A DNA stretch of 64,000 nucleotides from Ignavibacteriota bacterium. GTDB taxonomy: Bacteria > Bacteroidota > Ignavibacteria > Palsa-1295. The notes under the pieces were generated by a model. It made no database searches. It was not told the origin of the DNA and worked only from the letters and a program-made list of their open reading frames with translations. The position numbers were made by a program, and so were the translations under genes. Positions 1-64,000 of this stretch are shown here, in pieces (the first letter of the stretch is position 1; every line of letters begins with the position of its first letter). The DNA is taken from positions 1-64,000 of the forward strand of contig PLYO01000020.1 of assembly GCA_003151825.1 (NCBI GenBank). The letters run 5' to 3'.

Positions 1-68
1 TCCTTGTAGAACCCCATCAAAGCATATACTAATATAAGTAATAAAAACACAAAAGTCAAGTGTTTCGT

Positions 69-794
69 TTATTTTCTTAATTTTTGGAGCGGCACCCAAT
101 CGGCAGGGCCGCGTTCATAGTGCCAGAAGTCCCAGCCATTTTGAGTCGGGCGATTCACGGCTGCGGCGGCGGCAAGCGAAGGGGATGAATAAACCTTTCC
201 GTTAAATCGCACATGTCCAGAAGCATTAACGTGCGCATGCATGGTCTTTCCTTTGTATTTGCCCCTAAGCTTCATCGGTTCTTTAATATAGGCAGCAAGT
301 GTTGGCTTTCGGCCACCAGTTGCTTCGCGGTCCCGGGTATTCCATGCTCGCACTGCTGGGCGATCTTCCGTTTTTGCCGAGACTTCGTGTCCAAAGAGCG
401 CATCGAGTTCGCTGTGATTTCTTCGCTGAATATCACTTCGAAATTTCCTTCTCAAATCTTCAGAACGGGTCAGTTTCCCCTTCACCTTATTGCCCTTTGG
501 TTTCACGATTCGGAGTGCGAGTGATTCCAATTCCTTGATGTGCGAATCGCCACCTACGGTCAGATACACGCTGAATCGATCCCATTTTCCGCCATGCCGA
601 TCTTTTAGATGCTGCTTCAGCCGATTTCGAAGATTCCGAGCAAGGCCGACATAATAAAGCTTATCGCGTTTGTAAAGCGCATAAATCCCCTCGCGACCTT
701 TGACGTAGGTTCGAACAATGTCCTGATATTTCTCCAGCGCATCGCTGGAAATATTTTCAAGATGCTGGGAAACGAGTTGGGTGGTTCTGGCCAT
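69..794 (-). CDS. GIY-YIG nuclease-domain protein with C-terminal RAMA-like domain
   Basis: The N-terminal third carries a GIY-YIG endonuclease fold: EGIYALYKRDKLYYVGLA gives the paired GIY and YVG strands, followed by RNLRNRLKQHL with the conserved Arg, and a Glu in the KELESLALRI helix. The last ~70 residues (RGKYKGKTMHAHV, then YSSPSLAAAAAV, then NGWDFWHY and WVPLQKLR) resemble the RAMA domain that accompanies restriction and modification enzymes and is thought to bind modified DNA. The middle is basic and low in order. An upstream in-frame TTG exists at 818, but the ATG at 794 is preferred. It stands alone, so a role in repair, restriction of modified DNA or homing cannot be told apart. 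The domain assignment to RAMA is by eye; the GIY-YIG call is firmer. Confidence 0.75.
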   Translation of the reverse strand: MARTTQLVSQHLENISSDALEKYQDIVRTYVKGREGIYALYKRDKLYYVGLARNLRNRLKQHLKDRHGGKWDRFSVYLTVGGDSHIKELESLALRIVKPKGNKVKGKLTRSEDLRRKFRSDIQRRNHSELDALFGHEVSAKTEDRPAVRAWNTRDREATGGRKPTLAAYIKEPMKLRGKYKGKTMHAHVNASGHVRFNGKVYSSPSLAAAAAVNRPTQNGWDFWHYERGPADWVPLQKLRK

Positions 795-927
795 GAAATC
801 TTTTGCGAAAAAGCTCAAAAACAGTATTCTGTTAGCAATAGCCGAGGTTGCATCGTTCCCGTCCCTTCGCCTGTTGTCAATCCCGGTCTAAAGAAAATTT
901 CGAATTTCCCGGCGGGTGGAAAAAAGG

Positions 928-1092
928 TCGTATATTAGTGGTTGCTTTGATGGGCACCTGTTTCAATTACGAATGACAAATTACGAATTACGAATGTGGG
1001 GAGGGGAATCGAATTGGTTTTCATTATGAAATTAATGAAAAGCTTCATGAAAATTAAACGTGAAAACACATTTTGAGCACCTTTTCTATAAG
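928..1092. repeat. Dispersed ~165-nt intergenic repeat, copy 1
   Basis: This stretch matches 47558-47722 over its whole length with few changes: both begin gtcgtatatt, run through tgctttgatgggcacc, a heptamer repeat tract, cgaattggttttcattatg, and end gaaaacacattttgagcacc plus ttttct. A second partial copy of the terminal motif (cacactttgagcacc) follows at 1157-1172. The gap 795-1208 between the GIY-YIG gene and trmD holds nothing else recognisable. It could be a non-autonomous mobile repeat or a conserved RNA element; no open frame is conserved between copies. Confidence 0.8.
964..999. repeat. Heptanucleotide tandem repeat (locus A)
   Basis: Five 7-nt units read caattac, gaatgac, aaattac, gaattac, gaatgtg. 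The period is exactly 7 with drift between units. It lies inside the dispersed repeat copy 1. Confidence 0.85.
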
Positions 1093-1208
1093 AATCATAT
1101 GAAAATGGACTGAAATCGAGGTGTTCATGAATAGTTTGATGAGTATTAACCGAGCACACACACTTTGAGCACCATTTTTTTAGGGAAACGTAGCTTATTT
1201 TAATCCAC

Positions 1209-1880
1209 TTACAACAAATCCGGCCTGCGCTCTTCGGTTCTTCGGAGGGCTTCTTCGTGACGATAGATGTCGATCTTTTTATGATCGCCGCTGAGGAGAA
1301 TTTCGGGGACGTGCATTCCTTCGAACTCGGCGGGACGGGTGTAAGCCGGGGCATCGAGTAGGCCGTTTTGGAAGGAATCCATGAGGGCGCTTTCGGCATC
1401 GTGCATGGCTCCGGGCAATAGCCGCACGATGGCGTCTATGAGCACACAGGCGGGCAGTTCGCCTCCTGTGAGGACGTAATCGCCGATGGAAATTTCTTTG
1501 GTGATCCACCGCTCGCGGACGCGCTCATCCACGCCTTTGTAATGGCCGCAAAGTATGATGAGATTATTTTTCATCGAAAGATGATTAGCCATAGGCTGCG
1601 AGAAGCGCTCGCCATCGGGCGTCATAAGAATGCGCTCGTCGTAATCGCGTTCGCCCGTGAGTTCTTTGAAAATTGCGAACAGCGGTTCGGGTTTTAGAAC
1701 CATTCCCGCGCCGCCGCCGAAGGGTTCGTCATCGATTTGATGATATTTTCCCATGCCGTATTCGCGCAAATCGTGCGTTACAATTTCGATCACGCCTTTC
1801 TCACGAGCACGTTTCACGATGCTTTCGGAGAGCGGGCTTTCAAGGAGCTTTGGAACGGCGGAGATAATATCGATGCGCAT
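1209..1880 (-). CDS. trmD: tRNA (guanine-37-N1)-methyltransferase TrmD
   Basis: SPOUT-class methyltransferase that methylates N1 of G37 beside the anticodon using S-adenosylmethionine, preventing +1 frameshifts. The 224-residue protein opens MRIDIISAVPKL and shows the family signatures DEPFGGGAGMVL, LCGHYKGVDERV and ISIGDYVLTGGELPA, which form the trefoil-knot SAM site. The start at 1880 gives the normal N-terminus; the frame stays open 31 codons upstream but that stretch overlaps the promoter of lpxC/fabZ and looks non-coding. The C-terminal extension found in proteobacterial TrmD is short here, as in Bacteroidota. It is divergent from lpxC/fabZ with a 61-nt intergenic region, so the two promoters must overlap or abut. 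Confidence 0.95.
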   Translation of the reverse strand: MRIDIISAVPKLLESPLSESIVKRAREKGVIEIVTHDLREYGMGKYHQIDDEPFGGGAGMVLKPEPLFAIFKELTGERDYDERILMTPDGERFSQPMANHLSMKNNLIILCGHYKGVDERVRERWITKEISIGDYVLTGGELPACVLIDAIVRLLPGAMHDAESALMDSFQNGLLDAPAYTRPAEFEGMHVPEILLSGDHKKIDIYRHEEALRRTEERRPDLL

Positions 1881-1941
1881 GGACACTATTACAGGCCATG
1901 AGGCGAAATGGTTTAGCGTTTCTGGCAGTTTACACAACTTC

Positions 1942-3357
1942 ATGCGCGCACAGCAACGTACCGTTTCCAACATTTCGAAGTTCGAAGGCGCCGGTCTTCA
2001 TACCGGAAATCCGAGTTCGATTGAATTTCATCCCGCGCCGGAAGGCTATGGGATTCGCTTTGTCCGTAGCGATATGGCCGGCTCGCCGGAAGTTCCGGCG
2101 CTCGTCGATTTTGTCACCGATATTTCACGCGGGACGACACTTTCCGTCGATAGCGCAAGCGTTCATACCGTGGAGCATGTGCTGGCCGCTGTCGTGGGAC
2201 TGGAAGTCGATAACGTGCGCATCGAGCTAACGGCCAACGAGCCGCCGATTGGCGATGGCAGCGCCGGGCCGTATGTCGAAGCGCTGCTCGCCGCCGGTTT
2301 TACGGATCAATCCGCGCCGAGGAAATATCTCGTCGTTGACGAAACGGTTTCATACCGGAATGAAGAACAGGGTGTAGAAATTGTCGCGCTTCCGCTTCCG
2401 AACGATTATCGCGTGACGGTGATGGTCGATTACAACAATCCGGCGCTTGGCAGTCAGCATACAGGTCTTTTTTCGCTCGAAAAAGAATTTGTGACGGAAT
2501 TTTCAAACGCGCGGACATTCTGTTTTCTGCATGAAGTGGAAGTGCTTCGCGACCGCGGCCTCATACGCGGCGGGAATCTCGATAATGCCATCGTCATTGT
2601 CGATCGCGATCTCGATGAGGATGCGATGCACAGTCTTGCAAAAAAATTAGGAATCAGCGGAAGCGTGATGCTTGGCACGAGCGGCATTCTGAACGATAAG
2701 AAGCTGCGCTATAAGAACGAGCCGGCACGGCACAAGCTGCTCGACTTGCTTGGCGATCTTGCGCTTGTGGGCGCTCCGATGCAAGCGCAAATACTCGCGG
2801 CGCGGCCAGGGCATGCCTCGAATGTCGAATTCGCTCGCAAGCTGCGCAAGTTGAACGAAAAGAAATCGCTTCTCCAGAAATATAATCCTTCCGCCACGCG
2901 CGATTTTATATTTGACATTACGGCAATCGAGCGCATCATGCCGCACCGGTATCCGATGCTGCTTGTCGATCGCATTCTCGAAATGGACCTTGCGGAAGGA
3001 CACGAGCGAATTTTGGGGCTCAAGAACGTGACGTATAACGAGCCATTCTTCATGGGTCATTTCCCCGGTAAACCTGTTATGCCGGGCGTGCTCTTACTCG
3101 AAGCCATGGCACAAACGGGCGGAATGCTGCTGCTCAATGCGGTTGACAATCCGGAGGGTAAACTCATTCTCTTCATGTCCATCGATAAAGCGAAATTTCG
3201 GAAGCCTGTTGTGCCCGGAGACCAGGTATTATTCGAGCTTCGGATGCTTCGGCGGCGTGGAAAAACATTTGTGATGGCAGGCGAAGCGAAAGTCGAAGGA
3301 CAGCTTGTCGCCGAAGCCGAGTTCATGGCCGCTATCGTAGGGCGCGATGCAAAATAA
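1942..3357 (+). CDS. lpxC/fabZ: Bifunctional UDP-3-O-acyl-GlcNAc deacetylase / 3-hydroxyacyl-ACP dehydratase
   Basis: A 471-residue fusion. The LpxC half (about 1-310) is the zinc deacetylase that commits UDP-GlcNAc to lipid A: HTVEHVLAA places the zinc His at residue 79, and RHKLLDLLGDL supplies His264 and Asp268. The FabZ half (about 325-471) is the hot-dog dehydratase of fatty-acid elongation, with the catalytic His373 in FMGHFPGKPVMPG and Glu387 in LLLEAMAQ. This fusion is characteristic of Bacteroidota and relatives and ties 3-hydroxyacyl-ACP supply to lipid A demand. The start MRAQQRTV is chosen because it begins the conserved domain; the frame is open further upstream but overlaps trmD. 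lpxA follows after 30 nt and is probably co-transcribed. Confidence 0.95.
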   Translation: MRAQQRTVSNISKFEGAGLHTGNPSSIEFHPAPEGYGIRFVRSDMAGSPEVPALVDFVTDISRGTTLSVDSASVHTVEHVLAAVVGLEVDNVRIELTANEPPIGDGSAGPYVEALLAAGFTDQSAPRKYLVVDETVSYRNEEQGVEIVALPLPNDYRVTVMVDYNNPALGSQHTGLFSLEKEFVTEFSNARTFCFLHEVEVLRDRGLIRGGNLDNAIVIVDRDLDEDAMHSLAKKLGISGSVMLGTSGILNDKKLRYKNEPARHKLLDLLGDLALVGAPMQAQILAARPGHASNVEFARKLRKLNEKKSLLQKYNPSATRDFIFDITAIERIMPHRYPMLLVDRILEMDLAEGHERILGLKNVTYNEPFFMGHFPGKPVMPGVLLLEAMAQTGGMLLLNAVDNPEGKLILFMSIDKAKFRKPVVPGDQVLFELRMLRRRGKTFVMAGEAKVEGQLVAEAEFMAAIVGRDAK

Positions 3358-3387
3358 TTTTTCTATAGGGCGAGCACGTTTTTACGA

Positions 3388-4203
3388 ATGGCCATAACGA
3401 TTCATCCTACCGCGATTGTCGATCCTCGTGCCGAGCTGTCGGAGGGAGTCGAGATCGGCCCCTACGCGATTATCGAGGGCGACGTGCGTATTGGCCATGG
3501 GACGCGCATCCACCATCATGCTTTCGTCGGAAATGGCGCTCGTATCGGCGAGCGGTGCGAGGTGCATCACGCGGCCGTGGTTTCAAACGTCCCGCAAGAC
3601 TTGAAATTTAAAGGGACCGAAAAGACTTACGCCGAGCTTGGAGACGATTGTGTTATTCGAGAATTTGCAACCGTTCATCGCGCGACGATTCACGATTCCG
3701 ATACGAACGCCGGCACGAAAGATGGCATCACGCGCGTGGGAGCGGGATGCCTCATCATGGCTTATTCTCACGTGGCACACGATTGTTTCCTAGGCGAGGG
3801 TGTTATTCTTTCGAATGCAACCCAGCTTGCCGGTCATGTGACAATCGATAAATGGACGACCGTCGGCGGAGGCTGCCTCGTTCACCAATTTTGTATGGTT
3901 GGAATGCTCTCGATGCTTGGCGGCGGCGCGGAAGTCCGCAAGGATGTCCCGCCATATTCTTTGGTGGGTGGTGGGGATGCAAAGTTCAGTGGCATTAACC
4001 GGATTGGTCTTCAGCGTCGCGGCAAGGATGCCGCCACGATCCAGGCGATCAAGGCTGTCTATTTTACGCTCTACAATTCCGGGCTAAATGTTTCTGCTGC
4101 AGTGCAAGCCATTGCTGGCGGCCCGGATACTTCGCTCCCCGAGGTTCGGGAAATCCTGAACTTCATTGCTCTCTCGAAACGCGGAGTCATCGGGGCCGCG
4201 TAA
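3388..4203 (+). CDS. lpxA: Acyl-ACP--UDP-N-acetylglucosamine O-acyltransferase LpxA
   Basis: First enzyme of lipid A synthesis: transfers a 3-hydroxyacyl chain from ACP to UDP-GlcNAc. The 271-residue sequence is a run of hexapeptide repeats (IHPTAIVDPRAELSEGVEIG and on) that forms the left-handed beta helix, with the catalytic His in YSHVAHDC, then the LpxA-specific GGGAEVRKDVPPYSLV and FSGINRIGLQRRG segments and a helical C-terminus. Length is close to the family norm (262-270). It follows lpxC/fabZ by 30 nt in the same direction, so the first two committed steps and the acyl-chain dehydratase are in one unit. A strong bidirectional terminator follows. Confidence 0.96.
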   Translation: MAITIHPTAIVDPRAELSEGVEIGPYAIIEGDVRIGHGTRIHHHAFVGNGARIGERCEVHHAAVVSNVPQDLKFKGTEKTYAELGDDCVIREFATVHRATIHDSDTNAGTKDGITRVGAGCLIMAYSHVAHDCFLGEGVILSNATQLAGHVTIDKWTTVGGGCLVHQFCMVGMLSMLGGGAEVRKDVPPYSLVGGGDAKFSGINRIGLQRRGKDAATIQAIKAVYFTLYNSGLNVSAAVQAIAGGPDTSLPEVREILNFIALSKRGVIGAA

Positions 4204-4267
4204 AAGCATTAGAGTATCGGATAGTGTCCAGAGCGGCAAGACCCTCGAACTCCAAAAATAGGCAAAC

Positions 4268-4301
4268 AAAAAGCCCTCGCTATTTATAGCGAGGGCTTTT
4301 T
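4268..4301. terminator. Bidirectional intrinsic terminator between lpxA and the convergent secreted-protein gene
   Basis: A perfect 13-bp stem (aagccctcgctat / atagcgagggctt) with a 2-nt loop is flanked by A residues on the left and T residues on the right, so it can end transcription from both converging genes. Confidence 0.92.
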
Positions 4302-4321
4302 GCTTAAACTTCCGGAGTTCG

Positions 4322-7300
4322 TTACTTGGTCACGGTCACTTTAACCGATGCCGCATTCTCACCGGAAATGAGCTTGCAGATGTAGGAGCCGGAGGCCACC
4401 GCGTTGCCTGCACCATCCGCGCCATCCCATCGGACGGTATGGATTCCCTGATCGACAGGCCCATTCACCAGTGTCTTGACAACCTCGCCAAGCTGGTTGT
4501 AGATGATCAGCACGGTCGGCGCGGCCACAGGCAGCGTATAGCTGAACTGGGTCGATCCCAAAACCGGGGTGAACGGATTCGGGTAGTTTTGATCGAGCGA
4601 GAAGCCCGTCGGGTCGATCTGTAACTGAACCTCATTGGAATTATGCTGAGCGCCGTTCATATCCGTCTGTAGCAAACGGTAGGTGTAGGTGCCCGGCTTC
4701 ACGTTCCGATCGACGTAGTCATAGCCTTGCTCCGTGGACGAATTTGTTTCGTTCGAGGCGACGAAGCCGAGGTTCTCGTACTGGTCATCTGAATTAACAA
4801 GCTTCCGCTGAACGGTGAAACCAGCGTTATTTTGTTCATTCGTAGTGGCCCAGGTAAGGAGCGCAGCTCCATTTTGCTGCTCGCCCTTAAGGTAGAGGAG
4901 TTGAACCGGCAGCATTCCCTGCTGGCTTACCATGGCGCGTATCGAAGGAGCCCAGCTTCCCGCTGTGTAAATCGCGCCGGGTATGGGCGCCGATCCACCG
5001 GGCAAATAGGTATACATGCCCGGGGACAGATAGGACTGAACATTCGGGAGGGGGTAGCCAGCATACTGATTGGTTGGCCACCAGCCTTGCGGGGGCGTCC
5101 ATTCCGACCATGAGCCGGTTCCAGCGCCGACCTCGATGGCCCAGGCACAGTTAATGGCACCGTTGTTCGCCGTTTTGCTCCATTGAGTCCCATAGGGGTC
5201 ACTATAGGGTGTTTTGATGGCCGGCGAAAGGTAGAAGTCATCATAACCAGTGGTTATTCCGCCGCCGCGGGATATGTCCGCGCCGAGCTCCATATTCTCA
5301 AGTCCTAACTGACTGACGCTCGCCCAATAGACCCCCTGCGTGGAGCCAGTACTGGAAAGCACAATTGGCACTGGGAAAAGGTATTCCGAGAACTGGTTAA
5401 AGGAAGGCCCTCGCACTGCCTCGTAGGTAGCTGACACGCCTTCTTTCTGAAGCGTGTCACCTGGCGTACAGGAACCCGGCCCGCCGTTGAGGAGGGAAAG
5501 CCTGACGGCGTCCGGCGCCTGATTGGCACCGCCGAAAAACGCTCGAATGCCATAGAACGTATCCTGGGTGGATACGACAAATCTCATGGCGAAACTGCCA
5601 CTGGTATTACCATTGGGACTAAAGCCGATACCCACTCCGGGAATCTGCACAAGTCCTGGCAAATCGTTGCCCGCGCCATTACCCGGATCGAGTGTGGCGG
5701 CATCGTAAGCAAATTCCTGAACTCCGTCCGGCTGAGCCTCTACGTTGAGAAAGAACTGAGAGTTCGTGCCGGTAATGTTCGAGGGCGTCGAAAAGCCGGG
5801 CTGATCGAGCCATGCGTCAACGGTAAACATCGCACCGCCGCCGTTTTGGGCACCAGCATCCTGCGCGTTCCAATTGGGCATCTTTATGACCGTATCGCTG
5901 CTACCTCTGAGGGCATTAACGACGACGGCCTGCCAATAGACGGTATTGCCATTGGGATCGAGGATTTGCACGCGCATCGGAAAGGCCACCTCAATATTGG
6001 TGGATAAATTCGCGATCTTCACATAGACCGGCAGCGCAATGGCTTCGGATGCAGGAATCTTCGTGTACTGATTCACGACCCGCACCCACATAACCTCGAT
6101 TTCAGGTTTGAGTGGCACGATCACGGTCGCGTTATCGACATACCAGGGGTCATTATCGTCCTGAGGGGGCGGGATAGACGGTCCGTCATACTTAGCTTTG
6201 AGGCGTAACCGGAACCGGAAATCCTGCGTGAAATAGTTCGCAAGACTCACGGTATGAGGAACGAAACCATCCACGTTAATCAACCCGGTCTTCAAGTTCA
6301 TAAAGAACTTTTGGAACTCGAAATCGTCGCCCCCATCGATGGCCGCGACTTCGGTCCATGATGCCGGGGCAGGATTGCAACCCGGCTGAAGCGGCGATTT
6401 GAATTCAAGCAGGAGGGAATCACCCGATCGCACAACTGCACCAGTATTTACGTTGAGAATCGTCCATTCCGGACCGAACATCGTGCCATTATCCCACGGG
6501 AATTGAAAGTAGGACCCGAATTTTCCTCCACGTTGAAAATCGAAGGATAAATTCGCCGTCGTTTTCCCCGACAAATTAATCGGGAAGCTCGTGAGGGTAT
6601 CGCCGTAGGTAGAGCTAGTGTATGGGTTACCATTGACATCCTGACCGTCAAGCATAATGACCGGATCGGTAAAGTTATCTTGTCCATCACCGTTAGGATA
6701 GCTTGGTGGAGGGGGATCCCATGTATAGCTCGCGCCATCGGTGACGGTCGCTCCGACGGAGACCCATAAGGTCTGGTCGGGGATGTCGGCAGAAACGGTC
6801 CTGCTATAGCCGTCTGAAGCGTCGAAGTAGGGCACGGGCGTTCGGCGCAATCCGAAAACGGTAGTGCAAACGGTATCGTCAAAAGGCCACTGGTCTCCGA
6901 TATTCACATCGGCGGTATCGAATGTGGTTGCAATGGCGCAGGCGTTGAACGTCCCGAGTTCGTCTAGAACATTCGGATTCGTCGAATAGGCAGCGAACAC
7001 AGTATCTTTAGTGGCGCCCTTCGTAAGACCGACGATCGAGACTACGCGGGCATAGACCACGATTCCGGTAACGGCATTACTAATGATGAATCGGCATTTG
7101 AAGGTATTCGTTACCGAATCGACGTTCTGAAATTTCGCCTGTGGCGTTACGGAGTTTCCGAGGCAAATCTCAAAGTTTCTCGTGGGAAAATCCACTTGGA
7201 CGGCGGCCACCTTATCGTGCCAGCGTTTGTACTTGATGGACCATTGCTTATCCTGGCTCCACGACTGATTGCACGTCTTGCAGGTTGTGTTAATCGCTTG

Positions 7301-8227
7301 CCACCCGCCTCCAGCGAGCCCGAGGCCTCCGTTCGGCCCGTACGCGACGGCGGTGGACTGCGAACTGGTTTCGTTCACAAGCCCGATCGAGACATTGTCC
7401 CCCCAGGCTTGGTAAGCGACTAAAGCGGGAAAGCCATTAATTCCGCCCGTGAAGCCGCCATAATTGATCTGAATACTCGAGTCCGAATTAGCCAGGACAA
7501 TTTGGAACTTCTTGCAAAAAAGTTGGCTAGCTCCCACATTGGTCCATAAAAAAGGAGAGGGGAGATGATTCACGGCATTGGTCGGATTAAGATTAAAGTT
7601 GTAATAATTTACCATGAACGTGTCGGCCGTGGTCGAGGTGCGGTAATACACCTTGGATGTATCGGACGGCCCTCCGTGGCGAAGATCGAGATCGGCCCAA
7701 AGCGCGGCAATAATAGCATGAGGCGCGGAGGCATAGCTGGTCGCCAGGTTCACTTTATTGGGATTGCAATACGCAGGAGGCGAGCCGCTGGTCGCGTAAG
7801 CAAAGGGCATGAAGCCGACATAACCGCTCGAGGAAATATAGATGCTGTCGTAATTTCCCGCATAGAAGTTCCAATGGTGGGCGAGGCCCATCCAAATGGG
7901 TCCGGCCATGCAATGATGCAGCGTGTCCATCAGCTGTGGCTGATAGGGGGAGAGCTTCGTCGGATCGAAGAAATATTGACCTTGCGGAGCGCCTTGCCGC
8001 GGTCCGGTCCAAATCCGGTTCCATTGTGACGGGAGGTAGCCGGTGTCCATGAAAAAATAGGTGGGCCGCCACGGAGCCGGAGCGTTGTCGTCCGAATCGA
8101 CGATAAAATAACCCGTCGAAACGGCACTTGGCGTACCGCGTCGATCGGAGGATTGCGCCCGGCCAATGCTCGCGAGGGCTAACACCGAAAGGCACACGAG
8201 TAACGATAGATAGTAAGCACGTCTCAT
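4322..8227 (-). CDS. Very large secreted protein with T9SS type A (FlgD-like) sorting domain
   Basis: 1301 residues. Sec signal peptide MRRAYYLSLLVCLSVLALA ending near GRAQ. The mature part is rich in Gly, Asn, Thr and Trp and has no catalytic motif I recognise; it contains immunoglobulin-like beta-sandwich stretches such as IEVMWVRVVNQYTKIPASEA and a fibronectin-like stretch near LLTWATTNEQNNAGFTVQRK before the C-terminus. The end shows the T9SS hallmark: LDQNYPNPFTP, then VLIIYNQLGEVVKTLV, GIHTVRWDGADGAGN and GSYICKLISG. Such domains send the protein through the type IX system to the cell surface or medium. A tail-to-tail terminator separates it from lpxA. The substrate or role is unknown. 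Confidence 0.88.
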   Translation of the reverse strand: MRRAYYLSLLVCLSVLALASIGRAQSSDRRGTPSAVSTGYFIVDSDDNAPAPWRPTYFFMDTGYLPSQWNRIWTGPRQGAPQGQYFFDPTKLSPYQPQLMDTLHHCMAGPIWMGLAHHWNFYAGNYDSIYISSSGYVGFMPFAYATSGSPPAYCNPNKVNLATSYASAPHAIIAALWADLDLRHGGPSDTSKVYYRTSTTADTFMVNYYNFNLNPTNAVNHLPSPFLWTNVGASQLFCKKFQIVLANSDSSIQINYGGFTGGINGFPALVAYQAWGDNVSIGLVNETSSQSTAVAYGPNGGLGLAGGGWQAINTTCKTCNQSWSQDKQWSIKYKRWHDKVAAVQVDFPTRNFEICLGNSVTPQAKFQNVDSVTNTFKCRFIISNAVTGIVVYARVVSIVGLTKGATKDTVFAAYSTNPNVLDELGTFNACAIATTFDTADVNIGDQWPFDDTVCTTVFGLRRTPVPYFDASDGYSRTVSADIPDQTLWVSVGATVTDGASYTWDPPPPSYPNGDGQDNFTDPVIMLDGQDVNGNPYTSSTYGDTLTSFPINLSGKTTANLSFDFQRGGKFGSYFQFPWDNGTMFGPEWTILNVNTGAVVRSGDSLLLEFKSPLQPGCNPAPASWTEVAAIDGGDDFEFQKFFMNLKTGLINVDGFVPHTVSLANYFTQDFRFRLRLKAKYDGPSIPPPQDDNDPWYVDNATVIVPLKPEIEVMWVRVVNQYTKIPASEAIALPVYVKIANLSTNIEVAFPMRVQILDPNGNTVYWQAVVVNALRGSSDTVIKMPNWNAQDAGAQNGGGAMFTVDAWLDQPGFSTPSNITGTNSQFFLNVEAQPDGVQEFAYDAATLDPGNGAGNDLPGLVQIPGVGIGFSPNGNTSGSFAMRFVVSTQDTFYGIRAFFGGANQAPDAVRLSLLNGGPGSCTPGDTLQKEGVSATYEAVRGPSFNQFSEYLFPVPIVLSSTGSTQGVYWASVSQLGLENMELGADISRGGGITTGYDDFYLSPAIKTPYSDPYGTQWSKTANNGAINCAWAIEVGAGTGSWSEWTPPQGWWPTNQYAGYPLPNVQSYLSPGMYTYLPGGSAPIPGAIYTAGSWAPSIRAMVSQQGMLPVQLLYLKGEQQNGAALLTWATTNEQNNAGFTVQRKLVNSDDQYENLGFVASNETNSSTEQGYDYVDRNVKPGTYTYRLLQTDMNGAQHNSNEVQLQIDPTGFSLDQNYPNPFTPVLGSTQFSYTLPVAAPTVLIIYNQLGEVVKTLVNGPVDQGIHTVRWDGADGAGNAVASGSYICKLISGENAASVKVTVTK

Positions 8228-8716
8228 CTTCGTATAGAGATTAAATGATTAGTTAAGAACGCGCATCGTCCGCATCGCCGACGATGCTTCCGATGCTTGC
8301 ATGAATAAAACGCATGATTGCTCATGCTTTCCCCCAAGCAGGATCGCTCACACTTGGAAGATCTCATCTCCCATGACGGTCGATGCCATTAGGCAAGCCA
8401 GCCACGAGAATGAAACAACTTTGAAAAACCTTCGAAAAAGAGGATAATCGGAAGAAAAATGCTCATCCCATAAGAGGCCGATGGGCTAATCCGAAGTCTT
8501 TCCGTTTCGAAAAGATAATCTGATGGTTACAAATATAACACATTAGAAGGCGGAGCATGAGAAATGTGTCTTTGAGACAACATGTCGCCCACCCCACTTA
8601 CTAAGAAGACCAACGAAAAGGCAAAAGGTAACAGCATTTCTCGAAAAAAATTTAAAAATCTTTCGAACCGCCAATTTCGCGCTGATTTGACCATATATTC
8701 CTCCGAAAGTGGTTGC
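8228..8716. other. 489-nt intergenic region with a palindrome, no gene seen
   Basis: This lies upstream of the 1301-residue secreted protein and downstream of the haem lipoprotein. It holds one palindromic element (8261-8287) shared with 9661-9687. An 87-codon open frame on the plus strand at 8582-8845 runs into the neighbouring gene and has no recognisable content, so I do not call it. The rest must include the promoter of the gene at 8227, which I cannot place. Confidence 0.6.
8261..8287. repeat. Palindromic repeat element, intergenic copy
   Basis: The core gcatcgccgacgatgc (8272-8287) is a 6-bp stem with a CCGA loop. The 27-nt block matches 9661-9687 at 24 positions. Here it is intergenic; the other copy is inside a coding sequence. 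Confidence 0.65.
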
Positions 8717-9739
8717 TTATTGACAATCAATCGCCCCTTCATCGATCCATTCGCCTATTTTCAAGACCTGATTAGGCGCCATCGCGGGCGCGGGTGGCAG
8801 AGGCATACGGCTATTTACATTAAACTGGGTGATTGCGGTGAATAGCCGACTTGAGCGTGCGTTGCCTCGGCGGACGCTCCCGAGAGTTCCATCATACGTA
8901 TTGTAGTTATACCCTGCCGCGTGTGTGGTTGCATCATGGCACCCGGTTATGCCACAATTCGAGGAAAGAAGAAGGAGAATATTATCCCGCGTAAAGCAGA
9001 GCTGGGAATCCGTTGAATTCAAAATTGTGATTGTGCTTTCCGAAAAGACCGTACTATCGAGCATAGAGATAGCCCGGACAACAATCTGAAGACCATCCGC
9101 GGCTATGGTTGCCGGAGCTGTGAATAGCCCGGAATCGCTGATCGAGCCGCTCGTCGCTTCCCATCGCACCGGCGGAATAGCGCTTTGAGTCGTGAATGTA
9201 TCGAGTAAAAACTGCTGGACCGTATTCGTGAGGAGCGTCACCGAAGCGGGAGCCACGCTAAAAGCGGTATCGTTAGGAGATATAATGGAGACCGGACAAA
9301 TGACCGATCGATTGGGATTTTCATCGGAGGTGACTCGGATATTGGCTATTTCGTTGAACGATGTCAAAATGGGCGGTGCGGTATAGATTGCGCTGGAGCC
9401 ATTCGCAACGATCGTCCCCATATTCGTTCCATCCACAGACCACGTCACGTTTGCGGAACTCGAAAATCCGAGGACGGATGCAGTAAGCATTAACCTGCCG
9501 CCAGTAAGTGTTAAACTGCCGCCATTGTACGAAACCGTCGCCGCGACCGGCGAGACATGGACTTCCGTCAAGTCAATATCCGGGTTCCCGTCGATCGTGT
9601 ACTGACAGCCTGTCAAGTAAAAAGTAAGAAGTAAGAAGTAAGAAAAAAAGACAATGGCCCGCGCATGACCCGCATCGCCGACGATGCGTATCATGCGTAT
9701 CCTATACGTCTTTCGGGTTCTTTGGGTCTTTCTGCTCAT
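8717..9739 (-). CDS. Lipoprotein with Ig-like domains and a C-terminal c-type haem domain
   Basis: About 340 residues. The start at 9739 is chosen for its upstream agaggaaataat. A basic n-region and the hydrophobic stretch VFFSYFLLLTFYLTGC end in a lipobox Cys. Two bacterial Ig-like (Big-type) domains follow: VHVSPVAATVSYNGG with SANVTWSVDGTNMG, and FSVAPASVTLLTN with PPVRWEATSGSISDSG. Near residue 261 comes CGITGCHD, a CX4CH haem site, with MPLPPAPAM as likely axial Met region and KIGEWIDEGAIDC at the end, the pattern of small cytochromes attached to surface proteins in Bacteroidota and Planctomycetes. It is the last gene of the Rieske operon, 14 nt after the haem-barrel gene. The signal peptide is built from repeat DNA: a palindrome (9661-9697) encodes the n-region and a heptamer tract (9615-9645) the hydrophobic core. 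Confidence 0.82.
   Translation of the reverse strand: MSRKTQRTRKTYRIRMIRIVGDAGHARAIVFFSYFLLLTFYLTGCQYTIDGNPDIDLTEVHVSPVAATVSYNGGSLTLTGGRLMLTASVLGFSSSANVTWSVDGTNMGTIVANGSSAIYTAPPILTSFNEIANIRVTSDENPNRSVICPVSIISPNDTAFSVAPASVTLLTNTVQQFLLDTFTTQSAIPPVRWEATSGSISDSGLFTAPATIAADGLQIVVRAISMLDSTVFSESTITILNSTDSQLCFTRDNILLLLSSNCGITGCHDATTHAAGYNYNTYDGTLGSVRRGNARSSRLFTAITQFNVNSRMPLPPAPAMAPNQVLKIGEWIDEGAIDCQ
9615..9645. repeat. Heptanucleotide tandem repeat inside a lipoprotein signal peptide (locus B)
   Basis: Units aagtaaa, aagtaag, aagtaag, aagtaag then a run of A. Read on the minus strand in frame it encodes the hydrophobic core FFSYFLLLTFYLTG of the haem lipoprotein. Confidence 0.9.
9661..9697. repeat. 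Palindromic repeat element inside the signal-peptide n-region
   Basis: Core gcatcgccgacgatgc (9672-9687) flanked by gcatga and tcatgc arms makes a nested hairpin. It encodes MIRIVGDAGHA of the haem lipoprotein and matches the intergenic copy at 8261-8287. Confidence 0.65.
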
Positions 9740-9753
9740 ATTATTTCCTCTTC

Positions 9754-11067
9754 TTAATAGAATAGGTGTAATTGTGCGGTCCATTGGCCGGTATGCGTGC
9801 CGGTTCCATAGAACGGCGTGATGTCGGTCACGCGGTATTCGGGCCGAATTTCAATGTAGGGCCACGGAAAAAATTCGAATCCAAAAAGAAATGCCGTCGC
9901 CCAGCCGAGCGATTGGCCGGGAGAGACCTCGGTCATGCCCCAGTCGTAGCGCCATTCGGGAATGAGCCACGGCGCTAACTGAAGGCTTCCGATCACGCTG
10001 AAATTGCGGACGATGCGGTCTGCGGCGTCTTTCGAATAGAGTCCCTCGACAAAAAATGTCGCTTTGTCCGCCAGTCCGATGCCGGCAAAGCCGTTCAAAA
10101 GTTCGAACGAGCCGTTGACGAGCGCCGAGCCGCCGAGTTCTCCATTCAATCCCTGATCGAGCAATTGCGGCCACAATACGATGCGGCCCGAAAAACTTGG
10201 ATGCGGAAGTGAGTAATATTGGGTCAGATTGAGGAACGTGGATGGCTTCACCGCCCCGATCATCGGATCGATTTGGGCAAGATTATAAGCATTGAAGACG
10301 CCCGCATTCACGGTGAGCCAACGGATTCCCTCGTAGGTAAACTCGCCGCCGATCTCGTTGTAATAAGGAGGGATAAGCGTAATGTTATTGACCGCGTCCA
10401 TGGACGTGAAGAGCGTGTGATCATCCTGCCGGATGCTGAGGCTTGGCTCGATCATCCCAACGCGGATCGAGGGAAGCGCGATGTCCGGCTGATATTGGAG
10501 GGTAAGATCGTAATCCGTCTCACCCGGATAGAGGGCACTCGTCGTTCCGAATAAATCCTTTGGGTTGGTAATGCCGCGAACATACACGCTGGCCCAATTA
10601 ATATCCGTATAAATCGCGACCTGATGGTTCGGCTGGAACCCAAGCGAAGTTGAAAGCTGCATCGGAATAAACAATTCCTGGTTCGTCTTCGAATCCCGGA
10701 CAAGCTGAAACCGCGCGTCTCCTCCCGGGACGACCATGCCATTAAGGATCTCATTCGTTCGCGGAATGCCGGACGTATCCTCGCCAATCCACTGCAAAAG
10801 TCCAGTATAGTTCATCGTTGACCATCCGAGCTCGGTACGTAACCCGCTTCCCTGCGGATCGAAGTGGCAGGCGGAGCAGCGCGTTCCGGTCAGCAGTGAG
10901 AACATCGGAATCGCCTCCGCCTTTGATGCCATCATCAAAATGATTAGTAGGGGCGCATGGCAATGCGCCCGTATCCGAAGGAGCCATGCATGAATGGGCG
11001 CATTGCCATGCGCCCCTACGACCGATGCTCTCGGAGTGAAAGCAGGAGAAGGCAATTTTATTCTCAA
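9754..11067 (-). CDS. Monohaem cytochrome fused to an outer-membrane beta-barrel (porin-like)
   Basis: 437 residues if translation starts at the TTG that overlaps the Rieske gene stop (TTGA), the most upstream start. After a signal region ending LLIILMMASKAEA, the mature protein begins with one c-type haem motif, TRCSACHFDPQGSG (about residues 62-67), followed by ~350 residues of alternating amphipathic strands (for example QVAIYTDINWASVYVRG, IEIRPEYRVTDI) ending QWTAQLHLFY, with a terminal aromatic as in outer-membrane barrels. This suggests a haem-plugged porin at the outer membrane. It sits between the Rieske and haem lipoprotein genes, so an electron path across the envelope is plausible. 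A 73-nt inverted-repeat element (10947-11019) is inserted in frame in the signal-peptide region and supplies about 24 residues, so the real start is uncertain. Confidence 0.78.
   Translation of the reverse strand: MRIKLPSPAFTPRASVVGAHGNAPIHAWLLRIRAHCHAPLLIILMMASKAEAIPMFSLLTGTRCSACHFDPQGSGLRTELGWSTMNYTGLLQWIGEDTSGIPRTNEILNGMVVPGGDARFQLVRDSKTNQELFIPMQLSTSLGFQPNHQVAIYTDINWASVYVRGITNPKDLFGTTSALYPGETDYDLTLQYQPDIALPSIRVGMIEPSLSIRQDDHTLFTSMDAVNNITLIPPYYNEIGGEFTYEGIRWLTVNAGVFNAYNLAQIDPMIGAVKPSTFLNLTQYYSLPHPSFSGRIVLWPQLLDQGLNGELGGSALVNGSFELLNGFAGIGLADKATFFVEGLYSKDAADRIVRNFSVIGSLQLAPWLIPEWRYDWGMTEVSPGQSLGWATAFLFGFEFFPWPYIEIRPEYRVTDITPFYGTGTHTGQWTAQLHLFY
10947..11019. repeat. REPIN-like paired palindrome with GTAG/CTAC ends, inside a coding sequence
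   Basis: Two 24-nt arms (10947-10970 and 10996-11019) are perfect reverse complements separated by 25 nt. Each arm starts at its outer end with GTAG and then folds on itself (gggcgcat / atgcgccc). A GTAG head next to a palindrome is the known signature of REP sequences mobilised by RAYT transposases, and an inverted pair is a REPIN. It lies in frame in the haem-barrel gene. Confidence 0.85.
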
Positions 11068-11540
11068 GTAATCTTAATATTAGCAACCCCTCCCACCGGA
11101 GGATCAGGCATGACGGGATACGATTTCAAAGGCATGGTTGCCGGCCCGTTAACGACCGAACCATCGAGCCGAAACGCCGAGCCATGACAGCCGCAATTGA
11201 TTTGGTTAGATTGAAGCTTGCTATTGACGCAGCAGGCCTGGTGCGTACACTTCATCGAAAAGGCATGGACGAGGCCGTCTGGCGTAAGCGTAACCATCAC
11301 GCCACAGCCATCCGGGCTGACGAAATTCGGCACCATGAATGCGGGGTTGCTCTGCGTGAGCGCCGACACATCGACAGCTAATTCGCCATTTGGGCCGAGA
11401 GGCGTCATCGTTTGCTCCGGTTCGAGCGGCACCGAAGTTGGCAAACAGCCAGCGAGAACCGGCAGGCTCACATATCCGAGCACGGCGCCGCCCGCGACTT
11501 TTGTCAGGCCGGTAAGAAATTCTCTGCGAGTGTTTTTCAC
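11064..11540 (-). CDS. Rieske [2Fe-2S] protein, Tat-exported
   Basis: 158 residues. The N-terminus has a twin-arginine motif RREFLT, a hydrophobic core and a lipobox-like VLAGC, so it should be exported folded by Tat and possibly lipid-anchored. The cluster ligands are in CTHQAC (Cys and His, about residue 97) and CGCHGS (Cys and His, about 115), followed by the family GPATMPLKSYPV loop. It is the first gene of a tightly coupled trio: its TGA overlaps the TTG of the haem-barrel gene, then the haem lipoprotein follows. No cytochrome b is nearby, so it is not part of a standard bc complex; quinol or periplasmic redox partners are unknown. Confidence 0.88.
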   Translation of the reverse strand: MKNTRREFLTGLTKVAGGAVLGYVSLPVLAGCLPTSVPLEPEQTMTPLGPNGELAVDVSALTQSNPAFMVPNFVSPDGCGVMVTLTPDGLVHAFSMKCTHQACCVNSKLQSNQINCGCHGSAFRLDGSVVNGPATMPLKSYPVMPDPPVGGVANIKIT

Positions 11541-11545
11541 GGTTC

Positions 11546-12352
11546 TTAGGACACTAAATGGATGGATGGTAAAGACAAAGTGAACGCAGGATGAATTTCC
11601 ATTGCTCGCTCGAAAAGAGCGCCCAATAAAGTATTGTTCGATGATCCCGGCGAGATCAGCATTGCAACGGAACGGATAACAAAATAGAGCGCGAAGAGAA
11701 TCATCGCATACCCAAATCCCCGTGTCACGCGACGAATATGCTTTGGGGAGAGTGATTTATGCCGGCGATAAATAACAATCGCAAAAATAGAAAGATACGA
11801 AGCGATGCCGAGACATCCCGCAAGAAGAAAAAAAATCCGCATCGTGCTCGTAAGCTCGACCGCGACACCTATATCTTTCAAAAATCTCGCGGCGAGCAGC
11901 CACCATGCGATCATCATGGGATTAGTGAAAGCAAGCGAAAATCCCGTAAGGTACGCCAATCGCCTGTTTGCAAGCCGCGATGGCGGTAATACCTGGCTTG
12001 TCATTTCCGATACTTCTTTCGGCATCAGCGAGAGTTTTCCGCCACCAGAGGTCAGTTTGCTTTCGCGGAGCATTCCTATTGCGAATACGAGGATGAGCGC
12101 GGCGTTCACAAGCCAGAAAACCGCTTCGACCTCCGGCTTTTGCAGAAATGGTGCAAGCCCATAGAGCGCAATCGAACCATAAATAAAATCGGACGAGACC
12201 GATCCGGCAACGACCACCAGCGCCGCAACGAGCAATCCGCCGAGCGAACGACGCGCAATTTCAAACTGAGAAGCCCCGATTGGTATCGCGGCAACGAAGC
12301 CCAGGAAATAAACGTAGAGTAGAAAAAGCGCCGTGCTAAAGAGCGTACTCAC
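11546..12352 (-). CDS. LysE/RhtB-family amino-acid exporter-like membrane protein
   Basis: 268 residues with six likely membrane segments: FLLYVYFLGFVAAIPIG at the N-terminus carries the Gly-Pro-rich entrance of LysE proteins, followed by LLVAALVVVAGSV, FWLVNAALILVFAIGML, FSLAFTNPMMIAWWLLAA (the conserved NPM in the fourth segment), IFFLLAGCLGIASYL and GYAMILFALYFVI. Family members export basic or neutral amino acids by proton exchange. It overlaps the upstream GT9 gene by 17 nt and lies 5 nt before the Rieske gene, so all may share a transcript. The substrate cannot be judged. Confidence 0.82.
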   Translation of the reverse strand: MSTLFSTALFLLYVYFLGFVAAIPIGASQFEIARRSLGGLLVAALVVVAGSVSSDFIYGSIALYGLAPFLQKPEVEAVFWLVNAALILVFAIGMLRESKLTSGGGKLSLMPKEVSEMTSQVLPPSRLANRRLAYLTGFSLAFTNPMMIAWWLLAARFLKDIGVAVELTSTMRIFFLLAGCLGIASYLSIFAIVIYRRHKSLSPKHIRRVTRGFGYAMILFALYFVIRSVAMLISPGSSNNTLLGALFERAMEIHPAFTLSLPSIHLVS

Positions 12353-13775
12353 GTTCTGGTCTCAGCGTAATCGTAATCGGTTCTTGAACTTTGAGAGGTA
12401 CCCACTCGCCGGAGAGTTTTTTAAAATAGGAGGCTATGTATTCGAAAATCTCATCGACTGGAAGATGGTCGAAGCAATGAACTTCGGCGCATGATTTTCC
12501 AAACTTATTCACGCACGTAATATTCCGGCATGGTGCCGGCGCGGAAAACGATCTCGACGGCGCGTCCTGATTGGCTGGTGCGTGAAACGGCTGCTCGGAA
12601 TCGTAGCCATACATGCGCGAGTCTGTCGCGCCATAGATCGCAAGCACAACCGTTTTGTTTCTTAGCGGACGGCCATCCGTCGCGAACTTGCGGCACGCCG
12701 CAATGTGAAGCGGGCCGGTATCGCCGGAAATAAACATATCGCTCGCGTCAATGAGCGCGGTATAGGCTTCGATCGGGATATGCGGAACGATGTAAACTTT
12801 TTTTCTCAACGATTCTGGTAGCGTTGCGAGAAGCGAGCGCTCGATATCCACGTTCGTATAGGCGCGGCCCAGCAAAATGGCCGATATGTGTTTCAGCTCG
12901 GCGATTTGCCATAGCAGCGTTGATTGCACTTCGAACGGGATTTGACCGAATTGGGACGTTGCGTCTGGATTGAAGAAAACAATCCCGCTCCCGATGCTCG
13001 GACCTCGAGCATCAAGAAACGCTTTTGCTCTCGCGATAGCATCGTTGGAGAGATATACCGAATTGGTGTTCAGCTTCCCTGCGTAGCCACCCACTTGATC
13101 CGCGTTGGAATGGGGGGAATCTATCGGCCCAATAAATTCGGCGACGAACGCGCGGGCGATATACGAGATATGTCTGTAGCCATTCAGTTTCCATGCCCGA
13201 ACCACATAAGCGGCGAGCGGCATGAAGATCTGAATCATGCGGCAATGTTGGCCAAGCGCCCTCTTGCTTAGGAATGGCCCGAGATTTAATACGACCGAGA
13301 ATTTTTCGAGCACGACAAGCGCGCGAAGCCGTTCGAGGTCTTCCTCGGTCGGAAAGCCCCTCTCACCCCGAATGATATTATGAACCTGAACCCCAGGCAT
13401 TCCCTCGATGAGTTCGCCGCCCGTTTTGTTGCACACATAATGCACTTCGGCCTGAGGGAATGAATCCCGAATCGCCGGCAAACATTCAGACGCCAGGACC
13501 GTATCGCCGATGCACACGTCCACGATGAGGAGGATTTTGGGCGGCTGAGAAACCCGGTCAGGCTGGTTTCGGTGGCTCGTATTCGGAGCATTGAGCAATG
13601 AACGCACAGCGTTCCATTGCTTTCGATACTTTCGGAGATAGAAATCACACATGACTCGGCTGCCCCAAATGCTTACGAAAACGCGCTGAAATACCTTCGG
13701 GCCGAAGGAAGGATACGCATCGGTCGTGCGGTCGAGAAGCTGAAGCCCTAATTTGGAAAGTCCTTTATTTACCAT
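12336..13775 (-). CDS. Glycosyltransferase family 9 (heptosyltransferase-like)
   Basis: 479 residues with the two-Rossmann GT-B layout of GT9. The N-domain has ILLIVDVCIGDTVLASECLPAI (the VRxIGD-type acceptor loop) and HYVCNKTGGELIEGMPGV. The C-domain has IDASDMFISGDTGPLHIAA, the donor-site motif, and VLAIYGATDSRMYG. An insertion near the C-terminus, PCRNITCVNKFGKSCAEVHC, contains four Cys and may bind metal or form disulfides. Family members add heptose or related sugars to LPS core using ADP-heptose, which fits the rfaE genes at 28-30 kb. The start has no clear Shine-Dalgarno site. It overlaps the LysE-type gene by 17 nt. Confidence 0.85.
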   Translation of the reverse strand: MVNKGLSKLGLQLLDRTTDAYPSFGPKVFQRVFVSIWGSRVMCDFYLRKYRKQWNAVRSLLNAPNTSHRNQPDRVSQPPKILLIVDVCIGDTVLASECLPAIRDSFPQAEVHYVCNKTGGELIEGMPGVQVHNIIRGERGFPTEEDLERLRALVVLEKFSVVLNLGPFLSKRALGQHCRMIQIFMPLAAYVVRAWKLNGYRHISYIARAFVAEFIGPIDSPHSNADQVGGYAGKLNTNSVYLSNDAIARAKAFLDARGPSIGSGIVFFNPDATSQFGQIPFEVQSTLLWQIAELKHISAILLGRAYTNVDIERSLLATLPESLRKKVYIVPHIPIEAYTALIDASDMFISGDTGPLHIAACRKFATDGRPLRNKTVVLAIYGATDSRMYGYDSEQPFHAPANQDAPSRSFSAPAPCRNITCVNKFGKSCAEVHCFDHLPVDEIFEYIASYFKKLSGEWVPLKVQEPITITLRPEREYAL

Positions 13776-13843
13776 GGATGATCAAGGAAATTGCGTGTGT
13801 GCGCGTATCCCATTATCATTTATCATTGCAACAATGCCTGTCG

Positions 13844-14857
13844 CTACGGCCTGATATTGACGGAAATCATAATGCCGCTTGTAAATTGCCCGGTTCGATA
13901 GCTCGATATACCAGTGACGCCAGCCTGAAAAAAGTCGCTGATATTATAAAATGCCAATACTTCCGCCGCTGCTCCGATCCGGCCATTAACACTGCTCGGA
14001 CTAAGAGCGTCCGTTACCGGATCGATAAATTTCGTGGAAGAGATTACATAAGCCGGCCCCAGTTCGCCCTTGATCGCAATAGGCCCAAGTGAAAAATTTG
14101 CGCCAAGCAGAAGGGCGATCGTCTGATCGTTCTCACTAAATAAAAGTGACGATGCCGACGATGCCATGGAATGATGTTCGAGCACCTCATGCGTGTTACG
14201 ATTGCCGTTCGCATTTGTTAAGGATAATCCGACGGATTCCCATCCTTTTTGGAGACCTATTTCCGCGTTTTCACCCAACATTCGAATATGCGAGAATACT
14301 GCGCCGCTCGAAAGTGTTGAAAACCACTCCATGCCCGGTGAGGGCATTGGGCCGGAGAGTGAGGGTTGCAAGTAGTTTTCGACCTCATTATTGCGGGGTG
14401 CGATACGAGCAGCATCCTCTGAACGGAAGCGAGTTACCGGGGAAATGTTGGCTGTGCTTTTGGAAGGCAGGATGTCGCTCGGCATAGCTGCCGTAATAAT
14501 ACTATGACCTGTCGAGTTAAATGGAATCGAGGAATTGGCCTGACGATAGTGGTAGGTGGTTGGCTTTGCAAAATCCGTGCTCGTCGCAATGATCGATCTA
14601 ATGGCTTCAGGAACCGAAGTATCACGAATTTCGACGCTGCTAAACCCCGAAAAATTAACGGCAATTGCCGACACGGCACCGACCGCAAGAAACTCGCCAA
14701 GAAGTCCGCGAAGCTGACTCCAAAGTGAAATACCCCCGGTAGCGTGATGATAAACAACCGCCTTGATCTTCTCCATCGAAATGGGAGATCGAAGCTCTCG
14801 AATCGGCTCGAAGAGGTTATCCTCTGCCCTGTTCTCAGCTCGAAGTGAAAATTTCAT
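13844..14857 (-). CDS. Probable membrane anti-sigma factor with C-terminal barrel-like domain
   Basis: About 337 residues from an ATG that overlaps the sigma-factor stop (ATGA), which implies translational coupling. An N-terminal ~55-residue charged cytoplasmic segment is followed by one membrane helix, LRGLLGEFLAVGAVSAIAVNF, a Ser/Thr-rich linker, and from about residue 180 a set of alternating strands (VFSHIRMLGENAEIGLQKG, IALLLGANFSLGPIAIKGEL) ending GIMISVNIRP like an outer-membrane barrel. Bacteroidota encode similar proteins just after ECF sigma genes, combining an anti-sigma segment with a barrel-like domain. The anti-sigma role rests on position and architecture; I see no zinc-binding anti-sigma motif. 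Confidence 0.6.
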   Translation of the reverse strand: MKFSLRAENRAEDNLFEPIRELRSPISMEKIKAVVYHHATGGISLWSQLRGLLGEFLAVGAVSAIAVNFSGFSSVEIRDTSVPEAIRSIIATSTDFAKPTTYHYRQANSSIPFNSTGHSIITAAMPSDILPSKSTANISPVTRFRSEDAARIAPRNNEVENYLQPSLSGPMPSPGMEWFSTLSSGAVFSHIRMLGENAEIGLQKGWESVGLSLTNANGNRNTHEVLEHHSMASSASSLLFSENDQTIALLLGANFSLGPIAIKGELGPAYVISSTKFIDPVTDALSPSSVNGRIGAAAEVLAFYNISDFFQAGVTGISSYRTGQFTSGIMISVNIRP

Positions 14858-15423
14858 AGCTCTTGCAGTCGAATGGATGCGGGGTTGAAATGATCCAGGG
14901 CAATACCGCGCGCAGTGGCTAACGAATTGCTCCAATCCGGATAATCGCTGGCAAGAAGCCGTTTCAATTTTCGGCGAGCGCGGCTCATGCGGGATTTCAC
15001 GCCGGAAATCGTCCCACCCTGGATATGCTGAATTTCCTTGATCGAAAGCCCGCTGATTTCGAAGAGCACGATGGCTTCGCGCTCGCGGAGCGGTAAACGG
15101 TCGAGTGAGGCGAGAAGCAGATCGAGGTCGTAGGAGGATTCCGCCGTCATTTCATAGGATGCTTCGTTCGCCTCTTCGAGCGACACGAACAATCGGGCGC
15201 GCCAACGCTTGCGGCGCTGAATGCGCACGCCGATCGTGCTCAGAAACCACCGGAATGCCGATTTATCGCGGAGTGAGGGGAAGCTTTTGTAGGCCGCCAG
15301 CACCGTATCGATCATCAGATCGTACGCTTCATCGTACGACCGCGTGAGCGCGCGGCATAGCCGCCACGTCTCGTGCCGCTCGCCTGCGATTAACTCCCAA
15401 AACGGACCATCTTCGGTAACCAT
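14854..15423 (-). CDS. ECF-type RNA polymerase sigma factor
   Basis: 189 residues from the ATG preceded by agagagaac; a TTG seven codons upstream is the alternative. Sigma region 2 is seen in YDEAYDLMIDTVLAAYKSF and SAFRWFLSTIGVRIQRRKRW, and region 4 in LPLREREAIVLFEISGLS plus IKEIQHIQGGTISGVKSRMS, the helix-turn-helix for the -35 element. Region 3 is absent as expected for ECF factors. The next gene overlaps by 4 nt and is a likely membrane anti-sigma factor, so the pair should respond to an envelope signal. The target promoters are unknown; the adjacent secreted esterase-like genes are candidates by position only. Confidence 0.88.
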   Translation of the reverse strand: MVTEDGPFWELIAGERHETWRLCRALTRSYDEAYDLMIDTVLAAYKSFPSLRDKSAFRWFLSTIGVRIQRRKRWRARLFVSLEEANEASYEMTAESSYDLDLLLASLDRLPLREREAIVLFEISGLSIKEIQHIQGGTISGVKSRMSRARRKLKRLLASDYPDWSNSLATARGIALDHFNPASIRLQEL

Positions 15424-15528
15424 GTTCTCTCTGCATGTTAACAATGCACCCTTATCTTAAGTGACGTGAAGAGGTGAGAAGTTTTAAGGAGATATTTTTT
15501 TGGACCGATTAAACTTTAGGCTCCTAAT

Positions 15529-17958
15529 TTAATGGATAGAAAAAAGTTTAACAACTAGCGCCTCATCGTCTGTAAAAAAACTGGCAAATTGGCATTTTTC
15601 AGGCAGCACAAAGTTTATCGGGATTATATGCTCTCCTGCGTCCATCCATGTGTCAGCTACCGTCGCGGTCTCCCGTCCGAGAACATCCATGAGTTCGATT
15701 CTCGCCCAGCCAGCCTCGCCAAGATTGACAAGAAGCTCCGGTCTATCTTCGCCGCTATTCTCCAGCACTTTAATAGAGGAACTTGCTTTACTACCAGAAT
15801 AAACATCCTGAATCACTGCCTCTCCGATCGGATATTGGTAGAAAGTCAGCGCTCCTACGCCGGCGGTATTTACTATCCAAGGGCCAGAATAAACCGTAGT
15901 GTCATCGTCATAGGTTTCGACCGGTACATAGCTCACTGTTTTCGCGGTAGAAGAGCCTTTAAGCAGCAAGAAGATTGTATCCTTCGAAAACTCGACGCTG
16001 TCGATCATACCACTTTCCCCATCGAGATAGAAAGCGTCTGCAATGCGGCGATTAACTCCATCAACTACCGTGCCCGGCGTCGCCACGAGTCCGGCAATCG
16101 GCGTGCGAAAACGAATAGCAATTTCAAGATGAGATTGATTCACATAGTGAGCGTCAAAAATATCGGGAGGATCGACATCTATAGTGTCCAGTGAATTATA
16201 CAGATATTTCCCGATTTTGCGTAGGACCTCCTGCCCTATCGCTTCATAACCGTTCCAAAAATAGTGGCATCCTGAGTATCCTTCAAGGGCAACAGTCGAG
16301 AGGGAAGAGCAATTAGGAAATGAGTCCTGAATCTCTCGCTGAGGCTCACGGGCTAGACCATCCCCAAACCCACAATTGTTTGGTCTCGTTTGAACTATGA
16401 AATGCTCAACCGGCGTTGAATCGTCTCGGCTATAATCAGAAGACCAGTCATTATATATCTTTCTGAATGATGCCAAATAGCTATAGCCTGAATCCCACTC
16501 ACCCTGATACCAAAAAATGACCTTAACCTTGTGTGCCAATCCGCTCTCAAGAGTACGATAAAGGAGTCTGCCATATATTGTGGTTGAATCTGTCGGTTCA
16601 TCATCGCGACGCACATGCTGATCGATTGTGGATGCTCCTGCAGCGCCATTGATGACGCACGTCGGGACATTCCATTCATTCGCAATCCCCTCCTGCATCC
16701 ATCGCGCCCAGGAGCCGACAAGATAAGGGCCGGAAAATAGCTGCCCATGGCCAGTTGCGAAAGAAAGGCCCCAGAGTGTATCGGCGGGGTCGTAAGGGTC
16801 GAGATTTTCTGTCGTGGTCTGTAAGCCGATGGTTCGAGAGAAGACATTCTGCCATGAATATCCATCTATCGTGGGATGTGCATTCGATTGCCCATCAATC
16901 AGAAAAACATCCCCGGAGAGCAAATCCCCTCCTTCCGACACAAATAAATTATTACCAGCTCTTTCGACAAAAAGTCGAATCGTATATTGCGAAAGTTCAC
17001 AATGAATTGGCACTTCAAATTGAAATCGGCTCGTTGCCGGAAGCTCCGTCAAATCAATCAGGGAATCATTCTTGGAAAGCTCCAACAGCATCGAGTCACC
17101 TGCTACTGGCGTCATGCTGCCGGAGATGAGTATTCGCGAGGAATCGTCGCGGTCTCTTGCGAAAAATTGCATGTGAGATGGAAAGGAAAATAGTGTAACA
17201 CCGGGTGGTGGGCCATAATTTGGGAAGTTTGAATCTCCGGTCGCTATAACGGTTCCGGTGGCTTGTAACGGTGCGCTGATTCCAAGAATGTCTGGAAGAG
17301 AATCCAAGGCTCCGGAAGCCACGGGAGTGTATTCCGCCAGTAGGTTGGAATCGGGAATGGCCAGGCTGCACATCGAACGCACTAAATCGGAGCGGTCAAG
17401 ACCCCGACTCCAAATGCGTAAGCGGGTAATCGCACCATAAAATCCGTTCCCAATAATCAGATTCACATTCGGGCCAATTCCGCCTGAGGCCGTTCGGCCG
17501 ACAAGCGCTCCATTCCGATAGAGTTTCCACTCAGTCGGACTCCGTGTAATCGCGACATGGATCCATTGATGAATGGGCACTCGGAAGGAATTTCCCGTTG
17601 CGATTAGGCTCACACCGCCAAGCAGTAACGTCCCATAGCTCTCACGTCCGGGAACGAGGGTACTGCTCAAGCCAAGGCCAAAACCAGACGATGTGTCCGG
17701 TCCAACATAGACCACGGTCGATTGCTGGGAGAAGCTATCCGAGCGCATCCAAAATTCTACGGTGAACGAAGACATACTACTCAGTGACAAGGAGTTCTGA
17801 AGTGTGCCATTCCCGCTAAAATTCGCAGCAAGCTGAGAGGCGAGAACGGGAAACGCAAAAAGCAATATGGCGGCATAAGGCGTAAATAGGGTCAAAAATT
17901 TAGCCCTATCGCACCAATGCCGATAAGCTCGCGTTTTAAAGAAAGAAGGGTCGAACAT
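15529..17958 (-). CDS. Secreted LamG + SGNH (sialate O-acetylesterase-like) protein, T9SS-type
   Basis: 809 residues with signal segment LFTPYAAILLFAFPVLAS. Residues ~50-230 form a LamG/concanavalin-type jelly roll (SSFTVEFWMRSDS, QWIHVAITRSPTEWKLYRNG, ITRLRIWSRGLD). A SASA-type SGNH hydrolase domain follows: GDVFLIDGQSNA (nucleophile Ser, about residue 354), VIFWYQGEWDSGY, and the C-terminal His block GYSGCHYFWNGY. The expected DxxH has Ser in place of Asp (SGCH), so activity may be reduced. The C-terminus resembles a divergent T9SS sorting domain (ARIELMDVLGRETATVADT). It is a paralogue of the gene at 18000 and divergent from it by 41 nt. The family removes acetyl groups from sugars; the actual substrate is unknown. 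Confidence 0.8.
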   Translation of the reverse strand: MFDPSFFKTRAYRHWCDRAKFLTLFTPYAAILLFAFPVLASQLAANFSGNGTLQNSLSLSSMSSFTVEFWMRSDSFSQQSTVVYVGPDTSSGFGLGLSSTLVPGRESYGTLLLGGVSLIATGNSFRVPIHQWIHVAITRSPTEWKLYRNGALVGRTASGGIGPNVNLIIGNGFYGAITRLRIWSRGLDRSDLVRSMCSLAIPDSNLLAEYTPVASGALDSLPDILGISAPLQATGTVIATGDSNFPNYGPPPGVTLFSFPSHMQFFARDRDDSSRILISGSMTPVAGDSMLLELSKNDSLIDLTELPATSRFQFEVPIHCELSQYTIRLFVERAGNNLFVSEGGDLLSGDVFLIDGQSNAHPTIDGYSWQNVFSRTIGLQTTTENLDPYDPADTLWGLSFATGHGQLFSGPYLVGSWARWMQEGIANEWNVPTCVINGAAGASTIDQHVRRDDEPTDSTTIYGRLLYRTLESGLAHKVKVIFWYQGEWDSGYSYLASFRKIYNDWSSDYSRDDSTPVEHFIVQTRPNNCGFGDGLAREPQREIQDSFPNCSSLSTVALEGYSGCHYFWNGYEAIGQEVLRKIGKYLYNSLDTIDVDPPDIFDAHYVNQSHLEIAIRFRTPIAGLVATPGTVVDGVNRRIADAFYLDGESGMIDSVEFSKDTIFLLLKGSSTAKTVSYVPVETYDDDTTVYSGPWIVNTAGVGALTFYQYPIGEAVIQDVYSGSKASSSIKVLENSGEDRPELLVNLGEAGWARIELMDVLGRETATVADTWMDAGEHIIPINFVLPEKCQFASFFTDDEALVVKLFSIH

Positions 17959-17999
17959 CCGATACCAGAACAATTCTTGGCCTAACTCATTTCACTTCG

Positions 18000-20366
18000 A
18001 TGATCCAAAAATTAATCCTAATCCTGATTATCCTAACAGCCACTTATTCGCGTACTTTCGCGCAAGTGCCTCCGGGCAGCATTCTATGGCTGAATGCCAG
18101 CCAGGGCGTTGTGTTGCAAAACGGTCATGTCGCTCAGTGGAAAGACCAAAGTGGGAATGGCAACGACGTTTTTATGACCAACGCAGGGCGGCAACCCGAC
18201 CTGTTAGCTTCCTCATACAATGGCAAGCCCTCGATTCTTTTTAATGGCGGAGCCTATTTGCAAGGGCCGAACATATTCCCGGTCAACAGCGATTACACGG
18301 TCGCTGTTGTTGCGAAAATTAATAATACCGCGAACATCAACAATCTTGTTTCCGGTAATAGCCATGCTATATGGCTCTATACCACGCTCTATCCCCGTGT
18401 ATTTCATGGATCGTTCTATTTGCAAGAGGTTGGAACAGTTCCCATGTGGATGGACAGCTCCTCGACGGTAATGGCGATCTATTCCAATGCCGATCAGCAG
18501 GCTCAACTCTATGTGAATGGCGAGTTTGCTGATTCCTCTTACATTCTGAATAATTCCGACAGCTCGCTTTTAATTGGATCGTATATTGGAGGCTATTTCC
18601 TGCAGGGAGAAATTCAAGAAATCCTGATTTATAATCGTGGGCTGGACTCGAATGAGAGAATTGCATTGGATACCTACCTTCGAACAAAGTATGGGATAGC
18701 CTATGCGAATCCTCTTCCGAAGCCGGATAGTACATTCGTGAGCTTGCCGCACCAACTGCAAGTTTATGCGCGTGGTACTGACGATTCCGCGGCTGTACCA
18801 ATTACTGGAACGATGTATCATCCTGGTTTCGACTCCATTTATGTTCTCCAATCGAAAAACGGCCTTTCTCTTTCCCGGACATCAGAAGGATTGAATTACG
18901 AGAATGGCATGGCGCAATTTTCTTTTATGTTCCGAATCCATTCTGAACTTAGTGAGTATCGTTTCGAAGTACGTTGTGTCTCACATGGTCGAGATTCCGT
19001 CATGGTTGTGAGAGACAGCATCGTGTGTGGGGACATCTTTCTCATTGATGGCCAATCGGATGCAAGTTTCGGCTATGATAGTTCAACTTATAGTAACGAG
19101 TTTTGCAGGACGTTTGGGCTCAATTTTAGCCAGAATCTTCGCGACACCTTGTGGATCGGCTCTCAAACCCTTAAATGGGGCGATGCGGGCTCGGTCGGTG
19201 CGTGGGGCCAGCGTATTCAAAGAAATCTCGTCGAGAAAGAACAGCTACCGACGTGTTGTATAAATGGGGCGGTGAGTGCGACAAATATCGGCCAACACGA
19301 ACCCGACAGCTCGGATAAATACAGCCTTCAGACTATTTATGGCAGAGAGCTTTATCGCGCAACTCACTCCGGATTACTCAGCGATGTAAAGGCGATTTTT
19401 TGGGAGCAAGGAGAGGCTAATTATGCTCAGGGATACTACAATCAATTTTTGGAACTCTATAATGGCTGGAAGCGGGACTACCCTAATCTTGAGAAAATTT
19501 ATTTAATACAGAACCGTCCGAATTATTGCTATTGGGGCAACATTGATATGCGCGACGTCCAGCGAATGATAGGAGATTCCCTGCAAGGCGTTGAAACCAT
19601 TGCAAAGGCTGCTATGCCTTATTACGATGGGTGCCACTTCCTCGATTCGGGATTCGATGACCTCGGTGACCGGCTGTTCCTTTCTTTTGCACGCGATTTT
19701 TATCATGCTTCCGATACCACCGATCTGCGCTGCCCGGAAACAATTGGAGCATATTTCACGAAGCCGGACCACACCCAGATTGCCATTCTTTTCTCGCCGC
19801 AATCCGCCCAGCTTCACGCAACCGACGACACGATCGTCAATGGCATTTTCGCATCTCTGAAAGACTATCTTTATCCTGACGATACCTCGGTCCATGTTTC
19901 GTCTGTATCGTTCGATGCCGACACTCTTTTCGTTAACCTCGACAATGCGGGCGCGGAACAGTCCATCGGTTATCTTCCGGATCAACATTACAATGGCAGC
20001 GATTCCGTGATCTATGAAGGCCCTTGGATTGTTAATGCGCGCGGTCTCAGCGTTCTCTTATGGCATACGCTTCCCATTTCCGATCAGCCGCTCTCCGTGA
20101 AGGATCAGGTTAATCCCAACCCCGATGTCGTAATCATTCCCAATCCTGCTTCCCGAGATATTTCCATCGATGCCTCGGGACTTTCAGGGCCGGTCGAGGC
20201 GACGCTCGTGGCCGAAACCGGCATGATCGTTTGGCAACAGTCTTTCCCGGCGGATCACCCCGCGCTTCTTTCCTTCGATCTGAGCGGCGAAAGCTCGGGA
20301 ATCTATTTTCTTCGGTTGAGCAATGGACATTCGAATATCGAGCGGAAATTTATTCTCGAACGATAA
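18000..20366 (+). CDS. Secreted LamG + SGNH esterase-like protein with T9SS sorting domain (paralogue)
   Basis: 788 residues. Signal peptide LILILIILTATYSRTFAQ. The jelly-roll domain (LASSYNGKPSILFNGGAYLQ, then FLQGEIQEILIYNRGLDSNE) is followed by the SASA-type hydrolase region GDIFLIDGQSDASFG (Ser near residue 350, but Asp replaces the usual Asn of GQSN), AIFWEQGEANYAQGY and YYDGCHFLDSGF, which keeps the DxxH catalytic pair. The C-terminal ~80 residues (VIIPNPASRDISIDA through GIYFLRLSNGHSNIERKFIL) are a typical T9SS type A sorting domain. It shares the full domain order with the divergent neighbour at 17958, indicating an inverted duplication. It ends 7 nt from the convergent lipoprotein gene. 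Confidence 0.85.
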   Translation: MIQKLILILIILTATYSRTFAQVPPGSILWLNASQGVVLQNGHVAQWKDQSGNGNDVFMTNAGRQPDLLASSYNGKPSILFNGGAYLQGPNIFPVNSDYTVAVVAKINNTANINNLVSGNSHAIWLYTTLYPRVFHGSFYLQEVGTVPMWMDSSSTVMAIYSNADQQAQLYVNGEFADSSYILNNSDSSLLIGSYIGGYFLQGEIQEILIYNRGLDSNERIALDTYLRTKYGIAYANPLPKPDSTFVSLPHQLQVYARGTDDSAAVPITGTMYHPGFDSIYVLQSKNGLSLSRTSEGLNYENGMAQFSFMFRIHSELSEYRFEVRCVSHGRDSVMVVRDSIVCGDIFLIDGQSDASFGYDSSTYSNEFCRTFGLNFSQNLRDTLWIGSQTLKWGDAGSVGAWGQRIQRNLVEKEQLPTCCINGAVSATNIGQHEPDSSDKYSLQTIYGRELYRATHSGLLSDVKAIFWEQGEANYAQGYYNQFLELYNGWKRDYPNLEKIYLIQNRPNYCYWGNIDMRDVQRMIGDSLQGVETIAKAAMPYYDGCHFLDSGFDDLGDRLFLSFARDFYHASDTTDLRCPETIGAYFTKPDHTQIAILFSPQSAQLHATDDTIVNGIFASLKDYLYPDDTSVHVSSVSFDADTLFVNLDNAGAEQSIGYLPDQHYNGSDSVIYEGPWIVNARGLSVLLWHTLPISDQPLSVKDQVNPNPDVVIIPNPASRDISIDASGLSGPVEATLVAETGMIVWQQSFPADHPALLSFDLSGESSGIYFLRLSNGHSNIERKFILER

Positions 20367-20373
20367 AGCTGCG

Positions 20374-21024
20374 CTATTGCAGCTGGATCGCGTCCAATTT
20401 CAGAAGATACAAAGGCTGCGCGAAATTGGGATGTTGAACGGAATAAAATGCCGAGGCGCCGCCATAGATATTGAGTTCATCGCCAACATTGGCAGTGGCA
20501 ACGACAGAGTCCTCAGTAGTGTCGAGATAGAGCAGCACAAAATGATCGACCAAAACGCGGCCCACGAGCGGATTCACGAGATGGAAGTATTCCATTGCCT
20601 CATCCGGCGGACGCTGCTTTTGGATGAACGTTGTGTCGATGCCATGGCCGAGCAGATGCAGGCGGGCACTAATAAGCTGCCGCGCTTCGGGAATGTAAAT
20701 ATGCGCGACGCCCGAATCGTTGAAGTCGAGGTTCAGCGGTGAATTCGTTAAGTTACAAGATCGGCAGTCGAGCTTGATTCCTGGGAGTGAAGCTGGTTCC
20801 GTCGGCGCGGAAGTACGATACACCCGAACGTAAATCGAATCGCCCACCCACTCATGCACTCCGACGTGATAGACATCTGGATTCCCCGAGGTTCCGCAGG
20901 CCGAGAGAAGAAGCACGAGTAGGGTAGCCGTGGGCTTTAGCCCACGGTCGGAATGGCTTCGCCACCGTGGGCTAAAACCCACGGCTACGAATCTCCAACT
21001 TCCGCACCACTTTTGAAATAACAA
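20374..21024 (-). CDS. Small lipoprotein of unknown function
   Basis: 216 residues from a TTG, or fewer if a GTG inside the inserted element is used; no ATG is available. The lipobox is in TLLVLLLSACG. The mature part is beta-rich (SIYVRVYRTSAPTEPASLPG, VVATANVGDELNIYGG) with one CRSC pair, and I do not recognise a family. It follows the double-OmpA gene by 8 nt and is likely co-transcribed. The signal-peptide n-region is encoded by a REPIN-like element (20924-20988), which probably displaced or replaced the original start. Confidence 0.6.
   Translation of the reverse strand: MLFQKWCGSWRFVAVGFSPRWRSHSDRGLKPTATLLVLLLSACGTSGNPDVYHVGVHEWVGDSIYVRVYRTSAPTEPASLPGIKLDCRSCNLTNSPLNLDFNDSGVAHIYIPEARQLISARLHLLGHGIDTTFIQKQRPPDEAMEYFHLVNPLVGRVLVDHFVLLYLDTTEDSVVATANVGDELNIYGGASAFYSVQHPNFAQPLYLLKLDAIQLQ
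20924..20988. repeat. REPIN-like paired palindrome with GTAG/CTAC ends, inside a lipoprotein signal peptide
   Basis: Arms 20924-20947 and 20965-20988 are inverted with one mismatch in 24, separated by 17 nt. Each arm begins at its outer end with GTAG and then folds (ccgtgggc / gcccacgg). The sequence differs from the element at 10947, but the layout is the same, so it represents a second REP class. Confidence 0.85.
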
Positions 21025-21032
21025 ATCTTTTT

Positions 21033-23096
21033 TTATTGCACTGGTTTCTGCAATTCCACAAACACCGTCCGGGAGAGAAATCGGCCCTCCGGAAGCCGGT
21101 TATCGACGAGGTCGGATTGTCCTTCACCCTCGCTCTGGAAGGATACGGATGATGCCTGATTGCCGAGCGTTTGCCGCAATGCCGATTCCACCGCTATTGC
21201 GCGTGCTTCGGAAAGTTCGAGATTGTGCGAGCTTTCCCCGGTCACATCGGTATAACCGCGTACGAGGATTCGAGTGCCCGGCGTGACGGATGCGGCAATC
21301 TCGGCAATCACGCGCATCGAGCGGTCGTTCAAATCCGATTTGTCGAAGCTGAAGGTGATGAGGTTATAGTGCTCGATGATTTTATCCTGCGTGCGTTCTT
21401 CACGCTTTTTTCGGATGGTCAAGAGTTCCACATTCGCCGTGTCCGTCGCTTTGAATGGAGTGCCGAGCGAATCCGTAAGATGCATCGTGGCCACCAGAGG
21501 CAAATCGGTGTGCGGCAAGTCCTCTGGCTTGGGGTGCCATTGCTCCATCGTCCCGGGACCTCGATAGGATGTGAGGATGCGGTCTCCTTGTCTTAAAATC
21601 AATGTATTTTCGACAAGGGGAATCCGGGAAGATTCGGTGGAGCGAAGCCGAATGGTGGGGGGATTCATTGTGCGGTCGATGGTCTCGATCGTGAGCGGAT
21701 CGAGCAATCCTGGATCGCTCGAAGCGATTTCGACACGCCGGTTTTCTTCGGAGCCGTCCGTCGAGCTCGTGCTGGACGGGTTTGTGGGAATGCCCTCTGA
21801 GGAGACTGTGATTCGAGATGGATCAATTTGCCAGACATGTTCCAGATAGTGCTGCACGCTTTCAGCGCGCCGGAGTGCGAGCGAGGAATCGCTTGCTTCT
21901 CTGCTCGTTTCGGAATTTGTCCCGGTTAGCGTGACGCTTATTAAGGGATTATCCGAAAGACGCTTGCCCAAAATATTTAACTCTTCATGATAAACTTCGA
22001 TCGTACTTCTGCCTGCGAGCGAATCGATATGGAACGTCGCGGCTTGATCCGGCGAAGCGAAGAATTGATACCTGGAAGGAATCTGTGAACCACCCTCGTC
22101 GAAGAAAATATAATTGAGCGCGGGATATGCCTCGCGCCGCTCGAATTCCTCGATGCGAATTTGGGGATCAGATGTTTCGTGTTCGACACCTGCCGAGTCC
22201 GTCGTGATACCAGAAATTTTCACGCTCGCGGCCATCTCGCTCTTTGGCAATGGCGAGGGCGGGGGTGGCGGAGGTGGTGGGGCTTGCACCACTTCTAATT
22301 TTGGTTCCTTCACAATGTTGAATTTCAATTCGGCTCCGAGCGCGATTGTTATTACATGCCAATTATAGTCCGTCCGGAGGCTATTGATCGGGGCAGAAAC
22401 CGTCAGTTCAGGCGCAAGCATTACCTTTGGCGATAATGGGACGTCAAGCGAAGCGCCAAGCGTGAACGCAGCAAGAATGCTGGTGCTGTTTCCGATTTGT
22501 CCGGTCGTGTTATTAGTGCCGCTGTTTAAGACCGGCTGCGATTGTGTTCCATTTTTGTAAAGGGCGTCTGTAGGAGCAGTGATAACCTCGTTCAAAGTTG
22601 CATTGCGCTGGAGAAGATAACTCAGGCTTGGCCCTCCCATAAGAAAGAACCGCTCAGTGAGCGGATATTTTATGAACAAATCCGCACCAAGTGAAAGAAG
22701 AGTTGCATCCAATTGATACTCTTGCGTGATGGGAACGAAGGTGTTATTAATTGTATCGTGCCAGCGGCCTTGATCGGTTGCCGGCGTAGTGATGTTTGCG
22801 CCGAGGCTTGAAAAATATAGCCTCGGCGCAATCCACACCGAATGCGCCGGATCGCCAAGAGGCGTTTCGAAGAGAAGAGAGCCGCTCGGAGCGATGCTCG
22901 TTCCACTGGTGAAGACACCGCAGAGCGTATCGCCACGATAGACGGGAAGGTTAAGGCTGTGGAGATTGAGCCCCACGGCAAGCCCGCCGCCAACATACAT
23001 GGGCCGCACTTGCGCGCGGGTGATCGGTTGCGCAAATGGTAAAAAGAGTGCAAGCGTGAGAAAAAGCGCAGTTGCGCTCGCGGACGGTTTGAGCAT
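21033..23096 (-). CDS. Outer-membrane barrel protein with two OmpA-like peptidoglycan-binding domains
   Basis: 687 residues. Signal peptide TALFLTLALFLPFAQPITRAQ. Residues ~30-260 form a barrel domain (GGGLAVGLNLHSLNLPVYRG, VWIAPRLYFSSLG) resembling PorT/OMP_b-brl proteins. A Pro-rich linker of eight Pro follows. The first OmpA-like region includes LALRRAESVQHYLEHVW and ITVSSEGIPTNPSS with SEENRRVEI; an intermediate strand domain then leads to the second: LITFSFDKSDLNDRSMRVI, RGYTDVTGESSHNLELSEAR and GRFLSRTVFVEL. The protein should span the outer membrane and hold it to peptidoglycan twice. It heads a two-gene unit with the lipoprotein at 20374. Confidence 0.85.
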   Translation of the reverse strand: MLKPSASATALFLTLALFLPFAQPITRAQVRPMYVGGGLAVGLNLHSLNLPVYRGDTLCGVFTSGTSIAPSGSLLFETPLGDPAHSVWIAPRLYFSSLGANITTPATDQGRWHDTINNTFVPITQEYQLDATLLSLGADLFIKYPLTERFFLMGGPSLSYLLQRNATLNEVITAPTDALYKNGTQSQPVLNSGTNNTTGQIGNSTSILAAFTLGASLDVPLSPKVMLAPELTVSAPINSLRTDYNWHVITIALGAELKFNIVKEPKLEVVQAPPPPPPPPSPLPKSEMAASVKISGITTDSAGVEHETSDPQIRIEEFERREAYPALNYIFFDEGGSQIPSRYQFFASPDQAATFHIDSLAGRSTIEVYHEELNILGKRLSDNPLISVTLTGTNSETSREASDSSLALRRAESVQHYLEHVWQIDPSRITVSSEGIPTNPSSTSSTDGSEENRRVEIASSDPGLLDPLTIETIDRTMNPPTIRLRSTESSRIPLVENTLILRQGDRILTSYRGPGTMEQWHPKPEDLPHTDLPLVATMHLTDSLGTPFKATDTANVELLTIRKKREERTQDKIIEHYNLITFSFDKSDLNDRSMRVIAEIAASVTPGTRILVRGYTDVTGESSHNLELSEARAIAVESALRQTLGNQASSVSFQSEGEGQSDLVDNRLPEGRFLSRTVFVELQKPVQ

Positions 23097-23153
23097 GAAG
23101 AAGCGTAAACGCGCGCCGCCCCCGTTTTGTCCTACGCTTGAGATACTTTTCTA

Positions 23154-26100
23154 TTAAAAAGTAATACCGGTATAAAGCAAGGTAGTAAGAAAGATTGGCT
23201 GCTGCGTAAGCGAGCCGGCGGTGGCGCTCGTAGGATTTGGATTAATCTGTACTTCCATGAGGAAGTACCGTGCCAACGCGCTGGAAGAGAGTGTGCTTAA
23301 CGGAATATCGGTTTCGATATTTACTCCATAATTTCCGAGGGCACCATTAGGCCCGCTGTAAGAGTAACCGCTGCCAAGTTTAAGGGTAATCTCCCGGTAT
23401 GCAGCTGTAACTTGCGCCCCGCGTGTGCCCACGTTCAACGCGGCCGATCGGATGGCAAACTGGGAGCTCGTCGAGCCAAAAAGGTTCGCTATTACATCGC
23501 CGGCGAGTTGCCCGGTTAGGTCCGGTAGTAACGTTCCTATCGCCGACGGATTGGTATTAGTGTTCTCGCCCTTGAAGCTGCCTGTTCCCAGGAAATAAAT
23601 AGCATCCTCTTCAGCAACCTCGGGTGAAGGTTCTGGCCTTAGTTCGAACTCTCCGCCTGGTGTAGGTTGGTTATAGTTGTAAACAGTAAGGTTGGGGTGG
23701 TCCTTCGTTCCCGTAATATCCAGTGTGACTCGGGCCTGTTGGCTCGGATTGCTTCCAAGGGGATGAGTATATTCCGCTTCGACATCGATTGATGGGTTGC
23801 CGAAATCGTGAATGAATGAGATGGTGCCTTTGGTAATGTTGAAGGTCTGAAGGAAAGAGAAAGTCGAGTTTGACGAAAGTTCGAAACCGCCATTGGCTTG
23901 TGTAATAAGGTCGTCGCCGCGCTCGATTTGCAGCGTGCCGCCACTTTTGAGATCGGCCATGAGTTGCGTACGCAAAATTCCGAAGGCTCCGCCCAATGGA
24001 ATGGTAATCGTGGCATCGCCCTGCGTATTGATTCGAAGATCCATACGAAGCTTGTCCGTAAAGGATGGGGCCAGCGGACTTGCGTGCGAGGTTTCTACCA
24101 CGGATAGGGAGGAATCGGCCCTGCCCTCGTCATCGAGATAGATATTCTTCATTCGGTTTGGAAAGAGTGTGTCGTCAATCGGGCTCATATGGACGGAGCC
24201 AGCCCGCACAGCGTAGATCTGCCGGACAGTGCCGTGAGTTGTGTCGCTCCGCAATGCGATGGGCATCGAGTCCCTCGGAAGTGTCTCATAGATAACGCCT
24301 TCACCGGAGACGGATTGCGCCGGGCCGTTCGATTGCGGCATCGTCACATTGGCGCTCATGATATTGATCGTGCCGGCGATCTTTGGCTCCTCGAACGTAT
24401 TGAAAAAATGGAAATCTTCTCCGCCGGTATTGATCGTAACCGGTCCGTATGCCACGGGTAACGATTCTTTGGCCGCGTTCGAAAGTACCATAAGCCTATT
24501 CGTGCGAAGCCGAAGATCGAAATTGGTAATGTCAAAACCGTTAAACGTAAAACTGCCGCTCAGACTCGCCGCGCCCGAAGGGTCGTCAGATTGTATATTG
24601 TTGATCGAATCGTTCTGCAACGTGAGAGCATTATGCGCAAACGTAAGTGGCCCACGCGCAAGATACCACATGTTGGTCGCAGCCAGCAGGAATTCTCCGT
24701 TTTGGATGGAAGCCTGACCGGCATATTCAATATGCTCCCGCGTTCCATTGACGGTAAAATTAATATCACCCGTCCCATCAATCTGCCGGAATGGGGGGAG
24801 GAACGGGGTGACTACTTCGAGGGGGAACTGCGTAGTATGGATGCTTGCGGAGAGCGGTAGTGTTGCGGCGCGAGCGCTATCGGCCGCATAGCTGGGACCA
24901 CGTTCGAACGCAATCACCATGGGGATGCTGTCGATTGTGGCACGCAGTTCGCTTCCTTTAAGATTATCAAGGTTGAGGCCGTTCGGTACATTGGCTATGA
25001 CATTGGCCACATGAATATCCATACTGCCGCGAAGTTCCTGGTCCCGGTAGGTGAGATTGACATAGTTCGAATCGAACGTGATTTTATTATCCTCATCGCC
25101 TGCATAGGTCATGGAATCCACGAACAGACGGGCTCCAATATCCGGACGCTCCAAGGTTCCGGCCAAGGTGGCTTGAAAATCTCGGACCTTGCCACGGTAC
25201 TTCGAAAAATCAAAAGTCTTTGCATTGGGATTGAACGGTAATATTCTTCTAAGGTCTTCCAGGCGAAACGATGGGAAGTTAGCCCATGCGTTTACCGTAT
25301 CGCCTGATAGGGTTCCTCCAATGCTCACTCGTTGCATCCCTGCATTGCTGTGGTCTGCTGTGTCCGCATGAGTAGGATGGATGATGTTCAGTGTGTCAAT
25401 CTTCAGAAGTCCATTTTTCGCCAGCAGGATATGCGATATGCCTTCATTTCGCCAAATGAACTGCCGCAGACTTCCGGACGTAGGTGTAAAGTATGGATTC
25501 TCATAAGTAAATTCCATCGTATCCAACGCGAAATCGAAATCGCCGTTGGGGAAATGCACATCGCCTTTCACATGGATTCCGAGGGCATTGTTATAGATGG
25601 ACGATACATTGAAATCGAGCGCTTGATTTTTATAGACAAGGTCAACTTTGGGGTAATACAGCAGCGCCGAGCCGAGCCGGATCAGGGAATCGGTGCCAAA
25701 ATCAAGCTGGGCATGGAGATGATCCAGGACGGTCTTGGGATCGTTCGAAAGATTGCGTAGCGCGAGTCGAAAGTTGGCCGGCATAAGCTGGATGCGCGGA
25801 GTTCCCGCTCCAAAGTGCGGCAATGCAAGCGTGGTAGAATCACGATGTGTTACCCTCTTGATAGCCGTGCGATGAATGCTGTGAGCAACAATGCTACTGT
25901 CCTCGGCATGGCGCGACGTGTCCATAGCTTCCGTGTTGGAATCTTCCGTTTCCACAAGATTGGAATCGATCGACGGCCGGTCTCGCAAAATAAAGGCAAC
26001 GCTGTCGCCATTCACATTTAAATTCAAATTGCCATTTTTGCAGCCACTAACTCCGCCGGAAATAATACCCTGAGCCAGCAGAAACGTTCGTGGAAGAAAG

Positions 26101-28277
26101 TCAGCGAGCGGACGGAGATCTTTAATCTGAAGCCGGTAATCGAAGTCCATCGAATCGACGCACGTCATCATGGGTGGAGCAATCTCAACTTGTTGTGGGA
26201 ACTCCCGGTTTTCGATTGCGGTCAGCAGCGCATTGACATGATCGGGCACGGCGTGGATGAGATCGCCGGTTTGGAATCGGCGATCGATCGTAAGATCCGC
26301 GATGGAACTGCGCAATGTGAGGCTGTCTTCGCCGGGCCGAGCGGCGGAAATTGTAATATCTGCTGTATCTTCCGGAAGCGCATGTCCCTGATATTCAAGA
26401 TTGAAAAGTCGGATGCGCGCCGTCCCGGTCACATCTTCAAAATCTTTAGCACTACCCGTGAGCTTCGCATCGAGATCGACGCGGGCAGGATTTTTCGATT
26501 CACTTCGAATGGCCTGAGCCAGCAGAAAATTCTTGATGGCGCCATCGAATCGAAACGGGATGGTTGGCGATGCAAGCTCTGCCATTGCGCTGCGAACGTG
26601 GATTTCCGGGCCACCCTCGACCACGGCATCGAGATGATCGGCCGTCATCGTGCCACTCTGCATCGCGCCGGCAAGATCGAGCGAAGCGACGTGGTATTTT
26701 TCAAACGTGGATGAAGCATCAGTTTTTGCCGTGATGGTCGCTGCCATCGTTTTCCAATTCGTCCCCCGCCCGGAAACTTTCGTCTCGGCGGTGATGGAAC
26801 TTTCGAAATCGGGATTATGCGCGAGCGCGGCGAGATTAAAATTAGTGGTCTTTAATCCTGCGCGATACTCGAACTGTTTTCGTCGAAGATCGAGCGTGAC
26901 ATCTCCCGCCGCGCCACCCGCACCGCTGGACATTGCATTGAATTTTGTATGAAAGTTGAGCGGCGCGCCGGTATAGGTCAGGCTGGGGATATTGATATTC
27001 CCAAAGCGGCTGAGATCGGGCACGTGCAGGCCGGGCACGTAATCGTCGAGCGTCGCATTCGAAAGGTTCCGCGCCTGAAGCACTAGGTCCATCGTAAGCG
27101 AGTCGGGGTTGTGGAGATTACCCAACTCTCCAGAAATCGCGATAGCGCCGCGATCTCTGAAATTGAGAGCAAGCTTCTGGATGTGAAGTTTTCCAAATTC
27201 GCCCGTCGTCACAAGATTGATTCCCGGCGCGCCGGCAAGGAAATCAAGCGCGCGTGGAAAAAACTGCTTAAGCTCGCCGGTGTTGATGACAGCCCCATTA
27301 ATGGTTGCTTTGACTGGAGAATGCTGCAATGAAGTGAGCAGTCCCGTCTTAAGAATTTTTGGCTGTGCAACCTCGATCGAAAATCCGAGGTCGGAAAATT
27401 CAGTGGTGATCTTTGCATCGGTGAGGCGCGCCTCGGTGGAGTCGAGAGAAGCAGAACACTGAAGGTGCTCTACAAAAAAGCCGCTCTTCTTTTCTGTAAA
27501 CTGCAAATGGTTCACCCGCGCCGATTGCATCGATGAGCCGTGCGCGTAAAACTGGCCGCTCATGTCGAGGCCCTCGACTTCCACATCGGCCCAATCAATC
27601 GCTGGTTCCCCAGTCTGCGCAGCGACCGGATGACCACGCTTCGGAGCCACCATAGCTTCCGGCTGGCTTGGGGAATGATTATAGTCCCGCATGTAGAAGC
27701 TGCCATTCTGGATTTCGAAGCTTGCGAGATCGACAATCTGGGAAAATGGTTTTGGATGCTCATCCGGCGCGGACGGTTTGGTAAGAAGATCGTAATTCCA
27801 GGTCGTGTCTCCGGCAAACTTTACGAACCGGATGACCGGATGCTGCAAAATCAAACTTGAAATCTCTATCTCATTTGTACGGAGCAAGCGAAAGAGGGAA
27901 TATCTTGCAAGGATACGATCGACGTGGATAAGCGGGATCGAATCGTAAGCGGTTCCGGTCTTCAGGTGAAGCGTTACGTTGCTCATCACAAATCCTTCGA
28001 GCAAATTACCCTGGACCTCGCCCACGACAAGCGTTCCGTTAGTGCTCTGTTCGATAGCACTCGCCAACTGGCTTACTACAATCCGCTTGAAGATGGGAAG
28101 CTGAATAAAAAGCAGGCCGGCTAAGCCGAGGAAGACAAAAATAAAAAGCAGCAGCACCGCAACTTTCCGTGCGCGGGGCCAAAAGCCGCGCGGCTTTTTT
28201 CCACGCGCCTTTTCCACGCCAGTTTCTGGCGTGGAATCCGGGCCCTCGTTGGCGGAGCGTGGTTCGGTGGTCTCCAT
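23154..28277 (-). CDS. tamB: TamB/AsmA-like translocation and assembly protein
   Basis: 1707 residues, a usual size for TamB-type proteins. A cytoplasmic Pro/Lys-rich N-terminus precedes a single membrane anchor, VAVLLLFIFVFLGLAGLLF, then the AsmA-like start KRIVVSQLASAIEQSTNGT. The long middle is repetitive beta structure that builds the lipid- or barrel-guiding groove across the periplasm. The C-terminal DUF490/TamB domain is clear: ADLKSGGTLQIERGDDLI, TFNITKGTISFIHDFGNP, SIDVEAEYTHPL, ARVTLDITGTKDHP. The family supports outer-membrane protein assembly and phospholipid transport. It lies 134 nt after rfaE2 on the same strand. Two small perfect palindromes (28181-28198 and 28212-28236) sit in the N-terminal coding region. 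Confidence 0.85.
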   Translation of the reverse strand: METTEPRSANEGPDSTPETGVEKARGKKPRGFWPRARKVAVLLLFIFVFLGLAGLLFIQLPIFKRIVVSQLASAIEQSTNGTLVVGEVQGNLLEGFVMSNVTLHLKTGTAYDSIPLIHVDRILARYSLFRLLRTNEIEISSLILQHPVIRFVKFAGDTTWNYDLLTKPSAPDEHPKPFSQIVDLASFEIQNGSFYMRDYNHSPSQPEAMVAPKRGHPVAAQTGEPAIDWADVEVEGLDMSGQFYAHGSSMQSARVNHLQFTEKKSGFFVEHLQCSASLDSTEARLTDAKITTEFSDLGFSIEVAQPKILKTGLLTSLQHSPVKATINGAVINTGELKQFFPRALDFLAGAPGINLVTTGEFGKLHIQKLALNFRDRGAIAISGELGNLHNPDSLTMDLVLQARNLSNATLDDYVPGLHVPDLSRFGNINIPSLTYTGAPLNFHTKFNAMSSGAGGAAGDVTLDLRRKQFEYRAGLKTTNFNLAALAHNPDFESSITAETKVSGRGTNWKTMAATITAKTDASSTFEKYHVASLDLAGAMQSGTMTADHLDAVVEGGPEIHVRSAMAELASPTIPFRFDGAIKNFLLAQAIRSESKNPARVDLDAKLTGSAKDFEDVTGTARIRLFNLEYQGHALPEDTADITISAARPGEDSLTLRSSIADLTIDRRFQTGDLIHAVPDHVNALLTAIENREFPQQVEIAPPMMTCVDSMDFDYRLQIKDLRPLADFLPRTFLLAQGIISGGVSGCKNGNLNLNVNGDSVAFILRDRPSIDSNLVETEDSNTEAMDTSRHAEDSSIVAHSIHRTAIKRVTHRDSTTLALPHFGAGTPRIQLMPANFRLALRNLSNDPKTVLDHLHAQLDFGTDSLIRLGSALLYYPKVDLVYKNQALDFNVSSIYNNALGIHVKGDVHFPNGDFDFALDTMEFTYENPYFTPTSGSLRQFIWRNEGISHILLAKNGLLKIDTLNIIHPTHADTADHSNAGMQRVSIGGTLSGDTVNAWANFPSFRLEDLRRILPFNPNAKTFDFSKYRGKVRDFQATLAGTLERPDIGARLFVDSMTYAGDEDNKITFDSNYVNLTYRDQELRGSMDIHVANVIANVPNGLNLDNLKGSELRATIDSIPMVIAFERGPSYAADSARAATLPLSASIHTTQFPLEVVTPFLPPFRQIDGTGDINFTVNGTREHIEYAGQASIQNGEFLLAATNMWYLARGPLTFAHNALTLQNDSINNIQSDDPSGAASLSGSFTFNGFDITNFDLRLRTNRLMVLSNAAKESLPVAYGPVTINTGGEDFHFFNTFEEPKIAGTINIMSANVTMPQSNGPAQSVSGEGVIYETLPRDSMPIALRSDTTHGTVRQIYAVRAGSVHMSPIDDTLFPNRMKNIYLDDEGRADSSLSVVETSHASPLAPSFTDKLRMDLRINTQGDATITIPLGGAFGILRTQLMADLKSGGTLQIERGDDLITQANGGFELSSNSTFSFLQTFNITKGTISFIHDFGNPSIDVEAEYTHPLGSNPSQQARVTLDITGTKDHPNLTVYNYNQPTPGGEFELRPEPSPEVAEEDAIYFLGTGSFKGENTNTNPSAIGTLLPDLTGQLAGDVIANLFGSTSSQFAIRSAALNVGTRGAQVTAAYREITLKLGSGYSYSGPNGALGNYGVNIETDIPLSTLSSSALARYFLMEVQINPNPTSATAGSLTQQPIFLTTLLYTGITF
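28212..28236. repeat. Small perfect hairpin in the tamB N-terminal coding region
   Basis: An 11-bp stem (ttccacgccag / ctggcgtggaa) with a 3-nt loop lies 13 nt from a second perfect palindrome, aaaagccgcgcggctttt (28181-28198). Both fall in the disordered cytoplasmic tail. They may be small palindromic insertions or chance. Confidence 0.5.
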
Positions 28278-28411
28278 GTTAGGATAAGCAGGTCACTAAT
28301 CTATACGACGCAAAAACCTGCATGTGACGGGGCTTAGTTCATAAAACCACCGTGGCTGAGAAAAGATTAATAAACCACGATTCGCAGGATGGAAAGGATT
28401 TCCAGGATGCA

Positions 28412-28921
28412 TCACCGATACCGCTCCAAAATGGTCTCGACAATCCCCGTTGTCGAGCGGCCTTCGGCCAGTGGGATCGTCTGCACGCGACCTCCGTTTG
28501 CTTCGACTTCATCGGCGCCGACAATGGTTTTGCGCGAATAATCGGCACCTTTAATGAGAGTATCCGGCAGCGCAAATCGAATGAGTTCCAATGGCGTTTC
28601 TTCATCGAAAATTGCGACGGCATCCGTGCATCGTAGCGATGCAAGCAGCAGTGCGCGATCCGCCTCGCTCTGGATAGGCCGGTTCGGCCCCTTGATCGCG
28701 CGAACCGAAGCATCGGAATTTAATCCGATGATGAGCGCGCCGCCGGCCTTACGAGCTTCCGCGAGATAGTGAACGTGACCGGCATGGAGAATATCAAAAA
28801 CGCCATTGGTGAAAACGAGTGGGGTGGATTGCTTCCGCAGATTTTCACGCCACTCCGCAAGCCGCTCGCGATCCCCGGCATCTCGGAAGTAAAAAACAGG
28901 AGCCGTAATTATGGAAGCCAC
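28412..28921 (-). CDS. rfaE2: D-glycero-beta-D-manno-heptose 1-phosphate adenylyltransferase (RfaE2-type)
   Basis: 169-residue nucleotidyltransferase that makes ADP-heptose for LPS core. The family motifs are present: FTNGVFDILHAGHVHYL (the HxGH active site as HAGH), GLNSDASVRAIKGPNRP, RALLLASLRCTDAVAIFDEE and LIKGADYS near the C-terminus with EGRSTTGIVETIL. In many bacteria this domain is fused to the kinase as HldE; here the two are separate genes 10 nt apart. The order on the minus strand is kinase, then adenylyltransferase, then tamB, so the set is envelope-related. Confidence 0.93.
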   Translation of the reverse strand: MASIITAPVFYFRDAGDRERLAEWRENLRKQSTPLVFTNGVFDILHAGHVHYLAEARKAGGALIIGLNSDASVRAIKGPNRPIQSEADRALLLASLRCTDAVAIFDEETPLELIRFALPDTLIKGADYSRKTIVGADEVEANGGRVQTIPLAEGRSTTGIVETILERYR

Positions 28922-28930
28922 CTCTTATTT

Positions 28931-28961
28931 GTTATTCATTACCCGTTGCTCGTTGCTCTAC
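28931..28961. repeat. Heptanucleotide tandem repeat at the 3' end of rfaE1 (locus C)
   Basis: Units gttattc, attaccc, gttgctc, gttgctc, then tac. On the minus strand it encodes the last residues VEQRATGNE and the stop codon of rfaE1, so the gene end has been rewritten by repeat DNA. Confidence 0.85.
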
Positions 28962-29966
28962 ATCTTCCAGCAATGCCGCGACAAGCTGCTCCCGATAAAT
29001 TGGAACGATTCCCAATTCTTCGATAACCAGCCCGGCGGCGCGGTTTGCGATGACGGCCGCTTCCCGGACACTCATGCCACACGCCATGCAGACCGCCAGC
29101 GTGGCAATGACGGTATCGCCCGCGCCGGAAACATCAGCTACCTCGCGCGCCATCGTCGGGATTTTCGAAGGCTCGCCATGCGAGCCATCGTTCGCTACCC
29201 GTTCGAAGAGCATCATGCCTTTTTCGCCTAATGTAAGAAGCACATGCTCCGCTTGCAGACGATCGAGTAGAAGTAGTCCGGCGGCGATGGTCTCCTCGTC
29301 CGATTCGAGCCGGGTTGCCAGCGCATCTTCTACTTCCTTCCGGTTAGGCTTAAAGACGGTCGCGCCCCGATACTCGAAAAAATTCTGCATTTTGGGATCG
29401 ACAAGCAGCGGCACCCCATGCTTGCGGGTGAGTTCGATCGTACGATGAATCACCGAGCGGGGGAGCACTCCCTTATTGTAATCTTCGAGAATAATTCCAT
29501 CTAAAGAGCCGATGTGCTCTTCAAGAATTTCGAGCAGACGGTCTTCGGTCGCGCGGGAAATTTCGCGCTTCATTTCATGATCCATGCGGAGCATCTGCTG
29601 GCTTCCGGCAATGATGCGCGTCTTGACCGTCGTGGGCCGCGTGGCATCCGTGACAATGCCACCCACCGGAAATCCAAGATCGGTGAAAATGGACTTCAGA
29701 ATCAGGCCTGAAGTATCGTCACCGACAACGCCGAGCATGAGCGGCGTTGCGCCAAGCCCCAGGATATTATGCCCGACGTTCGCCGCGCCGCCTAAGCGCG
29801 TTTGTTCGATCTCGATTTCGAGCACCGGCACCGGCGCCTCCGGCGAAATCCGCGAAACGCTGCCGAAGGTATAGCGGTCGAGCATCAAATCGCCAACGAC
29901 GGCAATCCGCGCTCCCGAAAAGGCGTTCGAGAGCGCTTCGATGCGAGTGTGGTTCAGTTGCAGCAT
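28932..29966 (-). CDS. rfaE1: D-glycero-beta-D-manno-heptose-7-phosphate kinase (RfaE1-type)
   Basis: 344 residues from the ATG at 29966; a TTG six codons upstream is less likely. This PfkB-type sugar kinase phosphorylates C1 of heptose 7-phosphate. Seen are RIAVVGDLMLDRYTFG with SRISPEAPVPVLE, the first PfkB signature TRLGGAANVGHNILGLG, LEDYNKGVLP, and the second signature DVSGAGDTVIATLAV with the catalytic Asp in GAGD. The C-terminal tail is derived from a heptamer repeat. Together with rfaE2 and the GT9 enzyme it provides ADP-heptose for LPS. Confidence 0.93.
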   Translation of the reverse strand: MLQLNHTRIEALSNAFSGARIAVVGDLMLDRYTFGSVSRISPEAPVPVLEIEIEQTRLGGAANVGHNILGLGATPLMLGVVGDDTSGLILKSIFTDLGFPVGGIVTDATRPTTVKTRIIAGSQQMLRMDHEMKREISRATEDRLLEILEEHIGSLDGIILEDYNKGVLPRSVIHRTIELTRKHGVPLLVDPKMQNFFEYRGATVFKPNRKEVEDALATRLESDEETIAAGLLLLDRLQAEHVLLTLGEKGMMLFERVANDGSHGEPSKIPTMAREVADVSGAGDTVIATLAVCMACGMSVREAAVIANRAAGLVIEELGIVPIYREQLVAALLEDVEQRATGNE

Positions 29967-30049
29967 TTCTAGGAGACAGAACAACAGGATAGTATCGGAG
30001 AAAATTGCCGATCGTCATAGTTGATTGGTTTCGTCACGTTTTTCCGGGG

Positions 30050-30172
30050 GTTTTCTCTTCCGGCATCGGGCTGGCCATCGTAAAAAAAATCGTCGAGAAC
30101 CACAACGGCATCATTACCGCAATCGGTGAACTCAATAAAGGAGCGCGATTCGATATTTATATTCCTGCGTGA
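30050..30172 (+). pseudogene. Remnant of a sensor histidine kinase (C-terminal ATPase end only)
   Basis: Translation in the frame ending at TGA 30170-30172 gives SSGIGLAIVKKIVENHNG followed by IITAIGELNKGARFDIYIPA and a stop. This is the G2 box and C-terminal end of a HATPase_c domain, very close to Bacteroidota light- or redox-type histidine kinases. Everything upstream, including the H and N boxes, is missing and the frame runs into unrelated DNA (and the start of rfaE1 on the other strand). No start codon suits it. Confidence 0.8.
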
Positions 30173-30176
30173 TGTG

Positions 30177-30281
30177 CTATTCCTTCACGAACTTCGCCCG
30201 GCTTGGCACAGCATTGGTGAGTTCGCGTACGGCAGCGGATTGCTCTTCGTGAAGAGGGGGGAAACCGCCAGCGATAATGCA
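30177..30281 (-). pseudogene. Possible gene-end remnant of unknown family
   Basis: Read on the minus strand this gives AGGFPPLHEEQSAAVRELT and NAVPSRAKFVKE followed by a stop, with protein-like composition. The frame is open to about 30330 but has no ATG, GTG or TTG. It abuts the histidine-kinase remnant tail to tail, so both may be debris of one rearrangement. The rest of the 29967-30474 gap holds a heptamer repeat and presumably the pgpH promoter. Confidence 0.35.
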
Positions 30282-30400
30282 CGAAATAAAAAGTCGTATT
30301 AGTGGAAAGGTATAAATTCTTTTATATTACAAGGTGGTAAACGGCAATATGTCAAGAAGAATTACGAGATATGAATTACTATTTGGTCGAACGATCCCAT

Positions 30401-30435
30401 CATTCTTCATTCTTAATTCCTAATTCTTAATTGAT
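30401..30435. repeat. Heptanucleotide tandem repeat upstream of pgpH (locus D)
   Basis: Units cattctt, cattctt, aattcct, aattctt, aattgat. It ends 39 nt before the pgpH ATG, in the 5' untranslated or promoter region. Confidence 0.88.
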
Positions 30436-30474
30436 AAGGACACCTTTTGCTACGGTTGATTAGTTGAAAGCAGC

Positions 30475-32790
30475 ATGAAGGACGACCGCTCCCCGACCGA
30501 GTTGCGCACGAGGATTATTCGCTCGCTGCGGGAGACCCTTGCGCGACCGAAGTGGCGGCATTCGAAGCCGATACGCTGGACGATTGGTATTGCGCTTACG
30601 CTTGCGATTGCCGCGCTTTTTCCGAGCGCGCATACGATTGCTTTGTCCGGATATTCCGCCGGCTCGCTCTGGACGAACGCGGACGTGACGGCGCCGTTTA
30701 CGTTTCCCGTCTATAAGGATGGGATCCGCTATGGACAGGAGGTTCGTAAGGCGCTTGAAATGCTGCGACCCGTTTACGTGCCGGACACCACTGCGGAGCA
30801 GGCCAGCATCCGGAACTTTCGAAAAAATTGGGATCGTCTGATGGCGCTCGCCGCGCTTGCCCGCCAGGATACGTTAGGCGGCAGTTCCCTGCTCGATTCC
30901 GCAAAAGCGATGGGACTCTCAAAAGATGAGTGGATGGCTCTGGCCTCGTTTGCTCAATCTCAAAACCAGAAGCAATTCGAGCGGAGCCAGCGCGACCTTA
31001 GCGATCTCGAAGCATTTATCTTGAGGCAAATAAGCGAAGCGGAGTCATCGCGGTTTATCACGTCAGGCAAACCGGAAGAACCGCTTGCCGCCGCGTCGCG
31101 CTATGTTGCGCTTCGAACGCGGCCGAGTGAAGAATCGCTTGTCGTTCGCGATTCGCTGCTGACGATCCAGGCGGTTCAGAACCGTCTCTATGCGAAACTC
31201 GAAGCTCGTCTGAAGCGGGATGCTCCTCTGTTGCACCCGCTTTCGACGCTCGTGGGCGAGTCCCTTGTTCCAAACGTTACCTACAGCGCTGCGTTGACGG
31301 AGGAAAGCCGGCAAGCCATCGTGGACCGGGTTCCCCGTACCGATGGCCTGGTGATCGAGGGACAAAAAATCGTGGAAAAAGGCGAAGTGCTTACACCGCA
31401 GATCGTTGCGTCGCTCGAAAGCCTGTCGAAGGCGCGGCTTGAACGCGGCGGAAGGGTTGCGGAACTCTTGCGTATTGCCGGGACGATCGGACACGCCGGT
31501 CTCATCGTGCTCTTGATTGTGCTCTATCTCAAATTCATTCGCCGAAAAATATACAACGATAATTCGCAGATATTATTGCTCGCGTTGGTTCTGCTCTTTC
31601 CGGCCGTGCTAGCTTATTTTTCCGTGGCCATTCCGGTCGATTTCCCGCTCCAATATTTTATTTTGGTACCCGTCGCCTCGATGCTGCTGACGATCTTGTT
31701 CGACAGCCGAACGGGATTTTATGGCACCGTCGCCGCATCGCTCATCGTAGCGGGCATTCGTGGGAATGATTATTCGGTTGCGCTCGCGGGGCTGTGCGCC
31801 GGCGCGTTTGCGGCCTATACCGTCCGCGATTTGCGAAACCGGGGGCAGCTCTTTACCAGCATCGGATATATTTTCGTTGGATATTTGGTGTCGATCTCCG
31901 CACTATCCCTCGAACAGGGGACGGCGTTGCGCGAGGCCGGTTTTGAGCTTATCTCCGCGCTTGGCAACGCGCTTGTTTCGCCCGTTATCACGCTTGGGCT
32001 GCTCTATGCGATCGAAATGGTATTCGATACCGTAAGCGATTTGCGCCTGACGGAATTCGATAACGTCAACCAGCCGTTGCTCCGTGAATTGGCGCTCCGC
32101 GCGCCGGGAACGTATCAGCATACGATGATGGTCGCCCAGCTTGCGGAACATGCCGCGATCGCCATCGGCGCGAATCCGCTGCTTGCGAAGATCGGCGCGT
32201 ATTATCACGACATCGGAAAGCTCGCCGATCCACAAGTGTTTGTCGAAAATCAGTCGGGAGAATCTGGAAACATCCACGAGGTGCTGAGCGCATGGGAAAG
32301 CGCTCAGCGCGTGAAAAGCCATGTGAGCCAGGGTATTGTTTTTGCCCGCGCGCATGGCTTGCCCGAACGCGTCATCGACTTCATCCCGATGCACCATGGC
32401 ACGCTACCGATTTCCTTCTTTTATCAGCGCGCCGTCATGGAAGCCGCTGGCGACGGCATGGTGAACGAGAACGAATTTCGCTATTCCGGCCCGCTGCCAA
32501 ACACCAAAGAGACGGCTATTCTGATGCTCGCCGATGCGTCCGAAGCCATTGCCCGCACGCTCGCGCGCAAGGGTGAAGAAACGACCTTCGAGACCATCGA
32601 CGCCGCGATCGAGCAGCTCATTCGCACGCGCTTCGATCAGGGGCAATTCGATCAATCCGATATTACGGTCCGCGATTTTGGGATGATCCGCTCGGTCTTT
32701 GCGCGGCATTTATCCGGACTGCATCATCCGCGCATTGTATATCCCTCGGCGGAAGTGGCGGATACAAAAGGCGCGTACGCTCACGCATAA
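30475..32790 (+). CDS. pgpH: 7TM-HD family phosphohydrolase, PgpH-type c-di-AMP phosphodiesterase
   Basis: 771 residues with the PgpH/YqfF layout. A first membrane helix (IRWTIGIALTLAIAALFPSA), an extracytoplasmic 7TMR-HDED domain of ~270 residues, seven membrane helices from ~340 to ~510 (GHAGLIVLLIVLYLKFI, ILLLALVLLFPAVLAYF, LGNALVSPVITLGLLY) and a cytoplasmic HD domain: APGTYQHTMMVAQLAEHAA, GAYYHDIGKL (metal-binding His-Asp, about residue 577), RVKSHVSQGI and IDFIPMHHGT. Family members hydrolyse cyclic di-AMP to pApA, so c-di-AMP signalling is expected in this organism. The Xer gene begins 7 nt downstream. Confidence 0.9.
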   Translation: MKDDRSPTELRTRIIRSLRETLARPKWRHSKPIRWTIGIALTLAIAALFPSAHTIALSGYSAGSLWTNADVTAPFTFPVYKDGIRYGQEVRKALEMLRPVYVPDTTAEQASIRNFRKNWDRLMALAALARQDTLGGSSLLDSAKAMGLSKDEWMALASFAQSQNQKQFERSQRDLSDLEAFILRQISEAESSRFITSGKPEEPLAAASRYVALRTRPSEESLVVRDSLLTIQAVQNRLYAKLEARLKRDAPLLHPLSTLVGESLVPNVTYSAALTEESRQAIVDRVPRTDGLVIEGQKIVEKGEVLTPQIVASLESLSKARLERGGRVAELLRIAGTIGHAGLIVLLIVLYLKFIRRKIYNDNSQILLLALVLLFPAVLAYFSVAIPVDFPLQYFILVPVASMLLTILFDSRTGFYGTVAASLIVAGIRGNDYSVALAGLCAGAFAAYTVRDLRNRGQLFTSIGYIFVGYLVSISALSLEQGTALREAGFELISALGNALVSPVITLGLLYAIEMVFDTVSDLRLTEFDNVNQPLLRELALRAPGTYQHTMMVAQLAEHAAIAIGANPLLAKIGAYYHDIGKLADPQVFVENQSGESGNIHEVLSAWESAQRVKSHVSQGIVFARAHGLPERVIDFIPMHHGTLPISFFYQRAVMEAAGDGMVNENEFRYSGPLPNTKETAILMLADASEAIARTLARKGEETTFETIDAAIEQLIRTRFDQGQFDQSDITVRDFGMIRSVFARHLSGLHHPRIVYPSAEVADTKGAYAHA

Positions 32791-32797
32791 AAGAACA

Positions 32798-33772
32798 TTG
32801 CCCGCCATCACTCGCCCGAAACGATCGAAACGTACCCTCGAAAGCTTAGGGAATGCGGAAGACGTTTCCATTTCCCGGGTAACACGAAATCCCATTGCGC
32901 TTTATCTTAATTATCTTCGCATCGAACGCGGGCTTTCACCGAATTCGCTCGAAGCGTACGAGCGCGATATTCAGAAATTGGAATCTTACATCGCTCCTGC
33001 GCATCTACCCGTTACGCGCGTATCCTACGGAGACCTTCAAACATTTTTGCGGGAACTTGGTGAAGTCGGTTTGGCGCGCGCGAGCGTCGTTCGCATCATG
33101 AGTGGGCTGCGAGGGTTCTATAAATTTCTTCTCACTGAGAAAATCATTGCAAGCGATCCCACCGAAAATCTCGATGTAAAATCCATGCGGCGAAAACTGC
33201 CGGACGTGCTTTCCATTGCAGAGATCGAAAAAATTCTTACGCAGCCGGACGTGACGACGAGCAAAGGCATCCGCGACCGCGCGCTGCTCGAATTTCTTTA
33301 TGCCACAGGCGCGCGTGCCTCGGAAGTGACAGGGCTAAGACTTCCGCAATTATTCTTAAAAGACGGATTGGTTAAACTCTTCGGCAAGGGAAGTAAAGAG
33401 CGCATTGTTCCCATTGGCAGAATGGCGCGCGACGCGATGGATACCTATCTCTCGAAAGTTCGGCCGCTTTTTCTTCGCTCAGGAAAACGGACGGACGCCG
33501 TGTTCCTCAATCAGGAGCGCGGCACGGCGCTTTCGCGCATGTCGGTGTGGAACCTTGTTCGTGAATACGCATCGGCTGCGAAAATCCAAAAACATCTTTC
33601 GCCGCACACGTTTCGGCATTCGTTTGCGACGCACCTGATCGAAGGCGGGGCCGACTTACGGATGGTGCAGGAAATGCTCGGCCATGCCGATATTTCCACC
33701 ACTGAAATTTACACGCACGTCGATCGATCGTATTTACAGGAAGTTCACAGGACGTTTCACCCGCGCGGATAA
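32798..33772 (+). CDS. Tyrosine recombinase of the XerC/XerD family
   Basis: About 324 residues from a TTG just after the pgpH stop; the frame is open upstream but overlaps pgpH, and no ATG lies at the natural domain start. The N-terminal SAM-like core-binding domain begins NPIALYLNYLRIERGLSPNS. The catalytic domain has Arg in LYATGARASEVTGL, Lys in FGKGSKERIVPIG, the HxxR box HLSPHTFRHSFATHL, and LGHADISTTEIYTHV with the Tyr nucleophile. Size and the full R-K-H-R-H-Y set match XerC/D, which resolve chromosome dimers at dif; the operon position after a housekeeping gene supports that over an integrase. Confidence 0.9.
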   Translation: MPAITRPKRSKRTLESLGNAEDVSISRVTRNPIALYLNYLRIERGLSPNSLEAYERDIQKLESYIAPAHLPVTRVSYGDLQTFLRELGEVGLARASVVRIMSGLRGFYKFLLTEKIIASDPTENLDVKSMRRKLPDVLSIAEIEKILTQPDVTTSKGIRDRALLEFLYATGARASEVTGLRLPQLFLKDGLVKLFGKGSKERIVPIGRMARDAMDTYLSKVRPLFLRSGKRTDAVFLNQERGTALSRMSVWNLVREYASAAKIQKHLSPHTFRHSFATHLIEGGADLRMVQEMLGHADISTTEIYTHVDRSYLQEVHRTFHPRG

Positions 33773-33773
33773 T

Positions 33774-35312
33774 TTGAGAAATAAACGCTGGTTAGTTTGG
33801 ATCGCGCTCGCAGGTCTCGCGCTGCGTATCGGCGCGTGGTTTTATTTCCGCGCTCATACGCTCGCGCTCGTTACGACTCACCTGCCGGACGACGCGCTTT
33901 ACTATTTCACGATCGCCAGCAATTTCGCGCACGGTCACGGGATCTCATTCGACACGATTCATCCCACCAATGGGATGCACCCGCTGTGGCTTTTTCTCGT
34001 CGCTCCAATTTTCTCACTCAGTCTTACAAAATGGGGATTGATACACGCAGTCCTTCTTTTTCAGAGCGTCCTCGATGCCATTATTATTTGGCTGATCGGC
34101 AGCACGGTTTACGAGGTGCTTCCCACCGCGAAAGCATCGAACCGAATAACGGCCGCAGCCATCCCAGCGGCACTGTATGCGGCGAGCAGTATTGTTATAG
34201 TTCGAAGCATCAATGGGATGGAGACGACGCTTGCGGCCCTTCTTTTCATTGTGTGGTTCCGCGCCTACGTGCAAACAAGCCGCGGCCTTCTTCGTGATTG
34301 GGCAATCCTTGGAATCGTTACCGGATTTCTTCTTCTCGCGCGCACGGATAGCTTTCTCGTGCTTCTTCCGCTTACCCTTTCTACGCTTTGGAGCCGCGCA
34401 AAATCGGAGTGGAAATCCATGCTTACCGCGCTCATTGTTGCAATTGTGGTTATTGCTCCTTGGCTCGTCTGGAATATGGCGCACTTCGGCACCATCGTGC
34501 AATCAAGCGCGGAGGCCGTGCCCATGCTGGCGATGCGAAAGTACGATGTCATTTACGGTTCGTCGAAATACTGGCATTTTGCTATCGAAGCTTTTAGAAA
34601 TGCGCTAAAACCATTTTGGTATACCGCATTTTGTTTGCCACTTCTTACCATTGGCTTCGCCATTACAGCTCGAAGAAAAAAAATATTACCTGCCGAGCGC
34701 ACGGTCTATCTATTGATTATTGGCGGGATTTTACTCCTTCTCGTTCACTCACTCTTCCGCGGATTTATTCGAGATTGGTATATTCTGGAGCTATTGCCAC
34801 TTTTCCTCATTGCCTTCGGAATCAGTATTGGAGCCAACGCTGGATCAACCGAAGCGCGTCCGAGCGGGCGATATGTGCTTGCTACTATCGTCATCCTTCT
34901 CCAATTCACTCTTTTCCGGCAACCACAATATGGATCGCAAGCAGCTATTCTTGAAACGGGATTACCAGCGCTTGAAAAGTTAACCGCGCATTCCAAAGTG
35001 GCATCCTTCAATTCAGGGTATTATGGATATTTCGCAAGCAGGCCGGGCAGTATTGTGAATATCGACGGCGTCGTGAATTACGAGGCGTTGCAGGCGCTGA
35101 AATCCGGACGCATCGGCGCGTATTTGGATGCGGATTCCGTTTCTTTCATTTTAGATTTCGCGGGCGATTTTGGCGGCTATATCAACCTCTTCGACCGGCA
35201 CATGCTCGACGCGTTCGAGCGCGACAGTCTCATTACGGACGGTCGCAATCGAGAGGAGCCAATGGTGCTCTATCGCCGTAAGACTATTTCAGGTCAAAAA
35301 CAAATACCCTAA
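33774..35312 (+). CDS. Multi-pass GT-C-type glycosyltransferase-like membrane protein
   Basis: About 512 residues from a TTG two nt after the Xer stop; the frame is open upstream but overlaps xer. There are about ten to twelve membrane helices. After the first, the loop THLPDDALYYFTIASNFAHG carries the paired acidic residues typical of the first periplasmic loop of GT-C enzymes that use polyprenyl-phosphate sugars, followed by GISFDTIHPTNGMHPLW. The C-terminal ~130 residues (KLTAHSKVASFNSGYYGYFA) are a soluble domain. It may glycosylate lipids or surface proteins. No specific family can be named. Confidence 0.7.
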   Translation: MRNKRWLVWIALAGLALRIGAWFYFRAHTLALVTTHLPDDALYYFTIASNFAHGHGISFDTIHPTNGMHPLWLFLVAPIFSLSLTKWGLIHAVLLFQSVLDAIIIWLIGSTVYEVLPTAKASNRITAAAIPAALYAASSIVIVRSINGMETTLAALLFIVWFRAYVQTSRGLLRDWAILGIVTGFLLLARTDSFLVLLPLTLSTLWSRAKSEWKSMLTALIVAIVVIAPWLVWNMAHFGTIVQSSAEAVPMLAMRKYDVIYGSSKYWHFAIEAFRNALKPFWYTAFCLPLLTIGFAITARRKKILPAERTVYLLIIGGILLLLVHSLFRGFIRDWYILELLPLFLIAFGISIGANAGSTEARPSGRYVLATIVILLQFTLFRQPQYGSQAAILETGLPALEKLTAHSKVASFNSGYYGYFASRPGSIVNIDGVVNYEALQALKSGRIGAYLDADSVSFILDFAGDFGGYINLFDRHMLDAFERDSLITDGRNREEPMVLYRRKTISGQKQIP

Positions 35313-35366
35313 GTCGAATGAAACTTGACACGCCCTGATTCTGTAATAGTGGGGTCATATTCATCC

Positions 35367-36431
35367 ATGAAGCACGAAAGCCATAAAGTGAAGCCCGCTC
35401 GCCCGTTCGCGTTTGCCGCCGCGTTCCTCCTTTTTTTCATACTTCATACCTCATACTTCATACTTCCCGCCCACGCGCAGGATATTGACGAATCGGCGCG
35501 CGCGTATCTATCGGACATCCTGAATAAGCCGCTCAGCCCGCGCGCGGCCGCGATGGGCAATGCTTACGTCGCCATGCCGAACGATCCCAACAGCATTTTC
35601 AGCAATCCCGCCGCCATTTCGAGTATTGTCATTACCGATTCCACGCGCATGAACAATATTTCCGTGAGCTATTCGCATTACGTGCTCGATATTAACGAGG
35701 GCGCGTTCGTTTATGAGCACCCGGTTCCCGAGAATGTTCTGTTCGCTGGAAATTTCGCCGCCGGTGTGCAGTATTTTTCGGGTGGGACGTCCACCGAAGC
35801 GGATGCCACCGGACAAACGCTCGGAACGTTTAACACGGAAGACGTCGCGTTGCTGCTCGCCTATTCGAGCACGGCTTCGAACGGTTTGCATTATGGCGCG
35901 ACGGCGAAAGTTGTGAGTTCCAGCCTGGTTTCCGGTTCCTCCGTGCAGAATTACAGCGCCACCTGGATGGCCGCCGATCTTGGGCTGTATTACGAGTGGG
36001 TCAAGGAGCGGATGACCTTTGGGTTTTCCGTCCTCAATTTGGGAACCGAACTTTCGCAGTATGCCGGCGTGGATGAACCCGTCGGGCCGGACGTGCAGTT
36101 CGGCGCGACGATCAAGCCGCAGCATTTGCCGCTCACGCTCTCGCTGGCGTTTCATAATCTCACGCGCGACCGCGAGGGACGCAATCTCTTTTATGCGTTC
36201 GACGATTTTTCATTAGGCGGCGAGTTTGCGATGGGCAAGGTGGTCCGCATCCGTTTTGGATATGAGAACGAGTTGCGCCACGAGCTGAATGTCCCCACCG
36301 GCAACGGCTTTGCCGGTTTCTCCGGCGGCATTGGTCTCCACATCAAACGCTACGACATCGACTTCGCCATCAACGACGAAGGCCCCGATTTCACACCCTT
36401 CATCCGCTTTGGGATTCGGACGGATTTGTAG
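35367..36431 (+). CDS. PorV/PorQ-like outer-membrane protein (T9SS-associated family)
   Basis: 354 residues from the ATG at 35367. Signal peptide FAAAFLLFFILHTSYFILPAHAQ; its core is encoded by a heptamer repeat (35437-35467). The mature start, LNKPLSPRAAAMGNAYVAMP and NSIFSNPAAISSI, is the FadL-like conserved opening shared by PorV and PorQ, and the rest is a beta-barrel ending FTPFIRFGIRTDL. PorV escorts T9SS cargo to the sortase PorU, and PorQ is in the attachment complex; which of the two this resembles is unclear. The gene leads a run of envelope genes, and a fragment matching its last 17 residues recurs at 42266. Confidence 0.75.
   Translation: MKHESHKVKPARPFAFAAAFLLFFILHTSYFILPAHAQDIDESARAYLSDILNKPLSPRAAAMGNAYVAMPNDPNSIFSNPAAISSIVITDSTRMNNISVSYSHYVLDINEGAFVYEHPVPENVLFAGNFAAGVQYFSGGTSTEADATGQTLGTFNTEDVALLLAYSSTASNGLHYGATAKVVSSSLVSGSSVQNYSATWMAADLGLYYEWVKERMTFGFSVLNLGTELSQYAGVDEPVGPDVQFGATIKPQHLPLTLSLAFHNLTRDREGRNLFYAFDDFSLGGEFAMGKVVRIRFGYENELRHELNVPTGNGFAGFSGGIGLHIKRYDIDFAINDEGPDFTPFIRFGIRTDL
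35437..35467. repeat. Heptanucleotide tandem repeat inside a signal peptide (locus E)
   Basis: Units tcatact, tcatacc, tcatact, tcatact. In frame it encodes the hydrophobic core FILHTSYFILP of the PorV-like protein. Confidence 0.9.
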
Positions 36432-36523
36432 AGCGCACGATATAGCTCCGTCTGGGGGGCATATTGGTAGCCCAATGCTTTTATTCTAAACCAAGATTTC
36501 GCGGGACCCATCGCTTTTTTTCG

Positions 36524-36531
36524 TATCTTTG
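36524..36531 (+). promoter_or_regulatory. Candidate Bacteroidota-type -7 promoter box
   Basis: The sequence tatctttg matches the TAnnTTTG consensus of Bacteroidota sigma factors and lies 107 nt before the lipoprotein ATG. An identical tcgtatctttgt occurs at 42413. No clear -33 TTTG is visible. Confidence 0.4.
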
Positions 36532-36637
36532 TATTTTAATTTCTTGACCCATTATCCCATGAGTGTCTCGCCGCTCTTGCTTTCCATCTATCCCACGCGG
36601 GAACGTACCGCGGGGAGCTTCCGTTCTGTTCAAATTA

Positions 36638-37660
36638 ATGCAAAGACACATGAAACCGCTGAAGATTGTTGCTTATGCCAAACCAAAGACCAAGACCCCT
36701 CGAAAGGTCTTGCTTAAATGGTCTTTGCTTCTGCTTTCGCTCGCTTCCTGCGCACAAAACACGCCCGATACGAAGCAGACGAATAACCAGCTTGCCCCTG
36801 TCCAGCCCCCGTACCGTTATTACGTCGAGCTTAACGACGGCACCTCTTTGATTGCAACCGAGGTACATCATGACACTACCACGGACCTGAATACACTGAA
36901 CGATACGGGTTCGGCTCCTCCGCGTCAATTCCCGCACGTTAAAGTCAAACGGATCCTCGGCGTGTCGGATCCGATTCATCCCCCTGAGGAAATCCGCTGG
37001 AGCCAGCCATCCCCTCCATTAGAGCACCCCGTTCCGCCAAATCCAAACCCTTTTCCTAACCCTCCCAACCCCTGCGATTGCCAGGGCCAGCGCACTAACG
37101 GATTTCAATTTTTTGACGCGAAGCTTGGCGCCGCATTTAAAGGAACCAGTACCTATACTCAAGTAACACCGGTGGGCCTTGTGCAAAGTAATTCCGTCTT
37201 TTTTGGGCCTACGAACAGCGGTGGCACTCAACTCGATATCGATGCGGATGTCGCGGGTGGTTATCGGTTAAACCAATGGGACCTTGGGCTCTCGCTCGAG
37301 GTCATCCCGACCGATAGCTTTATTTATTTTCCGCTCTCGCTGCATGCTCGGTATTATCTCGAACCGACATGCTGCTCGTGGAATGTCTTTGCAAACGCGG
37401 GCATCCCGTTGGACTTTCAAACGGGCGAGCCAGTCATCCTCACGCCGCTCTTCTCGAACCGTCAGCGGAGGTTTCTAAGCCTCGGTGTCGGGAAGATTTG
37501 GCCGCTAAGCCAGTCCATGAGATGGGCTGTTGATTTGGGATACCGATACATGGTTGTTCCGCTGGCGGAGATTCAATGCTGCCCGGATATTACGTTGGAC
37601 AATCGGTTCCCAGCGCGCGAAACGCAATCGCTTTTTCTTCAATTAGGCGTCTCCTTCTAA
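36638..37660 (+). CDS. Lipoprotein with Pro-rich linker and C-terminal barrel-like domain
   Basis: 340 residues from the ATG at 36638 (a second ATG lies four codons on). After a long basic n-region comes the lipobox LLLLSLASC. The mature N-terminus CAQNTPDTKQTNNQLAPVQ is closely similar to that of the next gene. Residues ~130-160 are Pro/Asn-rich (NPNPFPNPPNPCDC), and the remainder is alternating strands (DVAGGYRLNQWDLGLSLEV, HARYYLEPTCCSWNVFANAG) ending SLFLQLGVSF as an outer-membrane barrel would. Cys pairs CC occur twice. I recognise no family; the barrel-like end and the lipid anchor suggest an outer-membrane role. Confidence 0.65.
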   Translation: MQRHMKPLKIVAYAKPKTKTPRKVLLKWSLLLLSLASCAQNTPDTKQTNNQLAPVQPPYRYYVELNDGTSLIATEVHHDTTTDLNTLNDTGSAPPRQFPHVKVKRILGVSDPIHPPEEIRWSQPSPPLEHPVPPNPNPFPNPPNPCDCQGQRTNGFQFFDAKLGAAFKGTSTYTQVTPVGLVQSNSVFFGPTNSGGTQLDIDADVAGGYRLNQWDLGLSLEVIPTDSFIYFPLSLHARYYLEPTCCSWNVFANAGIPLDFQTGEPVILTPLFSNRQRRFLSLGVGKIWPLSQSMRWAVDLGYRYMVVPLAEIQCCPDITLDNRFPARETQSLFLQLGVSF

Positions 37661-37670
37661 TTTTACCTGC

Positions 37671-40016
37671 ATGATACGAAAGAATTTGAAATCCAAACGA
37701 ACGCGAGATTACCGAAGCATCGCTATCGGGCTTCTTCTATTCGCGTTCTCTTCCTGCGTTCAGCATACGCTTGACCCGACGCAGCCGAATAACCGTCTCG
37801 TGCTCATCCAAGCCATTACCTCTTCCGGCAACCCGGTGCCAAACGTAATGGTGACGCTACGAGATAACAACAGCGGTGGTGCCATTGATTATCAGGGAAA
37901 TACCGGAGATACCGGCGCCGTGAGCTTTCGGCTGGCGATTCCCACCTTCGGGCATGATTACGCGCTCGACATGAGAAAATCGGATCCTTCGGGCGTCCTG
38001 TTATTCGACGATCCCATCTATCCTCTCAACCTCAAATGCACCGATACCATTATTAGTATTGTCTTGCCGGTGCAGGACACCACGACAAAGAGAGGTTCGA
38101 TTTGTGGAGTGGATGACGACGAAACATTCCAGTTCTTTGTATGTGCCGATACCACTGAAACGCAGACGTATGTGTTAACAAATTGCGGCGTGACGCCATA
38201 CACCATCGGTCCCCCCTCGCTACTCTCAAAGCCATTTTTAATTACATCCACTCCCCCCATCACTCCGCCCGCAACTCTTGCGGGGGGCGCAAGCATCACC
38301 TTCCAAATCACCTTCGACGCGCGAGTGGCAACTTCCTACTCATCAGCCCGAGTGACGATCCCAACCACGGGGCCGGGCAATGCCGTCCTGACGCTCGAGG
38401 GCACGCCGTTGCATGATTGTTCGTCACCACCGAATTTTATCGTTTGTGGCACCAATAGCACGAGCGACACCGTCCGCTTCGATAGCGTATGCCAGGGCAA
38501 GGCGTATGGGCCGCAATGCGTTCCTTTTGTCAATCCCCCCGGTAGTGGGGCGGTCACGGTCACAATGCCGACGGCTCCTTCGCCATTTACCTACACCGTT
38601 ACCGATAAGAATGGCGCAAATATTAAAGTTCCGGGAGGAACGTTGACCTTGCAACAAGGTGACTTGATGACCGCGTGCATCAGCATCACGCCGCCATCGG
38701 TTGGGCCAATAACAGGTAATCTCATTTTTCCCATGCAGTGCGCGGGTGGAGGCCCTTTCAACTACACCATCCCGCTCTCCGCAATAGGCAAGGTGTGCAG
38801 TAACTGTCAATGCCTTGCCTCTGGGAACATTCGTACGGTTTCCTTTATTGAGAATACTCCGGTCGGAAAGGACACGACGTTTACAACCGAGATGTTTATT
38901 AACGGTCTCGACTGTCCTGTCACGATCTCGAATGCCACCGATGATCACATCCCCTCCTGGACAATCCTATCGTTCACTCCTCCGTTGCCGGCGACGGTTC
39001 TGCCCAATGGCAGCGTGAATGTCCAGATGCGATTTGCGCCGACCATGGCTGGCATGGCAACGGACCACCTCAAATTCCAGATTGCTTCGCCTGGCCCTCC
39101 GCCATTAGTATGTAACGGGGAACTCGATCTCGACGGTCTCGGCTGCCATGACGCATGCGCGAAGGATTCCATGCCGCCAGAATGGCTAAGCAAAAATGGC
39201 AAACCCGACTCGCTTTATTTCAAGCTGGGAACAAGCGACTCAATTCCGGTCAGTGCTTCGTCGGGACCGCCAAGCCTAAGCGATACGGAATACATTACAC
39301 TTACATATCCCGACACGGGCTGCTCATCGAAAACAATTAGCATCGTGCCGCCCAAAAATGCGAAATTCACGGTTACTCCTATGCAGCTCGTGCTTTCGCA
39401 AACTAACAAAATCGGTCAGTTCCGTATTTTCTTTACGGCTCCACAAATCGCTGAAATTCGCCAGACCTTCACGACGGCGGGAGAGGAACTGAAATACACG
39501 GACCTATTAGAAATCATCGATCCGAGTGGTTGTACCGATTCCGTTCCGCTCAAGGCGGTGGTCGATACGTTTCCGTCATGCAAGGAATTTGGTCTTGCAC
39601 AGTATGAAGTTCAGGCTCCGGATGGGGCTAAATTTCAGGAATCATATCCATTTGGAGCCCAAGCTTCTTTGAGCAATGTTCCACCTACGGGAATCATCCC
39701 ATCTGCCGGTGACATCTATTTTGACAAGAATGCTAATCTTGCAACCGTGAGGGCCTCATCTCCCGGATTCCACGTGTTTAACAATAATACTACTCCTATC
39801 TGTACTATTATTCCGATTGTCACGGCGCAACTTACCGCGCTTAACCCGCCCTCGCTAGTCTATTCGCAGACGATATCGCCCAATCTTAACGATTGGATAG
39901 TTGTCTCGATAGGAAACGGAGCCTATGCTGTCATTCAAGTGACGGCACTCTTCCCCACAGACGCCGGCGCCATTCAACACATTGAATGTAATGTCTTATA
40001 CGAATTTATTTATTAA
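37671..40016 (+). CDS. Large surface lipoprotein with choice-of-anchor/ASH-like domains
   Basis: 781 residues. Lipobox region IGLLLFAFSSC, then CVQHTLDPTQPNNRLVLIQ, which echoes the N-terminus of the preceding lipoprotein. Residues ~35-120 look like a carboxypeptidase-regulatory-type sandwich (GNPVPNVMVTLRDNNSGG). At least two ASH/choice-of-anchor D-like domains follow: QTYVLTNCGVTPYTIGPPSL with ITFQITFDARVATSYSSA, and ISNATDDHIPSWTILSFTPP with NVQMRFAPTMAGMATDHLKF. Cys are numerous and paired, consistent with an oxidising compartment. It overlaps only the untranslated lead of the next gene (10-nt gap). Function unknown; probably structural or adhesive. Confidence 0.65.
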   Translation: MIRKNLKSKRTRDYRSIAIGLLLFAFSSCVQHTLDPTQPNNRLVLIQAITSSGNPVPNVMVTLRDNNSGGAIDYQGNTGDTGAVSFRLAIPTFGHDYALDMRKSDPSGVLLFDDPIYPLNLKCTDTIISIVLPVQDTTTKRGSICGVDDDETFQFFVCADTTETQTYVLTNCGVTPYTIGPPSLLSKPFLITSTPPITPPATLAGGASITFQITFDARVATSYSSARVTIPTTGPGNAVLTLEGTPLHDCSSPPNFIVCGTNSTSDTVRFDSVCQGKAYGPQCVPFVNPPGSGAVTVTMPTAPSPFTYTVTDKNGANIKVPGGTLTLQQGDLMTACISITPPSVGPITGNLIFPMQCAGGGPFNYTIPLSAIGKVCSNCQCLASGNIRTVSFIENTPVGKDTTFTTEMFINGLDCPVTISNATDDHIPSWTILSFTPPLPATVLPNGSVNVQMRFAPTMAGMATDHLKFQIASPGPPPLVCNGELDLDGLGCHDACAKDSMPPEWLSKNGKPDSLYFKLGTSDSIPVSASSGPPSLSDTEYITLTYPDTGCSSKTISIVPPKNAKFTVTPMQLVLSQTNKIGQFRIFFTAPQIAEIRQTFTTAGEELKYTDLLEIIDPSGCTDSVPLKAVVDTFPSCKEFGLAQYEVQAPDGAKFQESYPFGAQASLSNVPPTGIIPSAGDIYFDKNANLATVRASSPGFHVFNNNTTPICTIIPIVTAQLTALNPPSLVYSQTISPNLNDWIVVSIGNGAYAVIQVTALFPTDAGAIQHIECNVLYEFIY

Positions 40017-40026
40017 TAGCCTTGTC

Positions 40027-42045
40027 ATGGCAAAACCAATCCTATTCATTTTCGCCGCCCTCCTTCTCGCTGGTTGCGCGAGCAAGCCGATGAGCGGGCA
40101 TTCGGATGCGTGCGATAAGCCCTCGGCGAATGCCGGGAACGTGGGCAACGTCGTTAACACCCAGGCGGACGATTATGCGCCGCAATGGATCGGCAACACG
40201 CTCGTGTATTCGTCCTCTATGATCGTTCCTAAAAAGTATCCGAAAGAGCTGCGTTCGGAAATTTTCGTGGCCACGCATGACGGTCCGATGCTCGATCCAT
40301 CGAAGGTGAACGAGGGCTGGTCCAACGTTCAAACACTCGGGTTGCCACCGATGAAGGGTTTCGCATTAAATCTGAACGAGGGTTCCATGGCAATCCTGCC
40401 GGATAAGCATTACGCTGTTTTTGCCGCCGAGCGGATTCTCGCTGACACGTTAGATGTTTCTCCCCTCATGGAACTTTATCGGGTTCATTTGACGGACGGG
40501 CTGCGAGCCGATAGTACGCCTGTTCCGCTTACGGAGGTCAACGACCCGAACGCATGGAGCAGTCAGCCAGCGCTTTCGCCGGATGGGAATACGTTGTATT
40601 TCGTTTCAGATCGCGGTCTCTCGGTCGACAGCGTTCGCGACAGCACGATGCATATCTATCGTTCGAATTTGCAGAACGGACATTGGACCAAGCCCGTGAT
40701 TCTACCCGCGCCTTACACGACGAAAGGGAACGATGTTTCGCCGCACGTCGGCGGGGACGGATGGTTTTATTTCTCGTCCGATGGAAATCCGGATGGAGAT
40801 ACGGTCCACGCGGGTCTTGGCGGGCGAGACATCTTTCGCGTGATGATGGTAGGAAAGGATCTCGTAGGAGCGGCTCACCGGCTCCCGGCTCCTTACAACT
40901 CCAGTGGTGACGATGATTTCCCATTCGTTAGCAAAGACTATGGCTGGCTATGGCTTTCAAGCAACCGGGCTGGGGGATGCGACGGGCGCGACATCTACGC
41001 ATTCCCGATTCCGGCAATTGTGCGGCTCCGTGTAAACGTGATTCAGACGATTCAGGACGACGAAGGAAAAATAGAGTCCACTCCGGTTCGAACAAAACTT
41101 ATCCTCCACGATAACGATGGGAACGTCGACGACCAATCGATCCAGACGGACGCCACTGGCATCGGAAAGGCGCTGCTACAGCCCGAGCATCATTATACAC
41201 TCTCCTTGCCGAAGCAGCCATGCAACGATGCACCGATCTCGCAGGCTATCGATGCGCACCGGCCAATCCGAACGTGGGAGGACACGGAGTACGTGCGGAA
41301 CTTCTCTTCCGAGCGGCAAATGCTCCGCGACACGTTTTGCCGCAACAGCAATGTCCCTTGGTTTATCACGGGGTATTGGAAACCCAATACCAAAGATAAC
41401 TACGACGAATTCTATCAGCGAAAAAATCGCGGCGATTTTTCGAATCACGGAAGTGCCGATTTTTCAAAAGTTAGCTATATCCGCGATGTGGACAATCACT
41501 ACAACCCGGATCGGTATAAAGATGCCAGCCGTGATATCGAAGATATTATCGACCGCGAATTATATAAGCCGGTCCTCCACAATTTTGTCCCGCAGTTGAC
41601 GAACGCATGTTACGATACGAACGCCGTGCTTTATATTCGCGTCAACGGCTATACCGATTCAAACAGGATTCTTGTTCACGATCCCTATATCGATACAACC
41701 GTTCGGCAACCAGGCGGAGAAACCATTTTGCAGAACGATCCACTTTTAACACCATCCGCCAATTCCGAGGCTGGACAATGGGGGAATATTCGGCTTTCAA
41801 CGATTCGTGCTTACTGGACTCTAAGGACGATCAGGGAGCATCTTCGGGATAATTCCGATGATTTCAAGAAGTTGGATGATGCCAAACCCCCTCGCGTCAT
41901 CATGACCTTTGAGGGAAGAGGGATCGATACAACATCCCGCCTCAATACCGGCTATAACCGAAGAGTCGATGTCGAAGCCTGGATTGGAAAACGGCACGAG
42001 TCCGATCCTGCTATGGGAGATATGAAGGACGGGTCTGGTAATTAA
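40027..42045 (+). CDS. PorE-like OmpA-family lipoprotein with PD40 propeller
   Basis: 672 residues from the ATG at 40027, with lipobox LLLAGCASKPM. PD40/WD40-type blades are visible (ALSPDGNTLYFVSDRGL, GWFYFSSDGNPDGD, FPFVSKDYGWLWLSSNRAGG), then a carboxypeptidase-regulatory-like domain (VRTKLILHDNDGNVDDQS) and a C-terminal OmpA-like region (AVLYIRVNGYTDSNRI, IRLSTIRAYWTLRTIREHL, TGYNRRVDVEAWIG). This order resembles PorE, the peptidoglycan-binding lipoprotein of the T9SS, although the N-terminal TPRs of PorE are absent. It belongs to the envelope cluster begun by the PorV-like gene. The OmpA part is divergent with an insertion of ~40 residues. Confidence 0.7.
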   Translation: MAKPILFIFAALLLAGCASKPMSGHSDACDKPSANAGNVGNVVNTQADDYAPQWIGNTLVYSSSMIVPKKYPKELRSEIFVATHDGPMLDPSKVNEGWSNVQTLGLPPMKGFALNLNEGSMAILPDKHYAVFAAERILADTLDVSPLMELYRVHLTDGLRADSTPVPLTEVNDPNAWSSQPALSPDGNTLYFVSDRGLSVDSVRDSTMHIYRSNLQNGHWTKPVILPAPYTTKGNDVSPHVGGDGWFYFSSDGNPDGDTVHAGLGGRDIFRVMMVGKDLVGAAHRLPAPYNSSGDDDFPFVSKDYGWLWLSSNRAGGCDGRDIYAFPIPAIVRLRVNVIQTIQDDEGKIESTPVRTKLILHDNDGNVDDQSIQTDATGIGKALLQPEHHYTLSLPKQPCNDAPISQAIDAHRPIRTWEDTEYVRNFSSERQMLRDTFCRNSNVPWFITGYWKPNTKDNYDEFYQRKNRGDFSNHGSADFSKVSYIRDVDNHYNPDRYKDASRDIEDIIDRELYKPVLHNFVPQLTNACYDTNAVLYIRVNGYTDSNRILVHDPYIDTTVRQPGGETILQNDPLLTPSANSEAGQWGNIRLSTIRAYWTLRTIREHLRDNSDDFKKLDDAKPPRVIMTFEGRGIDTTSRLNTGYNRRVDVEAWIGKRHESDPAMGDMKDGSGN

Positions 42046-42207
42046 TATAGTTCCTTCGCGGCACGGCGCTCGATTGCCGTCGAAGTCAAGACCGAGGCCG
42101 GCGAAGTCTGGAAGCCGGGGCAAAAGCCCCAGCCCGGACAGGTGGTCGATCTCTGGAATCAATGCACAATGCATGCAGACGGGCTTTCCTACTCCGGCGA
42201 GAAGTGA
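42046..42207 (+). pseudogene. Gene-end remnant directly after the PorE-like gene
   Basis: In the same frame as the preceding gene and right after its stop, the DNA reads SIAVEVKTEAGEVWKPGQK and PQPGQVVDLWNQCTMHADGL with SYSGEK before TGA 42205-42207. The composition is clearly protein-like. It may be the end of a lost gene or an old C-terminal extension cut by a new stop. The region 42046-42577 also holds a second remnant and a promoter-like box. Confidence 0.5.
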
Positions 42208-42265
42208 AGGAACTTATATCTTAATGCAGGATCACCTCCCGACGCGTAACGCTCTCGGCGGGCAC

Positions 42266-42319
42266 GAAGGCCCGGATTTCACGCCCTTCATCCGCTTTGG
42301 GTTGAGGACGGATTTGTAA
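42266..42319 (+). pseudogene. C-terminal scrap of a second PorV-like gene
   Basis: The 17 codons before TAA read EGPDFTPFIRFGLRTDL, differing at one position from the end of the PorV-like protein at 36431 (Leu for Ile), and the DNA matches closely. Nothing upstream continues the homology, so only the tail of a duplicate survives. Confidence 0.8.
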
Positions 42320-42415
42320 AGATCGCAAAAGAGCCTAAACGAGTCCTGCGGGCCGTTTATGAATTACCTGATTATTTTTAATTAGTGGATTTCTCTCTGA
42401 GAGGAGAAAATGTCG

Positions 42416-42423
42416 TATCTTTG
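42416..42423 (+). promoter_or_regulatory. Candidate Bacteroidota-type -7 promoter box
   Basis: The sequence tatctttg again matches TAnnTTTG and shares tcgtatctttgt with the site at 36521. It lies 155 nt before the ATG of the small protein at 42578. Confidence 0.4.
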
Positions 42424-42577
42424 TGTTCTGAAAAGTGCGCATCGGCGTTCTCTCGCCGGAATTTCTTGCCGGGAATGGCTTTTTAGCCGCGCGTTTTTCT
42501 AAGTGGGAATTGTAGTTTTCAATCGCCAACGGCACGGTGGACGTTCCGCCGGGTTTTTCACATATTTTTTTAAAACT

Positions 42578-43006
42578 ATGGCTTTTAACATTGCACAATC
42601 GGCATGCGACTCTCCTGGAGGGTGTAATTGCCTTATCGTTACGGGAAATGAACCAATACAGGTCGCCATGGCAAATGCCAATAATAATCCAGGCTTTGTC
42701 TATGGAATTAACTGGGGTATCACCGGCCCGACAGTTCCTAACTCGGAGCAGTCTCAACAGCCTGGACCTGGCTGGATCGGTCCGCAAAATGGGATTATCT
42801 TGTCGAATGCTCCCAATAATAATAGGGCTTACATCACTCCATTCTTTCTGGCGCCAAACGGCGCCCAAACCTTCTATGGCCAGATCCGGGTAAACTTCCC
42901 CGCCCCCAATCAAGCCACACTCAATGCGGTTGCCAATCAAAATTCCCCGCAGGACATTACGATTACACTTCAGGCTGGCGGAGGAGGTGGCTTCGACGAC
43001 AACTGA
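42578..43006 (+). CDS. Small Asn/Pro/Gly-rich protein preceding a cysteine peptidase, unknown family
   Basis: 142 residues from the ATG MAFNIAQSACD; the frame is open 25 codons upstream but that part is unlikely coding. There is no signal peptide. Three Cys lie near the N-terminus (SACDSPGGCNC). The rest is Asn- and Pro-rich with a beta-sandwich flavour (TFYGQIRVNFPAPNQ, QDITITLQ) and ends AGGGGGFDDN, a run of five Gly and an acidic tail. It is followed 89 nt later by a papain-like peptidase and then an anchored partner, so it could be the peptidase substrate; that is inference. I know no homologue. Confidence 0.55.
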   Translation: MAFNIAQSACDSPGGCNCLIVTGNEPIQVAMANANNNPGFVYGINWGITGPTVPNSEQSQQPGPGWIGPQNGIILSNAPNNNRAYITPFFLAPNGAQTFYGQIRVNFPAPNQATLNAVANQNSPQDITITLQAGGGGGFDDN

Positions 43007-43036
43007 CATAAGAAGTAAATACATTAATTTATGCTA

Positions 43037-43065
43037 CTGCGGGCTTCGATAAGAGGGGCCCGCAG
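43037..43065 (+). other. Hairpin between the small protein and the peptidase gene
   Basis: An 8-bp GC-rich stem (ctgcgggc / gcccgcag) with a 13-nt loop and no following T-run. It may stabilise or partly terminate the upstream transcript. Confidence 0.4.
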
Positions 43066-43095
43066 AGCGCTGTTATGTAACGTTATTACATTCCC

Positions 43096-43863
43096 ATGGG
43101 ACCTTACGGAAGTCTTAAATTCCTCGCAATAGCGGTACTTTACCTTTTGACGTTTTCGGGCATCAAGTTTCCTGCTGGGGGAGGGTTGCCTCCGGCAACA
43201 TTAGGGGTCCCTCCCGTTGCACAGCAGGGAAGCCAGTGGTGCTGGGCGGCAGTATCGGAAATGGTCATGCGGTATTACCACGATGTGCTGGACCGTGACC
43301 GGCCTGATACTGACAAAGCGCCTTTTTATACGCAATGGGAATTGGGCCGAAAGAGGTTTATCTATCTCCACGAAGCAACTCCCGGTAAGCTGAAAGATAC
43401 TTCGAATATGCCCCGCGACCCCAAATTGATCCAAGGGAGCGTGTTCGATAATCAAGGCTTTCCCTATTTTTACCCCTATTACTCTCAAGTGTGGGTGCCT
43501 AATATTCTTTCCTGGGAGGCGCTCTGCGATACTTTTACATCGCGACATCCTATTATCTTCATGTGGGCGGCAAAACGCAGAGACACTGCCAAATTCGTAA
43601 ACCATTATATGATCGCTGAAGGCTGCTCCTCGACTCCGGGCATCCTGAGTAGTTCAGGCACTCCGAAGTACCAATGGGTCTCGATCATCGATCCATGGCC
43701 GTTAGACGACGCAAGTGGAAAATCGATCGCTCGCCACGCTCAAATTTCGTATGAAGATTATCGCCGCAGTAATCGCGGCAGCTTGCTCGGAGTTAAGAAG
43801 GATTGGTTTTGGCAGAAAGCGGTCTATAATTGGGTGATAACGAGAAAGGAACCGAAAAAATGA
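43096..43863 (+). CDS. Secreted papain-like cysteine peptidase (C70/C39-2 type)
   Basis: 255 residues. Signal peptide or anchor LKFLAIAVLYLLTFSGI. The nucleophile motif is GSQWCWAAVSEMVMRYY, the QxCWAA box of papain-fold C70/C39-like peptidases, with the oxyanion Gln two residues before Cys. The His is likely in KFVNHYMIAEG and the third residue in WVSIIDPWP. Between them lies a ~100-residue insertion without known motif. The stop overlaps the next ATG (ATGA). Enzymes of this fold process peptides or act as toxins; here the pairing with two unfamiliar proteins gives no direct clue to the substrate. Confidence 0.78.
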   Translation: MGPYGSLKFLAIAVLYLLTFSGIKFPAGGGLPPATLGVPPVAQQGSQWCWAAVSEMVMRYYHDVLDRDRPDTDKAPFYTQWELGRKRFIYLHEATPGKLKDTSNMPRDPKLIQGSVFDNQGFPYFYPYYSQVWVPNILSWEALCDTFTSRHPIIFMWAAKRRDTAKFVNHYMIAEGCSSTPGILSSSGTPKYQWVSIIDPWPLDDASGKSIARHAQISYEDYRRSNRGSLLGVKKDWFWQKAVYNWVITRKEPKK

Positions 43864-44549
43864 ACGCACCTGTGAATGTAGCGAAGCGGTTTCGGAATTC
43901 TCTTCGGTGCCTAATGCCTGCTGCCCCGGCTGCCGTGCTATTTGTCTTCGCAGCTCTTTGGCTTCCCAAATCGGGTCCGTACCAACCCCCGACTCCATCC
44001 ACACATGCTACGATCTTCGATACATCGCTTATCATTCTTCGCGCCCTTGTCAGCGCGGGCGATACTCGGCTCGGGTTCCCGGATACTGCCGCAATGCGAG
44101 GCGCCCGGATTGACCTGAATCTCGGGTACTCACTATATTACGCCGTAAAGGATAGCACGACGAAAGACGGATTCGTCTATCTCGGACGCAAGATATTTCC
44201 GGTCTATGGACGCGATACGTTTGTACATTCCGCGATTACATTCGACTCAACGTCCAGCGGTTGGGTCCCGGTGGAGTTCGACGAAGGCTCCGTGATCCGT
44301 CACTTTGTCAAATACGATAGTGCTTATGCGGCCAGGATAGAGGCGAACAAAATCGTCACAGATCCATCACTCGCCGGGGAATATTTAATAGCAACCGATA
44401 CAGGAGGAAACGAAACCGCAGTGATGAATTCCGAGGAGATGGAGATACTTCACGAGCTGCCGCACTCCGGTTCCGGCCCCGATATGAACGCACTCCCACT
44501 CCCAGTTTTGATGCGAGATTTGGTTAAATTGCAAAAATCCAACCGCTGA
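43860..44549 (+). CDS. Membrane-anchored or secreted partner of the cysteine peptidase, unknown family
   Basis: 229 residues. One hydrophobic segment (CLMPAAPAAVLFVFAALWL) after a basic N-terminus suggests a signal anchor. The exported part is mixed alpha/beta (RIDLNLGYSLYYAVKDSTT, GFVYLGRKIFPVYGRDTFV) with an acidic C-terminal half ending in a Leu-rich helix. No family recognised. The 4-nt overlap with the peptidase gene implies that the two are made together, as inhibitor, anchor or co-factor. Confidence 0.6.
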   Translation: MNAPVNVAKRFRNSLRCLMPAAPAAVLFVFAALWLPKSGPYQPPTPSTHATIFDTSLIILRALVSAGDTRLGFPDTAAMRGARIDLNLGYSLYYAVKDSTTKDGFVYLGRKIFPVYGRDTFVHSAITFDSTSSGWVPVEFDEGSVIRHFVKYDSAYAARIEANKIVTDPSLAGEYLIATDTGGNETAVMNSEEMEILHELPHSGSGPDMNALPLPVLMRDLVKLQKSNR

Positions 44550-44593
44550 ATGGGATTGCAGCTACGCCACTTGCCTCTAAGCCGCTTTCTTTT

Positions 44594-47452
44594 TTATTTT
44601 CCACGGAGCTCATCCCAGGAAGTTTTAATTACAAGATAGAGATGGTGGTTTGCTCCAAGCTGGTTCTGCAGAATCGGTAAATATTTCACTATCAACTTTT
44701 CACCTTTTTCTAACTCACCTGCTCGATAGAGTGCAAATCCAAGACTAATGTATGAATTAATTGTATCACGGTGTTCCTCACCGTGTAACTTCAATCTTAT
44801 TTCTAAAGCTTTAGTATGTAACTGAATCGCTTTCTCGGGCTTGCCTGATCTTGAATTGAAAACCCCCAAATTATGATAAGCATCGGAAACGGAGTAATGA
44901 TTTTCTCCATAGATCGATCTACTTAGATTCAACACGCTCAAGTAATATTCTTCAGCTTTCTCCTTCTCTTCCGTTTGAACAAAAGTGAGTGCGAGATTAG
45001 TCATCGGAGCGATAAGTTTGGCATCACTTTTTCCATTGAGTCGCTGGTACATTTCCATCGATTCAGTGAAAAACGGTATAGCCTCATTATATTTTTTTCT
45101 ACTAAATAAAATACTGCCGATATTGCTAAGGGTAGAAGCTGTGTACTGATTGTCTCGCCTAAAATAATTTTGATAGCGGCCGAGCGCATTTCGGAAGCAT
45201 TGGTCAGCCTCATCGAGATTACCTACCGAATAATAGATGGTGCCAAGATCGTTAAGATTCAACGCAATTTTCGGATCGTTCAAGTCGATAATTTTTTCCC
45301 GGATCGCGATTGCAGTCTTTAGCAGTTCTTCCGCTTCTGCGAATTTTCCCGTGTGATAAAAAAGCGTTGCGAGATCGTTCATGCTTTCGGCAGTGGTAAG
45401 GTCGTGAGCGCCGAACAGTTTTTTTCTGAGGTCCAGCGCCGTCCGTAGCTGCGCTTCGGCCTCCGGATAGATCGAAGCGGCAACAAGCGCGTTGCCGAGC
45501 TTTGCGGAGACATCGGCAAAATATTTTTCAGCGGGTCCACTCCGGGCAAAATCCTCCATAGCCGCATGATACGTCTCCGCTAAGGGGTGTTTGTCCTGAA
45601 GATAAAGCCAATACCCGTTCAACTGCTGCCTGTGCGATTCATCGAGAAGCATATCGAGCATTGTGATATCGGTGATACAGGCTTTGAATTTCTCCGCATC
45701 TCTGGCAGATTGCCACTGCCACGGCTCCTCATCGGTACGCCGGTGGCCATATTCTCGCGTTGAAAAATAATCCCCAAGTTTGGTATGTGCAGCTTTTTTC
45801 GCGTCATCCTGTGGCACATAGCGCCGTTCGATGGCCTCGCGCAAATAATTATGGAAGAAGGTATGGAAACCCTCGCGCTGCATGAGGTGGTATTCCATGG
45901 CGATCATCATTTCCGAAAGCGCTATGCGAGACAGGCCGGTAATATCCATGAGTTCCGCTTCCGACAGCCCATGCCGCGAAGCCCAGATGGCCGTCATCAC
46001 GCTCCGCACGGCCTCTTCGCCATGATCGCGCTCCATGCGGGCAAGCACTTTCTGGAACAATTCCCGCTCGTCCGCGCTGGCGAGGTAGTCATCCAACTGT
46101 TGGTGCAGCGTGGTGTGATGGCCGAAAATGCGCAGCTCTTCCAGCACCGTTCGCAAAAACAGTGGGCTCGACGATTTCTTGTCCGAAGAAAGAATATGAT
46201 GATCTTCTGCCGTTAGCGACTTGTGATACCGGCTAAGGAATTCGCGGGCGATAGATTCCCGCTGCGCTTCATTTAGCGGCTGAAGTTCGAGTTCATTCCA
46301 ATTCCGCTTGCGTAATTGTTCGAGCGGAAGGCTGTCAGAGGTTGTTGAGAGTACAAGACGGACGTTCGGCGGAATAAACTCGGGCATCCAGTGCATTTCG
46401 GGAGCAATCCCTGTTAATTGATTTAATGCATCAATTAATAAGACAAGTTTATCCTCTGGCTTTATTTTTGCGATCCAGACAGGAAATTCCTCCCTCAAAT
46501 TGTTATCGTCGGTTGGGATTGTGTCCGAAAGCTGGTAGCGTTCTTTGATTTCCATCATTACCTGCCGCATTACGTCTTCGGGGTCGCTTCCTTCCGCTGC
46601 GCCGATGAAATGCTGGACCACGAAAGCATTCGGATTCCGCGATTGATACTCATGCGTGAGATACGCCATGAGCGCGCTCTTTCCCAATCCGGATTTCCCC
46701 CATATTATCAGCGGCGGGCCATCGGACATGACATGCCTCACAAAAGCATCATAATATGCAGGATTTGCAACATAAGATTGCCTTCTGTTTCTTGCGTAAG
46801 CTTCATGCTCGATGCGCTCTCGTTCGAGTGGCGTAAGCTCTGCCTTTTTAGGGAAATCGCGGTCGAGGATGGTGAGGATGTCCTGGAAAACTTGTTCGCC
46901 GAGTTCTTCGGGGTCACTAAACTTGCGGTAGGGTAGGCCAGATGATTGCAAATTATCCTTGAGAGCGTCAAGCGGCCCATCGTCGCCATGGGACGAATGG
47001 GTCACATGGGACGGATGGGCTTCAGTTGGAAAGGATTGCTCATAAAAAAAAGCGCTGTCGTTTTTCAGCAGCACGGCGCCGTGAGCGAACTCCATTTCAA
47101 TAATGCTTTTTTCTCCTGCGGCGTATTCTTGCAGCCAGGGAAATTCTTTCAGCATCTCCGGGTCTTTTTCTATCTCGGTGATTCCGGGAATCCATCCATA
47201 CCGCGAGCCGATGATGCCGATGAAATACGGGCGGCATTTGTCGATCTCTTCCAGGCAAATGCGGACGGTCTTCCCGGTGCGCGACTCTTCCTCGGTGATA
47301 CCCCAGCGGAGGTCGATCTCGGTAAATTCCACCCCGCGCGCACGGCATTCCTTCCGGATGCGCGGAAACACTTTTTTCACGAGTTGTTCTCGCTCCGGCA
47401 TGAGATCGCGGAACGTCGAGGAGACAAATAGTCGAAGTTCGTTCGAAGGCAT
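44594..47452 (-). CDS. DUF4062 + STAND/NACHT-like NTPase + TPR protein
   Basis: 952 residues. The N-terminal ~170 are a DUF4062 domain (LRLFVSSTFRDLMPEREQLV, EFTEIDLRWGITEEESRTG, YFIGIIGSRYGWIPG), a Rossmann-like TIR/SLOG-related fold. The NTPase has Walker A in IIWGKSGLGKSALMAYL (about residue 255), Walker B in KLVLLIDALNQL (about 336), RLVLSTTSDSL as sensor, and a winged-helix stretch after ~450. From ~650 kinesin-light-chain-type TPRs run to the end (AESMNDLATLFYHTGKFAEA, ALNLNDLGTIYYSVGNLDEA). The order matches nephrocystin-3/TEP1-type proteins of eukaryotes and bacterial NLR-like antiphage proteins. It stands alone between convergent neighbours, beside a dispersed repeat. The TPR half looks more AT-rich than the NTPase half. 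Confidence 0.85.
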   Translation of the reverse strand: MPSNELRLFVSSTFRDLMPEREQLVKKVFPRIRKECRARGVEFTEIDLRWGITEEESRTGKTVRICLEEIDKCRPYFIGIIGSRYGWIPGITEIEKDPEMLKEFPWLQEYAAGEKSIIEMEFAHGAVLLKNDSAFFYEQSFPTEAHPSHVTHSSHGDDGPLDALKDNLQSSGLPYRKFSDPEELGEQVFQDILTILDRDFPKKAELTPLERERIEHEAYARNRRQSYVANPAYYDAFVRHVMSDGPPLIIWGKSGLGKSALMAYLTHEYQSRNPNAFVVQHFIGAAEGSDPEDVMRQVMMEIKERYQLSDTIPTDDNNLREEFPVWIAKIKPEDKLVLLIDALNQLTGIAPEMHWMPEFIPPNVRLVLSTTSDSLPLEQLRKRNWNELELQPLNEAQRESIAREFLSRYHKSLTAEDHHILSSDKKSSSPLFLRTVLEELRIFGHHTTLHQQLDDYLASADERELFQKVLARMERDHGEEAVRSVMTAIWASRHGLSEAELMDITGLSRIALSEMMIAMEYHLMQREGFHTFFHNYLREAIERRYVPQDDAKKAAHTKLGDYFSTREYGHRRTDEEPWQWQSARDAEKFKACITDITMLDMLLDESHRQQLNGYWLYLQDKHPLAETYHAAMEDFARSGPAEKYFADVSAKLGNALVAASIYPEAEAQLRTALDLRKKLFGAHDLTTAESMNDLATLFYHTGKFAEAEELLKTAIAIREKIIDLNDPKIALNLNDLGTIYYSVGNLDEADQCFRNALGRYQNYFRRDNQYTASTLSNIGSILFSRKKYNEAIPFFTESMEMYQRLNGKSDAKLIAPMTNLALTFVQTEEKEKAEEYYLSVLNLSRSIYGENHYSVSDAYHNLGVFNSRSGKPEKAIQLHTKALEIRLKLHGEEHRDTINSYISLGFALYRAGELEKGEKLIVKYLPILQNQLGANHHLYLVIKTSWDELRGK

Positions 47453-47557
47453 GTCATGAAAATCGAAAGTTGCTGAAGATAGTTTTCTATAAATAAAGAT
47501 GTGAGGGGTATTACGATGGGCGATAATTTTCCGATTTCACACACCATCGAAATAATT

Positions 47558-47722
47558 GTCGTATATTGCGTGTGCTTTGATGGGCACCCATATCACTTAC
47601 GAATTACGAATGACAAATTACGAATGTGGGACGCGGAGTCGAATTGGTTTTCATTATGAAATTCATGAAAAGTCAAATGAAAATTAACCGTGAAAACACA
47701 TTTTGAGCACCTTTTCTCTAAG
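47558..47722. repeat. Dispersed ~165-nt intergenic repeat, copy 2
   Basis: Partner of 928-1092, in the gap 47453-47899 between the NTPase gene and rarA. The rest of the gap is AT-rich with no gene I can support; an open frame on the minus strand at 47684-47899 overlaps the repeat and lacks protein-like features. Confidence 0.8.
47594..47629. repeat. Heptanucleotide tandem repeat (locus F)
   Basis: Units cacttac, gaattac, gaatgac, aaattac, gaatgtg. Compared with locus A in copy 1, the order and number of units differ, so the tract changes faster than the flanks. Confidence 0.85.
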
Positions 47723-47899
47723 ACAAATGGCGAAATTAGATCGGAAACGCCACAGTTCATGAAGCACAAATGCGTTTTCGGGTTTTTTGGATGAGAGGGT
47801 TAAAGTTTTATGCAGTCGCAATGCATAAAATTTTTGAGGGGAAAATGGATTTAGGGAAATATTTGGGATGATTATGAATGTGCTTTCGGGCACCTCCAA

Positions 47900-49309
47900 T
47901 CAACCCTTTCCATATTTCTCCGGCCACAATGCTTTGAGCCGGTCGAGAATTGCTTTTTCGCGGCCTTGGTCGGTGGGGTGGTAGAAGGTTTTGTCCGTGA
48001 TGGTCTCCGGCAGGTAGGTCTCGCCGCGCGCGAAGTGACCCGGCTCGGAGTGGGCGTAACGGTAGCCTTCGTGGTAACCTAAGGATTTCATCAGCTTGGT
48101 CGGGGCGTTGCGTAGATGAAGCGGGACCGGCTCGTTGGGATTTTCTTTGGCTTCTTCGAGCGCCGAGAAAATTCCCTTATACGATGCGTTCGATTTATTG
48201 GCCGATGCAAGATAGGAAACGACTTGACCGAAAATGATCGTCGCTTCGGGATAGCCGACGGCGCGGACGGCGTCCCAACAGGCGGTAGCGAGCAGGAGCG
48301 CGTTGGGGTCGGCATTGCCGATGTCTTCGCTGGCAAAGATAATCATGCGTCGGGCGATGAACTCCAAATCCTCGCCGGATTCGATCATGCGGGCGCACCA
48401 ATAGAGCGCGGCATTCGGATCCGAGCCTCGCATGGATTTGATGAACGCGCTGATGATATTGTAATGCTCCTCGCCCGCTTTGTCATAGCGAGAGGCTTTG
48501 CGGCCATACGCGGCTTCGATGCTGTCGATAGTAATAACCACCCCCCGTCCCCCGCCTTGAAAAGGCGGGGGTGATTCAGGAGGGGGAGTAAGTTGCACGG
48601 CCAACTCCAGAGCGTTCAGCATTTTGCGCGCATCGCCACCGGAAAGCGCGATGAGTGCGCGGCGGGCATCATCGGCGAGCGTAATATTTAGCGGACGAAG
48701 TTCTTCGTCTTGGGTGATCGCGCGGTCGAGCAATTGTTCGAGATCTTCGCGCGATAAATTTTCGAGCACGAAAACTCTGGCGCGACTTAAGAGCGGGGAG
48801 ATTACTTCGAAGGAAGGATTTTCCGTCGTCGCGCCGATGAGCGTGATGTCACCGTGCTCGACAGCGCCTAACAGCGCGTCCTGCTGCGATTTCGAGAAGC
48901 GATGGACTTCGTCGATGAAGAGCACGCTGCGGTCTTTTGAATTCGGGTTTGCTTCTTTTGCTGATTCGATGGCCTCGCGCAAATCTTTTACGCCCGCGCT
49001 AATGGCCGAAAGCGAAAAAAACGGCGCGTTGACCGAATGGGCGAGTATATTGGCAAGCGTCGTTTTTCCGGAACCCGGTGGACCCCAAAAGATCATCGAG
49101 TGCAGCTTACCGCGCTCGATCATCACGCGAAGCGGGTTGCCCGGACCGATGAGGGATTGCTGCCCAGCAACCTCATCCAAGCTTTGCGGCCTCATTCGTT
49201 CGGCGAGCGGAGCGAAGGTGTGGGGTAACGGGTAAGGGGTAAAGGGTAACGGGTTGCTATCCAATTGTTTGGAGGGTTTCGGCCTCTTTTGTCCCAAAGT
49301 TTCGTTCAT
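47900..49309 (-). CDS. rarA: Replication-associated recombination protein A (RarA/MgsA)
   Basis: 469 residues. AAA+ clamp-loader-like ATPase that acts at stalled forks. Seen are PLAERMRPQSLDEVAGQQ, Walker A GPPGSGKTTLANILA, Walker B VLFIDEVHRFSKSQQDALL, sensor LIGATTENPSFEV with arginine finger in LLSRARVFVL, and the C-terminal HYNIISAFIKSMRGSDPNAA and YPEATIIFGQVVSYLA. Two repeat insertions are carried in frame: a heptamer tract (49223-49257) encodes SNPLPFTPYPLPHT in an N-terminal extension, and a palindrome (48549-48571 plus flanks) encodes TPPPESPPPFQGGGRG between the AAA+ lid and the helical domain. Both lie at tolerant sites and the catalytic motifs are intact. Confidence 0.93.
   Translation of the reverse strand: MNETLGQKRPKPSKQLDSNPLPFTPYPLPHTFAPLAERMRPQSLDEVAGQQSLIGPGNPLRVMIERGKLHSMIFWGPPGSGKTTLANILAHSVNAPFFSLSAISAGVKDLREAIESAKEANPNSKDRSVLFIDEVHRFSKSQQDALLGAVEHGDITLIGATTENPSFEVISPLLSRARVFVLENLSREDLEQLLDRAITQDEELRPLNITLADDARRALIALSGGDARKMLNALELAVQLTPPPESPPPFQGGGRGVVITIDSIEAAYGRKASRYDKAGEEHYNIISAFIKSMRGSDPNAALYWCARMIESGEDLEFIARRMIIFASEDIGNADPNALLLATACWDAVRAVGYPEATIIFGQVVSYLASANKSNASYKGIFSALEEAKENPNEPVPLHLRNAPTKLMKSLGYHEGYRYAHSEPGHFARGETYLPETITDKTFYHPTDQGREKAILDRLKALWPEKYGKG
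48549..48571. repeat. Palindromic insertion inside rarA
   Basis: A 10-bp stem (cccccgcctt / aaggcggggg) with a short loop, flanked by further C- and G-rich arms (48541-48587). It encodes the in-frame PPPFQGGG segment absent from ordinary RarA. The sequence type is common as a dispersed palindrome in several bacterial phyla. Confidence 0.75.
49223..49257. repeat. Heptanucleotide tandem repeat in the rarA N-terminal extension (locus G)
   Basis: Units gggtaac, gggtaag, gggtaaa, gggtaac, gggttgc, five perfect-length copies, translated on the minus strand as SNPLPFTPYPLP. Confidence 0.92.
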
Positions 49310-49418
49310 TTCATTAATCCTCGAAAAATCTAATAAATCTCAGTCGAAACTGAACGCCGTGATAAATGCTTTTATTCATGGTTATATAAGATAACTCACA
49401 ACACCTTATTCTTATCGA

Positions 49419-52400
49419 ATGAAGATACGTTACATTTTTAGCATCGCCTTCGCTTTTTCATCCTTTTTCCTTTGGACGGGTTCGCCGCGCGCACAACTTG
49501 GTGAGACCGAAAACGGGGAAACGCTCGCACAGCCCGTGAGCGCGCCTTCGGATTCCGGGATTTACAAGGGTATCAACGAACTTCCCGAGTCCATCCGCCA
49601 GTCCGCGCCATTTGCGCGCGCGCTCGATCAGATGGCGCGCCGAGCCGGCACTGCGGGCGTTTGGGACGAAGAGGCACGCGTCAAAGCCTTCGAACAATCC
49701 CGGCAGGATTTGAATCAATCTGCGGCTCCGGCTGAAAAATCGGCTGGAAGCAAGGTGCAGCCATTCGCAAATACGGCCTGGACAAATATCGGCCTTACCG
49801 GCTCGGCCAATAATAATGTCTTTTCAGCCGGCTGCACAACGACGATCGCGATCGATCCGACGAATACCCAAATCATGTACGTTGGCGGCACGAGCGGCGG
49901 CGTATGGAAATCGACGAACTCCGGTGCGAACTGGGCACCGCTGACCGATACCTGGATTCCCAATCAATCCATCGCTTCAATTGCCATCGACCCGAAGAAT
50001 CACAATACCCTTTACGTTGGCACGGGCAATGGCTTTGCCAGCATCGACGAACTTACCGGCACCGGACTCTGGAAATCGACCGATGGCGGCGGAACATGGA
50101 ATCACATTGGCGCATCCACGCTCTCCGGGACGATCGTGAAAGTCTTAGTCGATCCGGTGAAGAGCAATGTGATTTTTGCTTTGTCTTACACGTCGAACCG
50201 GGGCGTCTATCGCTCGACGGATTCGGGCGTGACGTGGACGAAAACCTATACCGCGGCGCAACCGGTATGGGATATGGTCGCGGGAACGGTGCTCAACGGA
50301 GTTCCCGAACTTTATTTCGCGGAGGGCAATAATCCCGGCGGCTCGGCGTCGGAATGCGGCCTTTACAAATCCGGCAACGACGGCGTAACGTGGTCGAAAA
50401 TCGCCGGCAATCTTCCAGCGGGCGATAGCATTGGCCGGTGCGCGCTTGCGGTTTCGGTGGCTCACCCGGAGCGGCTGTTCGTCCTCATGGCAAATCCGAA
50501 TGGCGATATAATAAACGAGCTTCGTTCGCTATTCCGCTCGACGAATAATGGAGCAAACTGGACCGCGATTGAGATTCCTTCTACGTTGTTCATTGCAACC
50601 AACCCTATGCCACAAGGATGGTACGATTGCACACTGGCCGTCAGCCCCAGTTCCCAGTCGGGAGCGGACACGATGCTCATTGGCGGAATCGAAGCGTGGG
50701 TCAATTATGGTAGTGGATGGCAGCCCTATAGCGGAAACTTTAATGGCGGTCAGGATGCCTGGCCGACCTCCGTGTCGCACGTCGATCATCATGCCATTGC
50801 ATTCAATCCCTCGAGCTCCAACATCGTTTACGATGGGTGCGACGGTGGGTTGTATTGGTCGCAAGACTGGGGATTTGCAGATACGAACAGCACGACCACC
50901 TCCTGGAGCTACCGCTCCAACCAGATGACGACGAACCGTATCTATCATATGGGCCTTGACCCTGTGGATTCGAAAACTACCTTCGTCGGCTTGCAGGATC
51001 AGGGGACGTGGAGCTTAGTGGATGGTAGAAACGCTGTCTTTGTCGGTGGAGGGGACGGAATTCAGCCGCTCTCATATTCGGCGAATTCCAGTAACCCTTT
51101 CTATTATGAATTGCCCCAAGGCGATATTTACGACCATAATAATAATTTTTTGTCGGGCAATTTCACGGACGGCGCGAATTGGGATACGCCCCTTAAGATG
51201 GCGATCGTTCCTTACAACGGCGTTCAACCCTATCATGTGCTTTACGCGGGACGGCAGCATTTATGGATTTCGACGGACGATGGCAACGATTGGAGCATGA
51301 ATTCGGCTACGTTTCAAACTTCCGATAACAATGACCCATTCATTACTTCTTTAGGCCTTTCTCATGCCAGTTCCAACATCATCTATGTGGGCGCTTACGC
51401 ACAAATCTCTGTCACCACCAATGGCGGAACGACGTGGGCAACGAAAACGTCGGGAATGCCGGCAGCCATCGTCACTTCCATCGTGACAACCGCCCGCAAC
51501 ACGAATTTTGCGCTGGCGAGCTTCTATAGTTCGAGCGGGAACCGCGTGATGCGCACGACGAATCAAGGCTCGACCTGGGTAAATGCTTCCGGCGGCACCG
51601 GAGCAACGCTGCCGATGGTGGGCGTGAGTTGCGTCGCGCTCGATTCGATCAGCCCGCTCAGCATTTGGTACGCCGCGACGGACAATGGCATTTATTACAC
51701 GCTCGACACGGGCGCGCATTGGTCCGTTGCCGGTGCGGGGATTGGTCTCGTTAGCTGTAGCGATGTTGAAGTGCAGGCGAATAAGACGACGATCCGTGTT
51801 GCCACCTTTGGCCGCGGGATATGGGAAGGAAACACGGGTACGCTGCCCATCGAGCTGGCGTCATTCACCTATCAAAAACAGCTTCAAAATAATCAGCCTA
51901 TCGGAACGATTCTAAACTGGATTACCGATAGCGAGGATGGGACTTCCTACTTCGAGATCGATCGAAGCATCGGTGGCGCGTCGTTCGAGGAGATTACGCA
52001 GGTTCCCACCAAAGCTCCCGGCGGCACTTCGAGCACCCAGCTCGATTATGGTTTTTTCGACTCGACACACACATCGGGCGAGTATATTTACCAGCTTAAG
52101 GAAATCGATCTCGATGGTTCCGTTCATGCTTCGAACATTGTTGAACTGAATTGGGGCGTGTCCGGCCTGATCGTTTCGCAAAATTATCCAAATCCGTTCC
52201 TCATCGGCACGCCGCCGACGACTCCGAACAACACGAACGCGATTCTTGGGACGAGTCAACCCAATTCTATTTCGCCCTGGCCGGTGACCCGGTTCCATTA
52301 CGAACTGCCGAATGCCGATGTCGTCACGCTCAAAATTTACAACTCGACCGGCGCACTTGTCCGGACGCTACTCGATCAAGTCCAGCAGCAGCCCGGCGAT

Positions 52401-52526
52401 CCCGACGCCTTCTGGGATGGCCGCGACGAGAGCGGGACATTCCTCCCAAGCGGCACGTATTTCTATGTGATCGAAACCCAGAATTCCGGGACGGTCGTCA
52501 ACAAGATGATTTTATTGTCGAATTAA
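49419..52526 (+). CDS. Secreted BNR/VPS10-type beta-propeller protein with T9SS sorting domain
   Basis: 1035 residues. Signal peptide FSIAFAFSSFFLWTGSPRAQ. Many Asp-box-type blades are seen: YVGGTSGGVWKSTNSGANW, LYVGTGNG, LWKSTDGGGTWNHIG, GVYRSTDSGVTWTKTY, SVTTNGGTTWATKTSG, the S-x-D/N-x-G-x-T-W pattern of sialidase and sortilin-like propellers. A fibronectin-like stretch (LNWITDSEDGTSYFEIDRSI) precedes the T9SS end: VSQNYPNPFLIG, VTLKIYNSTGALVRTLLD, DAFWDGRDESGTFLPSGTYF. No catalytic residues for a sialidase are evident, so it is more likely a binding or xyloglucanase-like scaffold. It is divergent from rarA with a 109-nt promoter region. Confidence 0.87.
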   Translation: MKIRYIFSIAFAFSSFFLWTGSPRAQLGETENGETLAQPVSAPSDSGIYKGINELPESIRQSAPFARALDQMARRAGTAGVWDEEARVKAFEQSRQDLNQSAAPAEKSAGSKVQPFANTAWTNIGLTGSANNNVFSAGCTTTIAIDPTNTQIMYVGGTSGGVWKSTNSGANWAPLTDTWIPNQSIASIAIDPKNHNTLYVGTGNGFASIDELTGTGLWKSTDGGGTWNHIGASTLSGTIVKVLVDPVKSNVIFALSYTSNRGVYRSTDSGVTWTKTYTAAQPVWDMVAGTVLNGVPELYFAEGNNPGGSASECGLYKSGNDGVTWSKIAGNLPAGDSIGRCALAVSVAHPERLFVLMANPNGDIINELRSLFRSTNNGANWTAIEIPSTLFIATNPMPQGWYDCTLAVSPSSQSGADTMLIGGIEAWVNYGSGWQPYSGNFNGGQDAWPTSVSHVDHHAIAFNPSSSNIVYDGCDGGLYWSQDWGFADTNSTTTSWSYRSNQMTTNRIYHMGLDPVDSKTTFVGLQDQGTWSLVDGRNAVFVGGGDGIQPLSYSANSSNPFYYELPQGDIYDHNNNFLSGNFTDGANWDTPLKMAIVPYNGVQPYHVLYAGRQHLWISTDDGNDWSMNSATFQTSDNNDPFITSLGLSHASSNIIYVGAYAQISVTTNGGTTWATKTSGMPAAIVTSIVTTARNTNFALASFYSSSGNRVMRTTNQGSTWVNASGGTGATLPMVGVSCVALDSISPLSIWYAATDNGIYYTLDTGAHWSVAGAGIGLVSCSDVEVQANKTTIRVATFGRGIWEGNTGTLPIELASFTYQKQLQNNQPIGTILNWITDSEDGTSYFEIDRSIGGASFEEITQVPTKAPGGTSSTQLDYGFFDSTHTSGEYIYQLKEIDLDGSVHASNIVELNWGVSGLIVSQNYPNPFLIGTPPTTPNNTNAILGTSQPNSISPWPVTRFHYELPNADVVTLKIYNSTGALVRTLLDQVQQQPGDPDAFWDGRDESGTFLPSGTYFYVIETQNSGTVVNKMILLSN

Positions 52527-52564
52527 AACCAACTCTCGGGTATTTTTTCTCTTCGCCGGTGAAG

Positions 52565-53620
52565 TTATCGGTATGGCACTGCGGGAGGTTTATCCCCCGG
52601 GCCATATTTGAGCAGCGTGAACGTCCCCGGCACAATGGATGGGTGAGGTTTGGGCTGCTCTTTCGTTGGCGGCGGCGTGGGGCCGAATTCGGCGGTTACT
52701 AAGTAAATATCATGCGTGTGAGGATCGTACGTAATAGTGCGCGCGCCGCGCTGGGTTTGGAGTGTTTGCGCCAAATGAAACTTACCTTCCTCCGGCTCTC
52801 GAAGAATAGTAACGTTCCCTTCTCCATTTGCGCTGAACTCGAGCTTGGAAAATGGATCGAATACCGCGGCATCCACTCCTTTGCCGATGGGGAACGTCTG
52901 GGTTACTTTGCCATTTGCCGCGTTCATGACAATCATTTTCTCGTTCGCGCAGCCAATAAAAAGCCTGTTGGAACCGCGCTCCATCGTGAGCGCTGTAGGG
53001 CCAACGCCCGGCGCAAGCTTCCAGACGGCCTCGACCGTATTGGTATTCGAGTTGATCTTGGCAACCTCGGACTTGTTTTCGATATTGACAAACATGTGGC
53101 CCCGCTCGTCGGACACGCCGGATTCCGGATTACCGTCGAGCGCGATGAGCGTGATGGACGCGCCGGTCTCCGCATCGAGTACGGAGATGTTGTTGGTTCC
53201 GGCGTTCATCACGAAGATGTGATGGGACGCATCGTCGTACAGGATGGCATCGGGTTTTTGACCGACGGGAATACGCTGGATGGTATCGCGTTTCAACAAA
53301 CCAAACTCCAGCACAGAATTCGATTTCCCGCAGGAAATGAAGCCATGGCCCTCGCGATCCGCGATGGCAATGCCGTGAACACCCTCGGTATTCGGGATCG
53401 GCGCCATGAGCGAATCGCGGTCGAGGTTATACGTCTCAACCTGCGTGGAGTGCGCGATGTAAAGCGTCCGGTTCTGGCCGTCAATGCTAAGAAAATCCCA
53501 GCCGCCTTCGCCGCCGATGGCAGTTTGCTTTAGAAGCGCATAATGCACCGGGTTTTGCGCGCTGGCGGCTGCGCACAAACAAAATAGTAAGCACGTTGCG
53601 AGAGTGATTTGTTTAGTCAT
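52565..53620 (-). CDS. Exported YncE-like YVTN beta-propeller protein
   Basis: 351 residues. Signal peptide ITLATCLLFCLCAAASAQ. Repeated propeller blades follow, such as GQNRTLYIAHSTQVETYNLD, HHIFVMNAGTNNISVLDAET, RGHMFVNIENKSEVAKIN and NRLFIGCANEKMIVMNAANG, the YVTN/YncE pattern of periplasmic propellers with no known enzymatic centre. The Pro-rich end (TPPPTKEQPKPHPSIVPG) precedes a short last blade. It is convergent with the T9SS propeller gene and divergent from arsR. The ligand is unknown. Confidence 0.82.
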   Translation of the reverse strand: MTKQITLATCLLFCLCAAASAQNPVHYALLKQTAIGGEGGWDFLSIDGQNRTLYIAHSTQVETYNLDRDSLMAPIPNTEGVHGIAIADREGHGFISCGKSNSVLEFGLLKRDTIQRIPVGQKPDAILYDDASHHIFVMNAGTNNISVLDAETGASITLIALDGNPESGVSDERGHMFVNIENKSEVAKINSNTNTVEAVWKLAPGVGPTALTMERGSNRLFIGCANEKMIVMNAANGKVTQTFPIGKGVDAAVFDPFSKLEFSANGEGNVTILREPEEGKFHLAQTLQTQRGARTITYDPHTHDIYLVTAEFGPTPPPTKEQPKPHPSIVPGTFTLLKYGPGDKPPAVPYR

Positions 53621-53787
53621 GTTCCTAATTCCTGATTTTTATTTGCGAATTCTTAAGAGATAAATTGTCGGAAGAAAACAAATAACACATTACTTGAGCC
53701 AGAGAATCCTCGTTACATGTTATGCTTTTGTTTTATTCATGCGGTACGGGAACGCATTGGCACCCCATTCCGCGTTTTGGCAGCTTG

Positions 53788-54201
53788 ATGAAAGTAAAGC
53801 GGACAAAAAACGGCAAGGCATCGACAACGATCGAGCGCGCTGCGTTGCTTGCATCCGCGCTCGGCGATCCCACGCGACTCCGGCTGCTTTCGCTCATTCT
53901 CCATCATCCCGATATATGCGTGTGCGATCTCGAAGCGGTTACGAAATTACCGCAAACAAAGATCAGCAAGCACCTTGCCGTGCTCCGAAACGCGGAACTC
54001 GTGACACAGCGCCGCGAAGGAACGTGGATGCATTATTCGCTTCGAAAACCACAGAGCGGCATACAAAAAGGACTCCTCGGAATCCTGCGCGAGGCGCATA
54101 AAACGGTGCCGGAACTGCATCGAGATATGTTATGCATGAAATCTTCGGAGTGTCGCGTGCCCGAGCGAGCGGGAAGCCGGTTGGTCCAGGTTGCATTGTG
54201 A
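53788..54201 (+). CDS. arsR: ArsR-family metalloregulatory repressor
   Basis: 137 residues from the ATG at 53788. A winged helix-turn-helix starts ALLASALGDPTRLRLLSLI, with PDICVCDLEAVTKLPQTKIS, where the CVC pair in the recognition helix matches the arsenite site of classic ArsR, then KHLAVLRNAELVTQRREGTW. Further Cys near the C-terminus (MLCMKSSECRV) could add ligands. As repressor it would release DNA on binding As(III) or Sb(III). arsC and aqpS follow on the same strand, so it should control them. Confidence 0.9.
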   Translation: MKVKRTKNGKASTTIERAALLASALGDPTRLRLLSLILHHPDICVCDLEAVTKLPQTKISKHLAVLRNAELVTQRREGTWMHYSLRKPQSGIQKGLLGILREAHKTVPELHRDMLCMKSSECRVPERAGSRLVQVAL

Positions 54202-54217
54202 AGAACTCAATTCCAGC

Positions 54218-54239
54218 TATATGCGTTATAGCGCATATA
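54218..54239. promoter_or_regulatory. Inverted repeat between arsR and arsC, candidate ArsR operator
   Basis: Perfect 8-nt arms tatatgcg / cgcatata are separated by 6 nt, the size and symmetry expected for a homodimeric ArsR site. It lies 36 nt before the arsC ATG. It has no T-run and is not a terminator. Confidence 0.55.
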
Positions 54240-54275
54240 TTCATGCCGCTTTAAGCATGTTTCAAACTTCGCACA

Positions 54276-54737
54276 ATGAATTCACGAAAAATTCTTTTTA
54301 TTTGCGTCCATAACAGCGCGCGCTCGCAGATGGCCGAGGCATGGATGAATGTGATGTGCGGCGGCGAATGGATCGCCGAAAGCGCCGGACTTTCACCGGG
54401 AACGCTTAATCCGCTCGCGGTCGAAGCGATGGCGGAAGTTGGCATCGACATTTCCAATCATCCGACGCGTGATGTGTTCGAGGTCTGGAAATCCGGTGTG
54501 CTGTTCTCGCATGTCATCACCGTCTGCGATGAAGCGAGCGCCGAACGCTGCCCGATCTTCCCCGGCCCTGCGTTCAGGGAACATTGGAGCTTTCCCGATC
54601 CGGCGGCTTTCACTGGCTCCCATGAGGAAAGACTTGCGAAAACCCGCGAAGTGCGAGATGCCATTCGAGAAAAAATCGAAGAATGGTGCGTGGCAAACTG
54701 CCCGATGGACGAGCGCGTGACTGCGCTGCTCGCGTGA
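54276..54737 (+). CDS. arsC: Arsenate reductase, low-molecular-weight phosphatase type
   Basis: 153 residues. Reduces arsenate to arsenite through a cysteine cascade. The P-loop [18 protein letters not shown] holds the nucleophile Cys10 in CX5R, and [19 protein letters not shown] supplies the two further Cys of the thioredoxin-coupled relay (the first near residue 89). [16 protein letters not shown] carries the conserved DP general-acid loop. The last codons overlap aqpS by 4 nt (GTGA), so reductase and exporter are translationally coupled. Arsenite made here needs an exit, presumably the neighbouring aquaglyceroporin. Confidence 0.93.
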
Positions 54738-55417
54738 AGGATTCCCAATTGCCGCAACGCATGGCCGCCGAGGCGATTGGCGCATTTGCCATCGTCTTTT
54801 TTGGCTGCGGCGCGATCATGGTGGCCGAGCGGTTTCCGGGAAGTATTTCTCCATCGGCCATCCCCGTTATTTTCGGGCTGGCGGTTGCCGCGATGATTTA
54901 TGCGCTCGGCCATATTTCCGGAGCGCATTTCAATCCGGCGGTTACGCTGGCTTTTGCCGTGAGCCGTCACTTCCCGGCGCGGGATGTCGCCGCGTATTGG
55001 GTTGCGCAATGTGTCGGCGCGCTGCTCGCGACGGGGATTCTTTTTTTGATTCTGCCGGAAGGCCATTTGTATGGCGCGACCGTCCCTTCGGTTCCCACAA
55101 TTCCCGCAATAGCGTGGGAAGCAGTGTTAACCTTTTTCCTGATGTTCGTCATCATGGGCGTGGCGACGGATACGCGTGCCGTTGGCACGATGGCCGGCGC
55201 GGCTATTGGCGCCGCCGTCATGCTGGGCGCCTTCGTAGGCGGGCGCGTCACCGGCGCCTCGATGAACCCTGCGCGTTCGCTCGCGCCAGCCATCGCCGAA
55301 GGACGAATGGACGTGCTGTGGATTTACATTGCCGGGCCGATGTGTGGGGCAATCGTGGCTTCGCTGCTTTACCGGTGGGTTCGGGGGAATGGAATGCCGC
55401 CAAATGATAAGACGTAA
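54734..55417 (+). CDS. aqpS: Aquaglyceroporin of the arsenic operon (AqpS-like MIP channel)
   Basis: 227 residues from a GTG overlapping the arsC stop; an ATG lies at 54761. Six membrane helices and the two NPA half-helices are clear: [16 protein letters not shown] (about residue 67) and [18 protein letters not shown] (about 176). In Sinorhizobium meliloti an aquaglyceroporin (AqpS) replaces the ArsB pump between arsR/arsC genes, letting arsenite leave downhill. The same set appears here, with no ArsB or Acr3 in the window. Substrate selectivity residues were not resolved by eye. It ends 12 nt from the convergent metH. Confidence 0.9.
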
Positions 55418-55429
55418 TTAATTGATTTC

Positions 55430-57256
55430 TTACGCCGCAACCCCCATCTCCTCGAATACCCGCTCATCGTAAATAATCTGCTTCGCAAGTTCCCGTCCTC
55501 GTTCGTCGATTTTATGGAGCGGCATAATCTTCGCGGCGTGGACGATGGCCATGTCAAGCCCCGCTTCGATGGCAAAATGCAGGAACACGGAATTTAAGAC
55601 ATGCCGCGAATGCGGATTGAGTCCGAACGAGATGTTCGAAACGCCCAAAATAGTCCTGCATTGCGGATGCGCCTGCTTAATCATGCGAATCGCTTCGATG
55701 GTTTCAATGCCGGCTTTACGGAATTCCTCATCGCCCGAGCCGAGCGTGAAGGTGAGCGTATCGAAGATCAAATCTTCTTCTCTCATGCCGAATTTGTTTA
55801 CGGATAAGTCGATGATGCGTTCGGCGATTTCGAATTTTTTCTGGCGCGTTTTGGCCATGCCGTCTTCGTCTATCGTGAGCGCAATGACCGCCGCGCCATA
55901 TTTTTTGCACAGCGGCAGAACGTGCTTCATCCGCTCTTCGCCATCTTCCAAATTGATGGAATTCACGATCGCTCGTCCCGCGTAATGCTTCAGCGCCTCT
56001 TCGATGACCGGATATTCCGTCGAGTCGATGACGATGGGAACCGTGACGGCGGTGTTCATCCGCTTCATCACTTCGCGCATATCGCGCACTTCGTCACGCC
56101 CTACATACGCTACGCAAACATCGAGCATGTGTGCGCCCTCCTTAATTTGCTCCTTCGCCATCGAGACGGCCGTATCCCATTCTTCCGTAAGCAAAAGATC
56201 TCGGAATTTTTTCGAGCCGTTGGTATTGCACCGCTCGCCGACAATCACCGGCGCGGGATCGACGTGCATGGGAACCGACGAATAAATCGAAGCCGCGGAA
56301 GGCGTCCATTCGAATGTGCGCTGTTTCGGAGTGATCCTCGTTGCAAGATCGGAGAGGCGAGCAATATGCTCTTTCGTCGTGCCGCAGCAGCCGCCAATGA
56401 TCGCAACGCCGAGATCGCCGACGAAATGCGTCATGTACTTCTCCAATTCTTCTGGCGTAAGATGGTAATGCGCCACGCCGCCGATATTTTCCGGCAAGCC
56501 CGCGTTCGGCATGATGAAAACAGGCTTTGGCGATGATTGCGTAAGAAAACGCACATTCTCTTCCATCTCTTTCGGGCCGGTGGCACAGTTCATTCCGATG
56601 GCGGAAATAATATCATACGGTTCGAGCGCGGTGAGCGCCGCGCCGATTTCCGTTCCCATCAGCATCGTTCCCATCGTTTCGATGGTGACGGAGGTAATGA
56701 CAGGAATTTGCGTTCGCTTGTCGCGGAATAAATCCTGCGCGGCCGCGAGCGCAGCTTTGATCTGCAATAAATCCTGGCACGTTTCGATGATGAAGAGATC
56801 GGCGCCGCCATCGAGCAGGCCGGCCATTTGCTCGTAGTACGTATCGCGCATGGCATCAAATGCGATATGTCCAAGCGAGGGAAGTTTGGTCGTCGGCCCA
56901 ATAGAACCGGCTACAAAACGTGGCTTTTCTTTCGTAGAAAATTCGAGTGCCAGACGTTTCGCAATCTGCGCGCCTTCTTTCGAAAGATCATAGGCGATGG
57001 ATTCGAGGTCATATTCCGCAAGCACGATGGAGGATGAACCGAAGGTATCCGTCTCGATAATATCCGCGCCGGCGGATAGATAATCGGAATGAACCCGCTC
57101 AACGGCGCTCGGCTTCGAGCGAATGAGATATTCGTTGCAACCCGCGAGATGCTCGCCGCCGAAATCGTCCGGCGTGAGATTTTGCGATTGCAAATTCGTA
57201 CCCGTCGCGCCATCGAACACCAGAACGCGGTCGCGAATAAGTTTTTTCAGGTCCAT
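55430..57256 (-). CDS. metH: MetH N-terminal half: homocysteine methyltransferase + pterin-binding domains only
   Basis: 608 residues from the ATG at 57256. The homocysteine domain (1-~310) has LVFDGATGTNLQSQ and the zinc Cys in GMNCATGPKEM and IIGGCCGTTKEH. The methyltetrahydrofolate (pterin) domain (~330-608) has VIVGERCNTNGSKKFRDLL, KEGAHMLDVCVAYVGRDE, IVIDSTEYPVIEEALKHY and NISFGLNPHSRHVLNSVF. It stops at VFEEMGVAA, where full MetH continues into the cobalamin and activation domains, which are absent. It may work with a separate B12 protein or be truncated; aqpS ends just 12 nt downstream. A SAM-II-like riboswitch and a terminator precede it. Confidence 0.9.
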   Translation of the reverse strand: MDLKKLIRDRVLVFDGATGTNLQSQNLTPDDFGGEHLAGCNEYLIRSKPSAVERVHSDYLSAGADIIETDTFGSSSIVLAEYDLESIAYDLSKEGAQIAKRLALEFSTKEKPRFVAGSIGPTTKLPSLGHIAFDAMRDTYYEQMAGLLDGGADLFIIETCQDLLQIKAALAAAQDLFRDKRTQIPVITSVTIETMGTMLMGTEIGAALTALEPYDIISAIGMNCATGPKEMEENVRFLTQSSPKPVFIMPNAGLPENIGGVAHYHLTPEELEKYMTHFVGDLGVAIIGGCCGTTKEHIARLSDLATRITPKQRTFEWTPSAASIYSSVPMHVDPAPVIVGERCNTNGSKKFRDLLLTEEWDTAVSMAKEQIKEGAHMLDVCVAYVGRDEVRDMREVMKRMNTAVTVPIVIDSTEYPVIEEALKHYAGRAIVNSINLEDGEERMKHVLPLCKKYGAAVIALTIDEDGMAKTRQKKFEIAERIIDLSVNKFGMREEDLIFDTLTFTLGSGDEEFRKAGIETIEAIRMIKQAHPQCRTILGVSNISFGLNPHSRHVLNSVFLHFAIEAGLDMAIVHAAKIMPLHKIDERGRELAKQIIYDERVFEEMGVAA

Positions 57257-57258
57257 CA

Positions 57259-57298
57259 AAAGTAAAACACCCCGTTCGTCTTTCGACCAACGGGGTGT
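57259..57298 (-). terminator. Intrinsic terminator in the metH leader (riboswitch expression platform)
   Basis: On the minus strand a 10-bp stem (acaccccgtt / aacggggtgt) is capped by a GTC-GAAA-GAC mini-hairpin and followed by ttttactttt, ending just before the metH start. It sits downstream of the SAM-II-like aptamer, so it should stop transcription when SAM is bound. Confidence 0.82.
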
Positions 57299-57324
57299 GC
57301 AAGTAGTTAAGTGATCTACATTAC

Positions 57325-57373
57325 GCTTTAGCTTTTATTTAATGTCGCAGCAAGCTGTCGGTCAAAGCACGAC
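57325..57373 (-). ncRNA. SAM-II-like riboswitch upstream of metH
   Basis: Read on the minus strand, gtcgtgctttgaccgac, then agcttgctgcgac, attaaataaa and agctaaagc follow the SAM-II (metA/SAM-alpha) consensus closely: a P1 stem (gtcg/cgac), the U-rich loop ending in ACCG, the CUUGC segment, an A-rich strand and the invariant GCUAAA. Pairing of agctt with aagct gives the pseudoknot P2. P1 differs from alphaproteobacterial examples by compensatory change. Gene context (metH) and the terminator downstream support it. The usual GUGAUUU is GUGCUUU here, one departure from consensus. Confidence 0.78.
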
Positions 57374-57445
57374 GTGATTATGTAACGAGATGAGCTACTT
57401 TTGAGTTCACAGAGTCGTGAAGCGTTCATCCCGTATTTTTGCATA

Positions 57446-59125
57446 GTGACAAATTTTCGCCTCCGAGCGTATCTCGCAATCGTTCTCCTCGCAACCGCCG
57501 CGCTGTGGTCGGGCGTAGCGGGCATTCGTTTGAATTCGGACGATTATCAATACCTTGCCTCGCTATCTCCGATTCAGCATTTTGGGGATGTGCTTCGTCC
57601 TTTCGTTAGTCCCGATGCCAATCCGAGTTTTTTTCGTCCCGTGACCAATGCTACCATGGCGCTCGATTTTTTACTCTTTGGATGGAGCGGAGCTGCCTTT
57701 CATTTCACGAATCTTTTTTTTCATCTCATCGCTACGCTGCTCGTTTTTTATTTTGTTCGCGATATTTTTGCGCTGACGGAAAGAGAATCGTTCTGGACCG
57801 CGCTCCTTTTTGGGATTGCCGCTTCCCACGAATACAATCTTGTTGACGATACCGCTCGCGCGGATGTGCTCGCGGCGATTTTTGTCATGCTTACATTCCT
57901 CCTGGAAAAACGAACGTACCGCATTGCCGCGCTTGCATCCTTCGCGCTGGCACTGCTCTCGAAAGAGATTGCAATTATGGCGCTGCCGCTTGTGCCAGCG
58001 ACCTTTTGGGAGAAATCCGGCAATCGAAGTCGGAGTGCGCGCCGAGCGATCCTTCTAACCACGCCATATATCATTATTGCGGTCGCATTTAATTTCTATC
58101 ACGCTCATTTCACTCAGCCCATTCTGGCCAGCCAACCGCTCACATCGGAAGGAGCGCATTCTCTTGCGGCCTTTTTGCAAAATGCGGCATATTCGATCGG
58201 CTATCTTATACTCCCGCTCGATTTGGGATCGGCGACCGCCGTTCTTACGCAATATCATGCACTGGCGTTCACAGTTGGAGTCGTGCTTTGCATTGCTGTG
58301 ATCGGACTTGTGATTCGTAAAAGGGATAAAGCTTTCCTCGCGCGACTTTGGAAACCACTCGCCTTTACGCTGGTGACCGGCTTTGTCCTTTGCCTGACAT
58401 TCGAACGCTGGCGGCTTTATCTGCCTTCGGTGGGTGCCGTGGCGATCATCGCTCTCATGGTAGGTCGTGCTTCGCCTCGGATTATACGAACTGCACTGCT
58501 CGTAGCGATGATCCCACTCGGAGCGTTTCATATTTATCGCGCGCTTGCGGCGGAATCCGAATGGCGCGTGAGCACGGCAATGCGCGATACGCTGCAAGAG
58601 AGCTTGGCAGGCATCCTTGCTCGCATTCCGGAGCGGCCAGTTACGCTTGGCATGCTCGATGTGCCTGCGAAATTGGGGAGCGCGGCCGTCGATGAGCTTG
58701 GCCAATCTGCGCTGGTAACGCGCGCGGAAGCGGATCGCATCAGCGAGCGAAATCGCGAAACGGCCGCGACCGATAGCGTTCATGTCGATTCATGGACTGC
58801 GGTGAACGTCTATGCGCTGAACGCCTCGGAAGGTTTTCGAGGTCTCCAATTGGCGCAGATTTCTCGTAACAGCTACCTCATAAGCGTTCCGGAAACGAGC
58901 ACGATCGCGCTGTATCCGGGCAGCACTACCAATGGGACCGCTCGAAGAGACGTCGCATTTCATTCCGGCGATACCATTTCTGAGCCGGAGTTCGTGGATA
59001 TTATTCGCTCGTCCTTATTCGGCATCCCGAAGTCCATAGAGGTCCGTGTCCTCGATACCTCGGCTGTGTTGTTGTCATTCAATGGTCATTCATTCGAGAG
59101 AATTAGGAACGAAAGTGCTCATTGA
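57446..59125 (+). CDS. Multi-pass GT-C-like membrane glycosyltransferase (paralogue 1)
   Basis: About 559 residues from a GTG at 57446; a TTG at 57401 is the alternative. The first helix LRAYLAIVLLATAALWSGV is followed by GIRLNSDDYQYLASLSP, the DD pair of GT-C enzymes, and by FRPVTNATMALDFLLFGW, FHFTNLFFHLIATLLVF, LFGIAASHEYNLVDDTARAD, as in TMTC- and Pmt-like proteins of bacteria. About ten helices precede a soluble C-terminal ~200 residues (LGMLDVPAKLGSAAVDELGQ). It is closely similar to the convergent gene at 59119, overlapping it by 7 nt, so the pair arose by inverted duplication. It likely moves sugars from lipid carriers to an acceptor outside. Confidence 0.72.
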   Translation: MTNFRLRAYLAIVLLATAALWSGVAGIRLNSDDYQYLASLSPIQHFGDVLRPFVSPDANPSFFRPVTNATMALDFLLFGWSGAAFHFTNLFFHLIATLLVFYFVRDIFALTERESFWTALLFGIAASHEYNLVDDTARADVLAAIFVMLTFLLEKRTYRIAALASFALALLSKEIAIMALPLVPATFWEKSGNRSRSARRAILLTTPYIIIAVAFNFYHAHFTQPILASQPLTSEGAHSLAAFLQNAAYSIGYLILPLDLGSATAVLTQYHALAFTVGVVLCIAVIGLVIRKRDKAFLARLWKPLAFTLVTGFVLCLTFERWRLYLPSVGAVAIIALMVGRASPRIIRTALLVAMIPLGAFHIYRALAAESEWRVSTAMRDTLQESLAGILARIPERPVTLGMLDVPAKLGSAAVDELGQSALVTRAEADRISERNRETAATDSVHVDSWTAVNVYALNASEGFRGLQLAQISRNSYLISVPETSTIALYPGSTTNGTARRDVAFHSGDTISEPEFVDIIRSSLFGIPKSIEVRVLDTSAVLLSFNGHSFERIRNESAH

Positions 59126-60837
59126 AGAGCCTGGAATGTGCGTCCATCGAACAGAACGGGGAGCCAGGAAGCGCCGGTATTTTCAATTCGTATCGCTCGC
59201 GCGAACGAGCCGTCGGCCTCCAGAACCGTCACGCGGTTAGTGCCCACATCGAACACATCTCCATTTTTCAATTTCCAGTCGCGCCGGGAAACGCCGTTTA
59301 ATTTAAAAATTACCGGCTCGAAGCGAAGATGACTGCCCGGAGCGGCGCTGAGCGTGATTGAGGTATCGGACAATCGTTGCCAAACCATGTGCGAGAACCC
59401 TTCGAAGGGATCGAGTGCGTAGATATCGACCGCCTTTTCGACCGTAAGATTGGTTCCCATTTCGTCGCCGTATCGGAGTCCCGGCAATGCGAGCCGTTCT
59501 GCTTCGGCCTGACGAATGAATTCCGGAAACCCGACCAGCATGACCGATGCGCTTCCTACTTTCGCCGGGACATCGAGCAAATCAAGTTTGAGAGGCCGAG
59601 ATGGGTGCGTGTTCAGAACCGCTTTAAGGCCCTCTTTCAGCTGTTGAACCTCAGCCGCCGCCATGCGCCAGTTATCCTCGGCCGCTCTCGCACGCCAAAG
59701 GTGAAAGCAGAGTAGAATGAGTGCGCCCATCACTATGATAACTCGATAACTTCGATGTTTCGCGTGACGCCATGCGTCCGCCGCGAAGAGCGCGGCAATC
59801 GCAAACAGCCCGATCGAAGGCATATAATATCGCCAGCGCTCGAAGGATTGCATGGCCACGACACCGGCGATAACAAAAAATAGTATGGGCCGCAGATACA
59901 CTCCCCGTTCCATGCGCGGCAACCGAAGCCAAAGTGCAAATGTGGCAATCATCAGCAGGAATGGAAGGCTCCACAGCCATGGTGATTGTTCGCGCAGAAG
60001 GACCGTCGCCTGATCGAGATCGAGCGGGAGCAATGCGTAACCGATCCCATACATGGCATTGCGTACAAACGCAACGATCGAATGGGAACCCTCCGAAAGC
60101 AACGGTTCCGTTTCGTTCATAGGTACGGTAAAATGCGTTCGAACGATCCAAAACAAAACGGCGATAGCAATGTAAGGAGTAAGATGAAGAACCGAGTTGC
60201 GCCAATTCACATGCTTTGCGAGCGCAGCAGGAAGTTCGAGGAGAACCATCAGGAGTGGCAGCGCGAGCAGCCCATTCTCTTTCGAAAGCAGCGCAAGCAA
60301 ATACGCAATACAACTCAAGATAAAAAACAATCGCCGTTTTTGTACAAGACCCGCTTCGTGCGCGATCAGCATGAGCATGGTGAAAATCGTTACTAATATA
60401 TCCGCGCGAGCCGCCGGCCACAGAAGATTGCTTTCGTGGGAGGCCGCAATGCCAAAAATAAATGCGGTGATCGCGGAAATTGTCACCGAAAGCCGCAATA
60501 CTCGCCTCGAAAACGGGAAGACTAACGCGGTCGCGGCCAGGTGAAGCAAAAAATTCGTGAGATGGAAGCCCTGGCCGTTCCATCCCCAAATGAGGAAATC
60601 GAGCGCGGCGGAGGCATCCGACAAAGGCCGCCAATAGGGAGGGTTTGGATCGACATGCCAAAATGGGCGCAGAACATCGGCAAGCGTTCGAATGGGCGCG
60701 AGTTGCTGAATGAAAATATAATCGTCCGTGCTAAATCCCACGCGGAGCGCGCCAGACCATACGAGCGCGGTTGCGGCGAGAATCGCGAGGACAAGCCAAC
60801 CCTTTCGGGTGTTAACGAAGGTGTGGATGATGATAAT
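59119..60837 (-). CDS. Multi-pass GT-C-like membrane glycosyltransferase (paralogue 2)
   Basis: About 572 residues if translation begins near ATT 60837; a GTG at 60741 is the first standard start but would remove the first membrane helix (WLVLAILAATALVWSGALRV), which aligns with paralogue 1, so the longer form is preferred. GFSTDDYIFIQQLAP carries the DD pair, then WRPLSDASAALDFLIWGW, FHLTNFLLHLAATALVF, IFGIAASHESNLLWPAARAD. The soluble C-terminus includes LDLLDVPAKVGSASVMLVGF. No usual start codon exists upstream, and a heptamer repeat lies just outside (60855-60889), perhaps having altered the 5' end. It is divergent from rsmA. Confidence 0.7.
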   Translation of the reverse strand: MIIIHTFVNTRKGWLVLAILAATALVWSGALRVGFSTDDYIFIQQLAPIRTLADVLRPFWHVDPNPPYWRPLSDASAALDFLIWGWNGQGFHLTNFLLHLAATALVFPFSRRVLRLSVTISAITAFIFGIAASHESNLLWPAARADILVTIFTMLMLIAHEAGLVQKRRLFFILSCIAYLLALLSKENGLLALPLLMVLLELPAALAKHVNWRNSVLHLTPYIAIAVLFWIVRTHFTVPMNETEPLLSEGSHSIVAFVRNAMYGIGYALLPLDLDQATVLLREQSPWLWSLPFLLMIATFALWLRLPRMERGVYLRPILFFVIAGVVAMQSFERWRYYMPSIGLFAIAALFAADAWRHAKHRSYRVIIVMGALILLCFHLWRARAAEDNWRMAAAEVQQLKEGLKAVLNTHPSRPLKLDLLDVPAKVGSASVMLVGFPEFIRQAEAERLALPGLRYGDEMGTNLTVEKAVDIYALDPFEGFSHMVWQRLSDTSITLSAAPGSHLRFEPVIFKLNGVSRRDWKLKNGDVFDVGTNRVTVLEADGSFARAIRIENTGASWLPVLFDGRTFQALQ

Positions 60838-60854
60838 GAGTAAGAATCACTATC

Positions 60855-60889
60855 CTAATTCACAATCCATCATTCATAATTCCCCGATG
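60855..60889. repeat. Heptanucleotide tandem repeat abutting the rsmA start (locus H)
   Basis: Units ctaattc, acaatcc, atcattc, ataattc, cccgatg, drifting but in 7-nt register. It runs into the rsmA ATG at 60887 and forms its whole immediate leader. Confidence 0.8.
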
Positions 60890-61708
60890 TTCCATCTTCC
60901 GGCAAAAAAATCGTTAGGCCAGCATTTTCTGATCGATCCGAACATTCACCAGCGGATCGTCGATGTTCTCTCGCCAAAGCCTGAAGACGTGGCGATTGAA
61001 ATCGGTCCCGGCACGGGGCTTCTCACGCGCCACTTGCTTCAAAGCCCGCTCGGCAAGCTCATTGCCTTCGAGTTGGATAAGCGTGCCGTGCCCGAGCTGC
61101 GAGAGATGTTTTCTAATGAAGGCCATCGTTTCGAAGTCCGGGAACAGGATTTTCTCGAATGTACTCTAAGCAAAATCTCTCAGGAAGCAGAAAAGAAGCT
61201 TCGTGTCATCGGCAACATTCCATATTATATCACCTCGCCTATTCTTTTTAAGCTCATCGATGAGCGGGAAGCTGTGCGCGACGCCGTTCTGCTCGTGCAG
61301 CGGGAAGTTGCCGAGCGCCTGACCGCAAAACCCCGCACGAAAGCGTATGGCATTCCGACCGTGCTCGCTAATTTTTTTGGCGAAGTTACGCTCTTGTTTC
61401 GCGCGCCGCGCGGTGCATTCCGGCCCGCGCCAACCGTCGATTCCGCTCTGGTGCGAATAGATTTCTCACGCGATTTCTTCATGCGAATGGATAAGGTGCG
61501 ACCCCCGGAGTTCGATGAAACTGCTTTTCGAAAACTCGTCCGCGCGCTTTTTGCCATGCGACGAAAAACGATCCGCAATAATTTGAAAGCATTCGTCAGT
61601 CCAGAGATTTTGCGCCGGCTCGAAGATAGCAGCCTTTCCTTATTTCTAAATGCTCGCGCGGAAGAACTCTCGATCGAGGATTTTCTCGAACTTTCGTCGC
61701 TAATATGA
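60887..61708 (+). CDS. rsmA: 16S rRNA dimethyladenosine transferase RsmA (KsgA)
   Basis: 273 residues. Dimethylates two adjacent adenines (A1518/A1519 in E. coli) in the 3' hairpin of 16S rRNA late in small-subunit assembly. Seen are FHLPAKKSLGQHFLIDPNI, the SAM site VAIEIGPGTGLLTRHLL, acidic FELDKRAVPEL, the catalytic VIGNIPYYITSPILFKLI (NIPY), VQREVAERL and FFGEVTLLFRAPRGAFRPAP, then the C-terminal FRKLVRALFAMRRKTIRNNL. The start at 60887 gives the standard N-terminus; an ATG at 60836 would add a tail coded by the heptamer repeat. The stop overlaps the PAP2 gene start (ATGA). Confidence 0.95.
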   Translation: MFHLPAKKSLGQHFLIDPNIHQRIVDVLSPKPEDVAIEIGPGTGLLTRHLLQSPLGKLIAFELDKRAVPELREMFSNEGHRFEVREQDFLECTLSKISQEAEKKLRVIGNIPYYITSPILFKLIDEREAVRDAVLLVQREVAERLTAKPRTKAYGIPTVLANFFGEVTLLFRAPRGAFRPAPTVDSALVRIDFSRDFFMRMDKVRPPEFDETAFRKLVRALFAMRRKTIRNNLKAFVSPEILRRLEDSSLSLFLNARAEELSIEDFLELSSLI

Positions 61709-62871
61709 AAATGAAGGAGCGCTTAGGTGCGGAGCCGGAAGCCGAAATCTATTGTTCAAGCGCGCCAATGGAATCGAAAATCGCTGTGCAAGCCAAAGTC
61801 CCTACCGTGCCGCATGGGCTTACTATTGGAGCGCGTATTATTCGCCAATTGGCTCCGCACGAAATTCTTTTACTGCTTTTTGCTGTGTTGTTAAGCTTAG
61901 TTGCAGTCCTTGCGTCAAGCCGTGTGACGGCGTGGCCTCAAGTCCTTGTAGATATGGTTATCGCCAGCGGGCTTATTTTTGCGATGAGCCTTTGGGCGAG
62001 CCTTGCCGGGACAAGTGGCAACGCAGGCCGATGGGCGCGGCGCCTTAGGCTGCTCTATCTCTTTCCGCTCATCCCTATTTATTTCGAGGCTGCCGGACTT
62101 ATTTCGAATCCGATCCATGGCCACGATTTCGATGCGTGGCTAATCGTGGCGGACCGTTTGATCTTCGGCGTGAATCCAACTGACTGGCTTGCGCTGCATT
62201 TCCCAACGTGGCCGTGGCTCACGGAATATCTCATGATTTGCTATACACTTTTTTATTTTCTGCCATGTGCCCTGACGCTCGAGTTGTATCGGCGCGGGCC
62301 GCGCATCGTCGGCGATGCGCGGAAAAAGGAAGAGTTCGGCGCTCTGGCGCCATTCACATTTGGCGCGATCCGAAATGGGGAGCGGCCAGAACCAGTGGAG
62401 CAAGTGGTATTCATCGTCGTCTATGCCTTTTTGCTTTCCTATATAGGCTATATATTGGTGCCAGCGATCGGGCCGCGTTTTACGCTCCACAATTTTCTCA
62501 ATTTGTCGAACGAGTTGCCCGGTGTTTTTCTCACCGAACCGCTGCGGACGCTGCTCAATCGAGGGGAGGGTGTTGTGCCCGGAATGTCCATCGCGAACAT
62601 TATCAGTCACGTCAATCGTGACGCCTTTCCGAGCGGTCATACGGATATTACGTTGCTCACAATCGTATTGGCATTTCAGTTCCGGGCGCGCGTTCGATGG
62701 GCCATTGCCATTATTGGGATCAGCTTAATTTTCTCGACCGTCTATCTGCGTTATCATTATGTCGTCGATCTTCTGGCCGCCGCTGTGCTGGCCGTTATTA
62801 CGCTCTACACCTGGGAGTGGGTGCGGGAACGAATGCTGCGCATTCGAGCGAGATTCGTTATGGCGCCGTAA
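61705..62871 (+). CDS. PAP2-superfamily membrane phosphatase / phosphotransferase
   Basis: 388 residues with six or more membrane helices. The last part holds the PAP2 motifs: NRDAFPSGHTDITLLTIVL (motif 2, about residue 307, SGH) and STVYLRYHYVVDLLAAAVL (motif 3, R-x5-D with His). Motif 1 is weak (VPAIGPRFTL), as in the inositol-phosphorylceramide-synthase/AUR1-like branch. Likely substrates are lipid phosphates such as undecaprenyl diphosphate or phosphatidic acid. It is coupled to rsmA by a 4-nt overlap and overlaps the convergent DUF4412-like gene by 14 nt. Confidence 0.82.
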   Translation: MKMKERLGAEPEAEIYCSSAPMESKIAVQAKVPTVPHGLTIGARIIRQLAPHEILLLLFAVLLSLVAVLASSRVTAWPQVLVDMVIASGLIFAMSLWASLAGTSGNAGRWARRLRLLYLFPLIPIYFEAAGLISNPIHGHDFDAWLIVADRLIFGVNPTDWLALHFPTWPWLTEYLMICYTLFYFLPCALTLELYRRGPRIVGDARKKEEFGALAPFTFGAIRNGERPEPVEQVVFIVVYAFLLSYIGYILVPAIGPRFTLHNFLNLSNELPGVFLTEPLRTLLNRGEGVVPGMSIANIISHVNRDAFPSGHTDITLLTIVLAFQFRARVRWAIAIIGISLIFSTVYLRYHYVVDLLAAAVLAVITLYTWEWVRERMLRIRARFVMAP

Positions 62872-63709
62872 CATTCCTTCTCTTCTGCTTCGCTATGCGG
62901 ACGCTGTCGCCATTGACGATCGTGTAGTCCTTTGGAATTGTAAAGAGCGCGTCATCCAGCTTTTCTTCGGTAATGTCCGTCAGTTCGCCGCTGGCAAATA
63001 CCTCGCCATTCATTTTGGTCTCGAATTTAACGGGGATTTTCCCGGCGGTGGGTCGCATCATTCCGAAAATCTGGTCGAGTCCGCCCTCTTCGTTGGCGCC
63101 GCGTCCTAAAAAGGCATCGCGGACGATATCGAACGCTTTGAGCTTCTCGTTATCCGAAAGCCACATGTCCGTTTCGAATGCGCCTTTTGCCGCATGGTAC
63201 TCTTCGGCATTCAATCCATGAATCGTTTCATGCTTGCCGGTCGGCTGCGGAAGCATCGCTTCGAGCGAATCGAAAAACCCATTGCGGCCACGGAGCGAAT
63301 CGTTAATGCGGCCGCGCGCGGAATCGAGCGCGCGAAGATCCATCACCATCGCCGTGTGATTCGGCATAAGCATCGTGAGCGTGCGCGCATTGCGGTCGAT
63401 GATCGAGTGCATCGTGATGAGGCCACCTAAGACCGAAACATCGTATGCCACCATATTTTCCCGCACGTAAATCTTGAGTCCAACGTTGGCTAAAGCGCCG
63501 AGGGATGAAGCGGGAGATTCAGCGTTCGAGCTGTCCGGACTCGAAGAATTTCCACCGCCATTCATGAGTTTGCCGAGGCCCGGCACATGGATGACCTCGG
63601 TAATCGTGCCCTCGTAAGCGCCCGCGGGCATTTGGCTGCGCTCCGCGCAGGACGCCAGCAACAGCGAAAGCGCAAAAAATTTTATAGTGTGTGTTGGATG
63701 AAAATTCAT
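62858..63709 (-). CDS. DUF4412-like lipoprotein
   Basis: 283 residues. Lipobox in FFALSLLLASC. After a Gly/Ser-rich linker (NGGGNSSSPDSSNAES) come the strands typical of DUF4412-like beta domains: LKIYVRENMVAYDVSVLGG, ITMHSIIDRNARTLTMLMPN, AMVMDLRALDSA, then HETIHGLNAEEYHA and FETDMWLSDNEKLKAFDIV, where Ala, Tyr and Trp anchor a lipid-binding-like cup (LolA-type fold is suspected). It ends PKDYTIVNGDSV. The function is unknown; an envelope lipoprotein is certain from the signal. The start has no strong Shine-Dalgarno site. Confidence 0.75.
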   Translation of the reverse strand: MNFHPTHTIKFFALSLLLASCAERSQMPAGAYEGTITEVIHVPGLGKLMNGGGNSSSPDSSNAESPASSLGALANVGLKIYVRENMVAYDVSVLGGLITMHSIIDRNARTLTMLMPNHTAMVMDLRALDSARGRINDSLRGRNGFFDSLEAMLPQPTGKHETIHGLNAEEYHAAKGAFETDMWLSDNEKLKAFDIVRDAFLGRGANEEGGLDQIFGMMRPTAGKIPVKFETKMNGEVFASGELTDITEEKLDDALFTIPKDYTIVNGDSVRIAKQKRRNVTAP

Positions 63710-63800
63710 AATTGCTGTCTTTAGGAAGTAGGTGCCTTTTAAAGCAAGATACGACGGAAAATGGATGATGTCGATTAAGCGGATAAGAATGTGAATAAAA

Positions 63801-63835
63801 AAGAGTTATCGAATTGCTTCGATAACTCTTTTTGT
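63801..63835. terminator. Intrinsic terminator, downstream of the gene at the window edge
   Basis: A 13-bp stem (aagagttatcgaa / ttcgataactctt) with a TTGC loop is flanked by A-run and T-run. It follows the stop of the minus-strand gene at 63846 and could work in both directions. Confidence 0.85.
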
Positions 63836-63845
63836 CGAAGTATAA

Positions 63846-64000
63846 TTATTTATCGGGCATTAGTTCAATGTCCCTTGAAGGATTGGCGTTCGTATCCCGT
63901 GGTAATAGGCTTCTTAAATGTTCGAAGCCCTCATCAGATGCTATTTTGGGTCGGCCATGAAGCGCGGTTAAAACGCCATTTAGCGATTGCTCGGCCTCGG
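63846..64000 (-). CDS. 3' end of a gene running beyond the window, unknown
   Basis: The last 51 codons (with stop) read AEQSLNGVLTALHGRPKIAS, then DEGFEHLRSLLPRD and NPSRDIELMPDK. The terminator just after it supports a real gene end. Too little is present to name a family. Confidence 0.6.
   Translation of the reverse strand, partial: EAEQSLNGVLTALHGRPKIASDEGFEHLRSLLPRDTNANPSRDIELMPDK

Follow-up and report, generated by a model that had tools for sequence, protein, structure and literature searches.

Tandem heptad arrays in a genome of an uncultured Ignavibacteriae-related genus as probable remnants of small S23 elements

Introduction

S23 (PF05635) is a protein with a four-helix bundle; it is known from the intervening sequences (IVSs) of 23S rRNA and is homologous to 2rld (five chains). 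REPINs are elements of intergenic DNA that occur as singlets or as inverted doublets. The arrays described in this article differ from them in that tandem heptads take the place of the palindromic REP, and a link to RAYT was not found.

In the account given for Coxiella burnetii, tandem heptamers precede the start codon of the S23p gene in the IVS, their number varies among strains, and the IVS is termed a selfish element (PMC4990558). The S23 loci analyzed here resemble the rRNA IVS as portrayed in that source, with an S23 ORF placed in the loop of a stem formed by terminal inverted repeats. The ORF is present by definition at the 77 loci of our main panel, and stem-capable terminal inverted repeats are found at S23 loci (inverted flanks above the 95% level of RarA flanks in 95 of 107). 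Unlike the rRNA IVS, these loci lie between or inside protein genes, carry heptad arrays on both sides in 48 of 77 cases, and are accompanied by many gene-less copies. They are not classed as rRNA IVSs since the adjoining genes encode proteins, both at locus L050 of this genome and at 22 of 23 plasmid loci (L309 is unannotated, and the plasmid table carries no RNA genes). The Avd protein of diversity-generating retroelements is a reported structural relative of PF05635 (PMC10053308).

Dispersed tandem heptamers, mostly intergenic, are also described as cyanobacterial STRRs or heptamer SSRs (in part in PMC4692102). The arrays here are likewise dispersed tandem 7-nt units of several types in mainly intergenic positions; unlike STRRs, they are tied to an S23 gene and inverted arms and extend over several phyla. 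The GGGAATC arrays of Xanthomonas are similar in mostly having four units, forming convergent pairs, and lying ∼28 nt from the 5′ side of ORFs, whereas the units here are mostly G-poor, and an S23 link is not among the features reported in the sections available of that source (PMC4692102). The TAACTGA heptamers of Beggiatoaceae lie beside start codons, as here, and are also noted in Cyanobacteria and Bacteroidetes; in contrast to the present arrays, they are portrayed as one unit in mainly one orientation with rare inverted pairs (PMC4679880).

Heptad arrays of the window

The window is the whole 64,000-nt stretch of contig PLYO01000020.1 that was analyzed. A preliminary description listed eight period-7 loci in it. 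Six are real arrays by TRF and a lag-7 scan, with lengths of 29 to 33 bp and 4.1 to 4.6 units; all six reach 17/21 matches and four reach 18/21. The two others, at 28931 and 60855, do not hold. The former (28931–28960) consists of C-terminal codons of a PfkB-family gene and is rejected as an array, its perfect repeat being only 15 bp; judged by eye, relatives lack the repeat, and their copies of the gene stop at the identical codon (L101) or close to it (L102 and L099). The latter is a degenerate heptad-like tract (60847–60889, minus strand) directly upstream of an rRNA adenine dimethylase domain, which fails 17/21 and has a period of 14 by TRF.

Two arrays share the unit AATTACG. One (965–995, plus strand, ∼4.4 units) lies inside a dispersed promoter/leader-like repeat, and the other (47597–47625, plus strand) within a second copy of this repeat; the same unit flanks the S23 gene of L050. 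The dispersed repeat explains the surroundings of these two arrays and has further copies. As a general source it is rejected, most arrays not being covered by its copies.

Array 9615–9644 (plus strand, unit AAGTAAG) is located where a gene called on the minus strand has its 5′ end, and GTAAGAA units are also present in the arrays flanking another S23 gene of the same genome (L269). Array 49223–49254 (plus strand, unit GGGTAAC) lies immediately before what is likely the true start of the RarA/MgsA gene and is one mismatch away from GAGTAAC, which flanks the S23 locus L254. The remaining two are on the minus strand, with units given for the purine strand. Array 30400–30432 (AATTAAG) precedes a 7TMR-HD gene by 42 bp and is absent, by eye, upstream of the same gene in six loci of relatives; its unit is found again in one arm of S23 locus L265. 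Array 35436–35466 (AAGTATG) lies inside an ORF, in which it encodes the hydrophobic core of a likely signal peptide. At four related loci, the start resembles a signal peptide but lacks the repeat, and the AAGTATG unit is found again on the flanks of S23 genes from sister species (L252 and L266).

PF05635 has no match on the window's contig, and thus no S23 gene is found in the window. Within 600 bp, an inverted partner is present for only one of the six arrays, and marginally so (30400: 10.0 versus a 95% null level of 9.5). The solo arrays of the window did not show stem-forming terminal inverted repeats, and the window has no Rfam match at gathering thresholds.

Heptad arrays across the genome

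The genome scan covers 1,196,299 bases (the window and 60 further stretches, out of 3.59 Mb). In these 1.2 Mb, 81 arrays are found, with a length centered on 30 bp. Apart from its own multiples, 7 is the sole enriched period: at a threshold of at least 18/21, there are 58 loci with period 7, 13 and 11 with periods 14 and 21, and 0 to 5 with any other period from 1 to 24. Hence, the earlier view that a single period is combined with many unit sequences, in the manner of STRRs, stands genome-wide against the possibility that period-7 tracts are no commoner than others. The claim that about half lie in coding sequence does not extend to the genome. According to gene calls made by our own hexamer script, by which 83% of the scanned sequence is coding, 49 of the 81 arrays are intergenic, 13 overlap a gene end, and 19 lie inside called genes.

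There are 29 unit types, with GGG missing from most. Families with a common heptad include AATTACG (12 of the 81 arrays), AAGTAAG (7), and AAGTATG (6), and one 30-bp block is found again in different flanks with its variant unit unchanged, meaning that blocks do spread. The proposal that the arrays do not represent one spreading sequence thus holds as far as the many units are concerned but not with respect to these shared families and recurring blocks.

Neighboring arrays face one another, with 12 RY pairs and no YR pair; R and Y labels are arbitrary where units are purine-balanced (three in this genome and several in G041). Neighboring pairs in G041 comprise nine RY, three YR, one YY, and one RR. 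Arrays crowd close to gene starts and stops. Within 20 bp, their orientation is alike at starts and stops, and at 21 to 60 bp from stops Y arrays are in the majority. The inverted pairing, the orientation at gene edges, and the S23 gene are points that the preliminary description had missed. Its placement of the host as FCB-like agrees with RarA, for which the closest named relative is an uncultured Ignavibacteriae MAG with 78% identity. This MAG is assigned to the same genus because its S23 matches have the same coordinates as those of G003.

S23 genes and their flanking arrays

The main panel comprises 77 S23 loci from Ignavibacteriae, Chloroflexota, Gammaproteobacteria, and plasmids of several phyla. 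This number overstates independence, the plasmid loci being partly close relatives (L292, L295, and L296). Outside it are L267 (no recognized S23 ORF; it has stops), the G041 fragments L284 and L286, and L279, L281, L283, and L285, which occupy the same places as G003 loci. Among the plasmid matches, 23 of 27 were examined (all except H15, H18, H20, and H26). A plasmid search with G-rich heptads gave no match, with low-complexity masking as the probable reason.

Using a flank rule of a period-7 array at 16/21 within 350 bp, chosen after the genus and plasmid loci had been inspected, an array is found near 70 of the 77 genes and on both sides in 48; seven loci have none. Other periods from 4 to 12 appear at three loci at most. 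Among the loci of the host genus, 14 of 22 are two-sided. The 29 newly added gammaproteobacterial loci were unseen when the rule was set; together with L278, 26 of 30 have an array and 16 are two-sided. By comparison, an array lies near 89 of the 803 genes taken from this genome itself, which is rich in arrays (four two-sided), near 1 of 78 RarA genes (none two-sided), and near 1 of 17 weak PF05635 and Y1 transposase loci (none two-sided; the short L190 left out of the Y1 control).

The two sides of a locus mostly match each other. One heptad is present on both sides in inverted form, with one mismatch at most, in 38 of the 48 two-sided loci, as opposed to a mean of 2.4 and a maximum of 7 with shuffled partners; the other ten have no common inverted heptad. 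In 27 of 77 loci, the inverted flanks score above the 99% level of a null drawn across loci, which shared heptads themselves raise. Several Nostoc loci break the purine-first orientation. The 70 array-bearing loci have 60 distinct heptads, whose mean distance grows as protein identity falls: 0.2 above 90% identity, 1.5 at 80 to 90%, 2.2 to 2.4 at 60 to 80%, and ∼3.4 to 3.5 below 50%.

PF05635 genes over the cut-off occur in 153 of the 198 genomes sampled from this phylum and in 52 of 274 in the class of G042; for both phylum and class, the 30 best-scoring loci of more matches were taken. The later Bacteroidota panel is weaker than the first: among its best 30 loci, 12 have a period-7 array and two are two-sided. 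Its units have 7 or 8 bases, with a period-8 array in 7 of 30.

Five PF05635 matches over the cut-off are present in this genome, none of them on the window's contig. In 40 of the 81 arrays, the unit is identical to a heptad flanking S23 in the genus, and in 34 more it is one base off, whereas equally sized foreign heptad sets give a mean of 6.5 and a maximum of 16 exact matches. The congener G005, which has no PF05635 match, shows one heptad-pattern match versus 16 to 124 in six congeners. At L050, the S23 gene is placed between two arrays 474 bp apart, at a site between two protein genes. The same site holds short R-Y hairpins without an S23 gene in G001 and G002; the spacer hairpin has z values of −3.95 in G001, −1.72 in G002, and −6.02 in G005, where it is short and of another unit.

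Two Nostoc plasmid comparisons capture presence and absence of whole units. In L301, arms and S23 gene together stand in place of 188 bp of L344 and L345; in L296, the whole unit replaces 328 bp of a methyltransferase gene seen in L339 to L341. The relatives have neither an array nor an S23 gene at the site. In both cases, target DNA is lost (188 bp and 328 bp) and no target-site duplication is seen. A classical transposon or MITE, with target-site duplication and a clean empty site, is rejected on these two cases.

Discussion

The arrays are probably the terminal repeats of small S23 elements with hairpin ends, mostly left as solo or gene-less remnants. A full copy would consist of about four to five heptads, the S23 gene, and the same heptad array inverted, with each lineage having its own heptad. 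The two arms can pair into a long stem and leave the gene or a short spacer as the loop. An S23 ring may bind the array, each subunit taking about one heptad; this would account for both period and array length. S23 would promote the spread, and insertion would swap out host DNA at short homologies instead of proceeding by cut-and-paste. Since an S23 gene is missing from the window and its arrays lack a clear partner, the suggested origin of its single arrays from such elements rests on family resemblance. Taken to its widest form, the proposal is tentative: bacterial heptamer repeats might largely be ends of widespread S23 elements, in which a pentamer reads about one heptad per subunit in a code of its own for each lineage, and both gene-bearing and gene-less hairpins spread without a transposase, replacing host DNA at short homologies.

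The strongest competitor, albeit an unlikely one, reverses the order of events: the arrays would be host hairpins or regulatory sites that preceded S23, which inserts there as IVSs do in rRNA stem loops. The hairpins without S23 at the L050 spacer of G001 and G002, the short one of another unit in G005, and the absence of an S23 gene from most arrays of this genome fit this order. It conflicts with the Nostoc relatives, which lack arrays as well as the gene, and with the retention of its own heptad by each S23 lineage. Ordinary microsatellites, in which local 7-mers are multiplied by replication slippage without any element, are improbable, and slippage is largely refuted as the origin of the arrays. 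Tracts of two units show no excess (98 versus 80 to 105 for control periods), whereas longer, higher-scoring tracts do, with almost none past a score of 20; unit families are common to several sites, and inverted pairing and the S23 link would be left without explanation. An integration process, as suggested earlier, is the better account than pure slippage. Slippage likely does act in later unit-number changes, such as the whole-unit differences of +7 and +21 bp between near-identical Planktothrix loci, which bear out the expectation that unit numbers change between strains, and the one-unit difference between leader-repeat copies.

Two further explanations are very improbable. Spread of REP/REPIN-like elements by a RAYT (Y1) transposase is suggested by the resemblance of the inverted doublets and singlets to REPINs and by Y1_Tnp genes in all seven genomes of the genus, but an array at 16/21 is found at only 1 of 10 Y1 loci examined, and G005 has six Y1 matches and a single heptad-pattern match. 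The RAYT link, which calls for own repeats beside the RAYT gene, is rejected on these counts. A role as G-quadruplex elements, or as sites bound by regulators of transcription or translation, has been proposed for the TAACTGA and GGGAATC arrays. The crowding of arrays at gene starts and stops agrees with such a role, as do the TAACTGA sets reported to lie mostly just upstream of start codons (MacGregor, PMC4679880) and the modal four units with 70 to 75 convergent pairs reported for two Xanthomonas genomes (Rehm et al., PMC4692102). Against it, the heptad changes from site to site, and within 20 bp of a gene edge starts and stops have the same orientation. G-quadruplex formation is rejected as the common factor because most units have no G-run.

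The S23 element reading would unite two unexplained things, namely dispersed heptamer repeats and the S23/IVP proteins. To our knowledge, the latter have a solved structure and no known function, and no paper linking heptad arrays to S23 genes in general was found in the open-licence literature. If the reading is right, the natural substrate of S23 would be its own array, which is directly testable; the period of 7 and the length of four to five units would gain a physical reason; and PF05635 genes would become recognizable as element genes.

Heptad arrays in the window and its genome

The preliminary description listed eight heptad loci in the window, six of which are period-7 tandem arrays of 29–33 bp. 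The remaining two do not belong with them: the tract at 60847–60889 is degenerate, and that at 28931 was rejected as an array because it forms the last part of a PfkB-family gene; related genes stop at the same place (locus L101) or close by (L102 and L099) and lack a repeat there. A 21-bp tandem repeat of 2.1 copies is found at 9481–9524, near the array at 9615, and positions 44594–47452 encode a DUF4062-NACHT-TPR protein with the layout of a STAND-type sensor.

Within 1.196 Mb sampled from the same assembly, window included (whole genome, 3.59 Mb), period 7 is represented by 58 loci at 18/21 matches. Periods 14 and 21, which are multiples of 7, gave 13 and 11 loci, and the remaining periods within 1–24 gave 0–5 each. 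At 17/21, the sample contains 81 arrays with a median trimmed length of 30 bp (range 19–40 bp). Two-unit tracts show no excess by match score (98 versus 80–105 for control periods); the excess at period 7 is strong at higher scores, a score above 20 being reached in only three cases. The 81 arrays comprise 29 unit types, most commonly AATTACG (12), AAGTAAG (7), AAGTATG (6), and AAAGATG, AGTGGAT, and AATGACG (five each). Our own gene calls place 49 arrays in intergenic DNA and 19 within genes, the other 13 overlapping a gene end. Spacers of this genome (e.g., L003, L040, L042, and L047) also contain several other dispersed inverted-repeat families alongside the heptad arrays.

A dispersed repeat resembling a promoter (TTGACA, TATATT) plus a leader with the motif GATGGGCACC occurs at 895–1150 and 47550–47780 of the window, with further copies at L008, L013, L017, L018, L019, L021, L028, L032, L034, L042, L047, L052, L056, and L058. 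Most copies carry a heptad array of three or four units at a single position following the motif, the heptads differing between copies; those at L022 (3526) and L027 (6620) are devoid of it.

Orientation, pairing, and occurrence in other genomes

Among arrays lying at most 20 bp from a gene edge, the purine-richer strand (R) points outward in 28 and its complement (Y) in five (starts, 15 R and 2 Y; stops, 13 R and 3 Y). At 21–60 bp, the counts are 8 R and 1 Y at starts and 0 R and 12 Y at stops; many of the latter lie near the gene at the other end of their spacer. Neighbors at most 150 bp apart form 12 RY, two RR, one YY, and no YR pairs. An inverted partner within 600 bp scored above the 95% null level for 35 of the 81 arrays, lying on the inward side in 32 of these. 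Three such pairs yielded folding z-scores of −5.8, −8.1, and −13.1, and single window arrays gave no signal in the same folding test.

A single degenerate heptad pattern, which covers part of the unit types only, has 124 matches in the window's own genome (G000) and 107, 36, 18, 16, 1, and 41 in its congeners G001 to G006, respectively. Nine arrays and no close pairs were found in 200 kb of G001. Eighty RarA neighborhoods of named genomes (652 kb) contain six period-7 loci at 18/21, five of them from one Thermomicrobiales MAG (G041), of which 191 kb picked around known matches hold 45 arrays. Pairs herein are nine RY, three YR, one YY, and one RR, two of the three YR pairs having purine-balanced units.

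S23 genes between inverted arrays

At L050 in the window's genome, the spacer of two protein genes holds two arrays separated by 474 bp, and the DNA between the arrays encodes an S23 protein (the C11 match to PF05635), a family known from 23S rRNA intervening sequences. Between aligned gene ends, this spacer measures 542 bp in G000, 81 bp in G004, 70 bp in G005, and 220 bp in G006; in G001 and G002, it contains, judged by eye, R–Y hairpins whose arms are ~12 bases apart. The genus, represented by seven genomes, has 22 PF05635 matches over cut-off, with G005 the only genome that lacks one. Arrays at 16/21 flank the match on both sides at 14 of the 22 loci and on one side at seven (at L256, far from the S23 gene), L255 having none; arrays are absent from all eight fetched loci with sub–cut-off matches.

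S23 loci were added from plasmids (23 of 27 matches), Gammaproteobacteria (29 new loci and L278), and G041 (three whole loci), and a uniform rule was applied: an array at 16/21 no more than 350 bp from the domain. Under this rule, a period-7 array is present at 70 of 77 loci and on both sides at 48, namely 19 of 21 in the genus (13 two-sided), 22 of 23 on plasmids (17), 26 of 30 in Gammaproteobacteria (16), and all three in G041 (two). No other period between 4 and 12 was seen at more than three of the 77. Among controls, arrays accompany 89 of 803 genes of the own genome (both sides, four), one of 78 RarA genes, and one of 17 weak PF05635 and Y1 transposase loci.

At 38 of the 48 two-sided loci, the heptad of one arm recurs inverted in the other, with at most one mismatch, compared with a mean of 2.4 and a maximum of seven for shuffled partners. 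The 70 loci contain 60 distinct heptads. The less similar two S23 proteins are, the greater their heptad distance, which is close to random for identities under 50%; for pairs below 70%, the rank correlation is weak (−0.06; matched by five of 500 permutations). Flanks of the seven array-less loci are still inverted (scores 13–42 versus a cross-locus 95% level of 12.6). The S23 gene of L299, on a plasmid of Nostoc sp. UHCC 0870, lies within a near-perfect inverted repeat of ~50 bp, its flanks lacking a heptad array. According to annotation, eight of the 23 plasmid S23 genes (L294, L300, L305, L287, L303, L304, L306, and L308) adjoin CRISPR (cas1, cas2), restriction-modification, DISARM/BREX, or DUF1156/Swt1 genes.

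The best 30 S23 loci from 198 genomes of the phylum, tested later by the uniform rule, gave a weaker result: period 7 at 12 (two-sided, two), period 8 at seven (two-sided, two), and other periods at one at most. Many inverted flanks of this panel are, by eye, runs of degenerate 7–8-nt units with recurring AG. Over both panels, inverted flank similarity exceeds the 95% level of RarA flanks at 95 of 107 loci. Taken with the weak phylum panel, inverted S23 flanks hence look general, and clean heptads do not. By eye, the inverted flanks of L255, L354, L368, L369, and L370 have period 8 rather than 7.

Relation of the window arrays to S23 flanks

Units of 40 of the 81 arrays are identical to an S23-flank heptad of the genus, and those of 34 more nearly so; foreign heptad sets of equal size gave a mean of 6.5 exact matches (maximum, 16). 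The arrays at 965 and 47597 have AATTACG, the heptad of both L050 arms; GTAAGAA (9615) and AATTAAG (30400) recur in arms of L269 and L265 of the same genome, AAGTATG (35436) at L252 and L266 of sister species, and GGGTAAC (49223) is one base off the GAGTAAC of L254. A PF05635 profile search found no S23 gene on the window's contig, and, among the six arrays, only that at 30400 has an inverted partner, a marginal one. By family resemblance of their units, the window arrays may be assigned to S23-flank families.

Putative movement of the units and a possible mechanism

In Nostoc, the arm-to-arm unit of L301 replaces 188 bp present in L344 and L345; L301 and L344 are from the same strain, with flanks 99.8% (right) and 90.0% (left) identical. 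At L296, the unit stands in place of 328 bp of an annotated cytosine methyltransferase gene that is intact in L339, L340, and L341. At the left junction, these three targets have a single CAATTCG, which is the heptad of the element itself. Neither comparison showed arrays at the empty site or a target duplication. The lost target DNA and the junction heptad point to short homologies at which the unit may have annealed and inserted, a lead from two cases. In Planktothrix, two loci show no difference from each other where compared, and a third, whose S23 gene is nearly the same, departs from them by 7 and 21 bp in the upstream arrays and by further differences downstream.

Earlier reports describe heptamers 5' of the S23p start in Coxiella (PMC4990558), Xanthomonas arrays of mostly four units in convergent pairs (Rehm et al., PMC4692102), and TAACTGA sets (MacGregor, PMC4679880); in the open-licence literature, no paper on a general link between heptad arrays and S23 genes was found. 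RNase III is reported to excise S23p intervening sequences from 23S rRNA, cutting at a stem of this kind, and Xanthomonas S23p to form a toroidal homopentamer (both PMC4990558). The S23 protein is homologous to PDB 2rld (E 4e-30), which has five chains. Such a ring may read approximately one 7-nt unit per subunit, which would account for the period and length of the arrays and for every lineage having a heptad of its own.
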